NCBI RefSeq assembly: GCF_004355185.1
Contig: NZ_CP037922.1
Coordinates: 1,488,001 to 1,552,000, forward strand
Source of the DNA: Hymenobacter radiodurans
GTDB lineage: Bacteria; Bacteroidota; Bacteroidia; Cytophagales; Hymenobacteraceae
Direction: 5' to 3'
Length of the DNA: 64,000 nucleotides
In this document: positions 1-64,000 of the stretch, piece by piece
How the letters are laid out: every line of letters begins with the position of its first letter
Numbering within the stretch: position 1 is the first letter of the stretch
The notes under the pieces: model-generated
Databases searched by the model: none
What the model was told of the DNA's origin: nothing
What the model saw: the letters and a program-made list of their open reading frames with translations, nothing else
Made by a program: the position numbers and the translations under genes

Positions 1-443
1 ATTGTAAGGGAAAAATTAGGACCAACTAGTTTGTTCGTTACCAGTAACAATAGCGAAATGATAGATGTAATACCATAGAAAAAAAGCACATATCGTCGTT
101 GTCTAGGATAGGGTAACAACAAAAAGAGCAATGCCAAACAGACTGTCACATACAAGAGACTATATAAAATAACAGCTGGAATACTATGCGGTCGATTCAT
201 AGTCTGACTGATCACGCTACCTTGTTCAAAAAATCGAGGTAGGTATGGCGTCAGGCCTAACGTATCAAAGAGCCTTTGACAAAAAGTGCCGAGTACAGCA
301 TATAGCTGTTCAGCGTAAAACGAAGCACTAAATAGAATTAGGACCAATAATAAGCAGCAGCCTAGGCGCATACCAGTATGGTCAGTAAGCCTCTTAAATG
401 CTGGTTTGTGTTCAATACTAATTGAGTCTTTAAGCGGGGACAT
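1..443 (-). CDS. Membrane protein paired with exosortase, partial at window edge
   Basis: An open frame starts at ATG 443 and runs off the left edge without a stop (147 codons visible). The protein begins MSPLKDSISIEHK and has hydrophobic stretches at about residues 29-45, 93-112 and 120-137, so it is an integral inner-membrane protein. Its start overlaps the end of the exosortase gene by 14 bases, which implies translational coupling. Exosortases of Bacteroidota are often followed by a small family-specific membrane protein, and this is the likely identity. I cannot assign a function beyond that; the C-terminus lies outside the window. Confidence 0.6.
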   Translation of the reverse strand, partial: MSPLKDSISIEHKPAFKRLTDHTGMRLGCCLLLVLILFSASFYAEQLYAVLGTFCQRLFDTLGLTPYLPRFFEQGSVISQTMNRPHSIPAVILYSLLYVTVCLALLFLLLPYPRQRRYVLFFYGITSIISLLLLVTNKLVGPNFSLT

Positions 444-960
444 GCTGGGTTGAGTTGACAGGAACTTTGGTTGCCAGACGCGTAGCCCACCAGATCCATA
501 ACAGGAAGATAAACCCGTACACGAGGAAAGTAAACGTATAGTGGTGATTAAAGTCTACAGTCTGGTGCCAGTATAGATGATTTAAACAAAGAGCCGCAAT
601 ACGTAAAATATTGATGCTATAAATAAGGATAAGACCCATGGGGATAAACCATATTTTGTGCCGTATGGGCCCGGGAAAAGCCAACACAAATCCTGCGAAC
701 AAGGCATACAATACTAACCCATCACAGTAATACCCAATCTTGACAGCGGGGGTATTCGATAAGAGAATCAAGTTTGCTTGGTCACTTGATACCGCAGCTT
801 CGAAACCAAATAAACGAAGAACTGCGGCACCCGCTGTTGCGATATTCTGCGTTAAAGCAGCATCGAGACGACCATCAATAGCTAAATATTGCTCATAGCC
901 AAAAAGCCAAACCAAATAAAGGCTTCCAGCTATAAGCATAAAACGTATTAGAGGGTTCAT
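430..960 (-). CDS. Exosortase/archaeosortase family protein
   Basis: This 176-residue polytopic membrane protein carries the three invariant exosortase residues in order: Cys79 in KIGYYCDGL, Arg120 in SINILRIA and His140 in FNHHYTF. Exosortases are cysteine transpeptidase-like enzymes that recognise a C-terminal tripartite tag (short motif, transmembrane helix, basic tail), cleave it and hand the protein to the cell surface. It is short, as Bacteroidota-type exosortases are, compared with the longer proteobacterial EpsH forms. Two candidate substrates with a PID-type tag lie just upstream on the same strand. The next gene overlaps its 3' end. The exact exosortase subfamily is not determined. 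Confidence 0.85.
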   Translation of the reverse strand: MNPLIRFMLIAGSLYLVWLFGYEQYLAIDGRLDAALTQNIATAGAAVLRLFGFEAAVSSDQANLILLSNTPAVKIGYYCDGLVLYALFAGFVLAFPGPIRHKIWFIPMGLILIYSINILRIAALCLNHLYWHQTVDFNHHYTFTFLVYGFIFLLWIWWATRLATKVPVNSTQHVPA

Positions 961-1001
961 AATTAATATCGAAGAATTAATGTTCTTTTAATTATATACT
1001 G

Positions 1002-1051
1002 TATAATAAAAGAATAGCCTTGCGGGTCAGCAGGGCTAGTCTTTTATTATA
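1002..1051 (-). terminator. Hairpin between the tagged-protein genes and exosortase
   Basis: Two 18-base arms (1002-1019 and 1034-1051) are inverted complements with a single mismatch, around a 14-base loop. Each arm has an A/T-rich end, so the hairpin could stop transcription from the two small tagged-protein genes on the minus strand. The exosortase would then have its own promoter in the AT-rich 961-1000 stretch. Confidence 0.6.
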
Positions 1052-1060
1052 TAGTCAAAT

Positions 1061-1177
1061 CTAAAGCTGTGCCTTCTTATTAAGTCGAGCCTTATTGATA
1101 CGACGCAAGGCATAGGCTGCTCCTCCAGCGAGAAGCAATGAAGCTCCTCCATCTATGGGGGCATCTGTAGGACCACC
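1061..1177 (-). repeat. Direct repeat, copy 1 (117 bp)
   Basis: The 117 bases encoding the PID tag are identical, base for base, to 1329-1445. The flanks diverge abruptly. This indicates recent tandem duplication or gene conversion of the 3' end. Confidence 0.9.
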
Positions 1178-1270
1178 CTTGTCTTTGTCTTTGCCTTGCA
1201 CAGGTGTGATTGCCAGGCTTAACAGGAAGACTAGAGCTGACAAGGAAAATAAACTCACAAGTTTTTTCAT
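1061..1270 (-). CDS. Small surface protein with PID-type C-terminal sorting tag
   Basis: This 69-residue protein has a signal peptide (MKKLVSLFSLSALVFLL, ending near TPVQG), a short charged linker KDKDKGG, and a C-terminal tag. The tag consists of the motif APIDGG, a hydrophobic helix ASLLLAGGAAYAL and a basic tail RRINKARLNKK. This is the three-part pattern of exosortase substrates, and the PID variant is one I recall as a named sorting domain in Bacteroidota. Almost nothing remains after removal of signal and tag, so it may be a minimal or decayed paralogue of its neighbour. The start is ATG at 1270. Its last 117 bases are identical to those of the next gene. Confidence 0.75.
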   Translation of the reverse strand: MKKLVSLFSLSALVFLLSLAITPVQGKDKDKGGPTDAPIDGGASLLLAGGAAYALRRINKARLNKKAQL

Positions 1271-1328
1271 AACAGTACTACTTTAAAAGGTGAAAAGAAA
1301 AGGAAATTAGATTGGGAGTTGATGAAGC

Positions 1329-1445
1329 CTAAAGCTGTGCCTTCTTATTAAGTCGAGCCTTATTGATACGACGCAAGGCATAGGCTGCTCCTCCAGCGAG
1401 AAGCAATGAAGCTCCTCCATCTATGGGGGCATCTGTAGGACCACC
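1329..1445 (-). repeat. Direct repeat, copy 2 (117 bp)
   Basis: Identical to 1061-1177; it covers the 3' end and stop codon of the second tagged-protein gene. Confidence 0.9.
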
Positions 1446-1625
1446 ATTGGGGCCACCATTTCCTTTACCATTGCCATTATTGCCTTGGCAATTTCCACAC
1501 TGGTTAGGTTCTCCACCCTTACCAGTATCCTTATCCTTATCGTTTTTTGCCTGTACGGGTGTGATTGTCATCCCTAACAGAAGGATTAAGGCGGATGAGG
1601 AAAGTAAACTCATAAGCTTTTTCAT
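1329..1625 (-). CDS. Gly/Asn-rich surface protein with PID-type C-terminal sorting tag
   Basis: I chose ATG 1625, giving 98 residues, because it places a signal peptide (MKKLMSLLSSSALILLL) at the N-terminus; an in-frame extension to 1703 would bury it. The mature part is a low-complexity Gly/Asn/Lys linker with a CGNC pair, followed by the tag APIDGG, a transmembrane helix and a basic tail identical to that of the neighbouring 69-residue protein. It is a probable exosortase substrate displayed on the surface or in the EPS matrix. The two cysteines could form an intramolecular or intermolecular disulfide. No enzymatic domain is visible. Confidence 0.75.
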   Translation of the reverse strand: MKKLMSLLSSSALILLLGMTITPVQAKNDKDKDTGKGGEPNQCGNCQGNNGNGKGNGGPNGGPTDAPIDGGASLLLAGGAAYALRRINKARLNKKAQL

Positions 1626-1881
1626 AAGAGTACTATTTAAAAAGGTGAAAAATGAGGAAATGAACAGGAAATAGTGCTCATAATAAGGAGGTATAGGCTG
1701 CATGCCTCGTAAGGGTTTATACTATTGAATGATAGTATAAAAGGCTTGTAATTAACTATAGCTCAGCAGTTCTCTAGGAGCGCAAGCTTTTCAAAGAGTT
1801 ATAATAATACTACGGAGAAATGGTTTTTGCAACCAGTTTTATCCAAATTTATTTGGTTTTATTTATATAATGTAACTGTAT

Positions 1882-1889
1882 TAGTTTTG
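1882..1889 (+). promoter_or_regulatory. Candidate Bacteroidota -7 element
   Basis: TAGTTTTG matches the Bacteroidota -7 consensus TAnnTTTG. It lies in the AT-rich stretch 1626-1977, 88 bases before the beta-helix gene. A TTTG occurs upstream (about 1855) but farther than the usual 19-20 bases, so the assignment is weak. Nothing else was seen in 1626-1977. Confidence 0.3.
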
Positions 1890-1977
1890 TATAATTTATA
1901 AAGTTCTTCTATTTGAATAAAAGAATCTTTAAATTAATATCTCATTCGGGTCAGGGAGCCTGTTATAACTAATACCT

Positions 1978-4900
1978 ATGACTATGAGGCGCCTTGGATT
2001 ATGTGTCGCGGTATTAACAGCTTGGGTATGGGGTAATGGTGCACTAACAGCTGCCGCTCAAACCAGTATATTCAACGCAAGTCCAACGGGTCAGCCAGGG
2101 GAGACGATCAACTTACAAGGCCATTTCAGTGCTACAGTCAAAGTGTATCTTGCGCAAGCAACCGCTGGCACAGCCATTACTCCATCCATCCTAGTGCAGA
2201 GCGCGGGGCAGGCTACAGTGGCAATTCCCAACAACTGGCCGTTAGATGTTTATAAACTGTGGGTGGAAGACAGCACCTCCCACAGTCCTGCCTTCTATAT
2301 AAATCGCGCTAGAGGCATACATTACGACTCCCCTGAAGTGATAGCGGGGGGGACGGTGCGAATCTTTGGCCGAAATTTGAAGTTTGCCCAGGGCACCTGT
2401 GGTGTTCGGTTCGTGCAGCATGATTCAGGCGCTTCAACGGACGCAACCATTGAGGAAAGTGAATCCGAGGAATACAAAATCCGCGTTCACATCCCTCCAA
2501 GTTTACTCGCTGGCCGGACTTACGATGTTTATATAACAAACGGGCTGGGGGCTTATTAGGAGAAACTAAAGTGGAGCAGCCGCTTACTGTTATTGAAAGA
2601 AACACTAATACCTATGACCTTCCTGTTGGCTGGGGCCATAAATACAACTTTACTCAAAACATCTATAATGTAAAAACTGATTCTCGTCTCGCAGTAAAGG
2701 CCGTAGGAGACGGAATAACGAATGACAAGCCAGCTATCCAAACCGCCATAAGTATGGCTAAAAAAGCGGGCGGAGGGATTATTTTCTTCCCAGAGGGAAT
2801 CTATAAGTTACTCCATAGTGGTTGGGGAGGATTGGAGTTAGGAGACCGAGTGATACTAGCAGGGGAAGGAATTGATAAAACGGTTCTCCGCTATGGCTAC
2901 CCTGGGGAAAGTGGTGTTGGAGTACGCCTAAATCCGGGCGTAAAAACCACAGGGTTGGCCGATTTAACTATTGAGAATATATCCGATGGTGGCCATTGGG
3001 CTTCCAACTTGAGTGCTTCTGGGGTCGAGGAATTCTTTATGCAGCGAGTGTGCTGGAAGCTGAACCAAGGCAGGTGGCTAGATATCGCCGATGCTAATAA
3101 GGTATGTATCGTCAACTGTGACTTCACCCAGGGAGTAACAGCAACAACAGGTTATCGAGGTCCCTTGCGTATGGATGGTAGCCAGAATGTGGTGTATGCA
3201 GATAATAAAATGGTATATGCAAACGATGGACTGCACTTCGGCCATACCCGAGAAAGGGGGGGGGCGCAAAACATTGTGTTTGAGAATAATAAAACTTACC
3301 GGGATGGTAGTGCGCGGTGGCCACGTAATGCTCGAGTGATCACGCACGTCACCACCTGGAATTTTGCCCGTAATGTGGCTATTCTGAACAATACATTTCA
3401 CGTGATTAATGGACGCCCGCAGAACACGAATGACGGGGAAACCATTTTATCAGAACAAGGTGCTAATTATGCGCCTGATGAGTCCGTTGGCACCGTTTCC
3501 AGTGCGACCAGCAATACCCTTACTGACAATACCAAAGCTTGGGGAATTTGGTACAACCTCGGGTTGGGGTCGGCATTGTGCATGGCAAAGGGATGGGCCA
3601 ATGGCGGCAGATTACGAACCGGACCGCAACCACCCTCACCTTGGAAAGTAATTGGGAAGTGATACCTGATCATACGTCCCGCTATGCTATCTGGACTTGG
3701 GGGGCAGAAAATTGGCTGGTGCAAGGAAATGTAATGGAAGGTAACCAGCGCGGGATTATGTTGTCGCAAAACGCTAACCACGACATTGCCATAGTAGGTA
3801 ATACCCTGATTAATAATGGTTCCATTGATATTGCCCCTTTCAACGAGAAACACCAAACTGGCAAACTACCATTGGGATGTATCCTACCTGGAATATCCAG
3901 ATAGTAAAGAACTCGGTTTCCGACCTCAATGGTGAAATGGGGGTTTTTATTGGCGTTCATCCAACCCAGCATATTCAACACAAGCCTTTTGGCACCTTAG
4001 CCCTGGGCGTAGAGATGCGGAATAACTCGATTACGGCGCATATTCCTAATGTAATAGCACGAGTAGACGATAATTTTCCCAATGGCTACCTGAATTACTT
4101 GGAATTCCATAAGCTGGAGCACAATTATGTGGATGAAGGTATTCCCGCCATTCTCGGCAGTATCATTCAAAACAACAGTGCCACCAACTGTGAGAACGCC
4201 GTCTACCTTAATTCGGGTACGTACAACGCGGTTGTTTGTAATACCCGTTTGGTCAATACAGCCCATGGCATCAAGGATAAGACACTGCAGGGGCTGAATC
4301 ATGCCTCAGTCCAGACCACTACCTGTGCGGACGGGACTACAGGTCAACTCCCGCTAGCAGATCCTAAAACAAATCTGCCTATTCTGAGCAGTGCGGGCCT
4401 CACCCGTCTGCTGCCCCTTACTGGCTCTACTCATAGGGGAGAAATTACGGCATTCACAATTAGCAAATTGCCGTCCGTCACGAGTGGGATACTTTATATT
4501 AATGAGACTCCAGTAGCAAAAGATACCGTTGTCTCGAGTGATCAAGCCGCTTTTGTAAGCTTTTACCCTAGCCTAAACTATACTGGCACTGTGAGCTTTG
4601 CCTATTGCTCTATTGATGATCAAAGCAATAGGAGCTTACCGGCTACTTTTAGTATTCCCATCATTTCCCCGCCCTCCGTCCAACAAATGCACTTTGCCGT
4701 TGAAGGTGATAGCGCAAATGCATTTCTACACTGGGAAATAGCTTCTAAAACGAATGTAAAGTACTTTACGGTGCAGCGCAGCCTCGAAGGGATTCACTTT
4801 ACTGCAGTCGGTCGAATAAATGTGCGTGACAGCATAACATCAGTCAAAACAACCTATGATTACCAGGATATAGGTATTGGTACAACCTCTCAGGGTTCTA

Positions 4901-5216
4901 TTTACTATCGACTAGAACAATTTAATACAGATGGTTCAATCCAGCATAGCTACGCGCGATCAATTTACTTTCTGACGAAGAATGCCCCTAAGGTAAATAT
5001 CTATCCCAATCCAACCGACAATAATCTGTACGTGGGTTTATCTGCCCCCCGGCGCAACTTGAAATTTATTCGGTAGCAGGGGCATTGATACAAATTACTT
5101 ATACGTCTACCAAAGAGAGCGTACTAAATGTAAGGAGATTACCAGCCGGGGTATATATTTTATTGATTAAAACCCGAGTAGGCGATCAAACACGGCACTA
5201 TTTCATTAAAAATTAA
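1978..5216 (+). CDS. T9SS-exported pectate-lyase-like beta-helix protein (four apparent frameshifts)
   Basis: Five overlapping frames form one protein of about 1080 residues once four single bases are restored in G/C runs at 2547-2551, 3566-3569, 3874-3876 and 5045-5050. Domains in order: signal peptide (to about residue 28, TAAAQ); two IPT/Ig-like segments (to about 200); a pectate-lyase-3-type right-handed beta-helix starting near VKAVGDGITNDKPAIQ; further beta-helix repeats rich in N ladders; a cadherin/FN3-like region; and a C-terminal T9SS type A sorting domain (VNIYPNPTDNNLYV, ending YFIKN). It is therefore secreted to the surface and probably binds or cleaves a polysaccharide, perhaps the EPS made by the adjacent cluster. 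The substrate is unknown. A true pseudogene is possible but less likely, because all four lesions are one-base losses in homopolymers. Confidence 0.75.
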
Positions 5217-5253
5217 AAAAGAAAATAATATAGACCCAAATATAATGTATAGG

Positions 5254-6503
5254 TTATAATGCTAGGGCTTGAAAAGATTTCATGATCGTGTCAATTTCTA
5301 AGTATCGATCCGCGTAAGAGCGAGCATTTATTCTAATATTATCATTAGGCTCATTTAGGGCATCCATTAAACCCTTGTTTAACGCTACTTGATTTTCTGG
5401 TTCAACAACCAAAGCTATATTGTGTTTCTTAATTAAAGAGCTAAGGCCAGAGTCTCCATTAGCCGTTACTAAAGCTAATCCCCAATAGCTAGTATTGTAG
5501 TGAGTTTAGATGGCATTACTAAATCACACGTGCTGCATTTTTGAATAACTAAATGAACATCAGCTAGGTTGAGAAAATAGTTGAACTTTTCAAGTGGCTG
5601 CACCGGAAAAAATTGAATGTTAGTAAGATTCAGCTCTTGCGCTAACCGTATCAAGTGATCTTTATAGGGGCCGGATCCACAGATAATAAATTTAATATTA
5701 GTGTGGTTTTCTCGGAATTGGTTTGCAACATACAAAATGTTTTCTAATCCTTGCTTTTCCCCAATTGCACCTGAGTATAAAACAATTCTTTCGGCGTTAC
5801 TAAAGCCAAATAAGGTTTTCAGTTTGCACTTGTCTTGTATAGGAAAAAAAAGACTGGTGTCGGCCCAATTTGGGAAAAAGTGAACTTTTTTCTCTGATTT
5901 TTCATGTATTTTGATTGCCATAGCTTCGGATATAGTAGTGATGAAATCCGATTTATCGAAAATGAATCTTTCAATTTTAAATAGTACCTTGATTAAGAAG
6001 GCGGATTTAATCATGTGTAGATCACGAGCGGCTTCGATTTGCATATCTTGTATGTGATAAATAAAGGTAGATTTTTGTAAAAACTTACATAATATTCCTA
6101 AAAAACCGAGTTCAAAAGCGGGCGCGATAGTAATCACATATTCGAATTTGTGTTTGCAAAGCAAGTGAATTAGCTTAATTAATGCAGTAAATAAGAAAGA
6201 TAAATCTAAAATAATTCTTTTGATGCCCGAAGGTTTAGCCGGTACATAAATTGGGCAGCGACAAATAGTGATTTTGCCTCCAGATGGATAGGCTATAACT
6301 TCGGTTGTAAAAGAAAAGCGATTTTTAAAATAGGGTTCTTGAACCTTCCAGTAAGGATAATACGGATAGGTAGTAATGACGGTACAGGTATATCCTTTTT
6401 TAGCAAGCCAAGCAATCATTTCCCCGTTGTACTTACCAATTCCTGTAGGCTCAGGATAGAAATTATAGCCTATCAATAACAGATGTTTTTTGCTAGTTAT
6501 CAT
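5254..6503 (-). CDS. Glycosyltransferase family 4, WcaI-like (one apparent frameshift)
   Basis: The N-terminus (LLIGYNFYPEPTGIGKYN, then TTYPYYPYWKV) is typical of WcaI-type GT4 glycosyltransferases of colanic-acid-like clusters. The C-terminal Rossmann half has VLYSGAIGEKQGLENIL and the donor-binding region MPSKLTTILAIG. The frame breaks at a C4 run (5480-5483). Adding one base continues it as GGLALVTANGDSGLSSLI to a stop at 5254-5256, giving 416 residues, the normal length. It transfers a sugar from a nucleotide donor to the lipid-linked repeat unit on the cytoplasmic side of the membrane. It converges with the beta-helix gene, with only 37 bases between them. Confidence 0.8.
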
Positions 6504-6516
6504 CGCGTTTAATACT

Positions 6517-7497
6517 TTAGTAGTAGGTCTTTAAAATGTTGAACATTCTTCGTTGTCCGCTATGGGAAAGATGAATATTGTCCCTGTAATCATGGGGTTG
6601 CATATTGTAATCTAATTCTTCAACTAACTTTATTTTGTTACTTTCGCAAAAATCAATTATCAGTTGTCCCTGTGCGTTGTAGCGCCGGAAATTAAGTTCG
6701 TTGATGTCAGCATGTAAATAGATTGTTAACGGTATTTTAGCGCTATCACAGTAGGCTTTAAATGCACTGAATCCGGTATTAAAATTTGCGCCTCGTTTAT
6801 ATTTATTTATTAATAGTTGATCGGTTCTGGTACTTTTAGTCCACTCTTCATTAGAAAAAAATTGCTTGAGGTAAGGATGGTATAGGTAGCGATCTAGAAC
6901 CTCACAGATTGCTGAACCATATTGGGTATTAGGGTAGTTAGGATGAATACCGACTATTTTCTCAAAAGTCATATTATCGTAAGCATCGTGAGAACTTACT
7001 ACTAACAAAATGCCTTTAGCCTTAAAGTTGCCGTATTTTTTTAAATAAGCATAGCAGTTGTCTGGGCCCCACGAGCCCGCGCTAATGTTGGTAAATAATA
7101 TCTCCTTCTTATATTTTTTGGACAGGTAGCTAGAAAGCATAGTTGTGGCCAAGCTATCTTGCTCGGTCAAGGCGCCCCCATTCAAGATAGAATCGCCGAA
7201 TCCAAGGATAACAGTTGAGTCAGTGGGTAACAATTCTCGGTTCCTTTGAGAGAAAGAGTTATATAGATTGTTATGACCAAATCTTTGTTTTGTTTGCGGA
7301 ATAGGAATATACTCCATATGAGCATCTTCTCTAAATAAGATAGCATTGCCAAATCCAAAATAGCTACGCAATACTATTTCCATAGTGAATAAAAGTACAA
7401 TGAAGATGATTATTCCATAAATTAAGTTTTTGCTTGATATTCTTCGCATACACAAACTTGAACTATGCCGAAAACAACTTTTAACGGCTGTGTTCAT
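6517..7497 (-). CDS. Membrane-anchored SGNH/GDSL hydrolase
   Basis: ATG 7497 (a GTG lies directly upstream) gives 326 residues. A single transmembrane helix at about 25-46 (IYGIIIFIVLLFTMEIVL) anchors an extracytoplasmic domain. SGNH blocks are visible: GFGDSILNGG (nucleophile Ser), SAGSWGPDN (Gly and Asn), and a C-terminal DNIHLSHSG (Asp/His pair). In EPS loci such enzymes usually add or remove acetyl groups on the polysaccharide; here it sits 51 bases downstream of a WcaF-type acetyltransferase gene and probably edits the same polymer. The exact ester is not predictable. No GC anomaly relative to its neighbours. Confidence 0.75.
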   Translation of the reverse strand: MNTAVKSCFRHSSSLCMRRISSKNLIYGIIIFIVLLFTMEIVLRSYFGFGNAILFREDAHMEYIPIPQTKQRFGHNNLYNSFSQRNRELLPTDSTVILGFGDSILNGGALTEQDSLATTMLSSYLSKKYKKEILFTNISAGSWGPDNCYAYLKKYGNFKAKGILLVVSSHDAYDNMTFEKIVGIHPNYPNTQYGSAICEVLDRYLYHPYLKQFFSNEEWTKSTRTDQLLINKYKRGANFNTGFSAFKAYCDSAKIPLTIYLHADINELNFRRYNAQGQLIIDFCESNKIKLVEELDYNMQPHDYRDNIHLSHSGQRRMFNILKTYY

Positions 7498-7548
7498 CAC
7501 TGGAAAAAATTAATATCTAAAATGTTCGCGCACTAATTTTGTATTGTT

Positions 7549-8097
7549 TTAAATGTGCATAGTACGAGCTCTGACGAATGCTGCCGGATTGCCCGAATAA
7601 ATGGACCAGGCCTCCATATTCTTTGTAGCCACCGATTGCACGGTTAAGATCGAATGAGATTTACAAATAACCCCTGGGCAAACAACCGACCGAGCTCCAA
7701 TCCACACGCCATCTTCTAATTGTATTTTGCCCAAGCGATAAGGAAAGTTACTCAGTCTATAATCATGGTTGCCTGTAAGCAACATAGCCCCCTGTGATAT
7801 ACTTACGTTATTTCCTATGGAAACAGTATCCAGGTTGTCTATCCATACCGATTCTCCTATCCAACAATTTCTTCCGAGGGTTAACAACCAAGGATATTTA
7901 ATTCTTACTTTAGTTTTAATCACGATTCCTTCTCCTATTTGAGCCCCAAAGAAGCGCAATAACATTACTTTGAATTTATAGGGCCAAGGAAATGCAGAGT
8001 CAAAAATGTAATAATTAATGAAATACCAAGCAATTACTTTTCCTTTAGAGCCCGCTTTGTAATCACCAACATCAAATTTAGACAGATCAGTTTGCAT
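7549..8097 (-). CDS. WcaF-family acetyltransferase
   Basis: This 182-residue left-handed beta-helix (hexapeptide-repeat) acetyltransferase has the WcaF-type N-terminus around YYIFDSAFPWPYKFK, hexapeptide turns such as IGNNVSISQGAMLL and VWIGARSVVCPGV, and the catalytic His in TGNHDYRL. It transfers acetyl from acetyl-CoA to a sugar of the repeat unit in the cytoplasm. The C-terminus ends GNPAAFVRARTM, the usual family ending. It is the first gene of a minus-strand unit continuing into the SGNH hydrolase and the WcaI-like transferase. ATG 8097 is the only sensible start. Confidence 0.85.
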   Translation of the reverse strand: MQTDLSKFDVGDYKAGSKGKVIAWYFINYYIFDSAFPWPYKFKVMLLRFFGAQIGEGIVIKTKVRIKYPWLLTLGRNCWIGESVWIDNLDTVSIGNNVSISQGAMLLTGNHDYRLSNFPYRLGKIQLEDGVWIGARSVVCPGVICKSHSILTVQSVATKNMEAWSIYSGNPAAFVRARTMHI

Positions 8098-8451
8098 TGA
8101 GCAACGAGAAAATTATTAAGGTGACGTTTAGTAAAAAAACAGCTCTAATGTTCACTTCAGGGAGCTGGGCAATATCATGAACTAAAAATTATGCATGTAA
8201 TGATTGCATCTTCCCCACCAAACGAAACCTAGTAGCGGATTTACCATCCAATGATAATTCCTTCGGTAAGACCCTCCAGTTATTCGACTGTTATAACTCG
8301 TATCTTCAAAGCGCGCTTAAATTCTTTTAATATCAGCTTAATCAAAAAAATAAAAGTAAGCTAAGCAACTTTGCTTACTTTTAAGGTAGGGTTATCTCTT
8401 TGATACAGGTCTTACTTTTATTTTTCGCCCATAATATTTTATTAAAACAGA
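8098..8451. other. Intergenic region between two EPS transcription units
   Basis: No convincing reading frame is present. It contains the terminator at 8352-8382 for the long upstream EPS operon and probably the promoter of the WcaF-family gene. Nothing else was seen. Confidence 0.5.
8352..8382 (-). terminator. Intrinsic terminator of the EPS operon
   Basis: The arms AAAAGTAAGC (8352-8361) and GCTTACTTTT (8373-8382) are perfect inverted complements around an 11-base loop. The A-run to the left reads as a U-run on minus-strand transcripts, so it ends the operon that descends from the Wzc-like kinase gene. Confidence 0.7.
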
Positions 8452-9727
8452 TTATTGATTCGTGCTTTTCAACGCTTCTGACAATGTTTGCGCAGCTGCA
8501 GCAATATCGAAATTATGTTGGTATGATTCCCGTGCTCGCTGTTCCATTAGTTTTTTCTGAGCGGGGGTAAATCTATCCAGCGTTCCAATAATTCTTGTGT
8601 ACCCTTTAAGGTGTCATCCGCCACTAACCCGCACCCGTTCGCTATAACCTCGCGCCAGATATTTACTTTATTAGTGATAAGAACCGGCTTGCTACATGCT
8701 AACGCCTCCACCACTGCAATCCCAAAGTTTTCTTGATGACTAGGCAACACAAAGGACTCACAGCCGTAGAAAGCCCCCCACTTAGCGTCACCAGTAAGCA
8801 TTCCTGGAAAGAAAACGACAGATGCGGGTAGTTCGGCAGCTGCCTGACGCAGGCCTTGGCCGTAGCGTGAGTCCAGCCCCGGACCGGCAATAACGAGTGT
8901 TGGCATCTGCTTACGGGCGGCAGGCAGAGAAGTCGGCGCCTTACCAAGACCAGCTGCGCGAGTAATACATACCCCATCTTCAGCCAACTGCCGAAAGAGC
9001 ATTTTGTAACCATTAATCAACAAATCAACGCCTTTTTTTTCGTCTATCCGGCTCAGAAACAGCAGATAGGAACGATTGCCCAGCGCAGGGCAGGTGGCCA
9101 AAAATGCTTCCCGCATCCGAGGCGTAAACGGGGGGGGGCTTCCACACCTAGCCCAACTACCATTTCTCGTTGGGGGTGATAGGGGGTAAATGGCTCGTGG
9201 GCCAGTAGTTGCTCCGTTTCACAGGTGAAAAGCAGGCCGGTGCTCTCGTTCACCACTCCCGCTTCGATCAGGTGCCAGTATGCCCAATTCCGCCATGCTT
9301 TCAGCCTGCGACCAGAAGCTCGCTGGAAGTAGGGGTCTAGCATGCCATGCGGCATAATAAACAGATTAGGTACGTTCTTTTTTTTAAGCCCTGCGGCAGA
9401 GCTTTGCCTATGCAATAAGCGCACGGCCTTGTGTACGGCGTAGCTATGATAAAGCCATAGGCCGTGCACAATTACGGCATCAAATCGCGGTAAGTTATCC
9501 AGCAGCCAAGGAAGCAGGGTGGGACTGTACCGCCAGGGCCCTCGTCCGGGCCCGAGCGAATGAAGGTGAAATGACTCGGCCTGAAGTTCTGGAACGGCGG
9601 GAGCATCTAGGCTTACAACTTCACTAAGGTCTCCGAAGGGGGTTAACCCCGCAATTATGGTGCGGACCGCTTGGGCAACCCCTCCCTGTTGGGGATCCAT
9701 ACTGGCAACAATGTGAAGCAGCCTCAT
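8452..9727 (-). CDS. Glycosyltransferase family 4 (two apparent frameshifts, one in a C9 tract)
   Basis: The N-terminal half (MRLLHIVASMDPQQGGVAQ) and C-terminal half (LLFLSRIDEKKGVDLLI, then PSHQENFGIAVVEALAC with the EX7E pair) are one GT4 enzyme of about 425 residues. The frame is lost at nine consecutive Gs (plus strand 9130-9138) and again at five Gs (8563-8567); one extra base in each restores it through ARESYQHNFDIAAAAQTL to the stop at 8452. GT4 enzymes are retaining transferases using nucleotide sugars. It overlaps the upstream gene by four bases. The C9 tract is long enough for slipped-strand variation, so the break could be real in part of a population. Confidence 0.75.
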
Positions 9728-10896
9728 TCGCTTGGAAACGTAGGAAGAATACTCTGATAAATTTCTTCTATGCGGTTCAATGCCTTATTGGTCTCAAATC
9801 TACCCGCGTTGGTTAATCCTGCGGCCACAACCTGGGCCCGTTCGCGTGGAGGGAGCGTAACGACCTGCTCGATAAGCGTCGCCCCATCCTGCGCCCAAGT
9901 CGTGGCATTGTCTGTCGCCGGCCGGCGCGGCAGGTAAAATGCCACAGTTCCTCCTACCTCCGTCATGGGCGCTTCACCGGTTGTAATGACTGGACAGCCT
10001 GAAGCCATAGCTTCAGCAATGGGCCATCCAAAGCCCTCCGCTAGCGACGGAAAAAGAAGAACCAAGGCTCCTGTGTAAGCTAGCTGCACTAATTCATCCG
10101 GAACGCTGCTTATAAAATAGATGCTTTTTTTATATGGCGACTGGATTTGGGCTTGTAATAGCTGGGGGGATGGTTGTTCACCTATTAATAAGAGTGGTAG
10201 GGCTGCTCCCCCTTGTAAACGCCAAGCATTATAGAGTTCAATAACGCCTATGCGATTTTTATAAAACAAGTTGCCTCCTACATGAAGTAGGTAACCGGAA
10301 GCGAGATTTAAGCCCATTGCTGCCCCTACTAGGTGTCGTGCTTTACGGGGTTCGAGTGGAGTGTAGTTCCAGTTCAGACCATTATACACTACGGTTGAGT
10401 ACAGGGGTAATTCCGGAAGAAAGTGATGCAGATCATGTTGCGTTTTTTCCGAGACCGAGATAAAATATTTCCCTTTTGAATAACCCCACTGAATAAACGA
10501 TTGATATAGTCGGCCAGTCCAGCTCGTTGGATTTTCCTGAATTTGACCTTTTGCCGATTGCTGCGCTAAAAAATCGTGACAATGAATAATATGGGGGCGG
10601 TCATGAACTAAGGGAACCCATGGACCTAGCGCTTGATCAGTAAAGACAAAGAGCGTATGAGGAGAGCATAACTTTATTCGTCGTTGTATTTGACTGGGAA
10701 ATAGGATGTACTGATCTATATAGCCCAACCATTTTTTCAAAGTGCTTGGGCCTGATAAGCGGCAAAGCCTGGGAGGGGAGGACCAAATTTCTACCTTATG
10801 CCCGCGTTCTCGCATCCCCTCTGCAAGCATCCGGGCGAAACGGGGCATGCTTTGAGACTTTATAAAATCGGGATGGGTAAAAAAAACAAGCTGCAT
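9724..10896 (-). CDS. Glycosyltransferase family 4
   Basis: The 390-residue protein has the two-Rossmann GT4 layout: N-terminal MQLVFFTHPDFIKSQSMPR, an acceptor-domain HCHDFLAQQS, a linker YLLHVGGNLFYKNRIGV opening the donor domain, and FPSLAEGFGWPIAEAMASG carrying the EX7E donor-binding acids. Its stop overlaps the start of the next transferase by four bases (ATGA type), a sign of coupled translation. It builds one linkage of the EPS repeat unit in the cytoplasm. The sugar donor and acceptor cannot be read from the sequence. Confidence 0.85.
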   Translation of the reverse strand: MQLVFFTHPDFIKSQSMPRFARMLAEGMRERGHKVEIWSSPPRLCRLSGPSTLKKWLGYIDQYILFPSQIQRRIKLCSPHTLFVFTDQALGPWVPLVHDRPHIIHCHDFLAQQSAKGQIQENPTSWTGRLYQSFIQWGYSKGKYFISVSEKTQHDLHHFLPELPLYSTVVYNGLNWNYTPLEPRKARHLVGAAMGLNLASGYLLHVGGNLFYKNRIGVIELYNAWRLQGGAALPLLLIGEQPSPQLLQAQIQSPYKKSIYFISSVPDELVQLAYTGALVLLFPSLAEGFGWPIAEAMASGCPVITTGEAPMTEVGGTVAFYLPRRPATDNATTWAQDGATLIEQVVTLPPRERAQVVAAGLTNAGRFETNKALNRIEEIYQSILPTFPSE

Positions 10897-10930
10897 AGTA
10901 TAGTCATATTAAGTAGGAGCAATAATAAGG

Positions 10931-11974
10931 TTAGCCAATATGCCAATGGGTCAGAATTTTGCGGCAAATACTTTCATTTCCAACTTGTAAGGCTAGGACT
11001 CGTTTTTGGCCCGCTACCCGGATATTCTCCCGTAGCGAGTCATTCAAGAGTAGCCTTTGGCAAATACTTGCGCACTCCTTAGCATCAGACCAAAAAACTG
11101 CTTCTTTCCCTTCCTGATACATTTCCAGATGCTCTGCTGTGCGTTCCGCACATAATAAGCCGGCGGCAAACGGTACTTCTAAGGATCGTTGGGTATGGAG
11201 ATCACGATTTCCTTTTGAGAGCAAGCCGAGACATATTTTGGATCCCTGAATGGCAGCAACATAATCGCGACCGCTCAAGGAGCCCCCACGGTAGGCTATT
11301 TGCAACTTGGCCCAATACGGTGATTTTTGCCAACGGCTACCCCAAATACTAAGGGGAATACCTTGTTCTAGGAGTTGAAGCAGGAACTCATCCCGTTTCT
11401 CATAGCGCATCCAAGTGCCGATAAAAATCACTTCGGAGCGAAACTTGGTTGGAATATCTGTTGGGTTCAGAAAAGGTTGATGCGCAACCTCATCATAGCT
11501 TCTTATTACACGCATCACCTGTTTCGCTCCTAAGCTAAGGCATTCTGCTTCCGTTTCTTTGCGTACTACCACTACTAAGTCGTACAGCGGCAACGCTTTT
11601 AGCAACGAGTCGAATCTTCGACCATCTCTTGGGCCCGTAGGGTCATCAACATTGTAGAGTAAGATGGGGCATGCTAGCCCTTTTAAACAGGCAATGGCCG
11701 TAGGTCCAAAGAATTCACCGCTATCCACCCAAACCAGATCAGGCTTTGGTATTGAATCAATAATTTTACTTAGCCAGGAACGTATAGGTGATTGCAAGAT
11801 CCGGTAGCCCGTCCGGTAATGAATAGGGTCGAGCCATGGGGATCCCATGACTCCAGTAGCCGCTGCCGCGGGATTATGATGCGAAATAGTATGTCCTAGC
11901 CGGGCAAGCGCTTGCGCCCGGTGGAGGGACGTAGAACCATGCACATCACAACCTAAATAAAGAATATTTGCCAT
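10931..11974 (-). CDS. CgeB-like glycosyltransferase
   Basis: The 347-residue protein begins MANILYLGCDVHGSTSLHRA and has a C-terminal half of the CgeB/Glyco_trans_1_2 type: VIFIGTWMRYEKRDEFLLQL, AIQGSKICLGLLSKGNRDLHT, RSLEVPFAAGLLCAE. CgeB-like proteins are GT4-related and recognised by the R-x-E-x-P/A-A-G-x donor-site signature seen here. I chose ATG 11974 over the adjacent GTG at 11977. It lies between the GT4 gene and the polymerase in the same orientation. A role in EPS repeat-unit assembly is inferred from position. Confidence 0.75.
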   Translation of the reverse strand: MANILYLGCDVHGSTSLHRAQALARLGHTISHHNPAAAATGVMGSPWLDPIHYRTGYRILQSPIRSWLSKIIDSIPKPDLVWVDSGEFFGPTAIACLKGLACPILLYNVDDPTGPRDGRRFDSLLKALPLYDLVVVVRKETEAECLSLGAKQVMRVIRSYDEVAHQPFLNPTDIPTKFRSEVIFIGTWMRYEKRDEFLLQLLEQGIPLSIWGSRWQKSPYWAKLQIAYRGGSLSGRDYVAAIQGSKICLGLLSKGNRDLHTQRSLEVPFAAGLLCAERTAEHLEMYQEGKEAVFWSDAKECASICQRLLLNDSLRENIRVAGQKRVLALQVGNESICRKILTHWHIG

Positions 11975-12014
11975 CACTTGCTCTTATTCTATTCAGTAAA
12001 TTATGGAGATATCC

Positions 12015-13685
12015 TTAATAAATGGGCTGACTTTGGCGCTTAACCCGTCGGGAAGGAGTAAGTACTGTTAAGCCCTTATCCAGAAAATAAGTCAGATGAT
12101 ATAATACGAAATATAAAATAATCATTTGCAGCCAGCCACGGAGCAAAAACGCACCAATCTTTTCTACACTTTCTGCTGGAAAGAACTGAAAAATGGGAGT
12201 TAGGAATAACAATCCGCAAAAACTAAAGCGCAATTTGGGGTGAAATGCTGTGGTCGGTAGGTGTAGAACACGAGATTGAATAGTTAACTTATCATATAAG
12301 AAATAAACCGGAATCATGCCTACTCCTAATATTGCTAAATACCACCAGCCAAATGCAGCCATACCGGTGCCGGCAAAGTGACCTGTAAAAAAACTGCCTA
12401 GTGCTTGAGGTTTTGCATAAACTTTAGAAAAAAGATAATCCCCAAATGATACTTGATTAACTGATCTTTTATCGAAATTAACTTCTATCAAGTTTAATAT
12501 GGGCGAAGGTAAATTGGCCAAAAAATGATTAATTGTGAAATCAAACACATCCATATCGTATTCACTTATTTTTGAAGATAGTAATAAACTAGTATCATTG
12601 TATTTTAAGTTAGAAAACCTAGCTATAAATATATTATCTAAATAGTGCTCATCCCAATCCTGTTTTTCAGAACTTTCCGCCATTCTATATAACCGGATAG
12701 ATTCTTTGTCGTGGAACGTTTCTAACGTTAAACTCACAAGCTCGGAATAGGAGATGTCATTGCGTTGTTGTCGTACCAGAACCATTGCCGTACCGATATC
12801 AGCTACTGGTCCGGTAAAAAGCCAGAAAGAAGTTAAGCCAATGAACAGATACCGTAGTGTAAAAAAACGAGCCTTATAATATCCTAGTAAAAGTCCCAAT
12901 GCATAGGCAAATGCTAATGAAGCAAATCCAATCATAAAAGTGCCCCGACTATTGCGCGCAATACTTATAGCAAAAATGGCAATAGTGTAAGCGATTAATA
13001 GCAGCACAGATCTTGTTGATAATGGTTTTACTTCGCCAAATAATTTAGTGAATGGAATAAAATAGGGAGCGTATGAGAACGGAACCAAAGCTTCTATAAA
13101 CTTATCTGTTGCAGTTCCAACTGTCTTAGTTGCTGTTAAGGCATACAAGTAAACATAAAAGGTAGCAGCCAATCCAATAATTCCCATAAGCCACAATTGC
13201 AGTTCATTAGGAGGAGTAAAAAATTTGTATTTTTCCAGAGTTGACACCTTTCTCGCACTAAACTGGTTCATTAAACCCCGATATAATACGTGTGACAGTA
13301 TTAATATAAGCAATGCAACAAATGAATGAAAAAAGACTAATAATGGAAGTTCTAAATTGAAAATGAGCGGTTTGCCTTCTAACAGAGTAAAGAGTAGAGG
13401 AAAATAAAATTGAGTCGATACATACCCTATTAAAATAAAAATAGATAAAGGGTAGGTATTTATATTTTTATAGCTGAGTACAGCGTGGCAAAGCAGTAAC
13501 CACGCAAGAATTACAGCTCCGGTGGCGATGATATTTTCTAAACTGCTAAATAAAACAATTTGGAATAAAGAAGCGATGCTAAGTATGATCCAAGACCAGC
13601 GAATAAAGGTAGGAAGAGATTGCGCTTCCTGCCTATATAAGGCAGTCCTAAGGTTCCAATCGATATAAGGGGGTTGCGTTTCCAT
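12015..13685 (-). CDS. Wzy-like oligosaccharide repeat-unit polymerase
   Basis: This 556-residue protein has ten or more hydrophobic segments, a periplasmic loop at roughly residues 310-410, and no soluble enzymatic domain. That topology, with an Arg-containing segment ISIARNSRGTFMIG before the loop, fits O-antigen/EPS polymerases, which join flipped repeat units on the periplasmic face. These families have almost no sequence conservation, so the call rests on topology and position between the transferases and the flippase. ATG 13685 is used; a TTG immediately upstream would add one residue. Confidence 0.65.
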   Translation of the reverse strand: METQPPYIDWNLRTALYRQEAQSLPTFIRWSWIILSIASLFQIVLFSSLENIIATGAVILAWLLLCHAVLSYKNINTYPLSIFILIGYVSTQFYFPLLFTLLEGKPLIFNLELPLLVFFHSFVALLILILSHVLYRGLMNQFSARKVSTLEKYKFFTPPNELQLWLMGIIGLAATFYVYLYALTATKTVGTATDKFIEALVPFSYAPYFIPFTKLFGEVKPLSTRSVLLLIAYTIAIFAISIARNSRGTFMIGFASLAFAYALGLLLGYYKARFFTLRYLFIGLTSFWLFTGPVADIGTAMVLVRQQRNDISYSELVSLTLETFHDKESIRLYRMAESSEKQDWDEHYLDNIFIARFSNLKYNDTSLLLSSKISEYDMDVFDFTINHFLANLPSPILNLIEVNFDKRSVNQVSFGDYLFSKVYAKPQALGSFFTGHFAGTGMAAFGWWYLAILGVGMIPVYFLYDKLTIQSRVLHLPTTAFHPKLRFSFCGLLFLTPIFQFFPAESVEKIGAFLLRGWLQMIILYFVLYHLTYFLDKGLTVLTPSRRVKRQSQPIY

Positions 13686-13761
13686 CAAATTTAGGGGCTT
13701 AAAAATTGCGTTTTTAATAAATAATATATTATGAAAAATATACTATGAAAAGCCCAGATTT

Positions 13762-14916
13762 TTAAAGTGATTTTATTAACTGGGTAAATGAGTTGCCATA
13801 ACTGTCCCATCCTCCCAAGGCCTTTACCCTTAGTTTGGCAGCCTCCGACATTTCTAGTCTTAACTGATTATCCTCTAGCAATTGCTCAAGTCGTTCCCTA
13901 AGCTTTTCTGGCGCGCGAATGGGCACTATGTATCCTTCTACTTTATCGCTAAACAAGTCTTCGGCACCAGTATTCGTCGACGCAATAACGGGACATCCGC
14001 ATGCTAGTGCTTCACCTTGCACCATGCTCAACCCTTCTTCAATACTAGGAAGGACAAAGACATGTGCCGTGCTGTAAAGCATGGGCAATTCTTGATTCGA
14101 CACGGTACCGCGAAAACATACCCCCTCTACCTTTCGTCGGCTTTTTAACAAGCTTTTCATTTCTGGGTCTACTGACCCGACGACAAGCAATTCTTTGTTA
14201 TGGGATTTAAGCGATGCAAATGCCTCAAGCAAATCTAGGAACCCTTTCCGTAAACTGACACTTCCTACCCACAGCACTCGGAATCGATCCTTTGGCGGCT
14301 CTCCAACTGGTTTAAAGCGATCTAATCGGGCCCCATAAACCATTTTTACAAGTTTCCTTACCGGTACCCCCATTTCGATAAATGATTTTTTAACGAACTC
14401 CGACGGTACCGTTATAAAATCCGCTTGTTGGTATTCCGCTTCCTCTTTGGCTATGATGCGCGGGTCAATGCCCGGAAATGGTACGCCAAAGCGGGCGTAC
14501 TCTTCCCGTAAGATGCGGTCTTGAAATCGTATATGAGACGAACCACGATCACATATATGATAGCCACCTTGTCGTTGGGCTACTGCTCCTGAGTGCAAAC
14601 CAGATCCTGACAGAGCGATTAATGTAGTTGCCTGCTTCAGTTGAGCCGCTACATAACGGTCCAAGGTATCTTGCGCCAACCATGACCATTCTCTGTTGAG
14701 CCATGGCCATTTGGCTAATCCAAAGCGTCCCCGCGCCATATAAGGAGTGTGCAACCAAGGGAACGTCCGAATTTTGCCCGTGGGAATTCCTTCCTCATCT
14801 CCTAATTTTAGTAAGGGATACCCTGTCCAGATGCAGGTCAACAGGCCATTGCGTTCCATTTGTCGTGCTAAATGGAAATGATGAAACCGCCCAAGTGAGA
14901 TCTGAGTAACACTCAT
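13762..14916 (-). CDS. Glycosyltransferase family 4
   Basis: The 384-residue enzyme shows MSVTQISLGRFHHFHLAR at the N-terminus, an acceptor segment CDRGSSHIRFQ, a donor-domain start VLWVGSVSLRKGFLDLL and LPSIEEGLSMVQGEALACG with the EX7E acids. The pattern DRGSSHI is characteristic of a GT4 subgroup found in EPS loci. It lies 27 bases downstream of the flippase and 76 bases upstream of the polymerase start. Cytoplasmic, peripheral membrane. Sugar specificity unknown. Confidence 0.85.
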   Translation of the reverse strand: MSVTQISLGRFHHFHLARQMERNGLLTCIWTGYPLLKLGDEEGIPTGKIRTFPWLHTPYMARGRFGLAKWPWLNREWSWLAQDTLDRYVAAQLKQATTLIALSGSGLHSGAVAQRQGGYHICDRGSSHIRFQDRILREEYARFGVPFPGIDPRIIAKEEAEYQQADFITVPSEFVKKSFIEMGVPVRKLVKMVYGARLDRFKPVGEPPKDRFRVLWVGSVSLRKGFLDLLEAFASLKSHNKELLVVGSVDPEMKSLLKSRRKVEGVCFRGTVSNQELPMLYSTAHVFVLPSIEEGLSMVQGEALACGCPVIASTNTGAEDLFSDKVEGYIVPIRAPEKLRERLEQLLEDNQLRLEMSEAAKLRVKALGGWDSYGNSFTQLIKSL

Positions 14917-14943
14917 ACGAGACCAGATTAGTTGCTTGTTTTA

Positions 14944-16481
14944 TCATACCGGTAATGTTGCCCTTCTCCATAGAAACTTACTGGCTAGTCGTAGAATGTG
15001 CTGTACAGCGATTGCAGGCAAGACTTGCCAGTAACGCCAAGTATTTACACTAAAAAGCAGGAGGGAAATGGCTACGATTGGCCATTTTGCTAGGGGAAAT
15101 ACGATCATGAGCACCATCGCCACGGCCGCAATACTAATGGAAGTAACTGCTACCAAAAAGGAAGAATTAGGCCATTTCATGCCGTGTTGATGCATCCACC
15201 GTTGAGCCACTGTCTTGTAGCCTGCCGATGTGATCATTTCTGCACCTAATAAGGCAACACCAGCACCTACAATACCAATTCGGGGTACGAATAGGTAAAT
15301 CCCCCCTACCACGCTTAGCGCGGCCAAGGTCGAGAGCAGTAATTGGGGCTTAAGTAAATTATTCCCTACTACGATGGTCGTGGCCGGCTGCACGACGGCG
15401 AAAACAAGCACACTTAAAGACAGTAGTGCAAACAGCCAAGGGTTAAAGGCAATATGTCCCCTAGTCCAGACTACGTACAACGGTTCAATAACTGCTTGGA
15501 GTACTACAACTGCTGGCGCCATTAGAGCCACTACGATAATCCAAACGGCCCCAAAAACTGACTCGCATCGTGCTTGATCACGTTGCTGGAGAAAACGCAT
15601 TAAATCCGGAATCAATGGATTTGTAATGGTATTGAGGCCCTGTAAAGCAATGTTAGATCCCGTACGCATGGTAGAAAAAGCCGCTAAGCCACCCACCCCC
15701 ACCAGCGGCGCCATTACTATCCTTACCCTTGCTGACGAATATTCTCAAGAGATATTTTTCCAAAGACGGCAAGGGAAAGTAAGAAATTAACATGGCCTAC
15801 GTGCCAGGAGGGATAGCTAAACGGAATATTTTCTTTGCGCATCAAGCGTACCAAATCGCAGTATTTCGGGATACTGAAAATGACCGTGACAGCAGCGGTG
15901 ACAACACCAGTAGTGAGCAGGTCAGCGCCCAGCGACACTGCAACTAGGGGCGTTAGGGCGGATATAATAGCGTCAATAAAATTCCACCAAGCCATCCTTG
16001 GATAATAGCCGAACGGGGCGAGGACTCTAAATAACAAGCCTGAAATGCTTGTTCCAATAAGCCAAGCAATTCCTTGTGCAATTAAAATAATGCCAACCGT
16101 ACGTATGATTCCCGGAGCAAGGATATTTGAACTACCGAGTAAATCTGATATAACGCCAGTAATTAAAAAAAAACTGATTAATAAAAGTTGAAACAAATTA
16201 ATTCCAATACTGAAAACGATACCCGACCAAAGGTAGCGGCTCAACTTTAAACAGTTGTGTTTCCCAATGCGCATGAACTCATAGCCTAAAAACTCTTGGT
16301 GTCCCAGATCAAGGGTAAAGAGTAAGCTAGCTAGGGCTTGAGTAGCCAGCCATATTCCGTAGAGTTCGACGTCCCAATGCGTAAGATAGAGGGGAACTAA
16401 TGCAATCTGCGCCACTACTGTAACGCCCACACGTGCCCAAGATGCTGCACTTGCCGAAAGAAACCTTTTTACGGTTGACAT
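14944..16481 (-). CDS. Wzx-like polysaccharide flippase (one apparent frameshift)
   Basis: Two adjacent frames form one 512-residue polytopic protein if one base is added to the C3 run at 15726-15728 (minus strand reading Q-Q-G-V-R-I-V-M-A-P). The N-terminus (VKRFLSASAASWARVGVTVV) and successive hydrophobic pairs match the MATE/PST flippase fold with about 12-14 helices. It moves undecaprenyl-linked repeat units across the inner membrane for the polymerase. The two pieces are in register and neither has its own ribosome-binding signal, so a sequencing error is likelier than two genes. Confidence 0.75.
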
Positions 16482-16503
16482 AAAGGAGAAAAAACAAGCT
16501 ATT

Positions 16504-17508
16504 CTATTTAGTATAGCGCACCAAAGGCCAGAGAGCCCGTGAACCCTTCAAATATGATTTGCAGGTTGCTTCTACGTTTGACACTATATTTATTGGTTTT
16601 CCTAATCCATTTAAATACAGCCAATAAATTAGTTGTGCGCGGGAAGTAGATGATAATTTTTGTAGGGCGGCAAGCAACTCTTTTTTCTCTGTTTCGTCGT
16701 AAATGTCCCAAGCCAAGCAATTCGCATGTTTGCACGCGAGCTGGGTTTTGCTAGCCAATACGTCTTTTATTTCCCACCCCCGTTGACGGTAAGCTGGCTC
16801 TAGGACCTCTTCAAATACTCGTTGAAGACCTGTGATTTCCGTGAGCTTGCGTTTGCGTCTTGCATGTCCAGTCGTTTCCCAAACTCGGTAAAAAGCTAGG
16901 GTTTCATCTAGGTAAACGTTATCGTAACCAGCGGCACAGATAGCCGATGCTAAACTATAATCTTCTACTTGGGTCGGTCTTCCTGATACATAATTCACGG
17001 TAGCCAGTGCCTCCTGTTTAAACATGATGATGTTGGCTGCTACTCGGTAGCCTTTCAGCATAGACCGTAAAGCCTCATTACTTGCTTGAGGGCCTGACTT
17101 CCTAAATAATTTTCTATGTTGTAAAAATGCCCCAGCATGATCAATCTCCTGAACAGCAGCGTGAGCATAGCCAGCTTTGGGAAACTTAAGTAGTTGCTGC
17201 CCTAATTTTTCTATATAATCAGGTGATAAATAGTCATCAGAATCAAGTCGAACGATAAAATCTCCTGATGCTTGGCGAAGACAGGCGTCCGTATTACCCA
17301 TTATTCCTACATTCTGGCATTGTCGAATAACCTTTAAGAAAGGGATTTCAGCCGCAAGCTTGGCTAAAAGCGCAGACGTATCATCGGTGCTACAATCATC
17401 TGCAACAATTATCTCCAAGGGAGTATGAGATTGTTTTGCAGCGCTCTGAATGGCTTGCTCTAAATATGCGCTTTGGTTATAGGTAGGAATACAAACCGAA
17501 ACTTTCAT
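16504..17508 (-). CDS. Glycosyltransferase family 2
   Basis: The 334-residue GT-A enzyme opens with VSVCIPTYNQSAYLEQAI, then IIVADDCSTDDTSALL and the metal-binding DXD-type RLDSDDYLSPDY at about residues 92-103. Residues QVEDYSLASAICAAGYD supply the later ED motif that holds the catalytic base. GT2 members are inverting transferases. It is the second gene of the EPS operon, just downstream of the Wzc-like kinase. The acceptor sugar is unknown. Confidence 0.85.
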   Translation of the reverse strand: MKVSVCIPTYNQSAYLEQAIQSAAKQSHTPLEIIVADDCSTDDTSALLAKLAAEIPFLKVIRQCQNVGIMGNTDACLRQASGDFIVRLDSDDYLSPDYIEKLGQQLLKFPKAGYAHAAVQEIDHAGAFLQHRKLFRKSGPQASNEALRSMLKGYRVAANIIMFKQEALATVNYVSGRPTQVEDYSLASAICAAGYDNVYLDETLAFYRVWETTGHARRKRKLTEITGLQRVFEEVLEPAYRQRGWEIKDVLASKTQLACKHANCLAWDIYDETEKKELLAALQKLSSTSRAQLIYWLYLNGLGKPINIVSNVEATCKSYLKGSRALWPLVRYTK

Positions 17509-17568
17509 GGATTAACAGCTCATTTCAGGTAGAAAATAAATATCAACAAGTCGTAAAGCACATTTGAA

Positions 17569-19905
17569 TCACGATAGCAAGGACTTTTTTGCAGATTTAC
17601 TTTGTTTGTAGCCATACCCGTAACCATATTTTGGTAGATGATTATCCGCAGCATCATTTAGTACAAGCATGCAATTAGTTAATCTTTTATTCTCACACAT
17701 TTTATTCATTAAGCTAATCTGAGATTTAAGAGTATAGTTATACCTTGCTATATAGATGGTAGCATCAACATTGTGCGCTAAAGCAAAGGCATCCGCCACC
17801 TGACCTACTGGGGCCGTATCAATAATAATGAAGTCAAAATTTTCCCTTAACACGCGCAATAACTGCTCGATTTTAGGGCTCATCATTAGCTCTGCGGGAT
17901 TAGATGGAAGTGGCCCTGAATTAATAATATACAAGTCTGGGATGGTCTTTGAAGGCGTGACGATGTCATCAACAAATACATCGATATGCATTAGATAATC
18001 AGTCAGGCCATTCACCGACTCGGAATTCAAGGTTTGCTTTCGTAAATCCATATTTATTATAACTACCTTTTTTCCAATTAGTAATAAGCTTGATGCAAAA
18101 TTAACGCAAAAGAAAGTTTTGCCTTCGCCACTCATACTAGACGTTACTAATAGTACACGACTAGACTTATTTATATTACTAGTAAATTGTAAATTCGTCC
18201 GAATAAGTCTGAACATTTCTGATAGGGGGCTGCGACTATCTTTAGCAACCACAATTCCATTACTAGATTTATTATGCATAAGCTCCCCTAAAATGGGAAC
18301 AGAGGTAGCTTGTTCAACATCCTTTATTAACTGGATTTTATTATTGAAATGATGCTTTACAAATATAATGGCTAACGGTATGCCTAAGCCAAGGAGAAGA
18401 GCTATCAAGTAAATAGCTGATTTCTTTGGGCTAACGGGCTTGGTGTACCAAATCGCGGGATCCACAATTTTTGAATTAGAAACAGTTGCTGCTAAAGTCA
18501 ATCCAGCTTCTTCTCTCTTTTGCAAGAGGTACAAGTACAACGAGTTCTTAATTTCCTGTTGCCTATTTATCCCCATAAGTTCACGTTCAATAGTGGGCAC
18601 CTTTTGAATCCTAGACGAAAACTGATTGGATTTAGCGGATAAACTCCTGCTTGTAATAATTAAGCTGTTCTTAGTTGATTTTAGATTATTTAGGATGTTA
18701 TTTCTTAAGTAAGCTAATTGTTCATTCATGTTTAGCACAAATGGATTCGTTGGAGATGCTGTTCGCAATAGCCGTTCACGGTCCAACTGTAGCTCATTAA
18801 ACTTAACGATTAACCCCGCAAGCGTTGGGTCTGCGACACTAAGAGCGCTAGGAATTAATTGATTCTGAACGTTGTTTCCTTTTGTTATATAGTTTTCAAT
18901 GGATTCTAATACCTCGAGTTGAATTCGTGCTTCTGATAGCTCTTTATTATACCCACTGGCATCTTGTAGTGATTGGTGAATTTGTGAGCTGACATCGGCT
19001 ACCTCATTCTTGCGCTTAAATTCCTCAACTCCTTTTTCAACAGTTGATAACTCAATCCGCAAGCCTTTTAATCGCTCATCAATGAACTTTATAGTATTAG
19101 AAGCTATTAAATTCTTGTCTTCAGTAGCCTCTTTATTATAAACTTCCATTAATTTATTTATAATGTCCTGTCCTTTATTGGGGACAGCATCCGTCAAACT
19201 TATCGTAACTACTGTTGATAACTTATTTACTGGATTTACCCGAAGCTTATCTACATATTCATAAGCTAATGTAGTAAGGTCATGGAATTTTACGATGATA
19301 GGTTTATTATATGTTAATGGCAATCGCGCTGACGACGCTACTACCGTAAAAGTAGCGTACGGCTTTTTTATTAGTTCACCAAACTTGTAAACAGATCCTT
19401 TTCCGTTCTCTTCTAGTAAAAAAGTGTTATTGTTCTTGGTTGTAATTGTGATAGACTTTTCATATCCTTCCGGAGCCAAATTTTCTATAATTACTTCGAA
19501 AGGCACAGATTTCTTATATATTTCTTGCTCTCTTGCCCACCCCTTTATATAATAACTAGTTGTTAATGATAGTTCAGCTAAAACACGCTGCACTAAGCTA
19601 TGGGACTTTAAAGCTATAATTTCGTTATCAACGTTTGTAGTGTTGGTCATCATACCTAACTCACTTACCAATCCGTTTTCTGAGTACCGACTTACATTTC
19701 TTCCGTCCTTAATTAACAAAGTTCCGTTTATAACATATTGCGCCTCGGAGCGATTTATATATAGGAATGCTCCCGCTAAACTCAAAACTATTCCAAGTAA
19801 AAACAATGGCCAGTATTTCAAATATTGAGAAAGCAATAGGCGATAATTTGCTTCTTCAGCCCCATCTAAATGCGTTTTATTATCGTACATCTCATTGAAT
19901 TTCAT
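17569..19905 (-). CDS. Wzc-like polysaccharide co-polymerase and tyrosine autokinase
   Basis: The 778-residue protein combines an N-terminal Wzz domain (first helix about 32-50), a long periplasmic coiled-coil region (about 255-450), a GNVR-like/PxxP segment near the second helix (TKPVSPKKSAIYLIALLLGLG) and a cytoplasmic BY-kinase. The kinase shows Walker A SMSGEGKTFFCVN, Walker A' VVIINMDLRKQ and Walker B DFIIIDTAPVG. The C-terminus YGYGYGYKQ is the tyrosine cluster that is autophosphorylated. It controls EPS chain length and export. It is the first gene of the EPS operon. No Wza-type outer-membrane exporter lies beside it in this window. Confidence 0.88.
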   Translation of the reverse strand: MKFNEMYDNKTHLDGAEEANYRLLLSQYLKYWPLFLLGIVLSLAGAFLYINRSEAQYVINGTLLIKDGRNVSRYSENGLVSELGMMTNTTNVDNEIIALKSHSLVQRVLAELSLTTSYYIKGWAREQEIYKKSVPFEVIIENLAPEGYEKSITITTKNNNTFLLEENGKGSVYKFGELIKKPYATFTVVASSARLPLTYNKPIIVKFHDLTTLAYEYVDKLRVNPVNKLSTVVTISLTDAVPNKGQDIINKLMEVYNKEATEDKNLIASNTIKFIDERLKGLRIELSTVEKGVEEFKRKNEVADVSSQIHQSLQDASGYNKELSEARIQLEVLESIENYITKGNNVQNQLIPSALSVADPTLAGLIVKFNELQLDRERLLRTASPTNPFVLNMNEQLAYLRNNILNNLKSTKNSLIITSRSLSAKSNQFSSRIQKVPTIERELMGINRQQEIKNSLYLYLLQKREEAGLTLAATVSNSKIVDPAIWYTKPVSPKKSAIYLIALLLGLGIPLAIIFVKHHFNNKIQLIKDVEQATSVPILGELMHNKSSNGIVVAKDSRSPLSEMFRLIRTNLQFTSNINKSSRVLLVTSSMSGEGKTFFCVNFASSLLLIGKKVVIINMDLRKQTLNSESVNGLTDYLMHIDVFVDDIVTPSKTIPDLYIINSGPLPSNPAELMMSPKIEQLLRVLRENFDFIIIDTAPVGQVADAFALAHNVDATIYIARYNYTLKSQISLMNKMCENKRLTNCMLVLNDAADNHLPKYGYGYGYKQSKSAKKSLLS

Positions 19906-20590
19906 AATAACAAATTTTTAATTTTAGCAAAAAGTTAAAAAGCAGTACAACCTATACCTCTTTTTTTAAGCAGCCTTATGTGCGAGTGCGTTTGCCAAGT
20001 GCGCTAAAATTATTCCATTCACTTACGCAAAGTGTGGCTCCCGCGCGAATAAATGACATGTGTATTCATTGTTACATTATTGGTGCAGGAACTCCCTTTC
20101 TTTATTGGGCCACTGCTTCATTAACTGGTGAATAAGTCATTCATCATTTTCAAAATGGTAAAGTTCCACCGAGATGCGCAACCACTGGAAAAGCTGATCC
20201 TTGGGCTGTAACGGATACATCAAACTTAACCCTTAAATAGGATAAGAGCAAATAATAATACAATTTATTTACGGTAAATTACAATAATGCAATCGTTATT
20301 AGGATAATTCAAAATAAGCTTCTTTAGTTGCTATCATTCTCGCTCGAGTGGCTCTTGCTAATCTGATTGACTATGACCTGTGTTGTGTAATTACACTATT
20401 AGAATATTTATTGATCTTTTCTACTGAAGACCCCAATTATACTTACTTATTGGAGGTTACTGAAAGTCTTAACCTACTGCAGGAAAGGTCAAGCTGACAG
20501 AACGGGTAGGGCAACCTGCTGTTTTACTTTTAAGACTTCTTGTGATCGAATTCTAACACTCAGTGCCGGAGTCAAACCGATATTATGGGT
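19906..20590. other. AT-rich non-coding stretch upstream of the EPS operon
   Basis: No reading frame of credible composition is present in either direction. The part nearest 19906 must contain the promoter of the Wzc-like gene, but I could not pick a clear -33/-7 pair. The part nearest 20590 abuts the decayed recombinase and may be remnant mobile DNA. Confidence 0.5.
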
Positions 20591-21410
20591 TTCTCAATCC
20601 CGGGCCTTTTCCATCTGCACCTTTTTCTGTGCATCAGCCTCTTTAGCGTAGCGCATTAGCGTTTTAAGGTCTTTATGAGTGGTAAATTTCTGAAGTGCTT
20701 CTATGGGTATCCCACGTTCTAGACTCTGAGTTACAGAGGGGTGCCGACCTGTATGAGAGGATAAGAGGCTATACTTTGGTACGCGCTCCGTAATGCGTTT
20801 AGTGTTTTGATAATGCAATACAAAAGTTGATTCGTCGAGACCACAACGCTGTCCCAGTTCTTTCACATGCTCATTAAACTTCTGCTAGGAGAGCCCATTA
20901 TGCTAGCGCTGTGGAATCGTCCGCTAATATTGGTTAAGGTCTAATCTAAGCCAGACCCCCATTTTTATGGTGCGCCACACCAACTGATCATTCTTAATAT
21001 TCTCTGAGCGAATGGTGCTGAAGTCTGAATGCTTTAGCCCAGTGTTACAGCCTAAGACAAAGAAGGTCACGCACCTTAGCCATGCGCGGTTCCGCTGACA
21101 AAGCTGCTTCGAATAGAAATTGCAACTCACTTTGGGTTAAGTGGATAACACAGCTTCCATATGTTTCAGGAGCTTGAATTTGCAGAAAGCGATATTATCG
21201 GTTAATCCTTTGTGCAGCGCGTAACTCATCACTACTTCACCCCCTTAAGCTGGTTATTGACTGTGCCATTCGTCAGTTCCAACTCTTTGGTCAAAAACTG
21301 GACAAAGTCGTGGTAAAAGTTGGTGTTCACATAAGATGAGTCAGTTTGATGCCTTGTTTCGTCACATAGGCTTTAACGAAAGTCGAGGCTTTTTCACCTC
21401 CGTATTATAG
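20591..21410 (-). pseudogene. Decayed tyrosine recombinase (phage integrase family)
   Basis: Fragments on the minus strand line up as one integrase in N-to-C order. They are an SAM-like core-binding piece (FYHDFVQFLTKELELTNGTV) near 21250-21330, then LTQSELQFLFEAALS and VLGCNTGLKHSDFSTI near 21040-21150 (the catalytic Arg is replaced by Lys). The C-terminal part is HTGRHPSVTQSLERGIP, HKDLKTLMRY in 20594-20866, with His, Arg and Tyr still present. The pieces are separated by frameshifts and in-frame TAG codons (around 20880-20910), so unlike the other broken genes here this one shows real decay. It sits exactly at the boundary between AT-rich and GC-rich DNA. Confidence 0.75.
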
Positions 21411-21444
21411 CCTACTGCAGGCTTGCTGCGTTAGGTATGATGAT

Positions 21445-22737
21445 TTACAAAGCCCACAACTCTTCCCAGCTGGTAGTGTAGGCTCCACTTTTAAAATCAG
21501 CATTGCCAAGCCAGGACACTGACTGCTTGCCTCTGGGAATGGCGGCCGTAGCAAACCGTACCGTACCAGTGCCGAAGCGCTGGTTGAGCTGGTCAAGATC
21601 CTGTAGGAGTCGGGTGCGGGCCTCGCCTTTATTGGTTGTCGAGAACAAGTTGAGCTGCTGCTGACCCGCTCCCTCCAGGCCATCGAGGATCACGCCGGCT
21701 TTGATATAAGTAGTATGGGGCTGCCAAATACGCTTCAGCGCAATACGGGCATAGCGCAGCAGGTCGCTGGTATCATTGGTGGCTACGGGTAAGGATATAA
21801 CAGTAGAAAAGGTGTAGGGTGGAGGCTCGTTGCTATACTTGTTTTTACTGATAAATACTGTCATCGTGTTGACGGCAGAGCCTTGCTGCCGCAGCTTCTC
21901 AGCAGCCCGCGACGCGAAGGCGCCAACTGCGCCCAGTAAATCAGCGAAGGTGGAGAGGGGCTTCCCAAACGTGCGAGTGCAGGCGATGCTTTGCCGGACG
22001 GTTGTGCCACCATCTGACGGCTGGAAGGCATGACAGGGAATGCCCTGTAGCTCGCGCACCAGCCGGGCGCCAACCACGCCGCCTAGGTACTTGCGCACCC
22101 ACGACTCGGAGCACTGAGCCAGCGCAGCAGCGGTCCGGATGCCGGCATCATGCAGCTTCTGGGCGTACTGCCGCCCAATGCCCCACACGTCTTCTACGGC
22201 TACTTGCTCCAAGGCCCACTGCCGTTTCGCTTCGGTATCAAGGCAAAAAATGCCCCCCAGCGCCGGTTTTTTCTTTGTTATGCGGTTGGCGAGCTTAGCC
22301 AGCGTTTTGGTGGGCCCGATGCCAACGCAGGTCGGAATGTGGGTGCGGCGGTATACTTCCTGTCTGATGTCGGCGGCATACGTAGTGAGGCAGCCGTGGT
22401 AGCGCTCCATGCCGCGCAGATCCAGAAAGGCCTCGTCGATGGAGTAAATCTCAACGTCGGGCACCACGGAGCTGAGGTAGTGCATCACGCGGCGGCTCAT
22501 GTCGCCGTAGAGGACGTAGTTGCTGGAAAATACCCGCACCCCGTGTTGCGCCAGCAGGGGCTTCACTTTAAAATACGGCTCGCCCATCTTGATTCCCAAG
22601 TCTTTGGCTTCCTGGGAGCGCGAAATAATGCAGCCGTCATTATTGCTAAGCACCACCACGGGAACGCCCTTGAGTCGGTTTTGAAAAGCCCGTTCACAGC
22701 TCACGTAAAAGTTGTTGCAATCAACGAGCGCGAACAT
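21445..22737 (-). CDS. umuC: DNA polymerase V catalytic subunit UmuC
   Basis: The 430-residue Y-family polymerase begins MFALVDCNNFYVSCERAF (catalytic Asp of the palm) and has VFSSNYVLYGDMSRRVM, the second acidic motif YSIDEAFLD, and helix-hairpin-helix VWGIGRQYAQKL. The little-finger domain follows, and the C-terminus has the UmuC-type DUF4113 ending (NQRFGTGTVRFA). It carries out error-prone translesion synthesis. ATG 22737 is chosen over the upstream TTG at 22746; it overlaps the end of umuD by 17 bases. Expression should be under SOS control from the umuD promoter. Confidence 0.93.
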   Translation of the reverse strand: MFALVDCNNFYVSCERAFQNRLKGVPVVVLSNNDGCIISRSQEAKDLGIKMGEPYFKVKPLLAQHGVRVFSSNYVLYGDMSRRVMHYLSSVVPDVEIYSIDEAFLDLRGMERYHGCLTTYAADIRQEVYRRTHIPTCVGIGPTKTLAKLANRITKKKPALGGIFCLDTEAKRQWALEQVAVEDVWGIGRQYAQKLHDAGIRTAAALAQCSESWVRKYLGGVVGARLVRELQGIPCHAFQPSDGGTTVRQSIACTRTFGKPLSTFADLLGAVGAFASRAAEKLRQQGSAVNTMTVFISKNKYSNEPPPYTFSTVISLPVATNDTSDLLRYARIALKRIWQPHTTYIKAGVILDGLEGAGQQQLNLFSTTNKGEARTRLLQDLDQLNQRFGTGTVRFATAAIPRGKQSVSWLGNADFKSGAYTTSWEELWAL

Positions 22738-23191
22738 GCTGGCCAAGTTTGCCGGGGCGGGTTTCGTTCACGATATGCGTGACCACGCCCCAGACGGTGA
22801 ACACGTCCGGCGACTCAATGGGAACGGCCGTATAGGTGGGGTTGTCCGGCACAAGCCACCACGACTGGTCGGGGCGCTGAATGAGGCGCTTCAGCGTGTA
22901 ATCCATGCCGTCGAGGGAGGCAATAACGACGTCATTTGATTGGGGCTTGAGCGTGCAGTCAACGGCCAGCAAAGAGCCGCTGCGGATGCCGTCCTCGCCA
23001 CCCATCATACTGTCGCCGAAGCAGCGGATGAGGTAGGTGGCATCGGGGTGGGGCAGCAGCAGGGCGTTCAGGTCGAGCGCGGCAGACTCATGGTCGAGGG
23101 CCGGGGAGGGAAAGCCCGCTGGCACTAGGCTTTCGATGAAAGGCAGCCATACAGGCTGATGTAGAACAGAGACAACAATAAATTCACGCAT
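22721..23191 (-). CDS. umuD: SOS response protease-like UmuD
   Basis: The 156-residue S24/LexA-like protein contains the self-cleavage site VPAGFPSPA (cut expected between Ala and Gly), the nucleophile Ser in FGDSMMGGE and the general-base Lys in DYTLKRL. Cleavage stimulated by RecA filaments yields UmuD', which joins UmuC to form polymerase V. I use ATG 23191; the frame extends to a TTG at 23218, but the residues it adds are Cys-rich and unlike the family. It is directly followed by umuC with a 17-base overlap. Confidence 0.92.
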   Translation of the reverse strand: MREFIVVSVLHQPVWLPFIESLVPAGFPSPALDHESAALDLNALLLPHPDATYLIRCFGDSMMGGEDGIRSGSLLAVDCTLKPQSNDVVIASLDGMDYTLKRLIQRPDQSWWLVPDNPTYTAVPIESPDVFTVWGVVTHIVNETRPGKLGQHVRAR

Positions 23192-23226
23192 AGCAGGGCA
23201 GCAACAGGTTTGTTGCAAGTATACTC

Positions 23227-23247
23227 TATGCTAATTAAATTAGTATA
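23227..23247. promoter_or_regulatory. Palindrome upstream of umuDC, candidate LexA-type operator
   Basis: The core CTAATTAAATTAG (23231-23243) has perfect 6-base arms around one base; extending to 21 bases gives one mismatch. It lies 36 bases upstream of the umuD start, where an SOS operator would be expected. The LexA site of this lineage is not known to me, so the assignment is inference. Confidence 0.45.
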
Positions 23248-23427
23248 TGTTTTGACAATATTTTTAGTAAAACGGATGTAAAGTGCCACACGGAATACTA
23301 CGTGAACTGAATTTTGCCTTGAAAAACAAAAAAGATGCGGAGGGATAACTGTTCAGCTTAAAGCCTACTCTCGCTAAAATAAAGCTGCTACCTTACGAAC
23401 ATTATCCACCCTTACTGCAACACACCC

Positions 23428-23718
23428 ATGATGTTCAAACCCTTACGAAATGGCGCAGATTTGCCCATTACCATAAACTTGGATCAGGTCGTTGCATTTC
23501 GCCAGACAGAGACTGCCCCTGGCCTCATCGATGTATCCATCATTATGACGCGCCCTGAGGCCGACATTACGATGAAAGCAATTCCCCAGGAAAAGGTGGA
23601 AGATCTGATCCGAGACATTCTGACCCGAGACGGGGAAATTAAGCCCAAACCCAAGCACATAAACTCCACCTTCTACAAAGCTGATGAGCGATGGGAGCCA
23701 GGTGAGCAGTATAATTAG
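23428..23718 (+). CDS. Small hypothetical protein
   Basis: The 96-residue soluble protein begins MMFKPLRNGADLPITINLDQ and shows an N-terminal beta-rich part (QVVAFRQTE, IDVSIIMTR) followed by an amphipathic helix (PQEKVEDLIRDIL) and a charged tail. The layout resembles small proteins that start with a PH-like or barwin-like strand set, but I do not recognise a family. A proper terminator follows at 23749, and the region between 23219 and 23427 can hold divergent promoters for it and umuD. It is probably a real gene because of its codon pattern and the terminator. Confidence 0.55.
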   Translation: MMFKPLRNGADLPITINLDQVVAFRQTETAPGLIDVSIIMTRPEADITMKAIPQEKVEDLIRDILTRDGEIKPKPKHINSTFYKADERWEPGEQYN

Positions 23719-23748
23719 GAGCCAACCTGATAGCCCCTGAACTTAAAT

Positions 23749-23783
23749 AAAAGCCCCCCAGATTAGTTCTGGGGGCTTTTTTT
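23749..23783. terminator. Bidirectional intrinsic terminator
   Basis: A stem of AAAAGCCCCCCAGA against TCTGGGGGCTTTT with a short loop and runs of A and T on the two sides lies between the convergent small gene and the GntP gene. One arm has six Cs and the other five Gs; a lost G would explain the bulge. Confidence 0.8.
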
Positions 23784-23808
23784 GCGGGAGTATTGTACAG
23801 CTGTGCGG

Positions 23809-25137
23809 TCAGTGGGAAGCCAGAAGCAGGACCCAATCGAGTAGCAGCACGCCCAACAATCCCACCACCGAAACGATGGTTTCCATCGCCGACCAAGAGC
23901 GAAATGTATCGCGCACCGACAGGTTAAAATATTCCTTAAACAGCCAGAAGCCGCTATCGTTGACGTGCGAAAGCAGCAGGCTGCCCGCGCCGATGGCTAG
24001 CACCATCAGGTTCGGATTTACGGCGACCTGTGTCATGGTAGGCAGCATAACTCCGGCCGCCGTCAGGCCCGCTACCGTAGCTGAACCCAGGCAAACCCGG
24101 ATAAAACCCGCGATCAGCCAGCCCAGCAGCAAGGGCGGCAAACCGGTGCCCTGCAAGCCAGCGGCAATTGCGGAACTGGCACCGCTGGCAATTAATACTT
24201 CCTTTAATGCCCCTGCGCCGCCAATGATAAGCAGCAGCAAGGCCACGTCGCGGATAGCAGAGCCGTAAGTTTCCATTATCTCGGGCATGCTTTTGCCCTG
24301 CCCACGACCTAAGCTGAACGTGGCTACCAGCACCGAAAGCAGCATTACCACGCCCGGATCGGCGACAAACGCCAGGACTGGAGCCAGCGGCCCGTTGGGG
24401 GGCAAAATTGCCTGCAAACTGAACACGAGCGAGAGCACCAGCACCGGCAGCAACGAAGACAGAAAGCTGTTCAGCCGGCCGGGTAATTGGTTGGTGGGGA
24501 GGGGCTCGCTCACAAACCCTGTCAGGGGCTGCGAGATAATGCCGCGCAGCGTGCGACTGTAAAAGATACCGGCGACTAGCACGGCCGGCACTGCCACCAG
24601 CAGCCCATACCCAAACGTCAGGCCTACATCAGCCTTGAATAGCACAACCAGTGCCGTGGGGGCAGGGTGAGGCGGCAAAAAGCCGTGCAGCACGGAAAGC
24701 GCAGCAAGTAGAGGCAACCCCACAAACAAGGTCGGGAGCCGGTATTGGTAGGCTACCGAGAAGATAAGCGGGATGACCAGCAGAAAGCCCACATTATAAA
24801 ACAGCGGAATACCGATGATAAAGCCCGTAGCCATCATGGTCCACTGAATGTTTTTGGCCCCCAACTGACCGACCAGCACGGCGGCAATTTGCTGGGCAGC
24901 GCCACTTTCGGCCACCAGTTTGCCCAGCATGGCGCCCAGCACCACCACCAGCACCACTGAGCCCAGCGTGTCGCCCAAGCCTTTTTGCACCGCAGCCAGC
25001 ACCTGCCCCGGCGCTAGACCTAGCGCTAGTCCCGCGGGAATGGTAACCAGCAAAAAGGCTAGGAAGGCATTCACCTTACCCCAGTTGATGAGGGCGATGA
25101 GAGCCAGCACCGTCAGCAGGATGATGAGTAAAGTCAT
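23809..25137 (-). CDS. GntP-family gluconate:H+ symporter
   Basis: The 442-residue polytopic permease has the GntP-family pattern: N-terminal VNAFLAFLLVTIPAGLALG, VLVVVLGAMLGKLVAESGAAQ, then FYNVGFLLVIPLIFSVAY and LHGFLPPHPAPTALVV. The segment PPHPAPT and the later GSATVAGLTAAGVMLPT are conserved in gluconate and related sugar-acid permeases. It imports a sugar acid with protons. ATG 25137 is preferred over a TTG at 25146. It lies downstream of the GH5 gene on the same strand with a 71-base gap, so the two could be co-transcribed, but no sugar-acid kinase is nearby. Confidence 0.88.
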   Translation of the reverse strand: MTLLIILLTVLALIALINWGKVNAFLAFLLVTIPAGLALGLAPGQVLAAVQKGLGDTLGSVVLVVVLGAMLGKLVAESGAAQQIAAVLVGQLGAKNIQWTMMATGFIIGIPLFYNVGFLLVIPLIFSVAYQYRLPTLFVGLPLLAALSVLHGFLPPHPAPTALVVLFKADVGLTFGYGLLVAVPAVLVAGIFYSRTLRGIISQPLTGFVSEPLPTNQLPGRLNSFLSSLLPVLVLSLVFSLQAILPPNGPLAPVLAFVADPGVVMLLSVLVATFSLGRGQGKSMPEIMETYGSAIRDVALLLLIIGGAGALKEVLIASGASSAIAAGLQGTGLPPLLLGWLIAGFIRVCLGSATVAGLTAAGVMLPTMTQVAVNPNLMVLAIGAGSLLLSHVNDSGFWLFKEYFNLSVRDTFRSWSAMETIVSVVGLLGVLLLDWVLLLASH

Positions 25138-25208
25138 GGGGGGCAAAATGAGGTATCTAGTGTAGGTGCCTTACTGCACTTACCACCGTAAAAGCCAGCG
25201 GGCAATGG

Positions 25209-27080
25209 CTACTGGCTGCTGGCTTTTTTTCCTTTGGCAACGGGGTCAAAGCGCAGCTCGCTTACTTGACTAACGGGCGCTTCTACCAACAGGCGCAAGA
25301 TATGGGAGCCCGGCCGTAAGATGGGGGTAGGAAGCGAAACGCTAGTCCAAGTGGTGCCGGCCGGGACGGTAATCGTGCCTAGTGGCTGGGTGTCTAGCTC
25401 CAGCCGGAGGCGGCCAGGCGTAGTGTTCGGTTGTAGGCGTATCTCGGCGGTATAAGGCCCGCCCGCAGCTACCGTCACGGTATAGGCGAGCCACTCGCCT
25501 GCGGCCAATTGGCTCACGGCAAACCCATTGGCAGCGTCGGGGCTGGCGCTGATGTCTACACCGTCGTTGCGGTAGGCCTTGCCTTGGTTGTGCGGCGTAT
25601 GGTCGCGGTAATCGGTGCGGGCGGAAAAGCTATCGTGGTAGGCTACGCCGTCGCGGCCCAGGTCGTAATCGGTGGCGGGAATAGTGCCGGGAATCGTGTG
25701 GGGGGCAAAAGGTACGCGCGTGCCGGCTGGTTGGGTGAGGGCCGCCAGCACATCCCGGTTTACCTGACAATTGGCAAACTGCACGTTGCGCAGCAGCGCC
25801 GTCCGGCCTTGGGGCGTGAGCAGGCTGCCGTAGGGCGCCACGCGCAGCAAGCCCGCGCCAGAATCTACGCGCTTGATATTCCAGTGGCACCAGCCAATAT
25901 TCTGCGCGTTAAGCCCCTGCACGGCGGCGGCAAACCACTCATTGGAGTTCTCGCCGGTTTCGCCTACCCACACCGGCACCTGCCAACGGTCGCGGAACGC
26001 CACTAGGTTACGGATCAGGTTAACTTGATTCGGATTCGGGTCGGTGGCCTCGGGTGCGTTGGAGCACCAGTAACGATGGGCGTTATACACGAGGTTGGTA
26101 CGGTCGCTGACGCCCAGCTTATCAGGTGTGAGGTTAGTATACTCGTTGCCGTAGCCGTTGCCTTCCAGCATGATCAGGTGCTGGTCGCCCTGGGCGCGCA
26201 CGGCCGTAATCAGGCGAGCGTATAGAGCCCATAGCTCCTGGTTATCGGCTGATAAACCATTGGCTGCGTTCAAGTTGTGCGGCTCATTGATGAGGTCGTA
26301 CATGGCAATGCGCGCGTCCTGCTTGTAGCGGGCTGCCAGCTTTTCCCACAAGCGCACGGTCACGTCCTGATAGACTAGCCGACCCTTTTTGTCGCGTCGC
26401 TTCCATAGGTCGAGCGGCCGGAAATTGTCGTTGATATTGCTATCGGTGCCCTGGCCGCCGGGGGCCGCGTGCAAGTCCAGAATGACGTACATGTTGTTGG
26501 CCGCGCACCAATTCACGACGTCATCAATGAAGCGAAACCCTTCCAAATCCTGATCAGTGAAGAGCTGATTCTGGTCGTGCCAGGTGCTGAGCTGCTCCAC
26601 GTAGGCTGCTACTTGTGCCTCGCTGCGTGGGTTGCGGATAACGGCCGTGCGGGCGCGGCGCTGGGGCGGCGTCAGGAACAAATCGTAGTGAAAAGGCAGC
26701 CGGACGGCGTTGAATCCCTGCTTACCCAGAAAATCAATGTCGGCCTTGGTAATGAAGTTCTTTCGGTACTGCCGATAGAACTCCTCGACTTCCGCCTCGG
26801 GCATGGTGCGCAGCAACCCTTGCTGAATACGCCACTGACTATTGAGCGTATCGGTACCGAGAATGTAGCTTTCCTGGAGCAGCCAGCCGCCCACGTTGTA
26901 GCCCCGCAGCACCACTTCGCGGCCGGCCGCATCTACCACGCGCGGCCCCGATGCGTGCAGAGGGCTCAGCGTTTGGGACAGGCAAAAAAGCCCCCCACCA
27001 AATAAGTAACACATAACTAGGCCCAGGTAACGGCCAAAAAGGAGAAGCAGGCGGGGAGTTTGGGGTAAGCGAGTCGTCAT
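25209..27080 (-). CDS. GH5 glucanase with C-terminal carbohydrate-binding domain
   Basis: The 623-residue secreted enzyme has an N-terminal hydrophobic segment (about 10-35, LLLLFGRYLGLVMCYLFGGG) acting as signal. The GH5 TIM barrel follows: VLRGYNVGGWLLQESY, FNAVRLPFHYDLF, VILDLHAAPGGQG, the acid/base Glu in YDLINEPHNL, HRYWCSNAPE, and the nucleophile Glu in VWVGETGENSNEW. The RGYNVGGWL start is typical of exo-beta-1,3-glucanase-like GH5 members. From about residue 480 a CBM6/35-like beta-sandwich is seen (DGVDISASPDAANGFAV, GEWLAYTVTV, LRPGSHILRL). It probably hydrolyses a beta-glucan outside the cytoplasm. ATG 27080 is used because the earlier TTG adds a charged non-signal stretch. Confidence 0.85.
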   Translation of the reverse strand: MTTRLPQTPRLLLLFGRYLGLVMCYLFGGGLFCLSQTLSPLHASGPRVVDAAGREVVLRGYNVGGWLLQESYILGTDTLNSQWRIQQGLLRTMPEAEVEEFYRQYRKNFITKADIDFLGKQGFNAVRLPFHYDLFLTPPQRRARTAVIRNPRSEAQVAAYVEQLSTWHDQNQLFTDQDLEGFRFIDDVVNWCAANNMYVILDLHAAPGGQGTDSNINDNFRPLDLWKRRDKKGRLVYQDVTVRLWEKLAARYKQDARIAMYDLINEPHNLNAANGLSADNQELWALYARLITAVRAQGDQHLIMLEGNGYGNEYTNLTPDKLGVSDRTNLVYNAHRYWCSNAPEATDPNPNQVNLIRNLVAFRDRWQVPVWVGETGENSNEWFAAAVQGLNAQNIGWCHWNIKRVDSGAGLLRVAPYGSLLTPQGRTALLRNVQFANCQVNRDVLAALTQPAGTRVPFAPHTIPGTIPATDYDLGRDGVAYHDSFSARTDYRDHTPHNQGKAYRNDGVDISASPDAANGFAVSQLAAGEWLAYTVTVAAGGPYTAEIRLQPNTTPGRLRLELDTQPLGTITVPAGTTWTSVSLPTPILRPGSHILRLLVEAPVSQVSELRFDPVAKGKKASSQ

Positions 27081-27587
27081 GCTGCGGGACTTAAGACGCT
27101 TCCCTACTTCGGCCAAACCACCGCCTGCGGCAGACGCTGATCAAACCGTTTTAGGAAGGAAGTGGAGAGGAAAAGCAGCGCTTTTATGAGCCGCCGCTTC
27201 CGGATCGGCCCAATAAGGTAGAAGGCTTTTGCGAAAGAAAAGAGCACTCGTTTCAACCAAAAAAGCCCCCCAGTCGCTTGCCTGACGCTTAAGGCACACG
27301 CTTACTCAAGCTGTCGAATGCTCATCTGTAGCGCTTGGGCGCGCTTACTGGCCAGCGCGCTCCATCATCATTGGCGCTTAAAAAACAATTGCGTTCCGGA
27401 AAAAATGTGCCCTTGTCTAAGGCTGGATTCGTGGATCCGGCCTTGCCTTTGGGAGATTTTATGGGTCTAGTCTTCGCAAAGTAGCGTTACATCAGGTTGG
27501 CCTACATAGCAAAAGCCCCCCGTGAGGAGGGCTTTTGCTATTTCATGTAAATAAGGCTCGCTGGTGGAGCGGGGATACCCGCACAGT
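27081..27587. other. Intergenic region upstream of GH5
   Basis: About 500 bases without a credible gene. It contains two copies of the GGGGGGC motif (27266-27271 and 27516-27521, both on the minus strand) and the terminator at 27506-27541. The promoter for the GH5 gene is expected near 27081-27250 but I could not identify it. Confidence 0.5.
27506..27541 (-). terminator. Intrinsic terminator downstream of the ybbAP unit
   Basis: A perfect 13-base stem (27506-27518 with 27529-27541, ending GCTTTTGCTAT) around a 10-base loop lies 47 bases beyond the ybbP stop. Confidence 0.75.
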
Positions 27588-30130
27588 CTAGCTGACCTCG
27601 CCGCGCAGCACCTCCAACGGCGGGCGCGTCAGTACGTCGCGGCTATTGAGCAAACCGATAAGCGCGGTGAGAGCCGTGGTGAGCAAGGCCAGCAGGAGCA
27701 GCGGACTGATTTGGGGGGCAAAAGGCACCTCAAAAACGAACACACCTAACGCCCAAGCTGCCATTACGGCTAATCCCAGTCCAGCCACTGCTGAGAGCAA
27801 GCCCAGCAGCGCGTATTCGACCAACGTAATGCGCAGAATCTGGGCCCGGCTGGCGCCGAGAGTGCGCAGCAGCACGCTTTCCCGCACCCGCTGGTAGCGG
27901 CTTACCACTACCGAACTCACCAGTACCAGCAAGCCCGTAGCCATACTAAACAAGGCCATAAAGCGGATGACGAAGGAAATTTTGGTGAGAATCTCATCCA
28001 GCGTTTGCAGAATCAACCCTAAGTCAATGGCTGATACGTTGGGATAATTAGCGACTAGTTCGCGCTGCACCGTGGCCAGGGTCGCATTGTCGGGCACGCG
28101 GGTGAGCAGCACGTGAAACTGCGGAGCCGGCTCTAATACACCCTTCGGAAAGACCACTAGAAAGTTGGTTTGCACCCGGCTCCAATCGACGGTGCGGGTG
28201 CCGCCCACGATGGTCACGAGCGGAGCGCCTTGCACGTTGAAGGTCAGTGTATCGCCAATTTTAATCTTTAGCCGATCCGTAAATCCGTCATCGAAGGAAA
28301 CGCGCGGAATGCCGTCTGGGCCGACGAAAGGGGCCTTGCCAGCAGCCAGTGTTTCAGAACTAATCAGAGAATCGCGGTAAGTGACGCGATACTCCCGCCC
28401 CAAAGCCCCTTTGGAAACACCGCTGGTAGTATCTTTTTTCAACTCCGCAGCCGAGCGCCCATTGATAGCGGACAAACGCATCGTCACGACGGGAACCTGC
28501 TGTAATACGGGCAACTTATTGCGCTTTACGAGCTGGGTGACGCCTTCCCGCTGGGCCGATTGAATATCGAACAGAACCAAATTGGGCTGCCCGTTGGTGG
28601 ACGATATTTCAACTTGGCTCAGGAGCAAACCTTGCAATAAATACAGCGTTGCCAGCAGAAATACGCCCAGTCCGATAGAAACGGTGAGTAATAGCGTCTG
28701 GTTATTAGGTCGATATAAGTTGGCTAAACCTTGCCGCCACACATAGCTCCAGGAACTAGGGAAATACTTTCGCACAGCGCGACGTAGGCCTTCACCGAGC
28801 CCAGCCAATACCGCAAACGTGAGCAATAAGCCCCCGCGAAGCCTAGCGCCAGCTTCCAGTCGCGAGTTTGGAGGTAGGCGAAGCCGGTGATAAACAGGAT
28901 AATCAGCCCGTACACCAAGCCCCGCAGCGGATCGGGGCTCGCCGTGTCTTCTTCCAGCGAGGCGCGCAACGTGCGCAGCGGCGACACCCGCCGAATGCTC
29001 AGCAAGGGCAGAAGCGCAAACAACACCGCCACGAATACGCCCGTGAGAATACCTTCGGCCACCGCCGACCACGAAATGCCCACGCTCACCGTGACGGGCA
29101 GAAAACCTTCCACCACCTTCGGCAGCAGCAACTGCACGCCGGTGCCCAAGGCAGCGCCCAAAATGGCCCCCAGCAGACCCATTAGCGCCGTTTGGAGCAA
29201 ATAGATTAGGACGGCCTGCCAGCCGCTGGCACCTAAGCAGCGCAACACGGCTACCGCGGCCACCTTCTCGCGCACATACAAACTCACGGCACTCGCCACG
29301 CCCACGCAGCCCAGCAGCAGTGCCACGAAAGCCACCAGATTCAGAAATCGAGTGACATTGGTGAACGAACGACCCGTCTGGCGCTTGCGCTCAGCCACGG
29401 TGTCGCTGTCGATGTTAGCTTGGTCGAGGCGGGCCTCCAGGGGTTTGATGGTTTGGTCGACGTTGGTACCAGGCGCGAACTGATAATAGGTGCGATACTG
29501 CACCCGACTGCCGCGCTGCAAGAGGCCAGTTTGCTCCACAAACTCACGCGGAATAAATACCGTGGGCGCAACGGAGGCGCTAAAACCAGACTGGCCCGGC
29601 GTCTTGCGCACCCGGCCGGCAATGCGAAAAGTCAGTTCCCCAACCTTGATAGAATCACCGGGACGAGCGGCAAATTGCGCCAGCAACGCGTCATCCACTA
29701 AGGCCACGCGCTGATTGGTGGTGCCTGCTTCCCGAAACGCAGCTACGGCAGTAGTTGGCTCCGTGAGCCACTCGCCATAATATGGAAAGCCCCCCGTGAG
29801 CGCGCGCACCTGAGCCAAGCGTACGCCCTGGCCTTTGGGAAACTGCACCAAAGAAGCAAAAGCGACTTCGTCGCTGCGGCGTTGACCGAGTTGGTGCAGA
29901 GTGGTTTGGAGGGTGGAGTCAAACGGTTGGTTGGCGGAGAGCACCAAATCGGCCCCCACTAGCTCACGCGCCTGCTCGTCGATGCTGCGGGCCAAGTTGT
30001 CGCCGAAGCCGTTGATACCCACCAGCGCCGCAATGCCCAGCACAATAGCCGAGGTAAACAGCAGCAAGCGGGAACGGCTGCGGCGGCTGTCGCGCCACGC
30101 CATGCGCCAAAGCCAGGGAAGATTAGACAT
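27588..30130 (-). CDS. ybbP: YbbP-type ABC transporter permease (one apparent frameshift)
   Basis: Two overlapping frames form one 847-residue protein when the C5 run at 28831-28835 is read as C6 (minus strand LGFAGGLLLTFAVLAGLG). It has the duplicated FtsX/MacB permease layout: N-terminal helix (SRSRLLLFTSAIVLGIAAL), a large periplasmic domain, three helices, a central pair, a second periplasmic domain and three final helices ending RPPLEVLRGE. With the ATPase gene just upstream and a divergent lipoprotein lysophospholipase, it reproduces the Escherichia coli ybbA-ybbP/tesA cluster. Such transporters are thought to drive mechanical extraction of envelope lipids or lipoproteins; the substrate is unproven. 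Confidence 0.82.
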
Positions 30131-30193
30131 AATGAGCTTCGTACTTAATAACTAGAAATGATTTCGAACCATATCCACCGCCTCCCTCACGTC

Positions 30194-30276
30194 TGTCATC
30201 CTGAGGAACGAAGGACCTTATGGGATGAGAACGACTTATGCTAGCGTGATAAGGTCCTTCGTTCCTCAGGATGACA
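30194..30276. repeat. Intergenic inverted repeat, family B
   Basis: Two perfect 28-base inverted arms (30194-30221 and 30249-30276), each containing GTCATCCTGAGGAACGAAGG, flank a 27-base loop between ybbA and ybbP. The strong stem is likely to affect the ybbA-ybbP transcript. It resembles the hairpin at 34591-34633. Confidence 0.85.
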
Positions 30277-30326
30277 ACAGGGTGGATGACAGATGTTATT
30301 GGGGATGAGAAACGGAGATAATTGGC

Positions 30327-31022
30327 TTATGATGCCACCCCCACATTCACTTGATTAACCGTATCCGAAACCACGGCGCCGCCCTTGATGCGGACGATGC
30401 GCTGGGTGCGGGCGGCTAACTCTAGGTCGTGGGTGACGAGCACCAGCGTGGTGCCGGCTTCCCGGTTTAGCTCAAAGAGGAGTTCCACGACTGTAGCGCT
30501 GGTGTCGGCGTCGAGGTTGCCGGTGGGCTCGTCGGCGAAGAGGATTTTGGGCCGATTAGCAAAGGCCCGCGCCAAGGACACGCGCTGCTGCTCGCCACCC
30601 GAAAGCTGAGTAGGGTAGTGGTGGCCGCGCCCGCCAAGGCCTACGCGTTCCAGCAGTTCCAGAGCCGTTTTTGTGCCTCCGCGCACGCCGCGCAATTCCA
30701 ACGGCACTAGCACGTTTTCGAGGGCAGTAAGGGAAGGCAAGAGCTGGAAATTCTGGAAAACGAAGCCTACATGCTCGTTGCGCACGGCGGCGCGCTGGTC
30801 TTCGCTGAGGTTGTCGAGCTGAATGCCGTTGAGCCAGACACTGCCCGCGCTGGCCCGGTCGAGGCCGGCGCACAACCCTAGCAATGTGGTTTTGCCGCTG
30901 CCCGAGGGCCCTACAATAGCAAACGTGTCTTGAGGCTGTAATTCAAAGCTGACGGCCTCTAGTACGGTGAGCTCTCGGCCGCCACTGGCGTATGATTTGG
31001 TGAGATTTTCTACTTTAAGCAC
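30327..31022 (-). CDS. ybbA: YbbA-type ABC transporter ATPase
   Basis: The 231-residue ATPase contains Walker A GPSGSGKTTLLG, Q-loop FVFQNFQLLPS, signature LSGGEQQRVSLARA, Walker B KILFADEPTGNLD and the switch His in LVTHDLELA. This is the LolD/MacB/YbbA type that works with FtsX-like permeases, and its partner is the ybbP gene 196 bases downstream. The start codon is GTG at 31020-31022. It diverges from tesA; the 129 bases between the start codons must carry both promoters. Confidence 0.88.
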   Translation of the reverse strand: MLKVENLTKSYASGGRELTVLEAVSFELQPQDTFAIVGPSGSGKTTLLGLCAGLDRASAGSVWLNGIQLDNLSEDQRAAVRNEHVGFVFQNFQLLPSLTALENVLVPLELRGVRGGTKTALELLERVGLGGRGHHYPTQLSGGEQQRVSLARAFANRPKILFADEPTGNLDADTSATVVELLFELNREAGTTLVLVTHDLELAARTQRIVRIKGGAVVSDTVNQVNVGVAS

Positions 31023-31151
31023 GAACGATGGACGTATGGATTGTTAAGAGAAAGAGGCGATAAGCAGGAGGTTAGCTGCATTCTAAACGACGTTTTAATC
31101 TTTATAATACTTTCTATCGTTAGGCATATACCTCAAAAAGGCCCCCCACGC

Positions 31152-31862
31152 ATGAAAACCCTATTGTCTGTATTTAGTTGCTGCTTGCTGCTCACGCTAG
31201 CTAGCTGCGGCTCCGATTCACAAACCGCTACGTCGGTCGCTAGCCCGCCGGCGGCTGATAAAAAGCCCCCCACAGCGGGCTCACGCACTATTCTGTTCTT
31301 TGGCAATAGCCTGACGGCGGGCCTCGGCGTAGAGCCAGAAGAAGCTTTTCCAGCGTTGGTAGGCCAAAAGATTGATTCGGCTGGCCTAGGCTACACGGTG
31401 ATAAATGCTGGTTTGAGCGGCGAGACAACTGCTGGCGGCCGCAGCCGCGTGGGTTGGGTGCTGCGTCAGCCCGTGGATGTGTTTGTGCTGGAGCTGGGGG
31501 GCAATGATGGCCTGCGCGGCCTGCCGCTCACCGATACGCGCCGCAACCTGCAGGCTATTATCGACACCGTGCGCCGAATCAGCCCCCAAACCCAAATTGT
31601 GCTGGCCGGCATGCAGATTCCCCCTAACCTAGGTGCCGATTATGCCACCCAATTCAAGCAGACGTATATCGATCTGGCCCGCGAAAACAAGCTGGTGCTC
31701 ATTCCTTTCCTGCTCGAAGGCGTAGGCGGCGTAGCCAAGCTCAACCAGCCCGACGGGATTCATCCCACGCCCGCCGGCCACCGCCTCATTGCCCGTACCG
31801 TGTGGGATATCTTGCAGCCACTGCTTAAGCAGCCCGTAGCGGCCGATGCAGCGGTGAGGTAG
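31152..31862 (+). CDS. tesA: TesA-like SGNH lysophospholipase/arylesterase, lipoprotein
   Basis: From ATG 31152 the 236-residue product has a lipoprotein signal with lipobox LASC (Cys19). A linker follows, then SGNH blocks: FFGNSLTAG (nucleophile Ser53), INAGLSGET, LGGNDGLRG and the Asp/His pair in PDGIHPTPAGH. TesA-family enzymes hydrolyse acyl thioesters and lysophospholipids in the periplasm. Here lipid anchoring replaces the soluble periplasmic form of Escherichia coli. The frame extends upstream to 31041 but the lipobox fixes the start. It is divergent from ybbA, as in Escherichia coli. Confidence 0.87.
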   Translation: MKTLLSVFSCCLLLTLASCGSDSQTATSVASPPAADKKPPTAGSRTILFFGNSLTAGLGVEPEEAFPALVGQKIDSAGLGYTVINAGLSGETTAGGRSRVGWVLRQPVDVFVLELGGNDGLRGLPLTDTRRNLQAIIDTVRRISPQTQIVLAGMQIPPNLGADYATQFKQTYIDLARENKLVLIPFLLEGVGGVAKLNQPDGIHPTPAGHRLIARTVWDILQPLLKQPVAADAAVR

Positions 31863-31883
31863 TACAAGCCAGGTTGCGCTCTA

Positions 31884-34514
31884 TTAAGATTTCTTACCTG
31901 AAACGGCTTGCTGTTGCACTAATTTCTCGGCGCGAAATAAGTCGTCGCTGGCTTGCAGAATCTTCGCCCGCAGTTTCGGATTATACGTGGGGTTTTTCGT
32001 GATAAATGCGCGAACAGTGCGAGCTGCGGTTGGGGATTGGTAAGCGCCAAATGTAGCCTGTAGCCAGGAATATGGGAAGAAAATATCACCCGTCTGCTGA
32101 ATTTCAGTCAGCAGATTCAAACTCTCCGGCAAATACTTTTCAGATGATTCAGCGCGCAACGGATGATGTAAATAGGCTAGCGCGGCGACTACCCAAGCTT
32201 CTTTGCTGCGGTTCTTTTCTTCTTTTAACGAAGTAAAAAAAGCGTCCCGGATTCTAACGTCAGCGGACAAGGCTGGAATCAAAAACTCCATGCGCTTTTT
32301 GCGGTCTTCATTCTTAATTCGGGCTAGCTGCTTCCGCAGAATTTCGCCATCGGAGCCATAGTCGCGCACGGCTAGCGCTAGGGCCAACGCGGTGTAGTCA
32401 TCTTCCGTTAATTTGACCCCATCCGGAGCCTTTTCCGTCGCCCAAACATCGTATAATTTGGCTTGCGCGGTGGGAGTTAAAGCCACCGATTGATAGGCTT
32501 TGAATAACTGCTTTTTGGCGTTGCTATTTGGGTTCTGCTGCATCGCCTGCCAAATCTCATTTTCCAGAGCAGGGGCCAGTTCAGGGCGTTTTGTGGGGGG
32601 CAAAAATTTCCAGAAAATATCGCTTAGCTGACTGGTCAGTAGCTTCAAATTTAGCTCTTCCTTTTCTTGGGTAAGGCCCTGCCGATTCAGCGCCAAAAGC
32701 TCCAGCGGCGCTACCACGCGCCCATCGAGCATGTTCTCATACAAGTTCACGTAAGCCGCCGCCCGTGCCACCGGATTGTTGAGCGCAAACACGTTGGGGG
32801 GCATTTTCTTGTCTACCGGAAACAGGCCGTAACCGAGACCTGTCGAATTGAAAAGAATATACGTGGGTACCGGTTCGCCTTCCACTGCTTTTAGTGCCAC
32901 TTCACGCTGATCCATTGTCACCGTAAACTCTTTCGTAGACGTCGGATATACCAGCGTGATTTCAAATAGCTGCGGCCAGATTCGGTCCGACTTATCTTCT
33001 GCTTTTTGCGTCAGCGTTAAGCGCGAAATTTTGCCCCCCAGCGTCTGCAAATCGTACGCAAATTCGGGGCGGCCGGGCTCATTTACCCACACTTGGTTCC
33101 AGGCCTGCAAATCGGCGGGTGTGCGGGCGTCGAGTATGCTAATTAAGTCGGGCCAAGTGGCGTTGCCGAAGGCGTATTTCCGCAGATATTCCTGCAAGCC
33201 CTGCTGAAACTGTTCGGGTCCCATTAGCCGCTCCAACTGCCGCATCATGATGGGCGCTTTATGGTAAATAATGTTGCCGTACAGCGAGCCCGCATCCTGC
33301 AAATTATCCAGCGGCTGCCGAATCGGATTGGCGCCTTCCGTCCGGTCGATGCCGTAGGCGGCTGGGTAATGATCCAGCACGAATTTGAGGTCGTAATTGG
33401 AATTTTTGACGGCTATTTGGGTGATTTTATCAGCCATGAAATTGGCAAATACCTCCTTCATCCACACGTCGTTAAACCACTGCATCGTCACCAAATCGCC
33501 GAACCACATATGGGCGGTCTCGTGAGCAATAAGGTTGGAACGCGCAAGTTTCTGATCCTGCGTAGCGCCTTCATCTAAGAACAATGTGGAGGCCTTATAA
33601 TCGATGGCACCCACGTGCTCCATGCCTCCATATTGGAAGTCGGGAATGGCTGCAAAATCAAACTTTTGAAACGGGTAGGGCATACCCGTGTACGTTTGCA
33701 TAAACGCCAGCGCATCGCCGTGAATCTGGAATATCGGGTCCAGACTTAGCTTTAGTTTATTAGGGTCAGTTTCGCGGTGCAAAAACTGCATAACACGGCC
33801 CTTTTCCGTGCGCGAAATACGTTTGAATTCGCCAGCGACAAACGAAAATAAGTAGTTACTTATCGTGTCCGATGGAGCGAAAGAATACGTTTTAAATCCG
33901 GGCACTCTGCCGTCGAGAGTAGGTTCAGTTAAGTTGGTTAGCGGCCCGTTAGCTACTGCATCCCATAATCGAGGCACTGTGAGCGCGAGTTGAAAAGTAG
34001 CCTTTAAGCTAGGCTGATCGAAGACTGGAAATACAGCGCGGGCCCGGTCGGGTACGAGCAGGGTGTACAGAAAATCGTCGCTCCGATTCAGAGATAAATC
34101 ACCTGCTACAAACTCAATGTCAATCTGGTTTTTACCGGTTTGCAGATTCGTCGTGGGGATGATAATATGCTCGTTGCGGTGGTCAATAGTAACTGGTTTT
34201 TTATTGACAATAAGACGCTTGAGATGGTCCGTATTTTCTTTAAAATCGAGTTGTAGGGGGCTTTTATTTTCACTTAGAACAAATGAGACAGATTCGGTTG
34301 CCAGAATAGGCTGTTCTTTGACCGCTGGAATAGTAAAGTGTAAGGTATAGACCAAATCAGACACGACTTGGCTTCTATAGGCGGCTAACTCTTGCGAAAC
34401 ACCTTTCTCTATTGCTATAGTTGTTGTTTTCACTGCTTTGCTACAACAGATTAGGGCCGCTGCCGCAAAGAATAATACACCAAATTGTAGGTACTTATTG
34501 AACCTGATTTTCAT
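31884..34514 (-). CDS. M1 family metallo-aminopeptidase, lipoprotein
   Basis: The 876-residue protein carries a lipoprotein signal (AAAALICC), an N-terminal beta-sandwich domain, the exopeptidase motif YGGMEHVG and the zinc site HETAH (His331, Glu332, His335) with the third ligand Glu near 354 in WMKEVFANF. A long helical C-terminal domain follows (about 560-870), matching full-length aminopeptidase N. It trims N-terminal residues from peptides outside the cytoplasm. It converges with tesA, leaving only 21 bases between stops. A stable hairpin lies just upstream of it. Confidence 0.9.
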   Translation of the reverse strand: MKIRFNKYLQFGVLFFAAAALICCSKAVKTTTIAIEKGVSQELAAYRSQVVSDLVYTLHFTIPAVKEQPILATESVSFVLSENKSPLQLDFKENTDHLKRLIVNKKPVTIDHRNEHIIIPTTNLQTGKNQIDIEFVAGDLSLNRSDDFLYTLLVPDRARAVFPVFDQPSLKATFQLALTVPRLWDAVANGPLTNLTEPTLDGRVPGFKTYSFAPSDTISNYLFSFVAGEFKRISRTEKGRVMQFLHRETDPNKLKLSLDPIFQIHGDALAFMQTYTGMPYPFQKFDFAAIPDFQYGGMEHVGAIDYKASTLFLDEGATQDQKLARSNLIAHETAHMWFGDLVTMQWFNDVWMKEVFANFMADKITQIAVKNSNYDLKFVLDHYPAAYGIDRTEGANPIRQPLDNLQDAGSLYGNIIYHKAPIMMRQLERLMGPEQFQQGLQEYLRKYAFGNATWPDLISILDARTPADLQAWNQVWVNEPGRPEFAYDLQTLGGKISRLTLTQKAEDKSDRIWPQLFEITLVYPTSTKEFTVTMDQREVALKAVEGEPVPTYILFNSTGLGYGLFPVDKKMPPNVFALNNPVARAAAYVNLYENMLDGRVVAPLELLALNRQGLTQEKEELNLKLLTSQLSDIFWKFLPPTKRPELAPALENEIWQAMQQNPNSNAKKQLFKAYQSVALTPTAQAKLYDVWATEKAPDGVKLTEDDYTALALALAVRDYGSDGEILRKQLARIKNEDRKKRMEFLIPALSADVRIRDAFFTSLKEEKNRSKEAWVVAALAYLHHPLRAESSEKYLPESLNLLTEIQQTGDIFFPYSWLQATFGAYQSPTAARTVRAFITKNPTYNPKLRAKILQASDDLFRAEKLVQQQAVSGKKS

Positions 34515-34590
34515 AGGAAAGCAACGAGTGAATGACTAAGATACTTCTATCATTCTTCGCTGGTCAAACTTTCGTTTGGGGCAAAACGAA

Positions 34591-34633
34591 AGGTCCTGTT
34601 GGGATGACAATCTTTGTCATCCCAACAGGACCT
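34591..34633. repeat. Perfect 20-bp inverted repeat, family B-like
   Basis: The arms 34591-34610 and 34614-34633 are perfect complements around a 3-base loop and contain GGGATGACAA. It lies between the DUF2383-type gene stop and the M1 gene start, so it may terminate the former. Its ends (TCATCC, AGGACCT) resemble the repeat at 30194-30276. Confidence 0.8.
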
Positions 34634-34653
34634 AAACTAACTTACTCGTACGA

Positions 34654-35358
34654 TTAGCTTTGCTTTTCGGCCAAGCGCTTCAACTTGTCATACGTTGCCT
34701 GCGACTGCGTATGCTGACGCTCTACTTCCTGGCGCAACTGACCGGTTAGGCTACGGTCGCTGAGGGCTTCTTTGTAGGCTTTCAAAGCCCACATCTCACC
34801 GTGGATGTTAGTGGCCAGAATCGTTTTTTCGCTGTGTCCTGTCACTGCGGAAGTAGCTTCCATGAAGCGACGGTAGATTTTGCCTTTCACCGTAGTGCCG
34901 TCTTCCCGCTCGCCGCCCTGCTGACGTAGGTGGTTGTTGAGCTCGTTGGCAAAGCGCTGGCTCTGACTCACCAATTGCTTGTAGTAGCCGGTAAGCTCCG
35001 TGTCTTGGCTTTCGTCGGCGGCCTTTTTGTAGCCCTCAATCCGGTCGTTGACGAAGAGCAGTAGCTCCTGCAGTGTGTTGGCTTTTTTGTTGCCCTTACC
35101 CTTTTTGCGATTGGTGAGCAACAAGCCCACGCCCAATGCTATGGCAGCGCCACCAACTACTTTTTGGGTAGTGCTGAGCTTGTTGTAGCCGGTAGTTGCT
35201 TTCGTGCCCAAGTCCTTTACTGAATTGGGTAACTGGCCAAGCAGATCGGATACGTTACCTTGGTTGACCCATTTTTTGGCTTGGTCGAGTAGCTGGCCTG
35301 CGCCTTGCGACTGCGTCGATGTGCTATTTTGCGGAGATGATTGCTGTGATTGGTCCAT
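34654..35358 (-). CDS. PA2169-type four-helix-bundle (DUF2383) protein
   Basis: From ATG 35358 the 234-residue product has a Gln/Ser-rich N-terminus (MDQSQQSSPQNSTSTQSQ), a short helix pair, a possible membrane helix around residues 71-84 (VVGGAAIALGVGLL) with a basic patch NRKKGKGNKK, and then a ferritin-like four-helix domain. That domain has NTLQELLLFVNDRIEGYKKA and YRRFMEATSAVTG. DUF2383 proteins are stress-associated and of unknown biochemical role. The combination with a glycine-rich membrane helix is less common. The upstream ATG at 35409 is less likely, because the Gln/Ser start is preceded by a non-conserved stretch. Confidence 0.7.
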   Translation of the reverse strand: MDQSQQSSPQNSTSTQSQGAGQLLDQAKKWVNQGNVSDLLGQLPNSVKDLGTKATTGYNKLSTTQKVVGGAAIALGVGLLLTNRKKGKGNKKANTLQELLLFVNDRIEGYKKAADESQDTELTGYYKQLVSQSQRFANELNNHLRQQGGEREDGTTVKGKIYRRFMEATSAVTGHSEKTILATNIHGEMWALKAYKEALSDRSLTGQLRQEVERQHTQSQATYDKLKRLAEKQS

Positions 35359-35626
35359 GATGCAATAAGTTATTATAGTACTGATATGGCTTACGGCAGT
35401 GTGGGGCAAGTAGTTAAGTTGAACTTGCTTAACCGATGAGCTGCTTCAGCGCTAAGCCCGATATTTTTGTCGATTTTCACCTGCGCTTTCAAGCTTCTCC
35501 TAATTCTATATGTGCTTGTTAGCTAGCACAGTCGGCCGCCCTGCGGTTGAAAACGAGCGAGTTAAGCGCAGGCTCTGGTGGGAAGCTCTGCCAGTGAAAA
35601 GAGAACAGAATTTATTTAATCAGCCG

Positions 35627-36370
35627 ATGCAAAACCGACGTGGGGGGCAAATTCAATGGTCACAACCCCAAATTTATCCTTTGGGCGATTCGGGCATCGT
35701 GCTGCAGTTCAGCCGCGTCTATAATACGGAAGTCCAGCAGCGTATTCAGGCTTGCTGCGCCTATCTCGACCAGCTACAAGTGCTGGGGCTGCTAGAATAT
35801 GTGCCGGCCTACACGACGCTCACCCTGTACTATAACCCGTGGCTGATGAGCGAAGAAGGCCGCCTCGACCCCTACGTCCGCATGACCGAAATAGCGCAGG
35901 CAATGCTGGCGCAGGCGCAAACTCCCCAACCAAAAATTGCCCCTACCCTGGTAGAAATACCGGTGTGCTACGGCGGAAAGCTGGGCCCTGACTTGGAAGA
36001 AGTGGCTCGCCATGCAGGCTTGTCGGAGGCCGAAGTAGTTCAGCTCCATTGCGAGCCAGAGTATGTGGTGGCTATGGTGGGGTTCGCTCCCGGATTTCCC
36101 TATTTAGCCGGTCTGAATGAGCAAATAGCCACTCCCCGCAAGTCCCAGCCCCGAACTTTGGTGCCGGCCGGGTCGGTGGGAATTGCGGGTCAGCAAACGG
36201 GCGTATATTCCATCCCCACGCCGGGCGGCTGGCAATTAATTGGCCGCACGCCCCGGCGACTTTTTCGCCCGCGTCAGGAGAACCCAAGCTTGCTACGGGC
36301 AGGTAATCAGGTGCGTTTTGTGCCCATTACAGCCGCCGAGTTTGAGCAGCAAAACAAGCATGAGTCTTAG
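35627..36370 (+). CDS. pxpB: 5-oxoprolinase subunit PxpB
   Basis: The conserved part starts QIYPLGDSGIVLQFS and continues through YTTLTLYYNP, YVVAMVGFAPGFPYLAGL and GSVGIAGQQTGVYSIPTPGGW, the hallmark of the KipI/PxpB fold. From ATG 35627 it is 247 residues, the usual length; the frame is open back to ATG 35510 but those residues (MCLLASTVGRPAV) look non-conserved. PxpB and PxpC form the ATP-dependent part that activates and opens 5-oxoproline with PxpA, giving glutamate. It overlaps pxpC by 11 bases. Cytoplasmic. Confidence 0.9.
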   Translation: MQNRRGGQIQWSQPQIYPLGDSGIVLQFSRVYNTEVQQRIQACCAYLDQLQVLGLLEYVPAYTTLTLYYNPWLMSEEGRLDPYVRMTEIAQAMLAQAQTPQPKIAPTLVEIPVCYGGKLGPDLEEVARHAGLSEAEVVQLHCEPEYVVAMVGFAPGFPYLAGLNEQIATPRKSQPRTLVPAGSVGIAGQQTGVYSIPTPGGWQLIGRTPRRLFRPRQENPSLLRAGNQVRFVPITAAEFEQQNKHES

Positions 36371-37373
36371 CATCCTCAGCCCCGGCCTCCTGACCACGAT
36401 TCAGGATTTAGGTAGAATCGGCTACCAGAAAGAAGGCATTATCGTGAGTGGGGCGATGGACGCGCTGGCGCTGCGCGTGGCCAATTTGCTGGTAGGAAAT
36501 CAGGAAAATGAAGCGGGCCTGGAAGTCACGTTGCTCGGGCCCAAAATCCGGTTCGACGAAGATCAACTTATGGCACTTACCGGCGCCAATCTGGCTCCTG
36601 CCATCAATGGGCAGCCCATAAAAATGAACCGGCCCATCTTTGTGCGCCAGGGCAGCGTGCTGCAATTTGCCCCCCAAGGCTCTGGTTGCCGCACCTACAT
36701 GGCCCTTGCCGGCGGCCTCACGGTGCCCACGGTGCTGGGGTCTCGTTCCACGTATCTGCAGGCGGGCATCGGCGGCCGGCAGGGGAGGGCCTTAAAAACC
36801 GGCGACGTAATACCCTGCCCCGGACCACCAGCATTAGCGAAGCAATTATGGCTAAAAAGGTTTGTTGCCAGTCCGGCCAAAGCTTGGGTGCAAGCTGCCT
36901 GGACGCCCAGCCCCGAACTGTATCAGGGGCCGCAGCCCGACCCCCGTATTCGGGCGGTGGCGGGTCCGGAGTATAGCTTGTTCTCCAATGCTGGTCAGCA
37001 GGATTTCTGGGCGCAGGAGTACACCGTGACGCTGGCTTCCAACCGCATGGGCTACCGCCTGCGCGGCGATGGCGCAGTTCTGACCCTAATGCAGCCTGAG
37101 GAAATGCTCTCCAGCGCCGTTACCTTCGGCACGGTGCAAGTACCTCCCGAAGGCAACCCCATCGTCTTGCTGGCCGACCACCAAACCACAGGCGGCTATC
37201 CGCGCATCGCGCAGGTAGTTACGGCCGACTTCTCGCTGCTGGCGCAGGTACCACCGGGGGGCAAAATTCGCTTTCAGGAGGTGTCGCTGGCCGAAGCTCA
37301 GCGCTTGTATTGCCAGCAGGAACTCAACATCCGGCAACTGCAACAGTCTTTACAGCTTAAACTGACTGGTTGA
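36360..37373 (+). CDS. pxpC: 5-oxoprolinase subunit PxpC
   Basis: The 337-residue biotin-dependent-carboxyltransferase-like (KipA/PxpC) protein begins MSLSILSPGLLTTIQDLGR and contains GAMDALALRVANLLVGN, SGCRTYMALAGGL and the C-terminal PIVLLADHQTTGGYPRIA. ATG 36360 lies within the end of pxpB (11-base overlap), so translation is probably coupled. Any longer frame upstream is the alternative reading of pxpB. It works as the partner of PxpB. The downstream gap before pxpA holds a 39-base inverted repeat, which could modulate relative expression. Confidence 0.9.
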   Translation: MSLSILSPGLLTTIQDLGRIGYQKEGIIVSGAMDALALRVANLLVGNQENEAGLEVTLLGPKIRFDEDQLMALTGANLAPAINGQPIKMNRPIFVRQGSVLQFAPQGSGCRTYMALAGGLTVPTVLGSRSTYLQAGIGGRQGRALKTGDVIPCPGPPALAKQLWLKRFVASPAKAWVQAAWTPSPELYQGPQPDPRIRAVAGPEYSLFSNAGQQDFWAQEYTVTLASNRMGYRLRGDGAVLTLMQPEEMLSSAVTFGTVQVPPEGNPIVLLADHQTTGGYPRIAQVVTADFSLLAQVPPGGKIRFQEVSLAEAQRLYCQQELNIRQLQQSLQLKLTG

Positions 37374-37396
37374 AGCAGAGTTATGCGATTCATAAG

Positions 37397-37495
37397 AACG
37401 TCATGCAGAGCAGAGCGAAGCATCTCGCGTGCTGACGCAGGATTAGTAATCAGACATCAGCACGCGAGATGCTTCGCTCTGCTCTGCATGACGTT
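37397..37495. repeat. Intergenic inverted repeat, family A
   Basis: Perfect 39-base arms (37397-37435 and 37457-37495) with core GCAGAGC, GCGAAGCATCTCGCG. Other members lie at 53529-53620, 55458-55554 and 63922-64000. It sits inside the pxp operon between pxpC and pxpA. Confidence 0.9.
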
Positions 37496-37523
37496 TTGGA
37501 GTTAGTGTCATAAAAATGAATAG

Positions 37524-38302
37524 ATGAACCAACCGTTTACTGTTGACTTGAATTGTGACATGGGGGAAAGCTTCGGCTCTTATAATCTGGGCAACGACGC
37601 GGCTATTCTTCCTTATATCACCTCCGCCAATATTGCCTGTGGCTTCCATGCCGGCGACCCAGTCGTGATGCGCAAAACCGTGCGCCTCGCCCTCCAGCAC
37701 CAAGTCGCCATCGGTGCCCACCCCGGCCTGCCGGATTTGGTCGGGTTCGGTCGCCGCGAAATGGCAGTTTCCCCCGAAGAAGCCTTCGATATGGTGGTGT
37801 ACCAAATAGGAGCACTGGGGGCTTTTTGGCGGCCGAAGGAGGCAGGCTCCACCACGTAAAACCCCACGGCGCCTTATACAATATGGCGGCCGCTAGTGCG
37901 CCGCTGGCCGAAGCTATTGCCGAAGCCGTGTACCGCATCAATCCGGAGCTGGTGCTCTACGGCCTGGCTGGTAGCGAGCTTACCAAAGCCGGCACCAAAC
38001 TGGGTTTGCAGGTAGCCCATGAGGTTTTCGCCGACCGCACCTACCAGCCCGACGGTAACCTGACCTCCCGCCGCTTGCCCAACGCCCTGCTCACCACGCC
38101 CGAAGAAGCCGCCCAGCAAGTAGTGCGCATGGTAAAAGAAGGCACAGTGCGCGCCCAGCAAGGCTCCGACGTAGCCATTCAGGCCGATACCATCTGCATC
38201 CACGGCGACGGTGCCCATGCCCTCGAATTTGCCCGCCACATCCGGCAAACTCTGCAAAACGAAGGAGTAAGCTTGCAAGCGTTTAGAAAAACTGCCCAAT
38301 GA
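37524..38302 (+). CDS. pxpA: 5-oxoprolinase subunit PxpA (one apparent frameshift)
   Basis: The LamB/YcsF-family protein begins [19 protein letters not shown] and shows [31 protein letters not shown], then [11 protein letters not shown] and YGLAGSEL and [11 protein letters not shown]. The frame breaks at five Gs (37817-37821). With six Gs it reads [22 protein letters not shown] and the whole gene is 259 residues, the usual size, so a one-base loss in the assembly is the simplest reading. It binds 5-oxoproline in the cytoplasm as the catalytic partner of PxpBC. The stop overlaps the start of the permease gene by four bases. Confidence 0.88.
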
Positions 38303-39489
38303 AGCAGGCCCGAAACTGGAGTGTATTGTTAGGGGCAGGTTTTCTGATGGCGACGTCGGCGGTTGGGCCCGGTTTTCTTACCCAAACAACTGTTTTTACC
38401 CAAGCCTTGGGAGCCAGCTTTGGCTTCGTTATCCTGGCTTCTATCCTCATTGATCTGGGCGTACAACTCACCATTTGGCGCGTCATTGCGGTGTCCGAAA
38501 TGCGGGCCCAGGATATAGCCAATGCAGTGTTGCCGGGTCTGGGGGGCTTTATTTCCTTCCTGATAGTGCTAGGTGGGCTAGCCTTCAACATTGGCAACGT
38601 GGGCGGCGCCGGGCTTGGTTTGCAAGTGCTGTTTGGGATTCCGGTAGAAGTTGGAGCTGCCATATCTGCGGCTCTCACCATTGCTATTTTCCTGGTAAAG
38701 GAGGCCGGCAAAGCTATGGACCGATTTGCCCAGTTCATGGGCCTGCTCATGATTCTGATTATCGTGTACGTGGTCTTTACATCGGAGCCGCCGGTGGGCG
38801 AAGCGTTGGTTAGAACTTTCGCCCCCACCAAGCTGGATGTCATGGCCATCGTGACGCTGGTGGGCGGCACGGTGGGCGGCTACATCACCTTTGCCGGCGG
38901 CCACCGCCTGCTTGATGCCGGCGTGAAAGGCCCCGCCGCCCTGCCTCAGGTAATGACCAGCGCGGTTTCTGGAATCACGGTGGCTTCTATTATTCGGGTG
39001 CTGTTGTTTCTGGCGTCATTGGGCGTTGTTAGCCAAGGCCTGACCATCGCCGCCGACAATCCGCCGGCTTCCGTATTTCAGCTGGCGGCCGGCAATTTTG
39101 GCTACAAGCTATTCGGCGTGGTGATGTTTGCGGCGGCCGTCACCTCCGTGATAGGGTCGGCCTACACTTCGGTTTCCTTTATGAAATCGTTTCATTCCAG
39201 CATCAGCCGGCACGAAAACCGCCTCATCATTGCCTTCATTTTAATCTCAACGCTCATCTTTATTACCATCGGCAAACCAGTTAGCCTGCTCATCTTGGCG
39301 GGCGCTCTAAACGGATTTATTCTGCCTATCACGCTGGCTACTATGCTGGTAGCCGCCTACCGCAAAAAAGTAGTGGGCGAGTATCGGCACCCGCTGTGGC
39401 TGGCCGTTGTGGGGGTGCTGGTGGTGCTGGTAATGACGTGGATGAGCGCGCAGGTATTTGTGCAGCAGCTGAGTAGCTTGTTTAATTAA
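38299..39489 (+). CDS. NRAMP-related permease of the pxp operon (YcsG-like)
   Basis: The 396-residue polytopic protein has the NRAMP fold (eleven or so helices). In helix 1 the metal-binding DPGN is replaced by VGPGFLTQ, and the helix 6 MPH is replaced by [13 protein letters not shown]. It lacks the known metal ligands, so manganese or iron transport is doubtful. In Bacillus subtilis an NRAMP-like gene, ycsG, also sits beside the pxpA gene ycsF. Coupling with 5-oxoprolinase (4-base overlap with pxpA) suggests uptake of 5-oxoproline or a similar solute, which is inference. Confidence 0.8.
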
Positions 39490-39556
39490 CTCTAAAACCA
39501 GCAGAGCTTATCGCCGCATTTCTCCTGCTTCAGGACCGCCGTAGTACTAACTCATC

Positions 39557-40284
39557 CTATTGAAACCCCTTTAGCATTTTATAAAAAGCCTCGGCATAGG
39601 TATCACTGATGGGAATGAGTTGGTCGGCAATGCGAATGCGGTTTTTCTCGATGTGGTCAATTTTATCAAGTGCCACCAGAAAGGATCGGTGCACGCGGGC
39701 GAAATCCTGAGCGGGCAGCAGTTCTTCTAGTTTGGCAAAGTTCAACAGAGTCATAATCTTCTCCTCCGTGGTATGAATCCGTAAATAGTCTTTCATACCC
39801 TCCACAAAGAGAATATTGCGGGTAGCCACTTTCTGAATGCGGTGGCCCACCTTGAGAAAAATATACTCCTGCTCCGGCTTCGCTTCCGCTTTTTCTTCCT
39901 TCTTCGCCAAGGAGCTTGGGGGCTTTTTTCCTGATACAGACGCAACACGCCTTTGTAAAACCGTTCAAACGTGAAGGGTTTCAACAGGTAGTCCTTCACC
40001 TCTAAGTCATAAGCCTTCAGCGCATACTGGTCGTAGGCGGTAGTCAGGATAATCATGGGTTTGGGGTTCAGCATCGGGATGAAGCTGAGCCCATCCAGGT
40101 CCGGCATGTTGATATCCAGAAACAGTAGGTCGGGTTTGTCTTCCTCCAAATGACCGGCGGCCTCCAGGGGGCTCACGAATGACCCTTTCAGCTCCAGAAA
40201 CGGGACTTTCCGGATGTATTCTTCCATTATTTCCTGGGCCAGGTACTCATCCTCAATGATGTAGCAGGTGAGCTTTTCTTTCAT
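39557..40284 (-). CDS. LytTR response regulator (one apparent frameshift)
   Basis: The receiver domain from ATG 40284 (MKEKLTCYIIEDEYLAQEI) has phosphoacceptor Asp57 in DLLFLDINMPDLDG and Lys in VKDYLLKPF. The LytTR DNA-binding domain follows (YIFLKVGHRIQKV, ILFVEGMKDYLRIHT, RVHRSFLVALDKI). A basic linker rich in Lys/Glu joins them, and the frame break lies there, at five Gs (39918-39922). Read with six, the linker is EKSPPSSLAKKEEKAEAK and the product is 242 residues. It overlaps the kinase gene by 32 bases and presumably controls a nearby target, such as the divergent ABC genes. Confidence 0.85.
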
Positions 40285-41278
40285 GCGCCGGTAAATGAAG
40301 GCCTTGGATGGTAAGGGCAACCGTGAAGGTTTCGCCAGTGTTCTGAATAGTCAGTGTATGCTGATCAGGATACAACAAAGCCAGCCTTTTTCGAACATTG
40401 GGTAAGCCGATGCCGCCCGGTTCTTCGAGCGCGTTGGTCGATTTTTTTCCTATTGGGTTCTGCACGCTGAAGGCAAGGATATCGTCCTGTATTTCCACCC
40501 TTACCTTCAGGTCGCCGGGCTCCAACCGGGCGGGGCTATGTTTGTAGGCATTTTCCAGCAGGTGAATGAACAGCAACGGGGCAATGTAGCATGATTCAGT
40601 TTCCCCCTCTATCTGTAGGTCCACTACTGGGCTGTGCTTGTAGCGGAGCTGCTGCAAACTCACATAGTCCCGCAAATAATCCATCTCCCTGGTCAGCGGA
40701 ACCGTGGCCGCGTTGGACTCATAAATCATGTAGCGCATCAACGAGGCCAGGTGCATGACCGCCTCCGGGGCGGCCGGAGCTTGCTTATATACCAGCGTGT
40801 GGATGTTGTTGAGGGTGTTGAACAGAAAATGCGGGTTAATCTGTGATTTCAAATTAACCAATTCGGCCTCCACGGCCTGCTTCTCCAACTGTTCTTTCCG
40901 AATGGTGTTAAGCACTAAGTTCTCGGTGACCCGGGCCAGCCAGCTCAGGAAGAGAAAGATGGGGACTGTGGTGATTAAGTGCATTGAATAATACCCAAAA
41001 TCAAACGGCTGCTGGTGGAAAAGCAAAAAGCACAAAGGCGCGGTCAGCGCGATGCCCGCCAGTCGGAGCCAATAGTCTCTTCCCTTTCTCTTGCCGGTAG
41101 TAAGGGTTAATAGGTAGAAATGACCGTAAAAAACATACATACAGGTGGTTATAAAACCCGCCGTGGTGGTACGCCAGTGGGCGTCGGTATCACCTTTAAG
41201 TTGTAAGACTACCGCCAAGGTGAATAAGACCCAGACAGATAGGTGAATCAGCCGGAAGATTCTTTTGACGCGCTCCAT
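40253..41278 (-). CDS. LytS/YehU-type sensor histidine kinase
   Basis: The 341-residue kinase has four helices at the N-terminus (to about residue 130), then the His_kinase domain with LKSQINPHFLFNTLNNIHTL (phosphorylated His) and a truncated HATPase: N-box LLENAYKHSP and G-box GGIGLPNVRKRLALLYP. No separate sensor domain is present, so the signal is probably sensed in or through the membrane. The response regulator gene overlaps it. ATG 41278. The 221-base divergent gap to the ABC ATPase gene can hold promoters for both directions. Confidence 0.9.
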   Translation of the reverse strand: MERVKRIFRLIHLSVWVLFTLAVVLQLKGDTDAHWRTTTAGFITTCMYVFYGHFYLLTLTTGKRKGRDYWLRLAGIALTAPLCFLLFHQQPFDFGYYSMHLITTVPIFLFLSWLARVTENLVLNTIRKEQLEKQAVEAELVNLKSQINPHFLFNTLNNIHTLVYKQAPAAPEAVMHLASLMRYMIYESNAATVPLTREMDYLRDYVSLQQLRYKHSPVVDLQIEGETESCYIAPLLFIHLLENAYKHSPARLEPGDLKVRVEIQDDILAFSVQNPIGKKSTNALEEPGGIGLPNVRKRLALLYPDQHTLTIQNTGETFTVALTIQGLHLPAHERKAHLLHH

Positions 41279-41499
41279 AGCACAAAGGTGGGTTTTTCGG
41301 TGCTAGTCCGGGCCAGCATTTCGACCAGCTACGAAGGCTAATCTACGGGAGAGGCAAAGGAGCCTGCCAGTGCGTTGGCAGAAGCAAAGTCCAACTTGGT
41401 CGAGTACTTCACCGCATCAGCATATCACATTTCGCTATTCGATTCGGTAACGATTGCTTCGTTCTGAAATAGAAAGGTAACTGAAGCAAATCCGATAAA

Positions 41500-42429
41500 A
41501 TGGGAACTCACCCCTTAGGCCTGATCATCCGCAATGTCTCGAAAAGGTATGCGAATGGCGTGCAGGCATTGCATAATATATCGCTGGATATTCCGCTGGG
41601 CATGTACGGGCTGCTGGGCCCCAACGGCGCGGGTAAATCAACCTTGATGCGCACCATTGCCACGTTGCAGGAGCCGGATGGGGGGCAAATATTTTTAGGC
41701 GACATCGACGTGGTGAACCAGAAGGAAGCGGTGCGCCAAACCTTGGGCTACTTACCTCAGGAATTCGGCGTGTACCCCAAAGCCAGCGCGGAAGAGCTGC
41801 TCGACTACTTCGCCGTACTGAAAGGCATTACCAATCGGGCGGTGCGCCGTGAAACCACCGAGGCCCTGCTCAAGCAAACCAATCTGTGGGATAAGCGCAA
41901 GCAGAAGCTGGGGGGCTTTTCTGGCGGCATGAAGCAGCGCTTTGGCGTGGCGGTGGCCTTGCTGGGCAACCCGCGGCTGCTCATCGTCGACGAGCCCACC
42001 GCGGGCCTGGACCCAGCCGAGCGGGTGCGCTTCCTGAATTTGCTCAGTGAGCTGGGCGAGAACAGCGTGGTGATTCTCTCCACGCACATCGTGGAAGACG
42101 TTTCGGAGCTGTGCACCAACATGGCCATCATCAACCAAGGCCAAATCCTGCTCGAAGCCGAGCCCCTGGAGGCCGTGGCCTCGCTCAAAGGCCGCATCTG
42201 GCGCAAGCTGACTGATAAACGGGCCCTGCCAGCGCTAAACCAGGAACACCAGATTATTTCCGCCAAGCTACTCAGCGGGCGCACTATGGTACACGTGTAC
42301 AGCCCGGATCGGCCCGGCGCCGGATTCGAGCCAGTGGAGCCGGACCTGGAAGATGTCTACTTCAGTGCCATGACGGGCTGCTTCGGCACGGTTAGTCAGC
42401 AACCCAAAGCGGAGGGAGTAGCGCTATGA
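41500..42429 (+). CDS. ABC-2 type transporter ATPase
   Basis: The 309-residue ATPase shows Walker A LLGPNGAGKSTLMR, Q-loop YLPQEFGVYPKAS, signature GFSGGMKQRFGVA, Walker B LLIVDEPTAGLDP and His in ILSTHIVEDV. The C-terminal 80 residues resemble those of other ABC-2 multidrug or peptide exporters (PDLEDVYFSAMTG). It is coupled to the permease-peptidase gene by a 4-base ATGA overlap. It powers the permease partner from the cytoplasmic side. Confidence 0.9.
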   Translation: MGTHPLGLIIRNVSKRYANGVQALHNISLDIPLGMYGLLGPNGAGKSTLMRTIATLQEPDGGQIFLGDIDVVNQKEAVRQTLGYLPQEFGVYPKASAEELLDYFAVLKGITNRAVRRETTEALLKQTNLWDKRKQKLGGFSGGMKQRFGVAVALLGNPRLLIVDEPTAGLDPAERVRFLNLLSELGENSVVILSTHIVEDVSELCTNMAIINQGQILLEAEPLEAVASLKGRIWRKLTDKRALPALNQEHQIISAKLLSGRTMVHVYSPDRPGAGFEPVEPDLEDVYFSAMTGCFGTVSQQPKAEGVAL

Positions 42430-45400
42430 AGTTCCAACGGATTTTTGCGCTGGAATTCACTTACCAGCTGCGCCGGGCCGCTACCTGGCTCTACTTCGGG
42501 GTCATCTTAGTCATCACGTTTCTGGTGGTCATTGCCAACTATGCCTCCGATGCGCGGGACGGGTACATTTTACTGAATGCGCCCATCGTCATGGCCGCCG
42601 TCACGGTTATCTGCTGCGTGTTTTGGCTGGTGATAGGCGCCTCCGTAGCCGGCGAGGCGGCGGCGCGCGACGTGCAGACCCGCATGCATTTGCTTACCTA
42701 CGCGGCCCCCGCCAGCAAAGCCGCCTACTTGGGTGGGCGGTACCTGGCCGCCTTGGCCCTCAGCGCCTTCCAGCTGCTCGCCATCCCGGTGGGGATGCTG
42801 CTGGCCATGCACTTTGCCGGGGTCGAGGCCGAGATTCTGGGTCCGTTTCGGGTGGCGCCCTACCTGACTACCTTTTTCTTCATCGCACTGCCCAACGCCT
42901 TTTTCGCAACGGCCATGCAGTTTTCGGCGGCGGTGCTCAGCCGCAAGGCCTTGGCCAGTTATCTGGTCGGCGCGGCTCTGTTCGCGGCGTCCTACACCAT
43001 ATGGCCGCTGCTGGAAAAAGGGGAAGCATGGGGCAATCTGGCCGACCCGATGAGTTTTGGCCCGGTGCTGAGCCATCTGTCCATTGACTGGAGCCCGCAG
43101 GAGAAAAACACGCGCTTTCTGCTGCTGGAAGGCTCCTTTCTCGCCAACCGCCTTTTGTGGTTCGGCATTTCGCTGGGTCTGCTCGCGTTTACCTACTTCC
43201 GGTTTCAGTTTGTGTTGCCCGGAACCGGCCAAAAACCGCCGTCGGGCAAACCGCTACCCGCCGCGGTGGCGGCCTGGGAGAAGCTGCACTGGGGAACCGG
43301 GCAGGCGCTGCCACAGGCCAAGGGAACGTATGGCTGGGCCACCCAGCTGCATCAGTTGCGCCTCATTACCTGGGAATCCTTTCTGCAACTGGCCAAAAGC
43401 AAGGCCGGGCTGCCGCTGCTGGCCGTTTTTGCCCTGCTGGTGGGGGCCACCATATCCGGCAACCTGAAGGGCCGGGGCGTGCCCTTGCTGCCCCGCACCG
43501 ACTTCATCCTGGAGTACCTTACCGCTCCCCTGGCGGGGCCGGCCGCTTTTTGGGTCCTTGTTGCGTTGGTCATTATCTTCTACGCCGGCGAGCTGGTGTG
43601 GCGGGAACGGGAAACCGGGCTGAGCGAGGTTGCCAACGCGGCGCCAGTGCCCGAATGGGTGCTGTTCCTGAGCCGGTTTCTGGCGCTAAGCCTGGTGCTG
43701 GTGGTGTGGCTGGCCTTCTTAATGACGGCCGGAATGGTGGCGCAGGTGGCCATCGGTGGCGCTTCGCCTGAAATTGGACTGTACGTGCGGACCCTATTCG
43801 GGCTGCAGCTAGTCGACTGCTTGCTTTTTGCCCTGCTGGCCCTCACCGTGCATGTGCTGGTGAATCAGAAGTTTGTGGCGCATCTGGTGGCGCTGCTGGT
43901 CTACGGGTTCATGTCCTTTGCGCCTACGCTGGGCATCGAGCACAAGCTGCTCATCTTTGGCGCCAGTCCGCAATGGACCTACACCGACATGGCCGGCTTT
44001 GGCTCGTCGCTGGCGCCTTGGCTGTGGTTCAAAGGGTATTGGGTGGCCTGGGCGCTGTTGCTGGCGGTTGTGGCGCTGCTGTTCTGGGTGCGGGGCCGGG
44101 AGGGCAGTGGTGCAGCGCGGCTCCAGCTGGCTCGCCGGCGCTTCACGCCTATCACCGCGCTGGTTTCGGCGGTGGCCGTGGGGGGCATTTTTACTCTGGG
44201 TGGGTTCATCTTTTACAATACCAACGTGTTGAATGGCTATCTGAGCTCGTCAGCAGCCACCGCGCAGCGTGCCGCCTACGAGCAGCGCTACCGCCGGTAC
44301 CATAACGCCCCCCAACCCCTGCTAACTGGCGTAAACCTACAAGTGGAAATCTACCCGCAGCAGCGGGCGGTGACGATACAGGGAACGTACCTGCTCGTGA
44401 ACAACAGCCCGGCTCCCATTGACTCCATTCATCTAGCAACCGGGGCCGGCGTTGAAACCGCTGCGGTAAACTTTGACCAGCCCTTCAAACAGGTTCACCG
44501 GGACGAGGAGCATGGCTACCGCATGTACGCCCTGGCCCAGCCCCTGCAACCCGGCGACTCGCTGCGCCTGCGCTTCCAAGTGAATCATAAAGCGCAGGGC
44601 TTTTCCAACAACGGGGCCGGCGCGCAAGTGCTGGCCAACGGTACCAGCTTTCGAAATCTAGAGTGGCTGCCGGTGCTAGGGTATCAGCCCTACCGCGAGC
44701 TGGACGAGGCCGGCGACCGCAAAGCGCACGGCTTGGCACCCCGGCCCGCTACCTACTCGCTCTACGACGTGGCAGCCCGCCGGTACGCCCCGTTCCCTGA
44801 ACAAATCCGCTTCGAGGCCATCGTGGGCACAGATGCCGGCCAGACCGTTGTGGCCCCGGGCACCCTGCGCCGGACTTGGTCCAAAGCCGGCCGCCGCTAC
44901 TTTCATTACGCCACAGACGCGCCTATTCGCAATGAATACGCCTTTTTCTCGGCCAACTACGCGGTGCAGGAAGGGGTATGGCGCAACCTCTCGGCCGGCT
45001 CTGGGCAGGATGTGGCCATCCAGGTTTACTATCCTCCGGGGATGACGGAGAACCCGGCGCGCATGGTTCGGAGCGCCCAGGCGTCGTTGGATTATTACAC
45101 CAAGCAGTTTGGGCCCTACCCGCACCGGCAGTTGCGCTTCGTGGCCCATGCCAGCTACGCCTTCGGCAACCATGCCTCGCCCATCAACATCACGGCGGAG
45201 GAAGGCTTTTTCCTCATGAACCCCAAGGCTGACGAGCGGGGCTTTGACCTGGTGACGGCCGTGGTAGCCCACGAGGTAGCGCACCAGTGGTGGGGCAACC
45301 AGCTCAAGCAAGCCTACGTGGAGGGCGCCGGCCTGATTACCGAAAGCCTGGCCTGGTACTCGGCCATGGGCGTGCTGGAGGACAAATATGGTCCGGAGCA

Positions 45401-46046
45401 CCTGCAGGCGCTACTGCGCTTCCTGCGGGAAGAGAACGAAACCCCGCGCACCCGGGCCGCCAAGCCACTGCTACAGGCCGAGGGCTTTTACCAGAACTAC
45501 CGCAAAGGCCCCTTCGCGCTGTACGCGCTGAGCCAATACATGGGCCGCGACCGGGTAAACGGCGCGCTCCGGCAACTGCTGGCGAAGCACCGACCTGGGA
45601 CCATTCCCCGCCCCACGTCGCTCGACCTCTACCGAGAGCTGCAAACGGCCACGCCGGACTCGCTCCAACCGCTGCTACACGACCTATTCGAGGCCAACAC
45701 CTTCTGGGAACTGGCAACGGAAACCGCGACCGCCAAACAACTCCCTGGTGGCACTTGGCAGGTGACGCTCACCCTACAAGCGAATAAGCTGGTAGTGAAT
45801 AGCGCCGGCACCGAGACGAAATTACCAATGAAGGATTGGGTAGAAATCGGAGTTTTTGCGCCCGCTGAATCGGGAAAGGGAATAGGCAAGCAGCTCTACC
45901 TGCAAAAGCATCTTATAAAATCCGGCGAGCAGACGATTGTGTTAATGATACCAGACAAACCCGCTAAAGTGAGTTTTGATCCTCGCCATTTGTTAATTGA
46001 TTGGGAGCTGGTAGATAATGACAAAGTGGTAGAGCCAAAAAAATAA
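42426..46046 (+). CDS. ABC-2 permease fused to M1-family peptidase domain
   Basis: The 1206-residue protein has two blocks of six or so transmembrane helices (about 15-280 and 310-605) and then a periplasmic M1 aminopeptidase-like domain (about 625-1200). The zinc site is intact: His949-Glu950-Val-Ala-His953 in VVAHEVAHQWW, and the downstream Glu near 972 in ITESLAWY. The fusion of an ABC-2 permease with an M1 domain is known from Bacteroidota but its substrate is unknown. The most economical idea is export of a peptide that is processed on the outside. Paired with the upstream ATPase and divergent from the LytS/LytTR genes. Confidence 0.88.
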   Translation: MKFQRIFALEFTYQLRRAATWLYFGVILVITFLVVIANYASDARDGYILLNAPIVMAAVTVICCVFWLVIGASVAGEAAARDVQTRMHLLTYAAPASKAAYLGGRYLAALALSAFQLLAIPVGMLLAMHFAGVEAEILGPFRVAPYLTTFFFIALPNAFFATAMQFSAAVLSRKALASYLVGAALFAASYTIWPLLEKGEAWGNLADPMSFGPVLSHLSIDWSPQEKNTRFLLLEGSFLANRLLWFGISLGLLAFTYFRFQFVLPGTGQKPPSGKPLPAAVAAWEKLHWGTGQALPQAKGTYGWATQLHQLRLITWESFLQLAKSKAGLPLLAVFALLVGATISGNLKGRGVPLLPRTDFILEYLTAPLAGPAAFWVLVALVIIFYAGELVWRERETGLSEVANAAPVPEWVLFLSRFLALSLVLVVWLAFLMTAGMVAQVAIGGASPEIGLYVRTLFGLQLVDCLLFALLALTVHVLVNQKFVAHLVALLVYGFMSFAPTLGIEHKLLIFGASPQWTYTDMAGFGSSLAPWLWFKGYWVAWALLLAVVALLFWVRGREGSGAARLQLARRRFTPITALVSAVAVGGIFTLGGFIFYNTNVLNGYLSSSAATAQRAAYEQRYRRYHNAPQPLLTGVNLQVEIYPQQRAVTIQGTYLLVNNSPAPIDSIHLATGAGVETAAVNFDQPFKQVHRDEEHGYRMYALAQPLQPGDSLRLRFQVNHKAQGFSNNGAGAQVLANGTSFRNLEWLPVLGYQPYRELDEAGDRKAHGLAPRPATYSLYDVAARRYAPFPEQIRFEAIVGTDAGQTVVAPGTLRRTWSKAGRRYFHYATDAPIRNEYAFFSANYAVQEGVWRNLSAGSGQDVAIQVYYPPGMTENPARMVRSAQASLDYYTKQFGPYPHRQLRFVAHASYAFGNHASPINITAEEGFFLMNPKADERGFDLVTAVVAHEVAHQWWGNQLKQAYVEGAGLITESLAWYSAMGVLEDKYGPEHLQALLRFLREENETPRTRAAKPLLQAEGFYQNYRKGPFALYALSQYMGRDRVNGALRQLLAKHRPGTIPRPTSLDLYRELQTATPDSLQPLLHDLFEANTFWELATETATAKQLPGGTWQVTLTLQANKLVVNSAGTETKLPMKDWVEIGVFAPAESGKGIGKQLYLQKHLIKSGEQTIVLMIPDKPAKVSFDPRHLLIDWELVDNDKVVEPKK

Positions 46047-46382
46047 GGGTGCTGCACGAGGAGCATCCGGACAGCATTGTCCTGCACGAAACGAGGAACA
46101 ACCCGGCTGCCGAGATGGCCTGATGTAATTTCTCGGCGCATTGTAACTAGAAGCCCATAAGTAACGAATGCGACTAGGTGCGAACAACTATCTCTCCAGC
46201 GCGGAGCGAAGCGGCTGAGATGCTGCGGCAAGCTTAGGATGACCATTTAATAAACAAGCAAAGAACATCATTCTCGATTGCCAACCACCCTTAACCCACG
46301 CCGCTTGATGCGCGGAATTCAGCTGAGGAGGGGTTAGGGTCTTCTAGCTCTCTAGTGATCTAGTGTTTTAGTAACTGAATGG
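46047..46382. other. Intergenic region with degenerate repeat copies
   Basis: No gene is seen. A degenerate family A remnant (GCGGAGCGAAGCGGCTGAGA, about 46201-46220) and a family C remnant at about 46274-46350 (GCCAACCACCCTTAACCC, then CTGAGGAGGGGTTAGGG) occupy it. Confidence 0.55.
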
Positions 46383-47018
46383 CTAGCTACCACAATTCAG
46401 CCGACGCTGGAAAGCTTCTAGAAACTGCCCTACGTGGTATCCATCGGCTAAGCCGTGGTGCACATGCACCGATACGGGCAGCAGGCGGGTGGCACCTTCC
46501 AGATACACCTGCCCATACGAAAGCTTGGGGCAGCTATCGGCGTGGCGGAAGCTGCGGGCGTGCGACAACGCGGTGAAGCGTACCCACGGCACGGCCGAGC
46601 AGTGCAGCACGTCGGGGCGGCCAGTGGCGTCGGAGAGGCGCAGGCCGGTGCTTTGCTGGACGGCTTCTATTTCGCGGTTGGCGGCAGCCACGAAATCGGG
46701 TAGGGAGTCGTGTAGCTCGATAAAGGAAAAGCCGAATGTGTGATCGGGGCGGCCGATGGTGGCCGAGGCGTGCACTCGGTCGTAGCACACTACCTGCTCG
46801 CCCTCGACGCGGTAGCGAAATGCCTCCACTTCCTGGGCCGCCTGCAAGGAATGATACAAGTAATACAGAAAGAAAGGTACTCCTTGTAGCTTGGCTTCGG
46901 TGTAGGCCTGGGTGCAGTCCACGGTAGCCGTCAGTCCGAAGAAAGGCTCATCAAAAGTTGAGAAAAACGCGAAATGCTCCCGGCGGGGCCACTGAGCGAG
47001 GTCAATCAGCTGTTTCAT
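46383..47018 (-). CDS. CAT-like acyltransferase (chloramphenicol acetyltransferase family)
   Basis: The 211-residue protein from ATG 47018 has the CatA-type fold: MKQLIDLAQWPRREHFAFF, FFLYYLYHSLQAAQEVEAFR and the catalytic His in VHVHHGLADGYHVGQFL. The pattern HHGLADG corresponds to HxxxDG of CAT enzymes. Many Bacteroidota carry such genes that do not confer resistance, so its acyl acceptor is unknown. It is transcribed away from the Nudix gene; the 52-base gap must hold two divergent promoters. Confidence 0.85.
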   Translation of the reverse strand: MKQLIDLAQWPRREHFAFFSTFDEPFFGLTATVDCTQAYTEAKLQGVPFFLYYLYHSLQAAQEVEAFRYRVEGEQVVCYDRVHASATIGRPDHTFGFSFIELHDSLPDFVAAANREIEAVQQSTGLRLSDATGRPDVLHCSAVPWVRFTALSHARSFRHADSCPKLSYGQVYLEGATRLLPVSVHVHHGLADGYHVGQFLEAFQRRLNCGS

Positions 47019-47070
47019 GAGCCGCAAGTTCGGTAACTTTGCTTAACTCAGTGCCACAAATTCCGCCCGC

Positions 47071-47565
47071 ATGACCGTAGCTCCCGGATTGAAGAAAGCA
47101 GCTGTACTCTGTGTGTTGCGCCACGCCGACGCCTTCTTGTTGCTTCAGCGGCTGAAGCCACCCCACCAAGGGTTATTTACGCCCGTGGGGGGCAAATTAG
47201 ACCCATACGAAAGCCCCCAACAAGCAGCTTTCCGGGAAGTACAAGAGGAAACCGGCTTGCAGCCGCTGGAAATGGTCTGGCGGGGGATGCTGGTTGAAAC
47301 CTCACCTGTCGACTACAACTGGATCAGCTTCGTATTTGAAGCCCACATCGAGCGGGTGCCCCCACCGGCCTGTTCGGAAGGCACGCTGGTTTGGGTGGAG
47401 AAGGCTGAGCTGGCCGTGGTGCCCACCCCGCTCACCGATCATTTTATTTACGAGTACTTACTGGCCAATCGGCCCTTTCAATTCGACGCGACCTACGACG
47501 CAACGCTGCGCCCCTTGGTCATGCGCGAGGAACTGCAAGGCCTGAGCTTGCCCCTTATTTCCTAG
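47071..47565 (+). CDS. Nudix hydrolase, MutT-like
   Basis: The 164-residue protein contains the full Nudix box GX5EX7REUXEEXGU, from GGKLDPYESPQQ through the REVQEETGL end. The first strands AAVLCVLRHADAFLLLQRL and the downstream FVFEAHI are typical of the mutT fold. It hydrolyses nucleoside diphosphate-X substrates. The next gene starts 13 bases after its stop, so it is co-transcribed with the HAD gene. The cytoplasmic substrate is not predictable. Confidence 0.85.
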   Translation: MTVAPGLKKAAVLCVLRHADAFLLLQRLKPPHQGLFTPVGGKLDPYESPQQAAFREVQEETGLQPLEMVWRGMLVETSPVDYNWISFVFEAHIERVPPPACSEGTLVWVEKAELAVVPTPLTDHFIYEYLLANRPFQFDATYDATLRPLVMREELQGLSLPLIS

Positions 47566-47578
47566 CCAACTCAAGATA

Positions 47579-48274
47579 ATGCCCGCCTCTCAACTTATTG
47601 CTTTCGACGCCGACGACACGCTATGGTCCAATCAGTCTCATTTCGACCACGTGGAGGCGCAATTATTCGCCATCCTTATCCGCTGCGGCGACCCGGTCGT
47701 CATCGGCCCGCACCTGTACGAGGTACAACGGCGTAATATGCAGCTGTTTGGCTACGGGGCCAAGTCGTTTATGCTGTCGATGATTGAAACGGCCATTCAA
47801 CTCACCGAAGGAAACGTTGCCGGCCACGAAATCCAGCAAATCATTGATTTGGGTAAGCGCCTCCTCGACTATCCCATTGAGCCGCTGCCGGGAGTAGAGC
47901 AAGTGCTGAGCACGCTTAAAGAGCGCGGTCAGCCCCTGATGGTGCTTACCAAAGGCGACTTGTTTGACCAGGAAAGCAAGCTGGCCCGCTCCGGCCTAGG
48001 CGACTTCTTCGACCACGTGGAAATAGTAAGCGAGAAAAACGAGGCCACGTATCGGCGCATTTTAGCTCACTACGGAGTGCCCATCTCTGAATTCACCATG
48101 ATTGGCAATTCGCTGAAATCAGATGTGTTACCGGTGGCGCAGCTCGGTGCAAGGGCCGTGCACGTGCCCTATCACACCAACTGGATACACGAAGAGGTGC
48201 CCGCCGAGCAGTTAGAAGGTGTGGCATTCTACGAGGCCGCCTCCATGACTGATGTGCTGAGCTACCTCAATTAA
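47579..48274 (+). CDS. HAD-superfamily hydrolase
   Basis: The 231-residue protein shows the HAD motifs: I FDADDTLW (nucleophile and acid Asp), II VLTKGD, III near EKNEATY with the Lys, and IV MIGNSLKSDVLPV. The cap domain inserted between motifs I and II is helical (about 20-105), as in C1-cap phosphatases acting on small metabolites. It is in one operon with the Nudix hydrolase and probably the next gene. Substrate unknown. ATG 47579. Confidence 0.87.
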   Translation: MPASQLIAFDADDTLWSNQSHFDHVEAQLFAILIRCGDPVVIGPHLYEVQRRNMQLFGYGAKSFMLSMIETAIQLTEGNVAGHEIQQIIDLGKRLLDYPIEPLPGVEQVLSTLKERGQPLMVLTKGDLFDQESKLARSGLGDFFDHVEIVSEKNEATYRRILAHYGVPISEFTMIGNSLKSDVLPVAQLGARAVHVPYHTNWIHEEVPAEQLEGVAFYEAASMTDVLSYLN

Positions 48275-48349
48275 GAGCAGCCAACGTTTACTTTCGGTTC
48301 AACTTCTCACCGAACGCCTACCTTGCTACTTCTTTCTTAACGCTTATCC

Positions 48350-51076
48350 ATGCTTGCTTCCAAGTGGTACGATTTGATCGGCGTGCGCGCGACTGAGGTC
48401 AAAACCGTATGGCTATTCTTTCTGCATAACTTTTTGCTAGGCATCGGCACCATCTTGGTGTACGTGTCGGCCAACGTTATCCTGCTCGAAAATAACCCCG
48501 AGCGCAACCTGCCGCTGGCCTACGGCCTAGCCGCGCTGGCCATGATGGCGGCGGGCAAGGCATATACCTATTTCGAGCACCATTTGCCCCTGCAGCGCCT
48601 CGCCGTACGGGTGCTGTTGGCCGTGGTGGCGTTTACGGGTGTTATAAGTGTGCTGGTGGCCGTAGGGCACTCGGTGGCAGCGGCCGTTACCATTATGTCA
48701 GGTTATCGGGTGATTTATCTGCTGACCAATCTGGAGTTTTGGGGTGTGTCGGCGGTAGTGTTCGATGTACGCCAGAGCAAGCGTCTCTTCGGCCTGATCG
48801 GGTCGGGCGATATGCCGGCGAAGGCGTTGGGGGCCATTTTGGCGCTGCTCGTGCACGCCCACACCGATTTGCTATTTCTGCTGTTGCTGGCCTTGGGGGC
48901 CTATTTGGGGGCGTTGTACACCTTACGTACTACCCTAAGCTCGCATTCGGTAGAAGCGCGGCCTACTTCACGTCCTCAGCGCCTGACCAGTCTGGCGCCG
49001 GGCCTGCAACGCTGGTTCGGCGACAGCCAATTGGTGCTGTCCACGTGCCTGAGTATCACGGCCATTGCGGCAGTTACGGCGGGTGTGGAGTACTCTTTCT
49101 TTGTCAACGTTAAGCACAAGTTCCACGACCAAGCCACGGTGATGCGCTATGTAAGTAGCGTGCTGGTAGTCACGTATTTGCTGGCAATGGTTTTCAAAAT
49201 GCTACTCACCCAGAAAGCCCTGGAGCAGGTTGGTATTCGTCGGATGCTGGTGACCTTGCCCGTGGCTTTGCTAATTGGGCTGCTGGTATTTGGCGGCTTA
49301 TGGCAGGTTGGCGCCAATGATTCGGTGCTGCTGCTTTATTTCTGTGGCTTGTACCTGGGGCTGGAAGTACTGCGCCGCGCCGTGTTCGACCCTGTGTTTC
49401 TGGTACTATTTCAGCCACTTTCCCCGCCCGAGCGGCTGCGGGCACATACGCGGGCCAAAGGCTTTTACGAGCCGCTGGGAATGGCACTGGGGGGGCTTTT
49501 ATTGTTCGCCCTGCACGATTTTCCCGGCCTGAATGAGTGGGCGCCGTTTGTCTGGATGAGCCTGTTTGCTGCGGGCGCGTTGTTTTTCTTGCACCGCACC
49601 TATGGCCATTATATGGCTGAGCTTCAACATGCCTTGGGTCGTCGCTTTGGCGGTTCGGCGGAAGCGGCAGTTCTAACGAGCGAATTCTTAGCCGAAGAGC
49701 AGCTGCCAGCTAGCCCAGCCGAAGTGCAAGCTCTGATTGACGCGTTGGAGGACAAAACTCAGCGCCGGGCAGCTACAGCCCAACTCCTACAACTGGATTC
49801 CAGCGTCTTACCTGAGCTGATTCAAACGCTGGAATCACCCACGGCGAGTGATGCCCTGGTACGGCGGGTGGCGCAACTGTGTGCCCGTCAGCCAGTACCT
49901 GCCAGCCGTCAAGCACTGGTCGCGCTAGCTCGTCGCGCCAACTTGCACCAGCGCGAAACAGCGCTGCGCGCGCTGCGCCCCATGGAGCAAGTGGAAACCG
50001 ACGCGCCAATCTTTCAGGCATTGGTGCAGGAGGAAATGCGGCTGGCGCATCAGCTGTTGCAGGGCATTGCTGCCTTTAGCCACGACGAGCTGCGCCGCTG
50101 CCTCTACTATGAATTGGCTAAAGTGCAGCAGCGGATTTTTGGTTTGCTTTTCCAGCTTTACACCCCGCATATCATTGCCGATGCCCAGCGCGGCGTAGAC
50201 CACGCGGCCCGCGAACGTCAAGCCAACGCCCTCGAAATTCTGGACAACATCATTCCGCGTTCCCTCTATCAGGGCCTGCAAGCCTTGCTCGATGTAGCGC
50301 CGGTAGCGGAGAAAGTGCGTGTATTTGATCGGCTGCTGGGGCCGCTCAGCCAGCCTGCGCGCGTAGTCCCGTTTATTGTTGAGCAGGGGGAAGTGGCCTT
50401 TTCCGACTGGACCATCAGTGTAGCCCTGCGCCATTGGCACGCCGAACCCCACACAATCAGACTGTTATTACCGTATATACATAGTTCCAACTACCTTATT
50501 CGGGAAAGTGCCTTCTTTGTGCTGAAAAAGCTGTCGGAGCGTCAACCTGAACTCTATGAACAGCTTATGGATGTCGAGCCAGCCTTACCTGCCCTGCTTA
50601 TGAGCCACACCCACGCTACCACTGCTACCATCTCGGCCCGCGACCGGGTGCATATACTTCAGCAAACTGCTTTGTTTGCCGAGACGCCCGAAAACGTGCT
50701 GAGCAGCATCGTGCCCATTATGCGGGAAGTAAGCTTCCGCGATGGGCAACAGATTTTTGCCAAAGGCGACCTGGGTACTTCGCTCTTTATCGTGTACGGA
50801 GGCGAAGTAGGTATTTTCAACGGCACTCAGCACCTCACTACTTTCCGCAAAGGTGACTTCTTTGGCGAGCTAGCTTTACTCGATGCCGAGCCTCGCTCAG
50901 CCTCCGCCGTTGCCCAAGGTGAGGTTGTTGCTTTCCGCCTCGATCAGGAGGACTTCTATGATGTGATGGAGGAGCGCAGCGAGGTATTGCGTAACATCAT
51001 GAAGGTGCTCTGCCAACGCCTGCGTCGCCAGAATGAGAAGATGCAAACTCAAGCCCCACTCAGCAATCCAGCCTGA
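48350..51076 (+). CDS. Npt/MFS-like transporter with HEAT-like and cNMP-binding domains
   Basis: The 908-residue protein has an N-terminal transporter part of about 12 helices (1-425; LHNFLLGIGTILVYVSANVI, DVRQSKRLFGLIGSGDM). That part resembles ATP/ADP-translocase (Npt)-like carriers. A helical-repeat region without catalytic motifs follows (about 440-740). The C-terminus is a cyclic-nucleotide-binding domain (about 765-890): IVPIMREVSFRDGQQIFAKG, GTSLFIVYGGEVGIF, then the phosphate-binding cassette FFGELALLDAEPRSASAVA with the essential Arg. It could be a nucleotide transporter gated by cAMP or cGMP. The stop codon lies inside the palindrome at 51068-51113. Confidence 0.82.
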   Translation: MLASKWYDLIGVRATEVKTVWLFFLHNFLLGIGTILVYVSANVILLENNPERNLPLAYGLAALAMMAAGKAYTYFEHHLPLQRLAVRVLLAVVAFTGVISVLVAVGHSVAAAVTIMSGYRVIYLLTNLEFWGVSAVVFDVRQSKRLFGLIGSGDMPAKALGAILALLVHAHTDLLFLLLLALGAYLGALYTLRTTLSSHSVEARPTSRPQRLTSLAPGLQRWFGDSQLVLSTCLSITAIAAVTAGVEYSFFVNVKHKFHDQATVMRYVSSVLVVTYLLAMVFKMLLTQKALEQVGIRRMLVTLPVALLIGLLVFGGLWQVGANDSVLLLYFCGLYLGLEVLRRAVFDPVFLVLFQPLSPPERLRAHTRAKGFYEPLGMALGGLLLFALHDFPGLNEWAPFVWMSLFAAGALFFLHRTYGHYMAELQHALGRRFGGSAEAAVLTSEFLAEEQLPASPAEVQALIDALEDKTQRRAATAQLLQLDSSVLPELIQTLESPTASDALVRRVAQLCARQPVPASRQALVALARRANLHQRETALRALRPMEQVETDAPIFQALVQEEMRLAHQLLQGIAAFSHDELRRCLYYELAKVQQRIFGLLFQLYTPHIIADAQRGVDHAARERQANALEILDNIIPRSLYQGLQALLDVAPVAEKVRVFDRLLGPLSQPARVVPFIVEQGEVAFSDWTISVALRHWHAEPHTIRLLLPYIHSSNYLIRESAFFVLKKLSERQPELYEQLMDVEPALPALLMSHTHATTATISARDRVHILQQTALFAETPENVLSSIVPIMREVSFRDGQQIFAKGDLGTSLFIVYGGEVGIFNGTQHLTTFRKGDFFGELALLDAEPRSASAVAQGEVVAFRLDQEDFYDVMEERSEVLRNIMKVLCQRLRRQNEKMQTQAPLSNPA

Positions 51077-51113
51077 TGCTGGGGGGCAAATTTGCCCCCC
51101 AGCATCAGGCTGG
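51068..51113. terminator. 46-bp perfect palindrome, bidirectional terminator
   Basis: The 46 bases are a perfect palindrome centred on GGGGGGCAAATTTGCCCCCC, that is, two copies of the recurrent motif facing one another. It lies between convergent genes (transporter and GH3) and includes the last bases of the transporter gene. It would form an exceptionally stable hairpin on either strand. Confidence 0.8.
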
Positions 51114-51137
51114 CTGTATTCATTCAGTCTAAAACGG

Positions 51138-53452
51138 TTATTCCAGCTTAAACGCGGCTTCCTGCACATCGCGGGAATTGCCACCAACAAACACCTGAAA
51201 GTCGCCGGGCTCCGACACGAATTTTAGGTCGTTGTTATAAAACTTTAGATCGTCGGGGTGAGGCGGAAGGTGAGGGTTTTGCTTTCGCCTTTTTTCAAGG
51301 TCACCTTCTGGAATCCTTTTAATTCTTTTACTGGTCGGGTAATAGAACCAACCATGTCGCGGATGTAGAGCTGGGCAGTTTCTTCGCCGTCGTAGTTGCC
51401 GGTATTGCGCACGGTTACGCGCACTTCCAGCGGCTCACTTTGCTTGATTGAGGTTTTGCTGAGTTCCGGTTTGCTGTAGCTGAACGTGGTGTAGCTCAGC
51501 CCATAGCCGAAAGGATACAGCGGGTCATTGCTCACGTCCAAGTAGCGCGACTTGTACTTGTCGAGCTTGTCGGTGCCGTTGAAGGGGCGGCCGGTGCTTT
51601 TGTGGTTGTAATAGAGTGGCACCTGACCCACAACCTGCGGAAACGTAGCCGTAATTTTGCCCGATGGATTGTAGTCGCCGAACAGTATATCGGCAATAGC
51701 GTTGCCGCCCTGCGTGCCCGAAAACCAGGTTTCCAGAATAGCATCGGCATTCTGATTTTCCCAGCTCAGTGCCATGGGCCGGCCATTCATCAGCACCAAT
51801 ACCAGCGGCTTACCGGTCTTTTTCAGGGCTTTCAACAATTCCATCTGTGGGGCCGGAATGCTGATATCAGCGCGGCTGGCTGCCTCGCCCGTCATGCCCT
51901 GCGACTCGCCTACAGCGACTACTATCACATCGGCACTTTGGGCCGCTTGTACCGCCTCCTGAATCATGGCTTCGGGCGTGCGCTTGTCAATGTTCAGGTC
52001 GCCACCGTGGGCGTTGAGGCGCTCAATCATCTGCGCATCATCGGTGATGTTGGCACCTTGGGCGTATACTATCTTCACGCCGCTGGCTACGTTTTTGATG
52101 CCTTGCTCCAAGGAAACGGCCTGTTTCCAGTCGCCGGCGCCGCTCCAGGAGCCAATCATATCGCGTTGGCGGTTGGCCAGGGGACCTATCAGCGCAATTG
52201 TGCCAATCTTTTTGAGCGGCAGCGTGTTCTTGTCGTTTTTGAGCAACACCATGCTCTTGCGACTGATGCTGCGCGCATCGGCGATGAACTCTTTCTTCAT
52301 CATGGTTGCCTTGGCGCGCTTTTCCGTCACGCCGCGGTAGGGGTCCTGGAATAGACCAAGCCTGTATTTAGCCTCTAGCACCCGACGGCAGGCTAGGTCA
52401 ATCTGCTCTTGCTTGACGGTGCCGTCTTTCAGGTTTTTCGCCAGGTTTTTCAGGAAAATCTCACCCACCATGTCCTGATCCGTACCTGCGCTCAGCGCCA
52501 GGGCCGACACTTGCGCGTCGTTGCCCATGCCATGCGCAGTCATTTCGTTGATGGCGGTATAGTCGGTAGCCACGAACCCGTTGAAGCCCCACTGCGTGCG
52601 CAGCAAGTCGGTCATTAGCCATTTATTGCCCGTAGCCGGCACGCCGTTGATATCGTTGAATGAGGTCATTACCGAGCCCACCCCGGCTTCGATAGCAGCT
52701 TTGTAGGGGGGCAAATATTCGTTGTACATGCGCACCAGACTCATGTCGGTGGTATTGTAGTCGCGGCCGGCTTCGGCGGCGCCGTAGAGGGCAAAGTGCT
52801 TGAGGCAAGCCATCACGTTGGTGGGCTTGCTCATATCGTTGTCGGTGCCCTGGTAGCCGCGCACCATCGCGCGGGCGATCTGGGCGCCGAGGTATGGGTC
52901 TTCGCCGGCCCCTTCGGCAATGCGGCCCCAGCGCGGATCGCGGGCAATGTCCACCATGGGCGAATACACCCAGTTGATACCATCAGCAGCGGCTTCTTCA
53001 GCCGCAATTCGGGCGCTGCGCTCCATGGCGGCTAGGTCCCAACTGGCGGCCATACCCAGCGGAATGGGGAAGATGGTGCGGTGACCATGAATAACATCGT
53101 AGCCCAGAATCAGCGGAATCTTGAGGCGCGACTCTTTCACGGCTAGCTCTTGCAGCTTGCGCGCCGCCACCGGCGTGTACGTATTGAGCACCGCGCCCAC
53201 ATTGCCTTTTCGGATGTTGGCGTCTACGTCTTTGCTGACCACCGGCCCGGTCACGTCAAATCCCACCGACACCAGATTCAGCTGGCCGATTTTCTCGTCC
53301 AGCGTCATCTTTTTCATCAGCGCCTCCACAAACTGATTCATCTTCTGGGTATTGACACTGGAAGGCGGAGCAACAGTGGTCTGGGCTTGCAGCGTCGGGC
53401 TCAGCAAAAGCCCCAAAGACAGAAGCAAAGCGGTGCGGAACGTTCTTTTCAT
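51138..53452 (-). CDS. GH3 beta-glucosidase (one apparent frameshift at the 3' end)
   Basis: The secreted 771-residue enzyme has a signal peptide (TALLLSLGLLLSPTLQAQ) and the three-domain GH3 layout: GNVGAVLN, DVIHGHRTIFPIPLGMAASWD, KHFALYGAAEAGRDYN, and the nucleophile Asp297 in GFVATDYTAI. The alpha/beta sandwich contains LVLVLMNGRPMALSWE, and the C-terminal FN3-like domain starts PFGYGLSYTTFSYS. The frame ends early at a G4 run (51255-51258); one more base restores the family ending DLKFYNNDLKFVSEPGDFQV to 51138. Next to GH144 it would cleave oligosaccharides from the glucan, probably beta-1,2-linked. Confidence 0.88.
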
Positions 53453-53528
53453 GTGGGAAAGGATAGGATGGGTTTGGAGCGCAAAAGGGAGGTGAAAAAG
53501 CCCCCAGAAGTGTTAGTTGAAAACGTAT

Positions 53529-53620
53529 GTCATGCAGAGCGGAGCGAAGCATCTCGCGTGTTTAGTGGGATTGCTAATCCTGCGTCAGCACGCGAGATGC
53601 TTCGCTTTGCTCTGCATGAC
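53529..53620. repeat. Intergenic inverted repeat, family A
   Basis: Arms 53529-53560 and 53589-53620 (32 bases, two mismatches) carry the same core as 37397-37495. It lies between the GH3 and GH43-like genes. Confidence 0.85.
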
Positions 53621-53672
53621 GTTCTGGTTATGAGGATAATGCTGTTCAACAAGTAGAGACAAATATGTGTCT

Positions 53673-55436
53673 CTACTTAGCCGTCACGACTGGTATTCTG
53701 GTGGAAATTCCGTTTTCGTTGATGGCTTCGATGGTGAAATAATAGGGAAGTTCTTTGTCCATGCCTTTGAAGTAAAACTCAGGGGAGCCGTGCACCATGA
53801 TACAATTGTAGAGCTTATCGGAGCTGATGCCAACGTGGATGTTGTAAGCGTAAGCGTTGTCGACGGCTTTCCATTTCAGCCAGGCACTACGCTTGTCTTT
53901 TTCAGTCCGCAGCACGATGAAGTTCTTCACAGCTTCGGGCACAGAACCGTTGCCTTTACCAAATACGCGCAGGCCGCTGATGGCAAATTTGCCGGTGGGC
54001 ATGTGGATGTTTTCGAGCTTGAGGTAGCGCGTTTTTATTGGCTCGGCTAGCTCAATATAGTCGTGGGGGACGTCGGTTTTGTTCTGGCTTTTATCCACCA
54101 GCATCTTCCATTTTTTGCCGTCCATGGAGTGCCAAAGCTTGTACTGGTGGTATGTGCCTTGTTGCTTACCTAGGAATTCTGCGTCTTGGTCGGCGTAGTT
54201 GATCTGGATGGCGTGCACCGTGCTGAGGTTGCCCAAATCGGTCTGGAGGTATTCGCCTTTATTGCCCGTGGCGGCGCTCCAGTAGGTTTTGATGCTTTCA
54301 TCTACGGCGAAGTTGGGCGAAAAGCCCCCCAGCGTTGAGGATACCTGCACTGGCTTCTGGTAGTTAAGGAGCATCCAACCTGTGAAGCGACTTTTGAGGT
54401 GGTCGGCGGGGCCATCGGGCAAGTAGTGCGGATAGTCGCCAAACATGGTGTTGCTATACAGCACGCCGTCTTTATCGAAGCCCGCGGGCCAAAGGCCGAG
54501 GCGCCGCTCGAAGTTGTTTTTCACCGATACCACCATTGTGGAGTGGTGCCACCAGTTGCCGTAGGTATCCTGGAAAGTGTTGCCGTGGCCGGCGCCGCGG
54601 GCAAAGCCGCCGGGCTTGTAAGCAAATGGGTTGTGAGGCTGCGGTGTAAACGGGCCTAGGGGATTGTCGCTCACCTGCACCCCGTCGGCGTAGCCGCTAA
54701 ATTCGGTGCCGGGCGCGCCGTACTGGAGGTAGTATTTGCCGTTGTGCTTGTTCATCCAGGCGCCTTCCATAAACGGGTCAAGGAAGGTGTTGTCGAGGTA
54801 TTCGCCGAACCGCTGCCAGCCAAATCGCTCGTCATTCAGCCCGAACATTTCCTTGGGCTGCCCAATAGGCTGAAAAGTCTTGCGGTTGATCTGCTGGCCG
54901 TAGAGTGGAAACTCATTGCTACTGCCCCAGTACAGATAGAGCTTGCCATCATCGTCGAGGAAAAAAGCAGGGTCCCAAGCGCCGATTTGAAAGGGCTCTA
55001 CGGCTTCTTTCCACTCGTTTGCTTTAGGGTTGGTGCTCATCCAGATCGGAAAGTTTTTCTCGTGCGTCGACCCAAATACCAGCAGCGTATCGCCCATTAC
55101 AAACACGGCTGGCGCGCACAAGTCGTCATAGACTTTATGGTGAGGCTTGAGAAAGGACCGCGAAACGAACTTCCAGCTATACAGGTCTTTGCTGTGCCAG
55201 TAGCCCCATTGGTTGGTTGAAAAAAGGTAATAGTCACCTTTAAACAAAGTGATAACCGGGTCGGCCGTAGCGCGGTGCTTACCCGAAACTGCAAAGTCAG
55301 GAATGGGCGTGTAGCCGTAATCCAAGTTTAGTGGGTTGCAATACGTCCGCTGGCCAGGACTGGCCGTTGGTTGAGCTTGTGTAACCAAACTCAGCAACGC
55401 AGCAAAGCACAAGAGCAGGGTTCTGAGCATGGGCAT
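53673..55436 (-). CDS. GH43-like enzyme with discoidin (F5/8 type C) and FN3-like domains
   Basis: The 587-residue secreted protein starts with a signal peptide (LRTLLLCFAALLSLVTQAQ). A five-bladed propeller follows with the family acids: Asp in HRATADPVI, Asp in IGAWDPAFFLDDDG and Glu in FMEGAWMNKH. From about residue 365 there is a discoidin-type beta-sandwich (NFAVDESIKTYWSAATGNKG, YLKLENIHMPTGKFAISGLRV), and at the end an FN3-like part (SAWLKWKAVDNAYAYNI). GH43 members cleave arabinose- or xylose-containing glycans; the activity in this locus is uncertain. I use ATG 55436 rather than the TTG at 55448. Confidence 0.85.
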   Translation of the reverse strand: MPMLRTLLLCFAALLSLVTQAQPTASPGQRTYCNPLNLDYGYTPIPDFAVSGKHRATADPVITLFKGDYYLFSTNQWGYWHSKDLYSWKFVSRSFLKPHHKVYDDLCAPAVFVMGDTLLVFGSTHEKNFPIWMSTNPKANEWKEAVEPFQIGAWDPAFFLDDDGKLYLYWGSSNEFPLYGQQINRKTFQPIGQPKEMFGLNDERFGWQRFGEYLDNTFLDPFMEGAWMNKHNGKYYLQYGAPGTEFSGYADGVQVSDNPLGPFTPQPHNPFAYKPGGFARGAGHGNTFQDTYGNWWHHSTMVVSVKNNFERRLGLWPAGFDKDGVLYSNTMFGDYPHYLPDGPADHLKSRFTGWMLLNYQKPVQVSSTLGGFSPNFAVDESIKTYWSAATGNKGEYLQTDLGNLSTVHAIQINYADQDAEFLGKQQGTYHQYKLWHSMDGKKWKMLVDKSQNKTDVPHDYIELAEPIKTRYLKLENIHMPTGKFAISGLRVFGKGNGSVPEAVKNFIVLRTEKDKRSAWLKWKAVDNAYAYNIHVGISSDKLYNCIMVHGSPEFYFKGMDKELPYYFTIEAINENGISTRIPVVTAK

Positions 55437-55457
55437 TAATGAAAACAAAATCGTCTG

Positions 55458-55554
55458 TCATGCTCTATCTGGCGTCCACTTGCCGAAGCATCTCTCCCGC
55501 TTCGTTGAGATTAGCACTAAGGTAGAGATGCTTCGCTGCGCGCTGCATGACGTT
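55458..55554. repeat. Degenerate family A inverted repeat
   Basis: The right arm (55522-55554) matches family A (GAGATGCTTCGCTGCGCGCT); the left arm is diverged. It lies between the GH43-like and GH144 genes. Confidence 0.65.
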
Positions 55555-55562
55555 CAGAGGAA

Positions 55563-56924
55563 TTATTTCTTAATCTGAGGGCTTTCAAAGCCGAGTTTGG
55601 TGAGGCCGCGCTGCACATCGGGGCTGCTCATGAATAGCTTCCACAGGAGGCCGGTGCGGTGGTTTTCAATCATGACGATGATAGGGCCTTGATCGATGGC
55701 GAGGTGCGATTTGGCGTACCAATTATGGTGCTCACTGAAGCCATCCACGAAGCCGTATTCGCTCCATATTTTGTCCCCCAGATCGTTGTAGAAGTGCTTT
55801 AAGGCCGCCATCGACTCGGCCGGCGCGTAAGGCATAGCCGATAGGGCGGCAGTAGGCGAAATCACGCCCAAATCTTCAGACGGGGAGTGGGCCGCGTAAC
55901 CTTTGTGACTATCTGAGGCGGTAAGGCCCCAGCTGTTGGGTCCGTAGCCTTTATACTTCTTCGGGTTGTCGACGCAGTAGGCGTAGTTGATGCGGGTGTG
56001 GGCCTGGTTTTGCTGCATGTAGTCGGCGTACTGATCTTTGAGCCCACGCGGGTCGATGCCCAGAAAAGAGTAGTGCGAGAAAAACAGCGGCCCGCCGTAG
56101 TCGAAGCCCAAGGGCAGCTTGATTTTGTAGAACTCCTTGCCATTCTTGAAGTAGTCGCCGGTGGCCCAGCCTTGGTCGTACACCTTTTTGTCGATGGGAA
56201 ACTTAGGTGAGGAGGCCGCCATGACATAGGTAATTAAGCACTCATTCCAGCCATGAATTTGGTGGTTCATGCTCCAGCCGTTGTTGGGGCTCCAATGCCA
56301 GTAGAGCACATTTTGCCCCCCTTGCTGGTGCCAGTTCCATTCCACGCCTTCCCACATCCACAGAATACGGTTGCGCAGTTCCTGCTCCGTTTTGCTTTCC
56401 TGGGTGAAGTATTGGCGGGCACAAATCAGCCCCTGAAACAGAAAGGAAGTTTCCACTAAGTCGCCACCGTCGTCCTTTTGGCTAAAGCGGATAACCTTGC
56501 CGGTTTCCCCATTCAGCCAGTGCGGAAACACACCGTGAAATGAATCCGACTTCCCCAGAAACTTAACGATTTTCAGGATTCGCGCCGCCGCTTCGTCCCG
56601 CGTAATCCACTTCCGGTCGGCGGCCACAATGATGGCCATAATGCCGAAGCCCGTGCCGCCGGTGGTTACTACTTCGCCGCCATACTCGTAGGCCACGTTG
56701 CTCCGCTCGCGCGCCATGCCCGATACCGGGTGCCCAAAGTCCCAGAAGTACCGAAACGTCTGACGCTGAACCAAGTCCAGCAGTTGCTCATCTGAGAGGT
56801 TGCGGGGCCGTTGGCGTGGGTCGAATTTGGTGGTCTGGGGGGCTTTTTTGGGTGCTGGTTTTTGCTGGGCAACTAAAAATCCAGGTAGCAGCAGATACAG
56901 AAGTAGGAGAAGTTTTGCTTTCAT
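55563..56924 (-). CDS. GH144-like endo-beta-1,2-glucanase (glycoamylase-like family)
   Basis: The 453-residue protein has a signal peptide (KLLLLLYLLLPGFLVAQ), then LSDEQLLDLVQRQTFRYFWDFGHP, YEYGGEVVTTGGTGFGIMAI, DGGDLVETSFLFQGLIC and LYWHWSPNNGWSMNHQIHGWNE. It ends with a C-terminal GPIIVMIENHRTGLLWKLFM. This is the (alpha/alpha)6-barrel family (Pfam 10091) that includes endo-beta-1,2-glucanases now called GH144. It follows susD in the same orientation and should cut a glucan at the surface or in the periplasm. Family membership is firm; substrate is inference from the family and the adjoining GH3. Confidence 0.85.
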   Translation of the reverse strand: MKAKLLLLLYLLLPGFLVAQQKPAPKKAPQTTKFDPRQRPRNLSDEQLLDLVQRQTFRYFWDFGHPVSGMARERSNVAYEYGGEVVTTGGTGFGIMAIIVAADRKWITRDEAAARILKIVKFLGKSDSFHGVFPHWLNGETGKVIRFSQKDDGGDLVETSFLFQGLICARQYFTQESKTEQELRNRILWMWEGVEWNWHQQGGQNVLYWHWSPNNGWSMNHQIHGWNECLITYVMAASSPKFPIDKKVYDQGWATGDYFKNGKEFYKIKLPLGFDYGGPLFFSHYSFLGIDPRGLKDQYADYMQQNQAHTRINYAYCVDNPKKYKGYGPNSWGLTASDSHKGYAAHSPSEDLGVISPTAALSAMPYAPAESMAALKHFYNDLGDKIWSEYGFVDGFSEHHNWYAKSHLAIDQGPIIVMIENHRTGLLWKLFMSSPDVQRGLTKLGFESPQIKK

Positions 56925-56956
56925 AAGTCAGCTTAGACGACGTGTAACTAGGGCTA

Positions 56957-57095
56957 GGAAGCTAGTTCCCCTCCTCGGTTGAGGAGGGGCTAGGGGCGGT
57001 TGATGACGCTAGAACAAGAACTATTTCTAGAAAATGGGTCGCGATTGTCAACCACCCCTAACCCCTCCTCAGTTGAGGAGGGGAACTAGCTTTCT
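56957..57095. repeat. Large imperfect inverted repeat, family C
   Basis: Two arms of about 50 bases (about 56957-57007 and 57045-57095) share GCTAGTTCCCCTCCTC and related segments, and each arm is itself a small hairpin. It lies between GH144 and susD. Confidence 0.8.
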
Positions 57096-57127
57096 AACTC
57101 TAGTCTAGTAGTGTTTAGCAAGTTTCA

Positions 57128-58687
57128 TTAATACCCGGGGTTCTGCGTCAGTTGGCCACCGCTTAAGTCAATCTGGGCCTGCGGAATGGGAAACAGCTCA
57201 TGCTTGCCTTTCACAAAGGTTTTACCTTGTGCAGCAAAAATGGGAACGATGCGGCCGGGAATCACACTTTCCTGACGGACCAGGTCGAAAAACCGGTCGT
57301 GCTCAAGAGCAAGCTCTACGCGGCGCTCCGCCCAGATTTGCTCGAGGGTAGGAGCCGGAATGGCTGCTAAGCCAGCACGGCGACGCACCAAGTTCAAACT
57401 CGTAGCCGCAGCGGTAGTGTTACCAATTTGCCGGGCAGCCTCAGCATTGATGAGCAGGATCTCGCCATAGCGTAACACCCGAATATTCTTAGGCAAGAAG
57501 TCGTTGTTACCGCAATTAGCTTCGCGGGTGCGGCTATGGTAGGCTTTATAGCTGTAGCGGAAGCCTTCTACCGAGTCTTTGCTCGGAATGCGAAAGCCGT
57601 CCCACAGCACAGTGCCGGTGGAGCGCTGGCCCGCGGGGGCCGTTGGCTGAATGAAGATAATACTGGCTGCTCGCCGTACGTCGTTCGGCTCGTAGGCACT
57701 GGCCAGCGATGTGGTAGGCGTATTGAAACCGAAGCCTAAGTCAGCCCAGCCGCCCCGGCCACCCGAGCGTGGTCCCTGCGATACGGTGTATAGCTCCACT
57801 GCGGAGTTGTTGCAGGAAGCACTAACACCCGCCTGCACCTCAAAGATGGATTCGGGCCCATTTGCACCCGCCGTGCGCCAAATATCCGCGTAGTTTTCCT
57901 GCAATGCATACGTTCCCGAGCGACCCTGAATAATCTCGTTGGTCAGATTATAGGCCTGCTGATAGTTTTTGCGATACAGGTACACCTTAGCTAGCATGCC
58001 TTGCGCAGCCGCTTTCGTAACCCGCCCCGTCTGGGTGGCACCTTTCAACGGTAAGTTATCAGCGGCAAATTGTAGGTCGCTGATGACGAAATCATAAACG
58101 GCATCGGCGGTAGCACGCTGCTGAAACTCTGGGCTGTTAATCTCAGAGGTTTGAGGTACGCGGTCAAGCAAGGGCACTCCTCCGAAAAGGCGCACTAAGT
58201 TGAAGTAGAAGTAAGCGCGCAGAAAGCGCACCTCGCTGATCAAACGGTTTTTATCTGCCTCAGGCGCAGGGCTCAGCGGAATTTTGTCCAAGGCCTGATT
58301 GGCTCGTCCTATGCCTTGGAAGTACCCATTCCAAACGTTATTGGGGGTACCATTGCTGGAGGTTAGCGTAAAATTGTCGATGGTAAGCGCATCGCCATAG
58401 TCACTCGGAGTACTGCCTTTATCGGAGTCGTCGGAGGCGATGTCCGTCATGATAACGTATTGTAAGCCATGAACATCGGGGCCAAAGCCCCCAAGATACA
58501 TGACGTTGTACACCCCATCGACTAGCTTTTGAGCTGCCGCTGGATCATTGCGAATTGCATCTTCACTCAGCTGGCCTTGGGGAGCTACATCAAGGAAATC
58601 TTTGCAGCCGCTGACCATCACTAGGGCTAGGGCTAAGGCAGCCGTACCGGCGCGGCGCGGGAGAGAGGTGGGAATAGAGAAATACAT
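57128..58687 (-). CDS. susD: SusD/RagB-family glycan-binding lipoprotein
   Basis: The 519-residue outer-membrane lipoprotein carries lipobox VSGC (Cys28) after a hydrophobic signal and the SusD-typical start CKDFLDVAPQGQLSED. Tetratricopeptide-like helices follow (FLRAYFYFNLVRLFGGVPLL) and the C-terminus has WAERRVELALEHDRFFDLVR with PIPQAQIDLSGGQLTQNPGY. It binds the polysaccharide at the cell surface and covers the SusC barrel. It lies 9 bases downstream of susC and is translated from the same transcript. Confidence 0.93.
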   Translation of the reverse strand: MYFSIPTSLPRRAGTAALALALVMVSGCKDFLDVAPQGQLSEDAIRNDPAAAQKLVDGVYNVMYLGGFGPDVHGLQYVIMTDIASDDSDKGSTPSDYGDALTIDNFTLTSSNGTPNNVWNGYFQGIGRANQALDKIPLSPAPEADKNRLISEVRFLRAYFYFNLVRLFGGVPLLDRVPQTSEINSPEFQQRATADAVYDFVISDLQFAADNLPLKGATQTGRVTKAAAQGMLAKVYLYRKNYQQAYNLTNEIIQGRSGTYALQENYADIWRTAGANGPESIFEVQAGVSASCNNSAVELYTVSQGPRSGGRGGWADLGFGFNTPTTSLASAYEPNDVRRAASIIFIQPTAPAGQRSTGTVLWDGFRIPSKDSVEGFRYSYKAYHSRTREANCGNNDFLPKNIRVLRYGEILLINAEAARQIGNTTAAATSLNLVRRRAGLAAIPAPTLEQIWAERRVELALEHDRFFDLVRQESVIPGRIVPIFAAQGKTFVKGKHELFPIPQAQIDLSGGQLTQNPGY

Positions 58688-58696
58688 CGGCGTAGC

Positions 58697-61600
58697 TTAT
58701 TTGAAGTTGACGTTCAGCCCTACCGTGATGGTGCGGCTGATGGGGTAGCTGTTTAGTTCGATGCCTGAATCGAGGGGGCCACCGGACAGCTCCGGCGTGA
58801 AGCCACTGTAGTTGGTTACCGTAAACACGTTCTGGGCAGCGGCAAATACACGAAGCGAAGTCATGCGAAACCGCTCAAGCGCAGCTATTGGGATTGAATA
58901 GCCTAGTACCACGTTGGTGAGGCGCAAAAACGACCCCGACTCCAGAAAGTAGGTCGAGTTGGGCATGCTGCTCATTAGGGACCGAGGGTCGGAGTTGGAC
59001 GGGTTGGCGGCCGTCCAGCGGTCGTTAGCGAAATCAGCTTCGACGTTATCGGTGCTGGCGTTGCGCGCCTGCTTTTTGGCGTTGTACACCTTGTTGTTCA
59101 GATTGCCCGAAAACACGAAGGAGAAATCCACATTCCGGAAATTTAGCCCCCCATTCACACCGTAATAGATCGGTGGCTGATACGAGCCGAAGTAAGAGCG
59201 GTCGAGCAAGTCGACGGTGCCGTCGCCGTTGGTGTCAGCATACTTTAAGTCGCCCACCTGAGGATTGAAAGTGGAGCGGGGGCCGTTGGCAATTTCATCG
59301 GCCGATTGGTACACGCCAATAGCATCGAGCAGGTAGAAGCTGCCCGCCGCCACGCCGTTGTCGGAGCGCGTTACGTTGTTGGCACCAGCAAACAACGCCT
59401 GCCCACCGTTTAGCTCGGCAATGCGGTTTTTGTTGAAGGTGGCATTCACGCCAATGTTGTAGCTCCAGTCGGGGCTTTCGCCTATGCTGGTGCGCCAGTT
59501 AAGAGAGGTTTCCACGCCTTTATTGGTGATATCGGCGGCGTTGGTGATAAACTGGTTATTGGGGTCGCCTAAGATGCCGGGAATGTTAATCGGAATGAGG
59601 GCATCGGAAGTAGTCTTGTCGTAGTAGGTTACTTCGCCCGTCAAGCGGTTGTCGAGCAAGCCAAACTCTACTGCGAAGTCATACTCTGTGGTGGTTTCCC
59701 AGCGCACGTCCTGGTCCTTAATTTCCGTAATTGTGGCTCCCAATACTGGCTGGCCATTAAATACATAAGGAATATTCGAGTTAGCCGTCACGATGTAGGT
59801 ATCAGCCGGAATCTGGTCGTTGCCAAGCTGGCCGTAGCTGGCCCGCAGCTTCAGGAAGTTCAGCACCGTGTTGCCTTTCAAAAAGGCTTCATCCGACACT
59901 ACCCAGCCCAAGCCCACTGAGGGGAAAAAGCCGTTGCGCTGGTCGCGGTTAAACCGCGAAGTGGCATCGTGGCGGAGGTTGGTGGTGAAGAGGTAACGGT
60001 CGAGGAAGGCGTAGTTGATGCGCCCGAGGTACGATAGCCGGCTATCCTTCGAGGCTGCCGAACCGTTCACCGAAGAGTTCGGGTCGCCAGCATTTAAGTA
60101 CCACTGATCCGGGTCGACGGGAACATCGCGGCGGGCGGCCGAAAACTGATTGTCAAAGCCTTTCTCTACCACAGTACCTACCAACACCGTTAGGTCGTGC
60201 TTATCGAGGAAGCGCTGCTGATACGTGGCGGTGTTTTCCCAGAGGTAGCGGGAGTTATTGTTCTGCGTCACGTTGAGGTTACTACGATCTGAGCGCTGGT
60301 TGCCACCGGAAGTCAGGAACGTCACCTCATCATTACGGTATTGGTAGTCATACACGCGACGGTTGTTGTAGTTCAGGTCGAGGTTGATGGCCGAGCGGAG
60401 GGTAAGCGCAGTAATGGGCTTTACGTCTACGGCCACGGTGCTCTGCAAGCGGTTTTCCAACGACTTATTGTTGTTCTTCTCGATATCCAGCAACGGATTA
60501 CCGACGTTGCCGAAGGCGGAGGTGTTCCCGTACCGGTCGCCTACTTTGGACTGGATAATGGGGGCCGCGCGGTAGGCGTTGCCATAAGCGGCTCCTATGT
60601 TGACGTCGCGCGTATTGGCGTGGCTAAAGGATGCCTGCGAGCTGATCGTTACCTTATCCGAAAGATCGAAGGCGGTGTTAGAACGTACCGTCAGGCGCTG
60701 AAACTTGTTATTGATGACGATCCCGTCATCCTGAAGCAAATTGCCAGAGAAGTAGTAGCGCACGTTCTCACTCGCACCCGACACGGCTATGTTGTGATTC
60801 TGAAAGGTGCTGCGGCGCAGGATCTCGTCGTACCAGTTGGTAGTGCCCGTGAAATTCGGAATGTTGGTGCTAGGCGAAACATCACCCAAGTAGTTCACAT
60901 ACTGGTCGGCGCTGGCCATATCTACTAAGCGAGCTGCTTGCTTAAAGCCCCCCGTAGCGCTGTAGCTGAGCACCGGTTTGCCTTCTTTGCCCTGCTTGGT
61001 GGTGATGATAATAACACCATTTGCCCCCCGCACACCATAAATAGCTGCCGCCGACGCATCTTTCAGAACGTCGATGGTTGCAATGTCGGCGTTGCTCAGG
61101 TTGCGGATATCAGTGGTTTGCACGCCGTCTACCACATACAACGGGTTAGCGCCGGCCAGCAGGGTACCCGTTCCTCGGATACGCACGACGGGCTGGGAGT
61201 TAGGAGCACCGTTATTCGTGATTTGTACCCCAGAGATTTTGCCCTGCAACGCTTGGGTAGCCGTTTGTACGGGCTGATTGACAATCTCAGTGCCTTCCAC
61301 GCGGGCCACGGCGCCGGTGAGGTCGCGCTTGCTTTGCGTACCGTAGCCCGTAACAACCACCTCACCGAGGGCCTGCGTATTAGGCGCCAGATTAATGTCG
61401 ATGGTGGTACGGCCGCCGATGGCTACTTCCTGCGGGTTGTAGCCCACAAAGGAGAAAACCAGCGTGCCGTTATCCGGGGCGGTGATAGTGTAGCGACCCT
61501 CAGGATCGGTAGCGGTACCGTTGCTGGTGCCTTTCACCACTACGTTTACACCGGGCAGGCCCCCGCCCGTTTCGTCAATTACGCGGCCGGTTACGGTAAT

Positions 61601-61756
61601 GTCGGCCGGCGTTTGGGCCAGGGTGGTAATAGCCGAGGATGCAGCGGTGGCGTAGGCTGGGGCGCTACCGACGCACAAAACGGCCCCGAGCGCCGCAAGG
61701 GCCGTAAGCTGCTTAACACACCTAGGAAGCCCAGGGAAGTGTAGAAGAGGGTGCAT
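58697..61756 (-). CDS. susC: SusC/RagA-family TonB-dependent transporter
   Basis: The 1019-residue product from ATG 61756 contains a signal peptide (ALAALGAVLCVGSAPAYA), a carboxypeptidase-like domain (ITVTGRVIDETGGGLPGVNV), a TonB box region (LGEVVVTGYGTQ), the plug (IRGTGTLLAGANPLYVVDG, VLKDASAAAIYGVRGANGVI) and a 22-strand barrel ending SRTITVGLNVNF. It imports oligosaccharides driven by TonB. The next genes are susD and three glycoside hydrolases on the same strand. The 627 bases upstream are non-coding and carry a LacI-type operator candidate. The longer frame to 61804 adds a non-conserved leader. Confidence 0.93.
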   Translation of the reverse strand: MHPLLHFPGLPRCVKQLTALAALGAVLCVGSAPAYATAASSAITTLAQTPADITVTGRVIDETGGGLPGVNVVVKGTSNGTATDPEGRYTITAPDNGTLVFSFVGYNPQEVAIGGRTTIDINLAPNTQALGEVVVTGYGTQSKRDLTGAVARVEGTEIVNQPVQTATQALQGKISGVQITNNGAPNSQPVVRIRGTGTLLAGANPLYVVDGVQTTDIRNLSNADIATIDVLKDASAAAIYGVRGANGVIIITTKQGKEGKPVLSYSATGGFKQAARLVDMASADQYVNYLGDVSPSTNIPNFTGTTNWYDEILRRSTFQNHNIAVSGASENVRYYFSGNLLQDDGIVINNKFQRLTVRSNTAFDLSDKVTISSQASFSHANTRDVNIGAAYGNAYRAAPIIQSKVGDRYGNTSAFGNVGNPLLDIEKNNNKSLENRLQSTVAVDVKPITALTLRSAINLDLNYNNRRVYDYQYRNDEVTFLTSGGNQRSDRSNLNVTQNNNSRYLWENTATYQQRFLDKHDLTVLVGTVVEKGFDNQFSAARRDVPVDPDQWYLNAGDPNSSVNGSAASKDSRLSYLGRINYAFLDRYLFTTNLRHDATSRFNRDQRNGFFPSVGLGWVVSDEAFLKGNTVLNFLKLRASYGQLGNDQIPADTYIVTANSNIPYVFNGQPVLGATITEIKDQDVRWETTTEYDFAVEFGLLDNRLTGEVTYYDKTTSDALIPINIPGILGDPNNQFITNAADITNKGVETSLNWRTSIGESPDWSYNIGVNATFNKNRIAELNGGQALFAGANNVTRSDNGVAAGSFYLLDAIGVYQSADEIANGPRSTFNPQVGDLKYADTNGDGTVDLLDRSYFGSYQPPIYYGVNGGLNFRNVDFSFVFSGNLNNKVYNAKKQARNASTDNVEADFANDRWTAANPSNSDPRSLMSSMPNSTYFLESGSFLRLTNVVLGYSIPIAALERFRMTSLRVFAAAQNVFTVTNYSGFTPELSGGPLDSGIELNSYPISRTITVGLNVNFK

Positions 61757-61882
61757 ATAAAGGAAGGGTTTGGAGTGGGAAATAGAAATCAGAGAGTACT
61801 TCAAATGCCGGAATGAGCTCCTAATTGGAGACTACAGGCATTACTCGTCAGTTGTATAACTGCAACCAAATCAGGAGGAAAG

Positions 61883-61896
61883 CGCAATCGTTTGCG
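61883..61896. promoter_or_regulatory. LacI-family-like operator candidate
   Basis: CGCAATCGTTTGCG has 5-base inverted arms (CGCAA/TTGCG) with a central CG, the form bound by LacI/PurR-type repressors. It lies 127 bases upstream of the susC start. No cognate regulator is in the window. Confidence 0.45.
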
Positions 61897-62274
61897 GGTC
61901 ACTTCCAAGTCTTGGGTTTACTAGATGACACGTAGCACTGGAAAAGGTGAAGAAGCTTGTTGGCTCTGCATATAATGCAGCAGCGATATTAATCGGGCCT
62001 CCTACGCACGGAGGGTACTCAAACGACAGGCAGCGAATCGAAAAAACACGCAACCATTTGCTCATCATGTAGGAGGGCCGCGTCGGGCTGGGCAGGGGGC
62101 TTTTCGAATAGCCTGGGTCTCTGTCTTTCCTAATCCAGCAGATCGGTACTAGCTATCGGCTGTTTGTTTTGTTTAGAGCGAACGAAGCAAATAACTGCAG
62201 CCGTACAAGCAGTACTGTTCTAGACTGCGTAAGGTTGTGTCTGGGCAGTATTAAATGGCTATCTGAGAGGGCAC

Positions 62275-62303
62275 AAAAAAGGTTGACGAGTTCATCGTCA
62301 ACC
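62275..62303 (-). terminator. Intrinsic terminator of the M28 gene
   Basis: GGTTGACGA (62281-62289) and TCGTCAACC (62295-62303) form a perfect 9-bp stem with a 5-base loop; six As to the left read as a U-run on the minus-strand transcript. Confidence 0.8.
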
Positions 62304-62383
62304 TCTATGCTTTCTGCCGCAGCAAATTTGCCTATTGATAATCAGGATTTAAGGCCAAAAAAGCCCCCCAGCGTGATTTTTGG

Positions 62384-63880
62384 CTATCGTTCCAGCTTAA
62401 AATCCTTGTCTACAGCGGGGCGCTCCTTTTGGTTGGCTACGGCCCAGCCCGTTAGGTAAATCCAGCGGGTGACGCCGGCTAGTTTCTGAATATTAATGCG
62501 CTCGGGCTCGTCTTCAGGCGTATGGTAATCCTTGTGCAGCAGCGTGGTGTAGCAGATAGATGGAATATTGAGGCGGGCATAGGAAAGATGGTCGGAGCGG
62601 AAGTACCAGCCTTCGGGGTGAGTGGGCTTGTCCCAGAGCGTGTCGAGTTTAAATTGGGCGCTGGCTTGGTTGGCTGCCAGAGCCGTATTGACCAAGCCAA
62701 GGGAGTTGCGATGGGGCGGTTGCGAGCCCAGCAACGCCGCGCTATCCGGAGCATTGCGGCCCAGCATTTCCGCATTCAGCACCGCCACAATTGATTCACG
62801 CGGCACGGTAGGATGGGTAGCGTAGTAGCGCGAGCCTAGCAACCCACGCTCTTCGGCGCCGTGAAACACAAACAGAGCAGTGCGCTTGGCTGGCTTTTGC
62901 TTAAAAGCGCGCATCGTAGCGAGCAATGCCGCGCAACCCGTAGCGTTGTCGTCAGCGCCATTCCAGATGGAGTCGCCGGCCACGATTTTGCGCACGCCGT
63001 CGTGGTCTTGGTGGGTGCTGAACAGCACGTTTTCCTTTTTCAGCTGCGCGTCGGTGCCGGGCACTGTCGCCACAATATTTACCGATGGATACGCGAAGGT
63101 TTCCACTTTCAGGGTAGCCGTCAGCTGCTGGCCCGGCTGGCGGACCCAAGCTAACGCATCGGCGGGCAGCCAAACGGTGGGCGCCTGCTCAACTACTTTG
63201 GTGGCAACCTCGCCGGGCAAGCTGTAGCGGCCGCGCTCGTAGCTGGTGGTCCAGTTTTCATATAAGTTCTGGGCTCGCGCATCCGACACGAACACAACAG
63301 CCACAGCACCTGCCTTCACTAGCTCCACAGATTTGTCGCGCATGGTTTGCCCCACAAACCGGCGGTAGCTTAAGTCAGCTGATGGCGTGCCCGAAAACAG
63401 AATAGCTACGGCTTTACCTTTCACGTCGATGTTGGCCATTTCAGCCGCCGTACCATTACCCACAAATACCAGGGGGGCATTTATAGTAGCCACACCGGGG
63501 GCCAAAATCATGGCATCTTTGCCGTGGGTGAGCTGGTGCGTACCAATGCTCAGGCGGCTGTCTTTGGTGAGGCGGGTGCGCTGAATGTGAAAGAACTGGA
63601 AATAGGTGCCATCGTCGCCGGCGGGCTGGAGGCCGATGGCACGGGCCTGCTCCGCTATCCAGGCAGAGGCTTTTAGCTCGTCTAACGTGCCGCCTTCCCG
63701 GCCCCGGAAATGGTCGCCGCCAATAGCAAACAAGTCGCGTTTTAGATCTTCTTCCTTAATGGCCGAGCGTTTGTCGCCGGCAAACGGACTGCGCTGGGCC
63801 GTGGCCGCGCCGTTATTTAGGAGAAACAGCCCTAGCAAACTTCCGGACAGAAGGAAACGAGAAAGTATAGCGTGTTTCAT
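62384..63880 (-). CDS. M28 family metallopeptidase with PA domain
   Basis: The 498-residue secreted enzyme has a signal peptide (LLSGSLLGLFLLNNGAATAQ), a protease-associated domain (about 140-255; VFVGNGTAAEMANIDVKGK), and an M28 catalytic core. Zinc ligands are His in STHQDHDGV, Asp in NGADDNATG, Glu pair in FHGAEERGLLGS, then Asp/Glu later (VAVLNAEMLGRN) and His in DYHTPEDEPERIN. It removes amino acids or dipeptides outside the cytoplasm. ATG 63880 is used; a TTG at 63907 is possible but gives no better signal peptide. It lies upstream of susC but is separated by a terminator. Confidence 0.88.
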   Translation of the reverse strand: MKHAILSRFLLSGSLLGLFLLNNGAATAQRSPFAGDKRSAIKEEDLKRDLFAIGGDHFRGREGGTLDELKASAWIAEQARAIGLQPAGDDGTYFQFFHIQRTRLTKDSRLSIGTHQLTHGKDAMILAPGVATINAPLVFVGNGTAAEMANIDVKGKAVAILFSGTPSADLSYRRFVGQTMRDKSVELVKAGAVAVVFVSDARAQNLYENWTTSYERGRYSLPGEVATKVVEQAPTVWLPADALAWVRQPGQQLTATLKVETFAYPSVNIVATVPGTDAQLKKENVLFSTHQDHDGVRKIVAGDSIWNGADDNATGCAALLATMRAFKQKPAKRTALFVFHGAEERGLLGSRYYATHPTVPRESIVAVLNAEMLGRNAPDSAALLGSQPPHRNSLGLVNTALAANQASAQFKLDTLWDKPTHPEGWYFRSDHLSYARLNIPSICYTTLLHKDYHTPEDEPERINIQKLAGVTRWIYLTGWAVANQKERPAVDKDFKLER

Positions 63881-63921
63881 GGAGGTAGGAGGAGAACGCT
63901 TTGACAAAGACTTTACAAAAG

Positions 63922-64000
63922 AACGTCATGCAGAGCGGCAGCAAAGCATCGCGCTCACTTCGTTGAAGTTACCGTTGCAACGACGCGAGCGCGATGCTTT
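63922..64000. repeat. Family A inverted repeat, truncated by window end
   Basis: The left arm (from about 63922, AACGTCATGCAGAGCG) and the partial right arm ending at 64000 match the family A core with internal changes. Confidence 0.65.

Follow-up and report, generated by a model that had tools for sequence, protein, structure and literature searches.

Uptake sequences are well established in the Pasteurellaceae and Neisseriaceae (PMC7811141), and the known USS and DUS systems are described as acting via type IV pili (PMC12616744). Both words have a strong consensus with perfect copies outnumbering near-misses, as PMC1626085 describes them. The Pasteurellaceae USS is built from a AAGTGCGGT or ACAAGCGGT core and two AT segments. 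The Neisseriaceae DUS (GCCGTCTGAA) is presented without flanking motifs in the account of PMC1626085 and its reader is given as the minor pilin ComP (PMC12616744). The cyanobacterial HIP1 (GCGATCGC) is likewise a very frequent short word with a patchy lineage distribution; according to PMC4390886, HIP words are palindromic, highly frequent, lineage-variable and tied to methyltransferases. Within the Bacteroidota, transformation is known in Riemerella, and the relevant section of PMC8459023 names no type IV pilus gene among the genes involved, and R. columbina is reported to prefer its own DNA in transformation (PMC7965970). It has long been asked how a single word can come to be present in thousands of copies in one genome. 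To our knowledge no family beyond the Pasteurellaceae and Neisseriaceae has established uptake sequences. Chi, another short G-rich word, is over-represented in core DNA, is strand-polar and is more widely shared among genomes.

We analyzed a 64,000 nucleotide stretch of Hymenobacter DNA (the window) for which an earlier note had counted about 34 copies of a G-run word between 22,253 and 63,477 and judged them over-represented. The window held 37 matches to GGGGGGCWW, 35 of them within 22,250-63,480, as compared to 3.65 +/- 2.07 in dinucleotide shuffles, and 0 of 100 shuffles reached 37. Over the whole 4.9-Mb genome YGGGGGGCWWW occurred 3,015 times versus 51 for the reversed pattern, and GGGGGGCWW 1,595 + 1,630 times versus 80 + 77. 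The excess was larger than the note had said; genome counts were far from expectation and the enrichment was not lost on correction. The full unit spans roughly 13 bp, with an A/T tail of some five bases after [T/C]GGGGGGC (YGGGGGGC+W5), and its sequence logo is not palindromic. In 800 kb, perfect TGGGGGGC+W3 copies numbered 397 versus 212 single mismatches when the common C-start form (116) was set apart, and 397 versus 328 in a strict count that included it.

C or T preceded the six Gs in 32 window copies (31 past 21 kb and 1 before). Four matches departed from this consensus beyond 21 kb: a seven-G variant at 49490..49498 (+) and three copies with A ahead of the G run at 52706..52714 (+), 56313..56321 (-) and 63472..63480 (+). 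The AT-rich island (1-21 kb) was strongly depleted, with one canonical copy in its 21 kb. The note had claimed none there; the depletion held up but the strict absence did not, as GGGGGGC occurred five times (3259, 3699, 5050 minus, 8779 minus and 9133) and two of these carried an A/T tail, the sole canonical copy at 8771..8779 (-), which is intact in G010 too, and an off-consensus nine-G run followed by C and an A/T tail at 9133..9141 (+). Further copies lay at 25138..25146, 35642..35650, 44180..44188 and 47187..47195 on the plus strand and at 22250..22258, 27263..27271, 31263..31271, 54322..54330, 60945..60953 and 62361..62369 on the minus strand. The M1 peptidase gene held three (32595..32603 and 32796..32804, both +, and 33031..33039, -) and the Nramp gene one (38541..38549, +).

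Copy number was scanned in 204 genomes of the family. Four Hymenobacter genomes carried 2,516-3,521 copies each and the other 200 carried at most 60. A tree built from one gene of 20 genomes placed the four motif-rich genomes together with 100/100 support, the motif-free congener G032 had 1 copy in 800 kb, and four motif-free outgroup genomes (40-60 kb each) demonstrated no comparable word of their own. Separately, 83 stretches of viral contigs matched the word, with one match each among the 80 listed.

Outgroup alignments were used to evaluate how the copies originated. Of 374 motif-coded segments 63 were alignable, and 60 of these 63 alignments had no gap in the motif-coded residues, ruling out insertion of a tiny mobile element; in a smaller set of outgroup loci 10 of 11 segments were gap-free. 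These alignments indicate that copies arose via point substitution. Window examples were gap-free at 24397..24405 (+; ILPPN, outgroup VLPPG), identical in residues at 29787..29795 (-; TGGF) and identical in residues with differing codons at 31496..31504 (+; LGGN). The copy at 61021..61029 (-) encodes RGAN where the outgroup has RGSN. The ABC ATPase gene held a copy encoding DGGQI (outgroup DSGSI) at 41680..41688 (+) and another at 41910..41918 (+) encoding the LGGF that opens LGGFSGGMKQR, presumably the ABC signature, for which the outgroup has LGGF in other codons. Motif-coded residues were identical to the outgroup in 66% of cases versus 72% for flanking residues, which was not a significant protein-level cost (p = 0.065).

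Once present, the copies are held against change. Third codon positions were substituted at 3.6-12% within the motif versus about 24% elsewhere. GGGGGGC without an A/T tail was substituted at 35% and 32% (n = 43 and 47) in two genomes where the motif itself was substituted at 5.9% and 3.6%; in G086 the tail-less figure was 1/6. The footprint of reduced change covered positions 0..12 (2.3-8.4%, versus 8.5-26% in the rest of -12..+29), and the A/T tail thus belongs to the protected unit. Individual sites turned over, with 21 of 75 common to all four clade genomes. In the window, copies at 36667..36675 (-), 37256..37264 (+), 56837..56845 (+) and 59144..59152 (-) were intact in 4/4 clade genomes and the M1 peptidase copy on the minus strand in 3/3 other clade members; the copy at 26988..26996 (-) was intact in G116 and G086, that at 27713..27721 (+) in G116 and G010, and that at 25700..25708 (+) in G086. 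Where a copy in G010 was lost through the absence of a single G, the cause is probably a homopolymer error in the assembly, in which the query gene was also split, and retention in G010 is therefore probably a lower bound. Density was 0.47 copies/kb in DNA unaligned to both G116 and G010 and 0.68 in shared DNA. Together these data support a genome-wide, non-polar word that is maintained selectively or by drive.

In its layout and in the 10.5-bp phasing of the AT content around it the word resembles the USS, the core of which is unrelated. A strong A/T tail occupied +8..13, with conservation extending to +12, and in many copies A came first, then T; the USS, as described in PMC1626085, also has an AT segment directly 3' of its core that often begins with A and ends in T. 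AT content peaked again at +20..24, which recalls USS segment 3, about 12 bp on, but these positions had no measurable conservation; protection here, unlike in the USS, is limited to the first tail. Further likenesses to the accounts of the USS in PMC1626085 and PMC2346458 are the thousands of copies on both strands, the mostly genic location, perfect copies exceeding near-misses, the origin by substitution and the inverted pairs that form hairpins. In the window one such pair, 51081..51089 (+) as 5' arm and 51092..51100 (-) as 3' arm, formed a shared hairpin of -50.6 kcal/mol (z -9.6), and single copies formed the 3' arm of a terminator-like hairpin at 23751..23759 (-; -19.9 kcal/mol, z -2.1) and of another at 27513..27521 (-; -28.1 kcal/mol, z -5.75). 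The DUS shares with this word its copy number, strong consensus and hairpin pairs. The differences from the USS are the phylum, the restriction to 4 of 204 family genomes, and the type IV pilus ATPase, which was not found. The k-mers listed for R. columbina in PMC7965970 are only A/T-rich, at about 2-8 times composition, and none of those listed is like the Hymenobacter word.

From these likenesses we tentatively read YGGGGGGC+W5, at close to even chances, as a clade-specific self-DNA recognition word and most likely a pilus-independent uptake sequence. We infer a reader protein, a role for it as uptake receptor, and no need for type IV pili. The word would have arisen by point mutation and spread in the common ancestor of the four Hymenobacter species, new copies being kept by selection or by biased transmission. 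Word-bearing DNA would be preferred by a DNA receptor at the surface or in the periplasm; segments in which mutation had created the word would thus be favoured for uptake from dead kin and return to the chromosome by recombination, so that the word would accumulate and persist. The lack of strand polarity, the Poisson-like counts per 20 kb and the AT phasing, given below, also speak for this reading, as do transformation in Riemerella and the own-DNA preference of R. columbina. Each of the four clade genomes carried comEC, dprA and ComEA-like HHH genes; motif-free relatives carried them equally (comEC 8/8, dprA 5/5, HHH 5/5), so these genes do not explain the clade restriction. A search confined to the PilT ATPase family (TIGR01420) gave matches in 0/4 clade genomes and in 13/14 control genomes, where it recovers related secretion ATPases as well; this counts against the reading, given the pili of the known USS and DUS systems. 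So does the density of 0.47 copies/kb that persists in unaligned DNA. Moreover, neither tail quality nor phased AT correlated with retention, and of 6 tests for conservation of the phased flanks only 1 gave p = 0.01, so that their conservation is not clear. Nothing relevant was among the listed results of literature searches on Hymenobacter competence or transformation. That such a word was born on one stem branch within a genus, outside the Proteobacteria and without type IV pili, we regard as somewhat more doubtful than the reading itself. If it were so, the four species and their roughly 200 motif-free relatives would constitute a before-and-after experiment on the origin of the word and on the receptor change that initiated it. 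The expansion is sharply delimited, present in four related genomes and absent from the remaining 200 of the scan, and orthologous sites can be aligned before and after it; an uptake word would make the origin of such systems and a Bacteroidota DNA receptor directly testable. If the word does not serve uptake, some factor reads a roughly 13-bp word about 3,000 times per genome.

One such factor would be a clade-specific intracellular DNA-bending protein with a nucleoid, segregation or replication/repair role that binds the word, with evenly tagged chromosomes favoured. We consider this unlikely, but it is the best of the alternatives and keeps a nucleoid-protein role in play among the candidates of the earlier note. 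AT content around the motif was phased at 10.5 bp with an amplitude of 0.030 (se 0.003, 506 sites, own genome), suggesting bent or wrapped DNA, as compared to 0.003 for the S7W3 and S7W5 controls and 0.016 for the G-rich control (se 0.006, n = 125). The same phasing was obtained when four genomes were used; the own-genome value was recomputed alone as orthologous sites of the four are not independent. Copies per 20 kb were Poisson-like (variance/mean 0.98) with even density along the chromosome, and the 190-kb contig C1 was less dense, with 26 GGGGGGCWW, both as such a protein would have it. Against it, the copy distribution had no ori/ter or strand structure, single sites turned over, and perfect copies exceeded near-misses, unlike the ordinary regulatory binding sites described in PMC1626085.

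The uptake reading also has to be set against two known kinds of frequent word. A HIP1-like word, made and kept by methylation-linked biased repair or by a relation to restriction-modification, would fit the abundance and the lineage variability; we hold it improbable, given that HIPs are palindromic (PMC4390886) and this word is not, and that the protected unit includes the A/T tail. Methylation avoidance, which the earlier note had also offered, would produce the opposite of the excess seen. Recombination, another of its candidates, fared poorly as well, with the uptake or self-recognition class favoured instead. A Chi-type hotspot read by AddAB or RecBCD would account for a G-rich word that is denser in shared DNA and is both genic and intergenic; we judge it very improbable, since copies fell 272 on the leading and 241 on the lagging strand (p = 0.19), 200 of the 204 genomes scanned in the family show the word no more often than background, and the A/T tail and helical phasing would be left unexplained. 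These strand counts reject polarity directly and agree with the note's view that the signal is not replichore-polar.

That the word is merely a neutral consequence of codon usage, of terminator stems or of biased mutation in G runs is scarcely credible, for although the coding copies favour frames giving LGGK, FAPQ and NLPP and 43 of 156 intergenic copies lie in simple, terminator-like hairpins, 345 of 352 coding copies lie outside such hairpins, both orientations and all frames are used (no simple codon effect, as the note had held), tail-less GGGGGGC changes far more often than the motif, and the congener G032 is nearly free of the word. The tail-less substitution and the shuffle counts likewise contradict a codon, dinucleotide or G-run mutation artefact.

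Counting GGGGGGCWW (W, A or T) in the window gave 37 copies versus 3.65 expected from dinucleotide shuffles, and 35 of these lay within 22,253..63,477, where the earlier note had described the motif as over-represented. The genome-wide count that it proposed also showed an excess, with 3,225 copies versus 157 for the reversed pattern in the 4.92-Mb Hymenobacter radiodurans genome (the window is 1,488,001-1,552,000 of contig C2, 4,728,901 bp); about 1.05 Mb of this genome was read and whole-genome figures are pattern counts. The claim that none occurs in the first 21 kb stood in that only one copy there was canonical and fell in that five GGGGGGC were present, two with an A/T tail.

The unit was described from 40 evenly spaced 20-kb samples of this genome (800 kb). 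G runs were nearly always six long (614 had exactly six G, against 10 with seven and 1 with eight), and among 538 six-G copies with C and then two A/T the preceding base was T in 75% and C in 22%, with AAATT, TTTTT or ATTTT as typical tails. Perfect T-cores with a tail (397) outnumbered single mismatches (212), the C start being set apart. The five-G form TGGGGGC plus three A/T was also in excess (174 in the 800 kb, L003-L042, versus 11.5 scaled from outgroups), perhaps reflecting terminator stems or motif copies lost by a single step.

Abundance of YGGGGGGCWWW (Y, C or T; both strands) was restricted to four of the 204 family genomes scanned, in the comparison across relatives that had been called for: 3,015 copies in H. 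radiodurans, 3,521 in Hymenobacter sp. BT188, 2,516 in H. qilianensis JCM 19763 and 3,143 in H. roseosalivarius DSM 11622, and 60 or fewer in the other 200. In a phylum sample of 395 genomes, which included H. radiodurans and three congeners other than these, none but H. radiodurans exceeded 98. The perfect core with tail was absent from 418 kb of outgroup DNA, and one YGGGGGGCWWW was found in 800 kb of the motif-free congener G032. A branch supported at 100/100 separated the four genomes from the rest in a 20-genome tree built from a single 908-aa protein, for which the H. qilianensis sequence was partial; the clade is based on this tree, collinearity and the motif itself. The H. qilianensis assembly (L046) carried repeated one-base deletions in G runs and a split frame in the 908-aa gene, probably sequencing error.

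Insertion was ruled out as the source of the words. Of 374 motif-coded protein segments, 63 could be aligned with at least 50% identity to motif-free DNA from outgroups (117 loci, plus 800 kb of G032), and the motif-coded residues were gap-free in 60 of the 63; the words thus arose by substitution within genes that already existed. Many outgroup segments had identical residues in other codons, such as LGGK as TTG GGT GGG AAA, and others had different residues at these positions. Identity to the outgroup was 0.657 for motif-coded residues versus 0.724 for flanks, which was not significant (p = 0.065).

Retention was assessed at 174 sites in a 292-kb collinear region, comparing H. radiodurans with BT188, H. 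qilianensis and H. roseosalivarius (values in this order). Among aligned sites, coding copies were intact in 88/112, 72/112 and 33/52 cases and intergenic copies in 19/32, 11/28 and 11/16. The 8-bp core was letter-identical at 76%, 64% and 60% of coding sites, versus 36%, 33% and 27% of nearby same-phase 8-bp windows. Third-codon-position G/C within the core was substituted in 17/288, 10/280 and 16/132 cases, compared to 24% elsewhere (Fisher p = 2e-16, 3e-20 and 7e-4). Control runs of six G plus C without an A/T tail were substituted in 15/43, 15/47 and 1/6 cases and five-G runs in 35-40%; it is thus the word with its A/T tail, and not the G run, that is protected. Pooled over the four genomes, at sites picked as motif in H. 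radiodurans, substitution stayed within 2.3-8.4% over the 13 positions 0 to 12, which cover Y, six G, C and five A/T, compared with 8.5-26% for the remaining positions from -12 to +29. Single sites do turn over, with 21 of 75 common to all four genomes in an 80-kb four-way alignment.

The earlier note had placed copies within and between genes, in both orientations and without replichore polarity, and the counts agreed. The 800-kb sample, of which a simple ORF scorer made for this analysis marked 80% as coding, held 513 copies, 352 coding (201 sense, 151 antisense), 156 intergenic and 5 at edges, and the leading:lagging ratio was 272:241 (p = 0.19, origin and terminus taken from GC-skew extremes). 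Antisense copies were enriched in the first fifth of genes (49/151, KS p = 0.0015) and sense copies were uniform (p = 0.70). Gaps between copies were near exponential (CV 0.90), with a variance/mean of 0.98 for counts per 20 kb. A simple stem test detected hairpins with a partner arm at 43 of 156 intergenic versus 7 of 352 coding copies, for example at window 51,066-51,113.

The smaller 190-kb contig C1 carried 26 GGGGGGCWW, about one-fifth of chromosomal density. Motif density was 0.47 per kb where DNA was unaligned in both BT188 and H. qilianensis and 0.68 where aligned in both; accessory DNA as a whole thus has a slightly lower density. By contrast, window 2860-20353, the AT-rich island, was nearly empty of motif. 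It is common to H. qilianensis at 90% identity and did not align within 17 kb of upstream BT188 sequence; its near lack of motif is seen although it either predates the split of H. radiodurans and H. qilianensis or was exchanged.

AT content around the motif was periodic at 10.5 bp, with an amplitude of 0.030 (se 0.003) over 506 H. radiodurans sites, 0.031 over 1,071 non-independent sites pooled from the four genomes, and smoothed peaks near -31, -19, -10, +21 and +42. Controls from the same genome gave 0.003 (S7W3, n = 1,480; S, G or C), 0.003 (S7W5, n = 389) and 0.016 (G-rich, n = 125, se 0.006); these classes gave 0.003, 0.009 and 0.006 in G032, and small outgroup sets reached 0.016. The oscillation was present in coding copies and in non-hairpin intergenic copies. 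No conservation of the phased flanks was measurable in the four-genome substitution comparison (-12 to +29), nor were they found to predict motif retention.

By its sequence features, the word is most likely similar in kind to the uptake signal sequences (USS) of Pasteurellaceae. Copy number, strong consensus, origin by substitution, lack of polarity, a 3' AT segment and hairpin pairs resemble USS features described in the accessible text of PMC1626085 and PMC7811141. A further AT peak some 12 bp beyond the first segment recalls the second AT segment of USS, although its positions showed no measurable conservation. The accessible text of PMC2346458 also reports for USS an orientation bias in reading frames and a bias to gene termini. 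We do not class the word as a USS because its core is unrelated to the USS core and a search of the four motif-rich genomes for PilT-family ATPases gave no match. The only PilT-family match among 18 genomes searched, below cut-off, was in motif-free H. telluris (L205, G009:C16:16938-17738). Transformation genes named for Riemerella in the accessible part of PMC8459023 include comEC, dprA, comF and recA, together with genes for an outer-membrane protein and an HHH protein; none of those named is a type IV pilus gene. Any uptake by the motif-rich Hymenobacter would presumably be pilus-independent. The comEC, dprA and HHH genes were present in the motif-rich clade, and the motif-free relatives searched had them just as often. 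A preference for its own DNA is described for R. columbina, though the k-mers given in the accessible text of PMC7965970 are A/T-rich. Searches on uptake sequences/transformation, motifs and competence in Bacteroidota and Hymenobacter, with subscription papers and preprints outside their scope, gave no description of the word among the titles and abstracts listed.

The window also contained a near-perfect inverted repeat of about 95 bp at two places, 37385-37510 (fold -87.8 kcal/mol, z about -13) and 53515-53630 (-79 kcal/mol, z about -12), which is REP- or MITE-like. Several copies occurred in 60-kb stretches of BT188 and H. qilianensis, at least one in H. roseosalivarius and two in H. norwichensis (G023).
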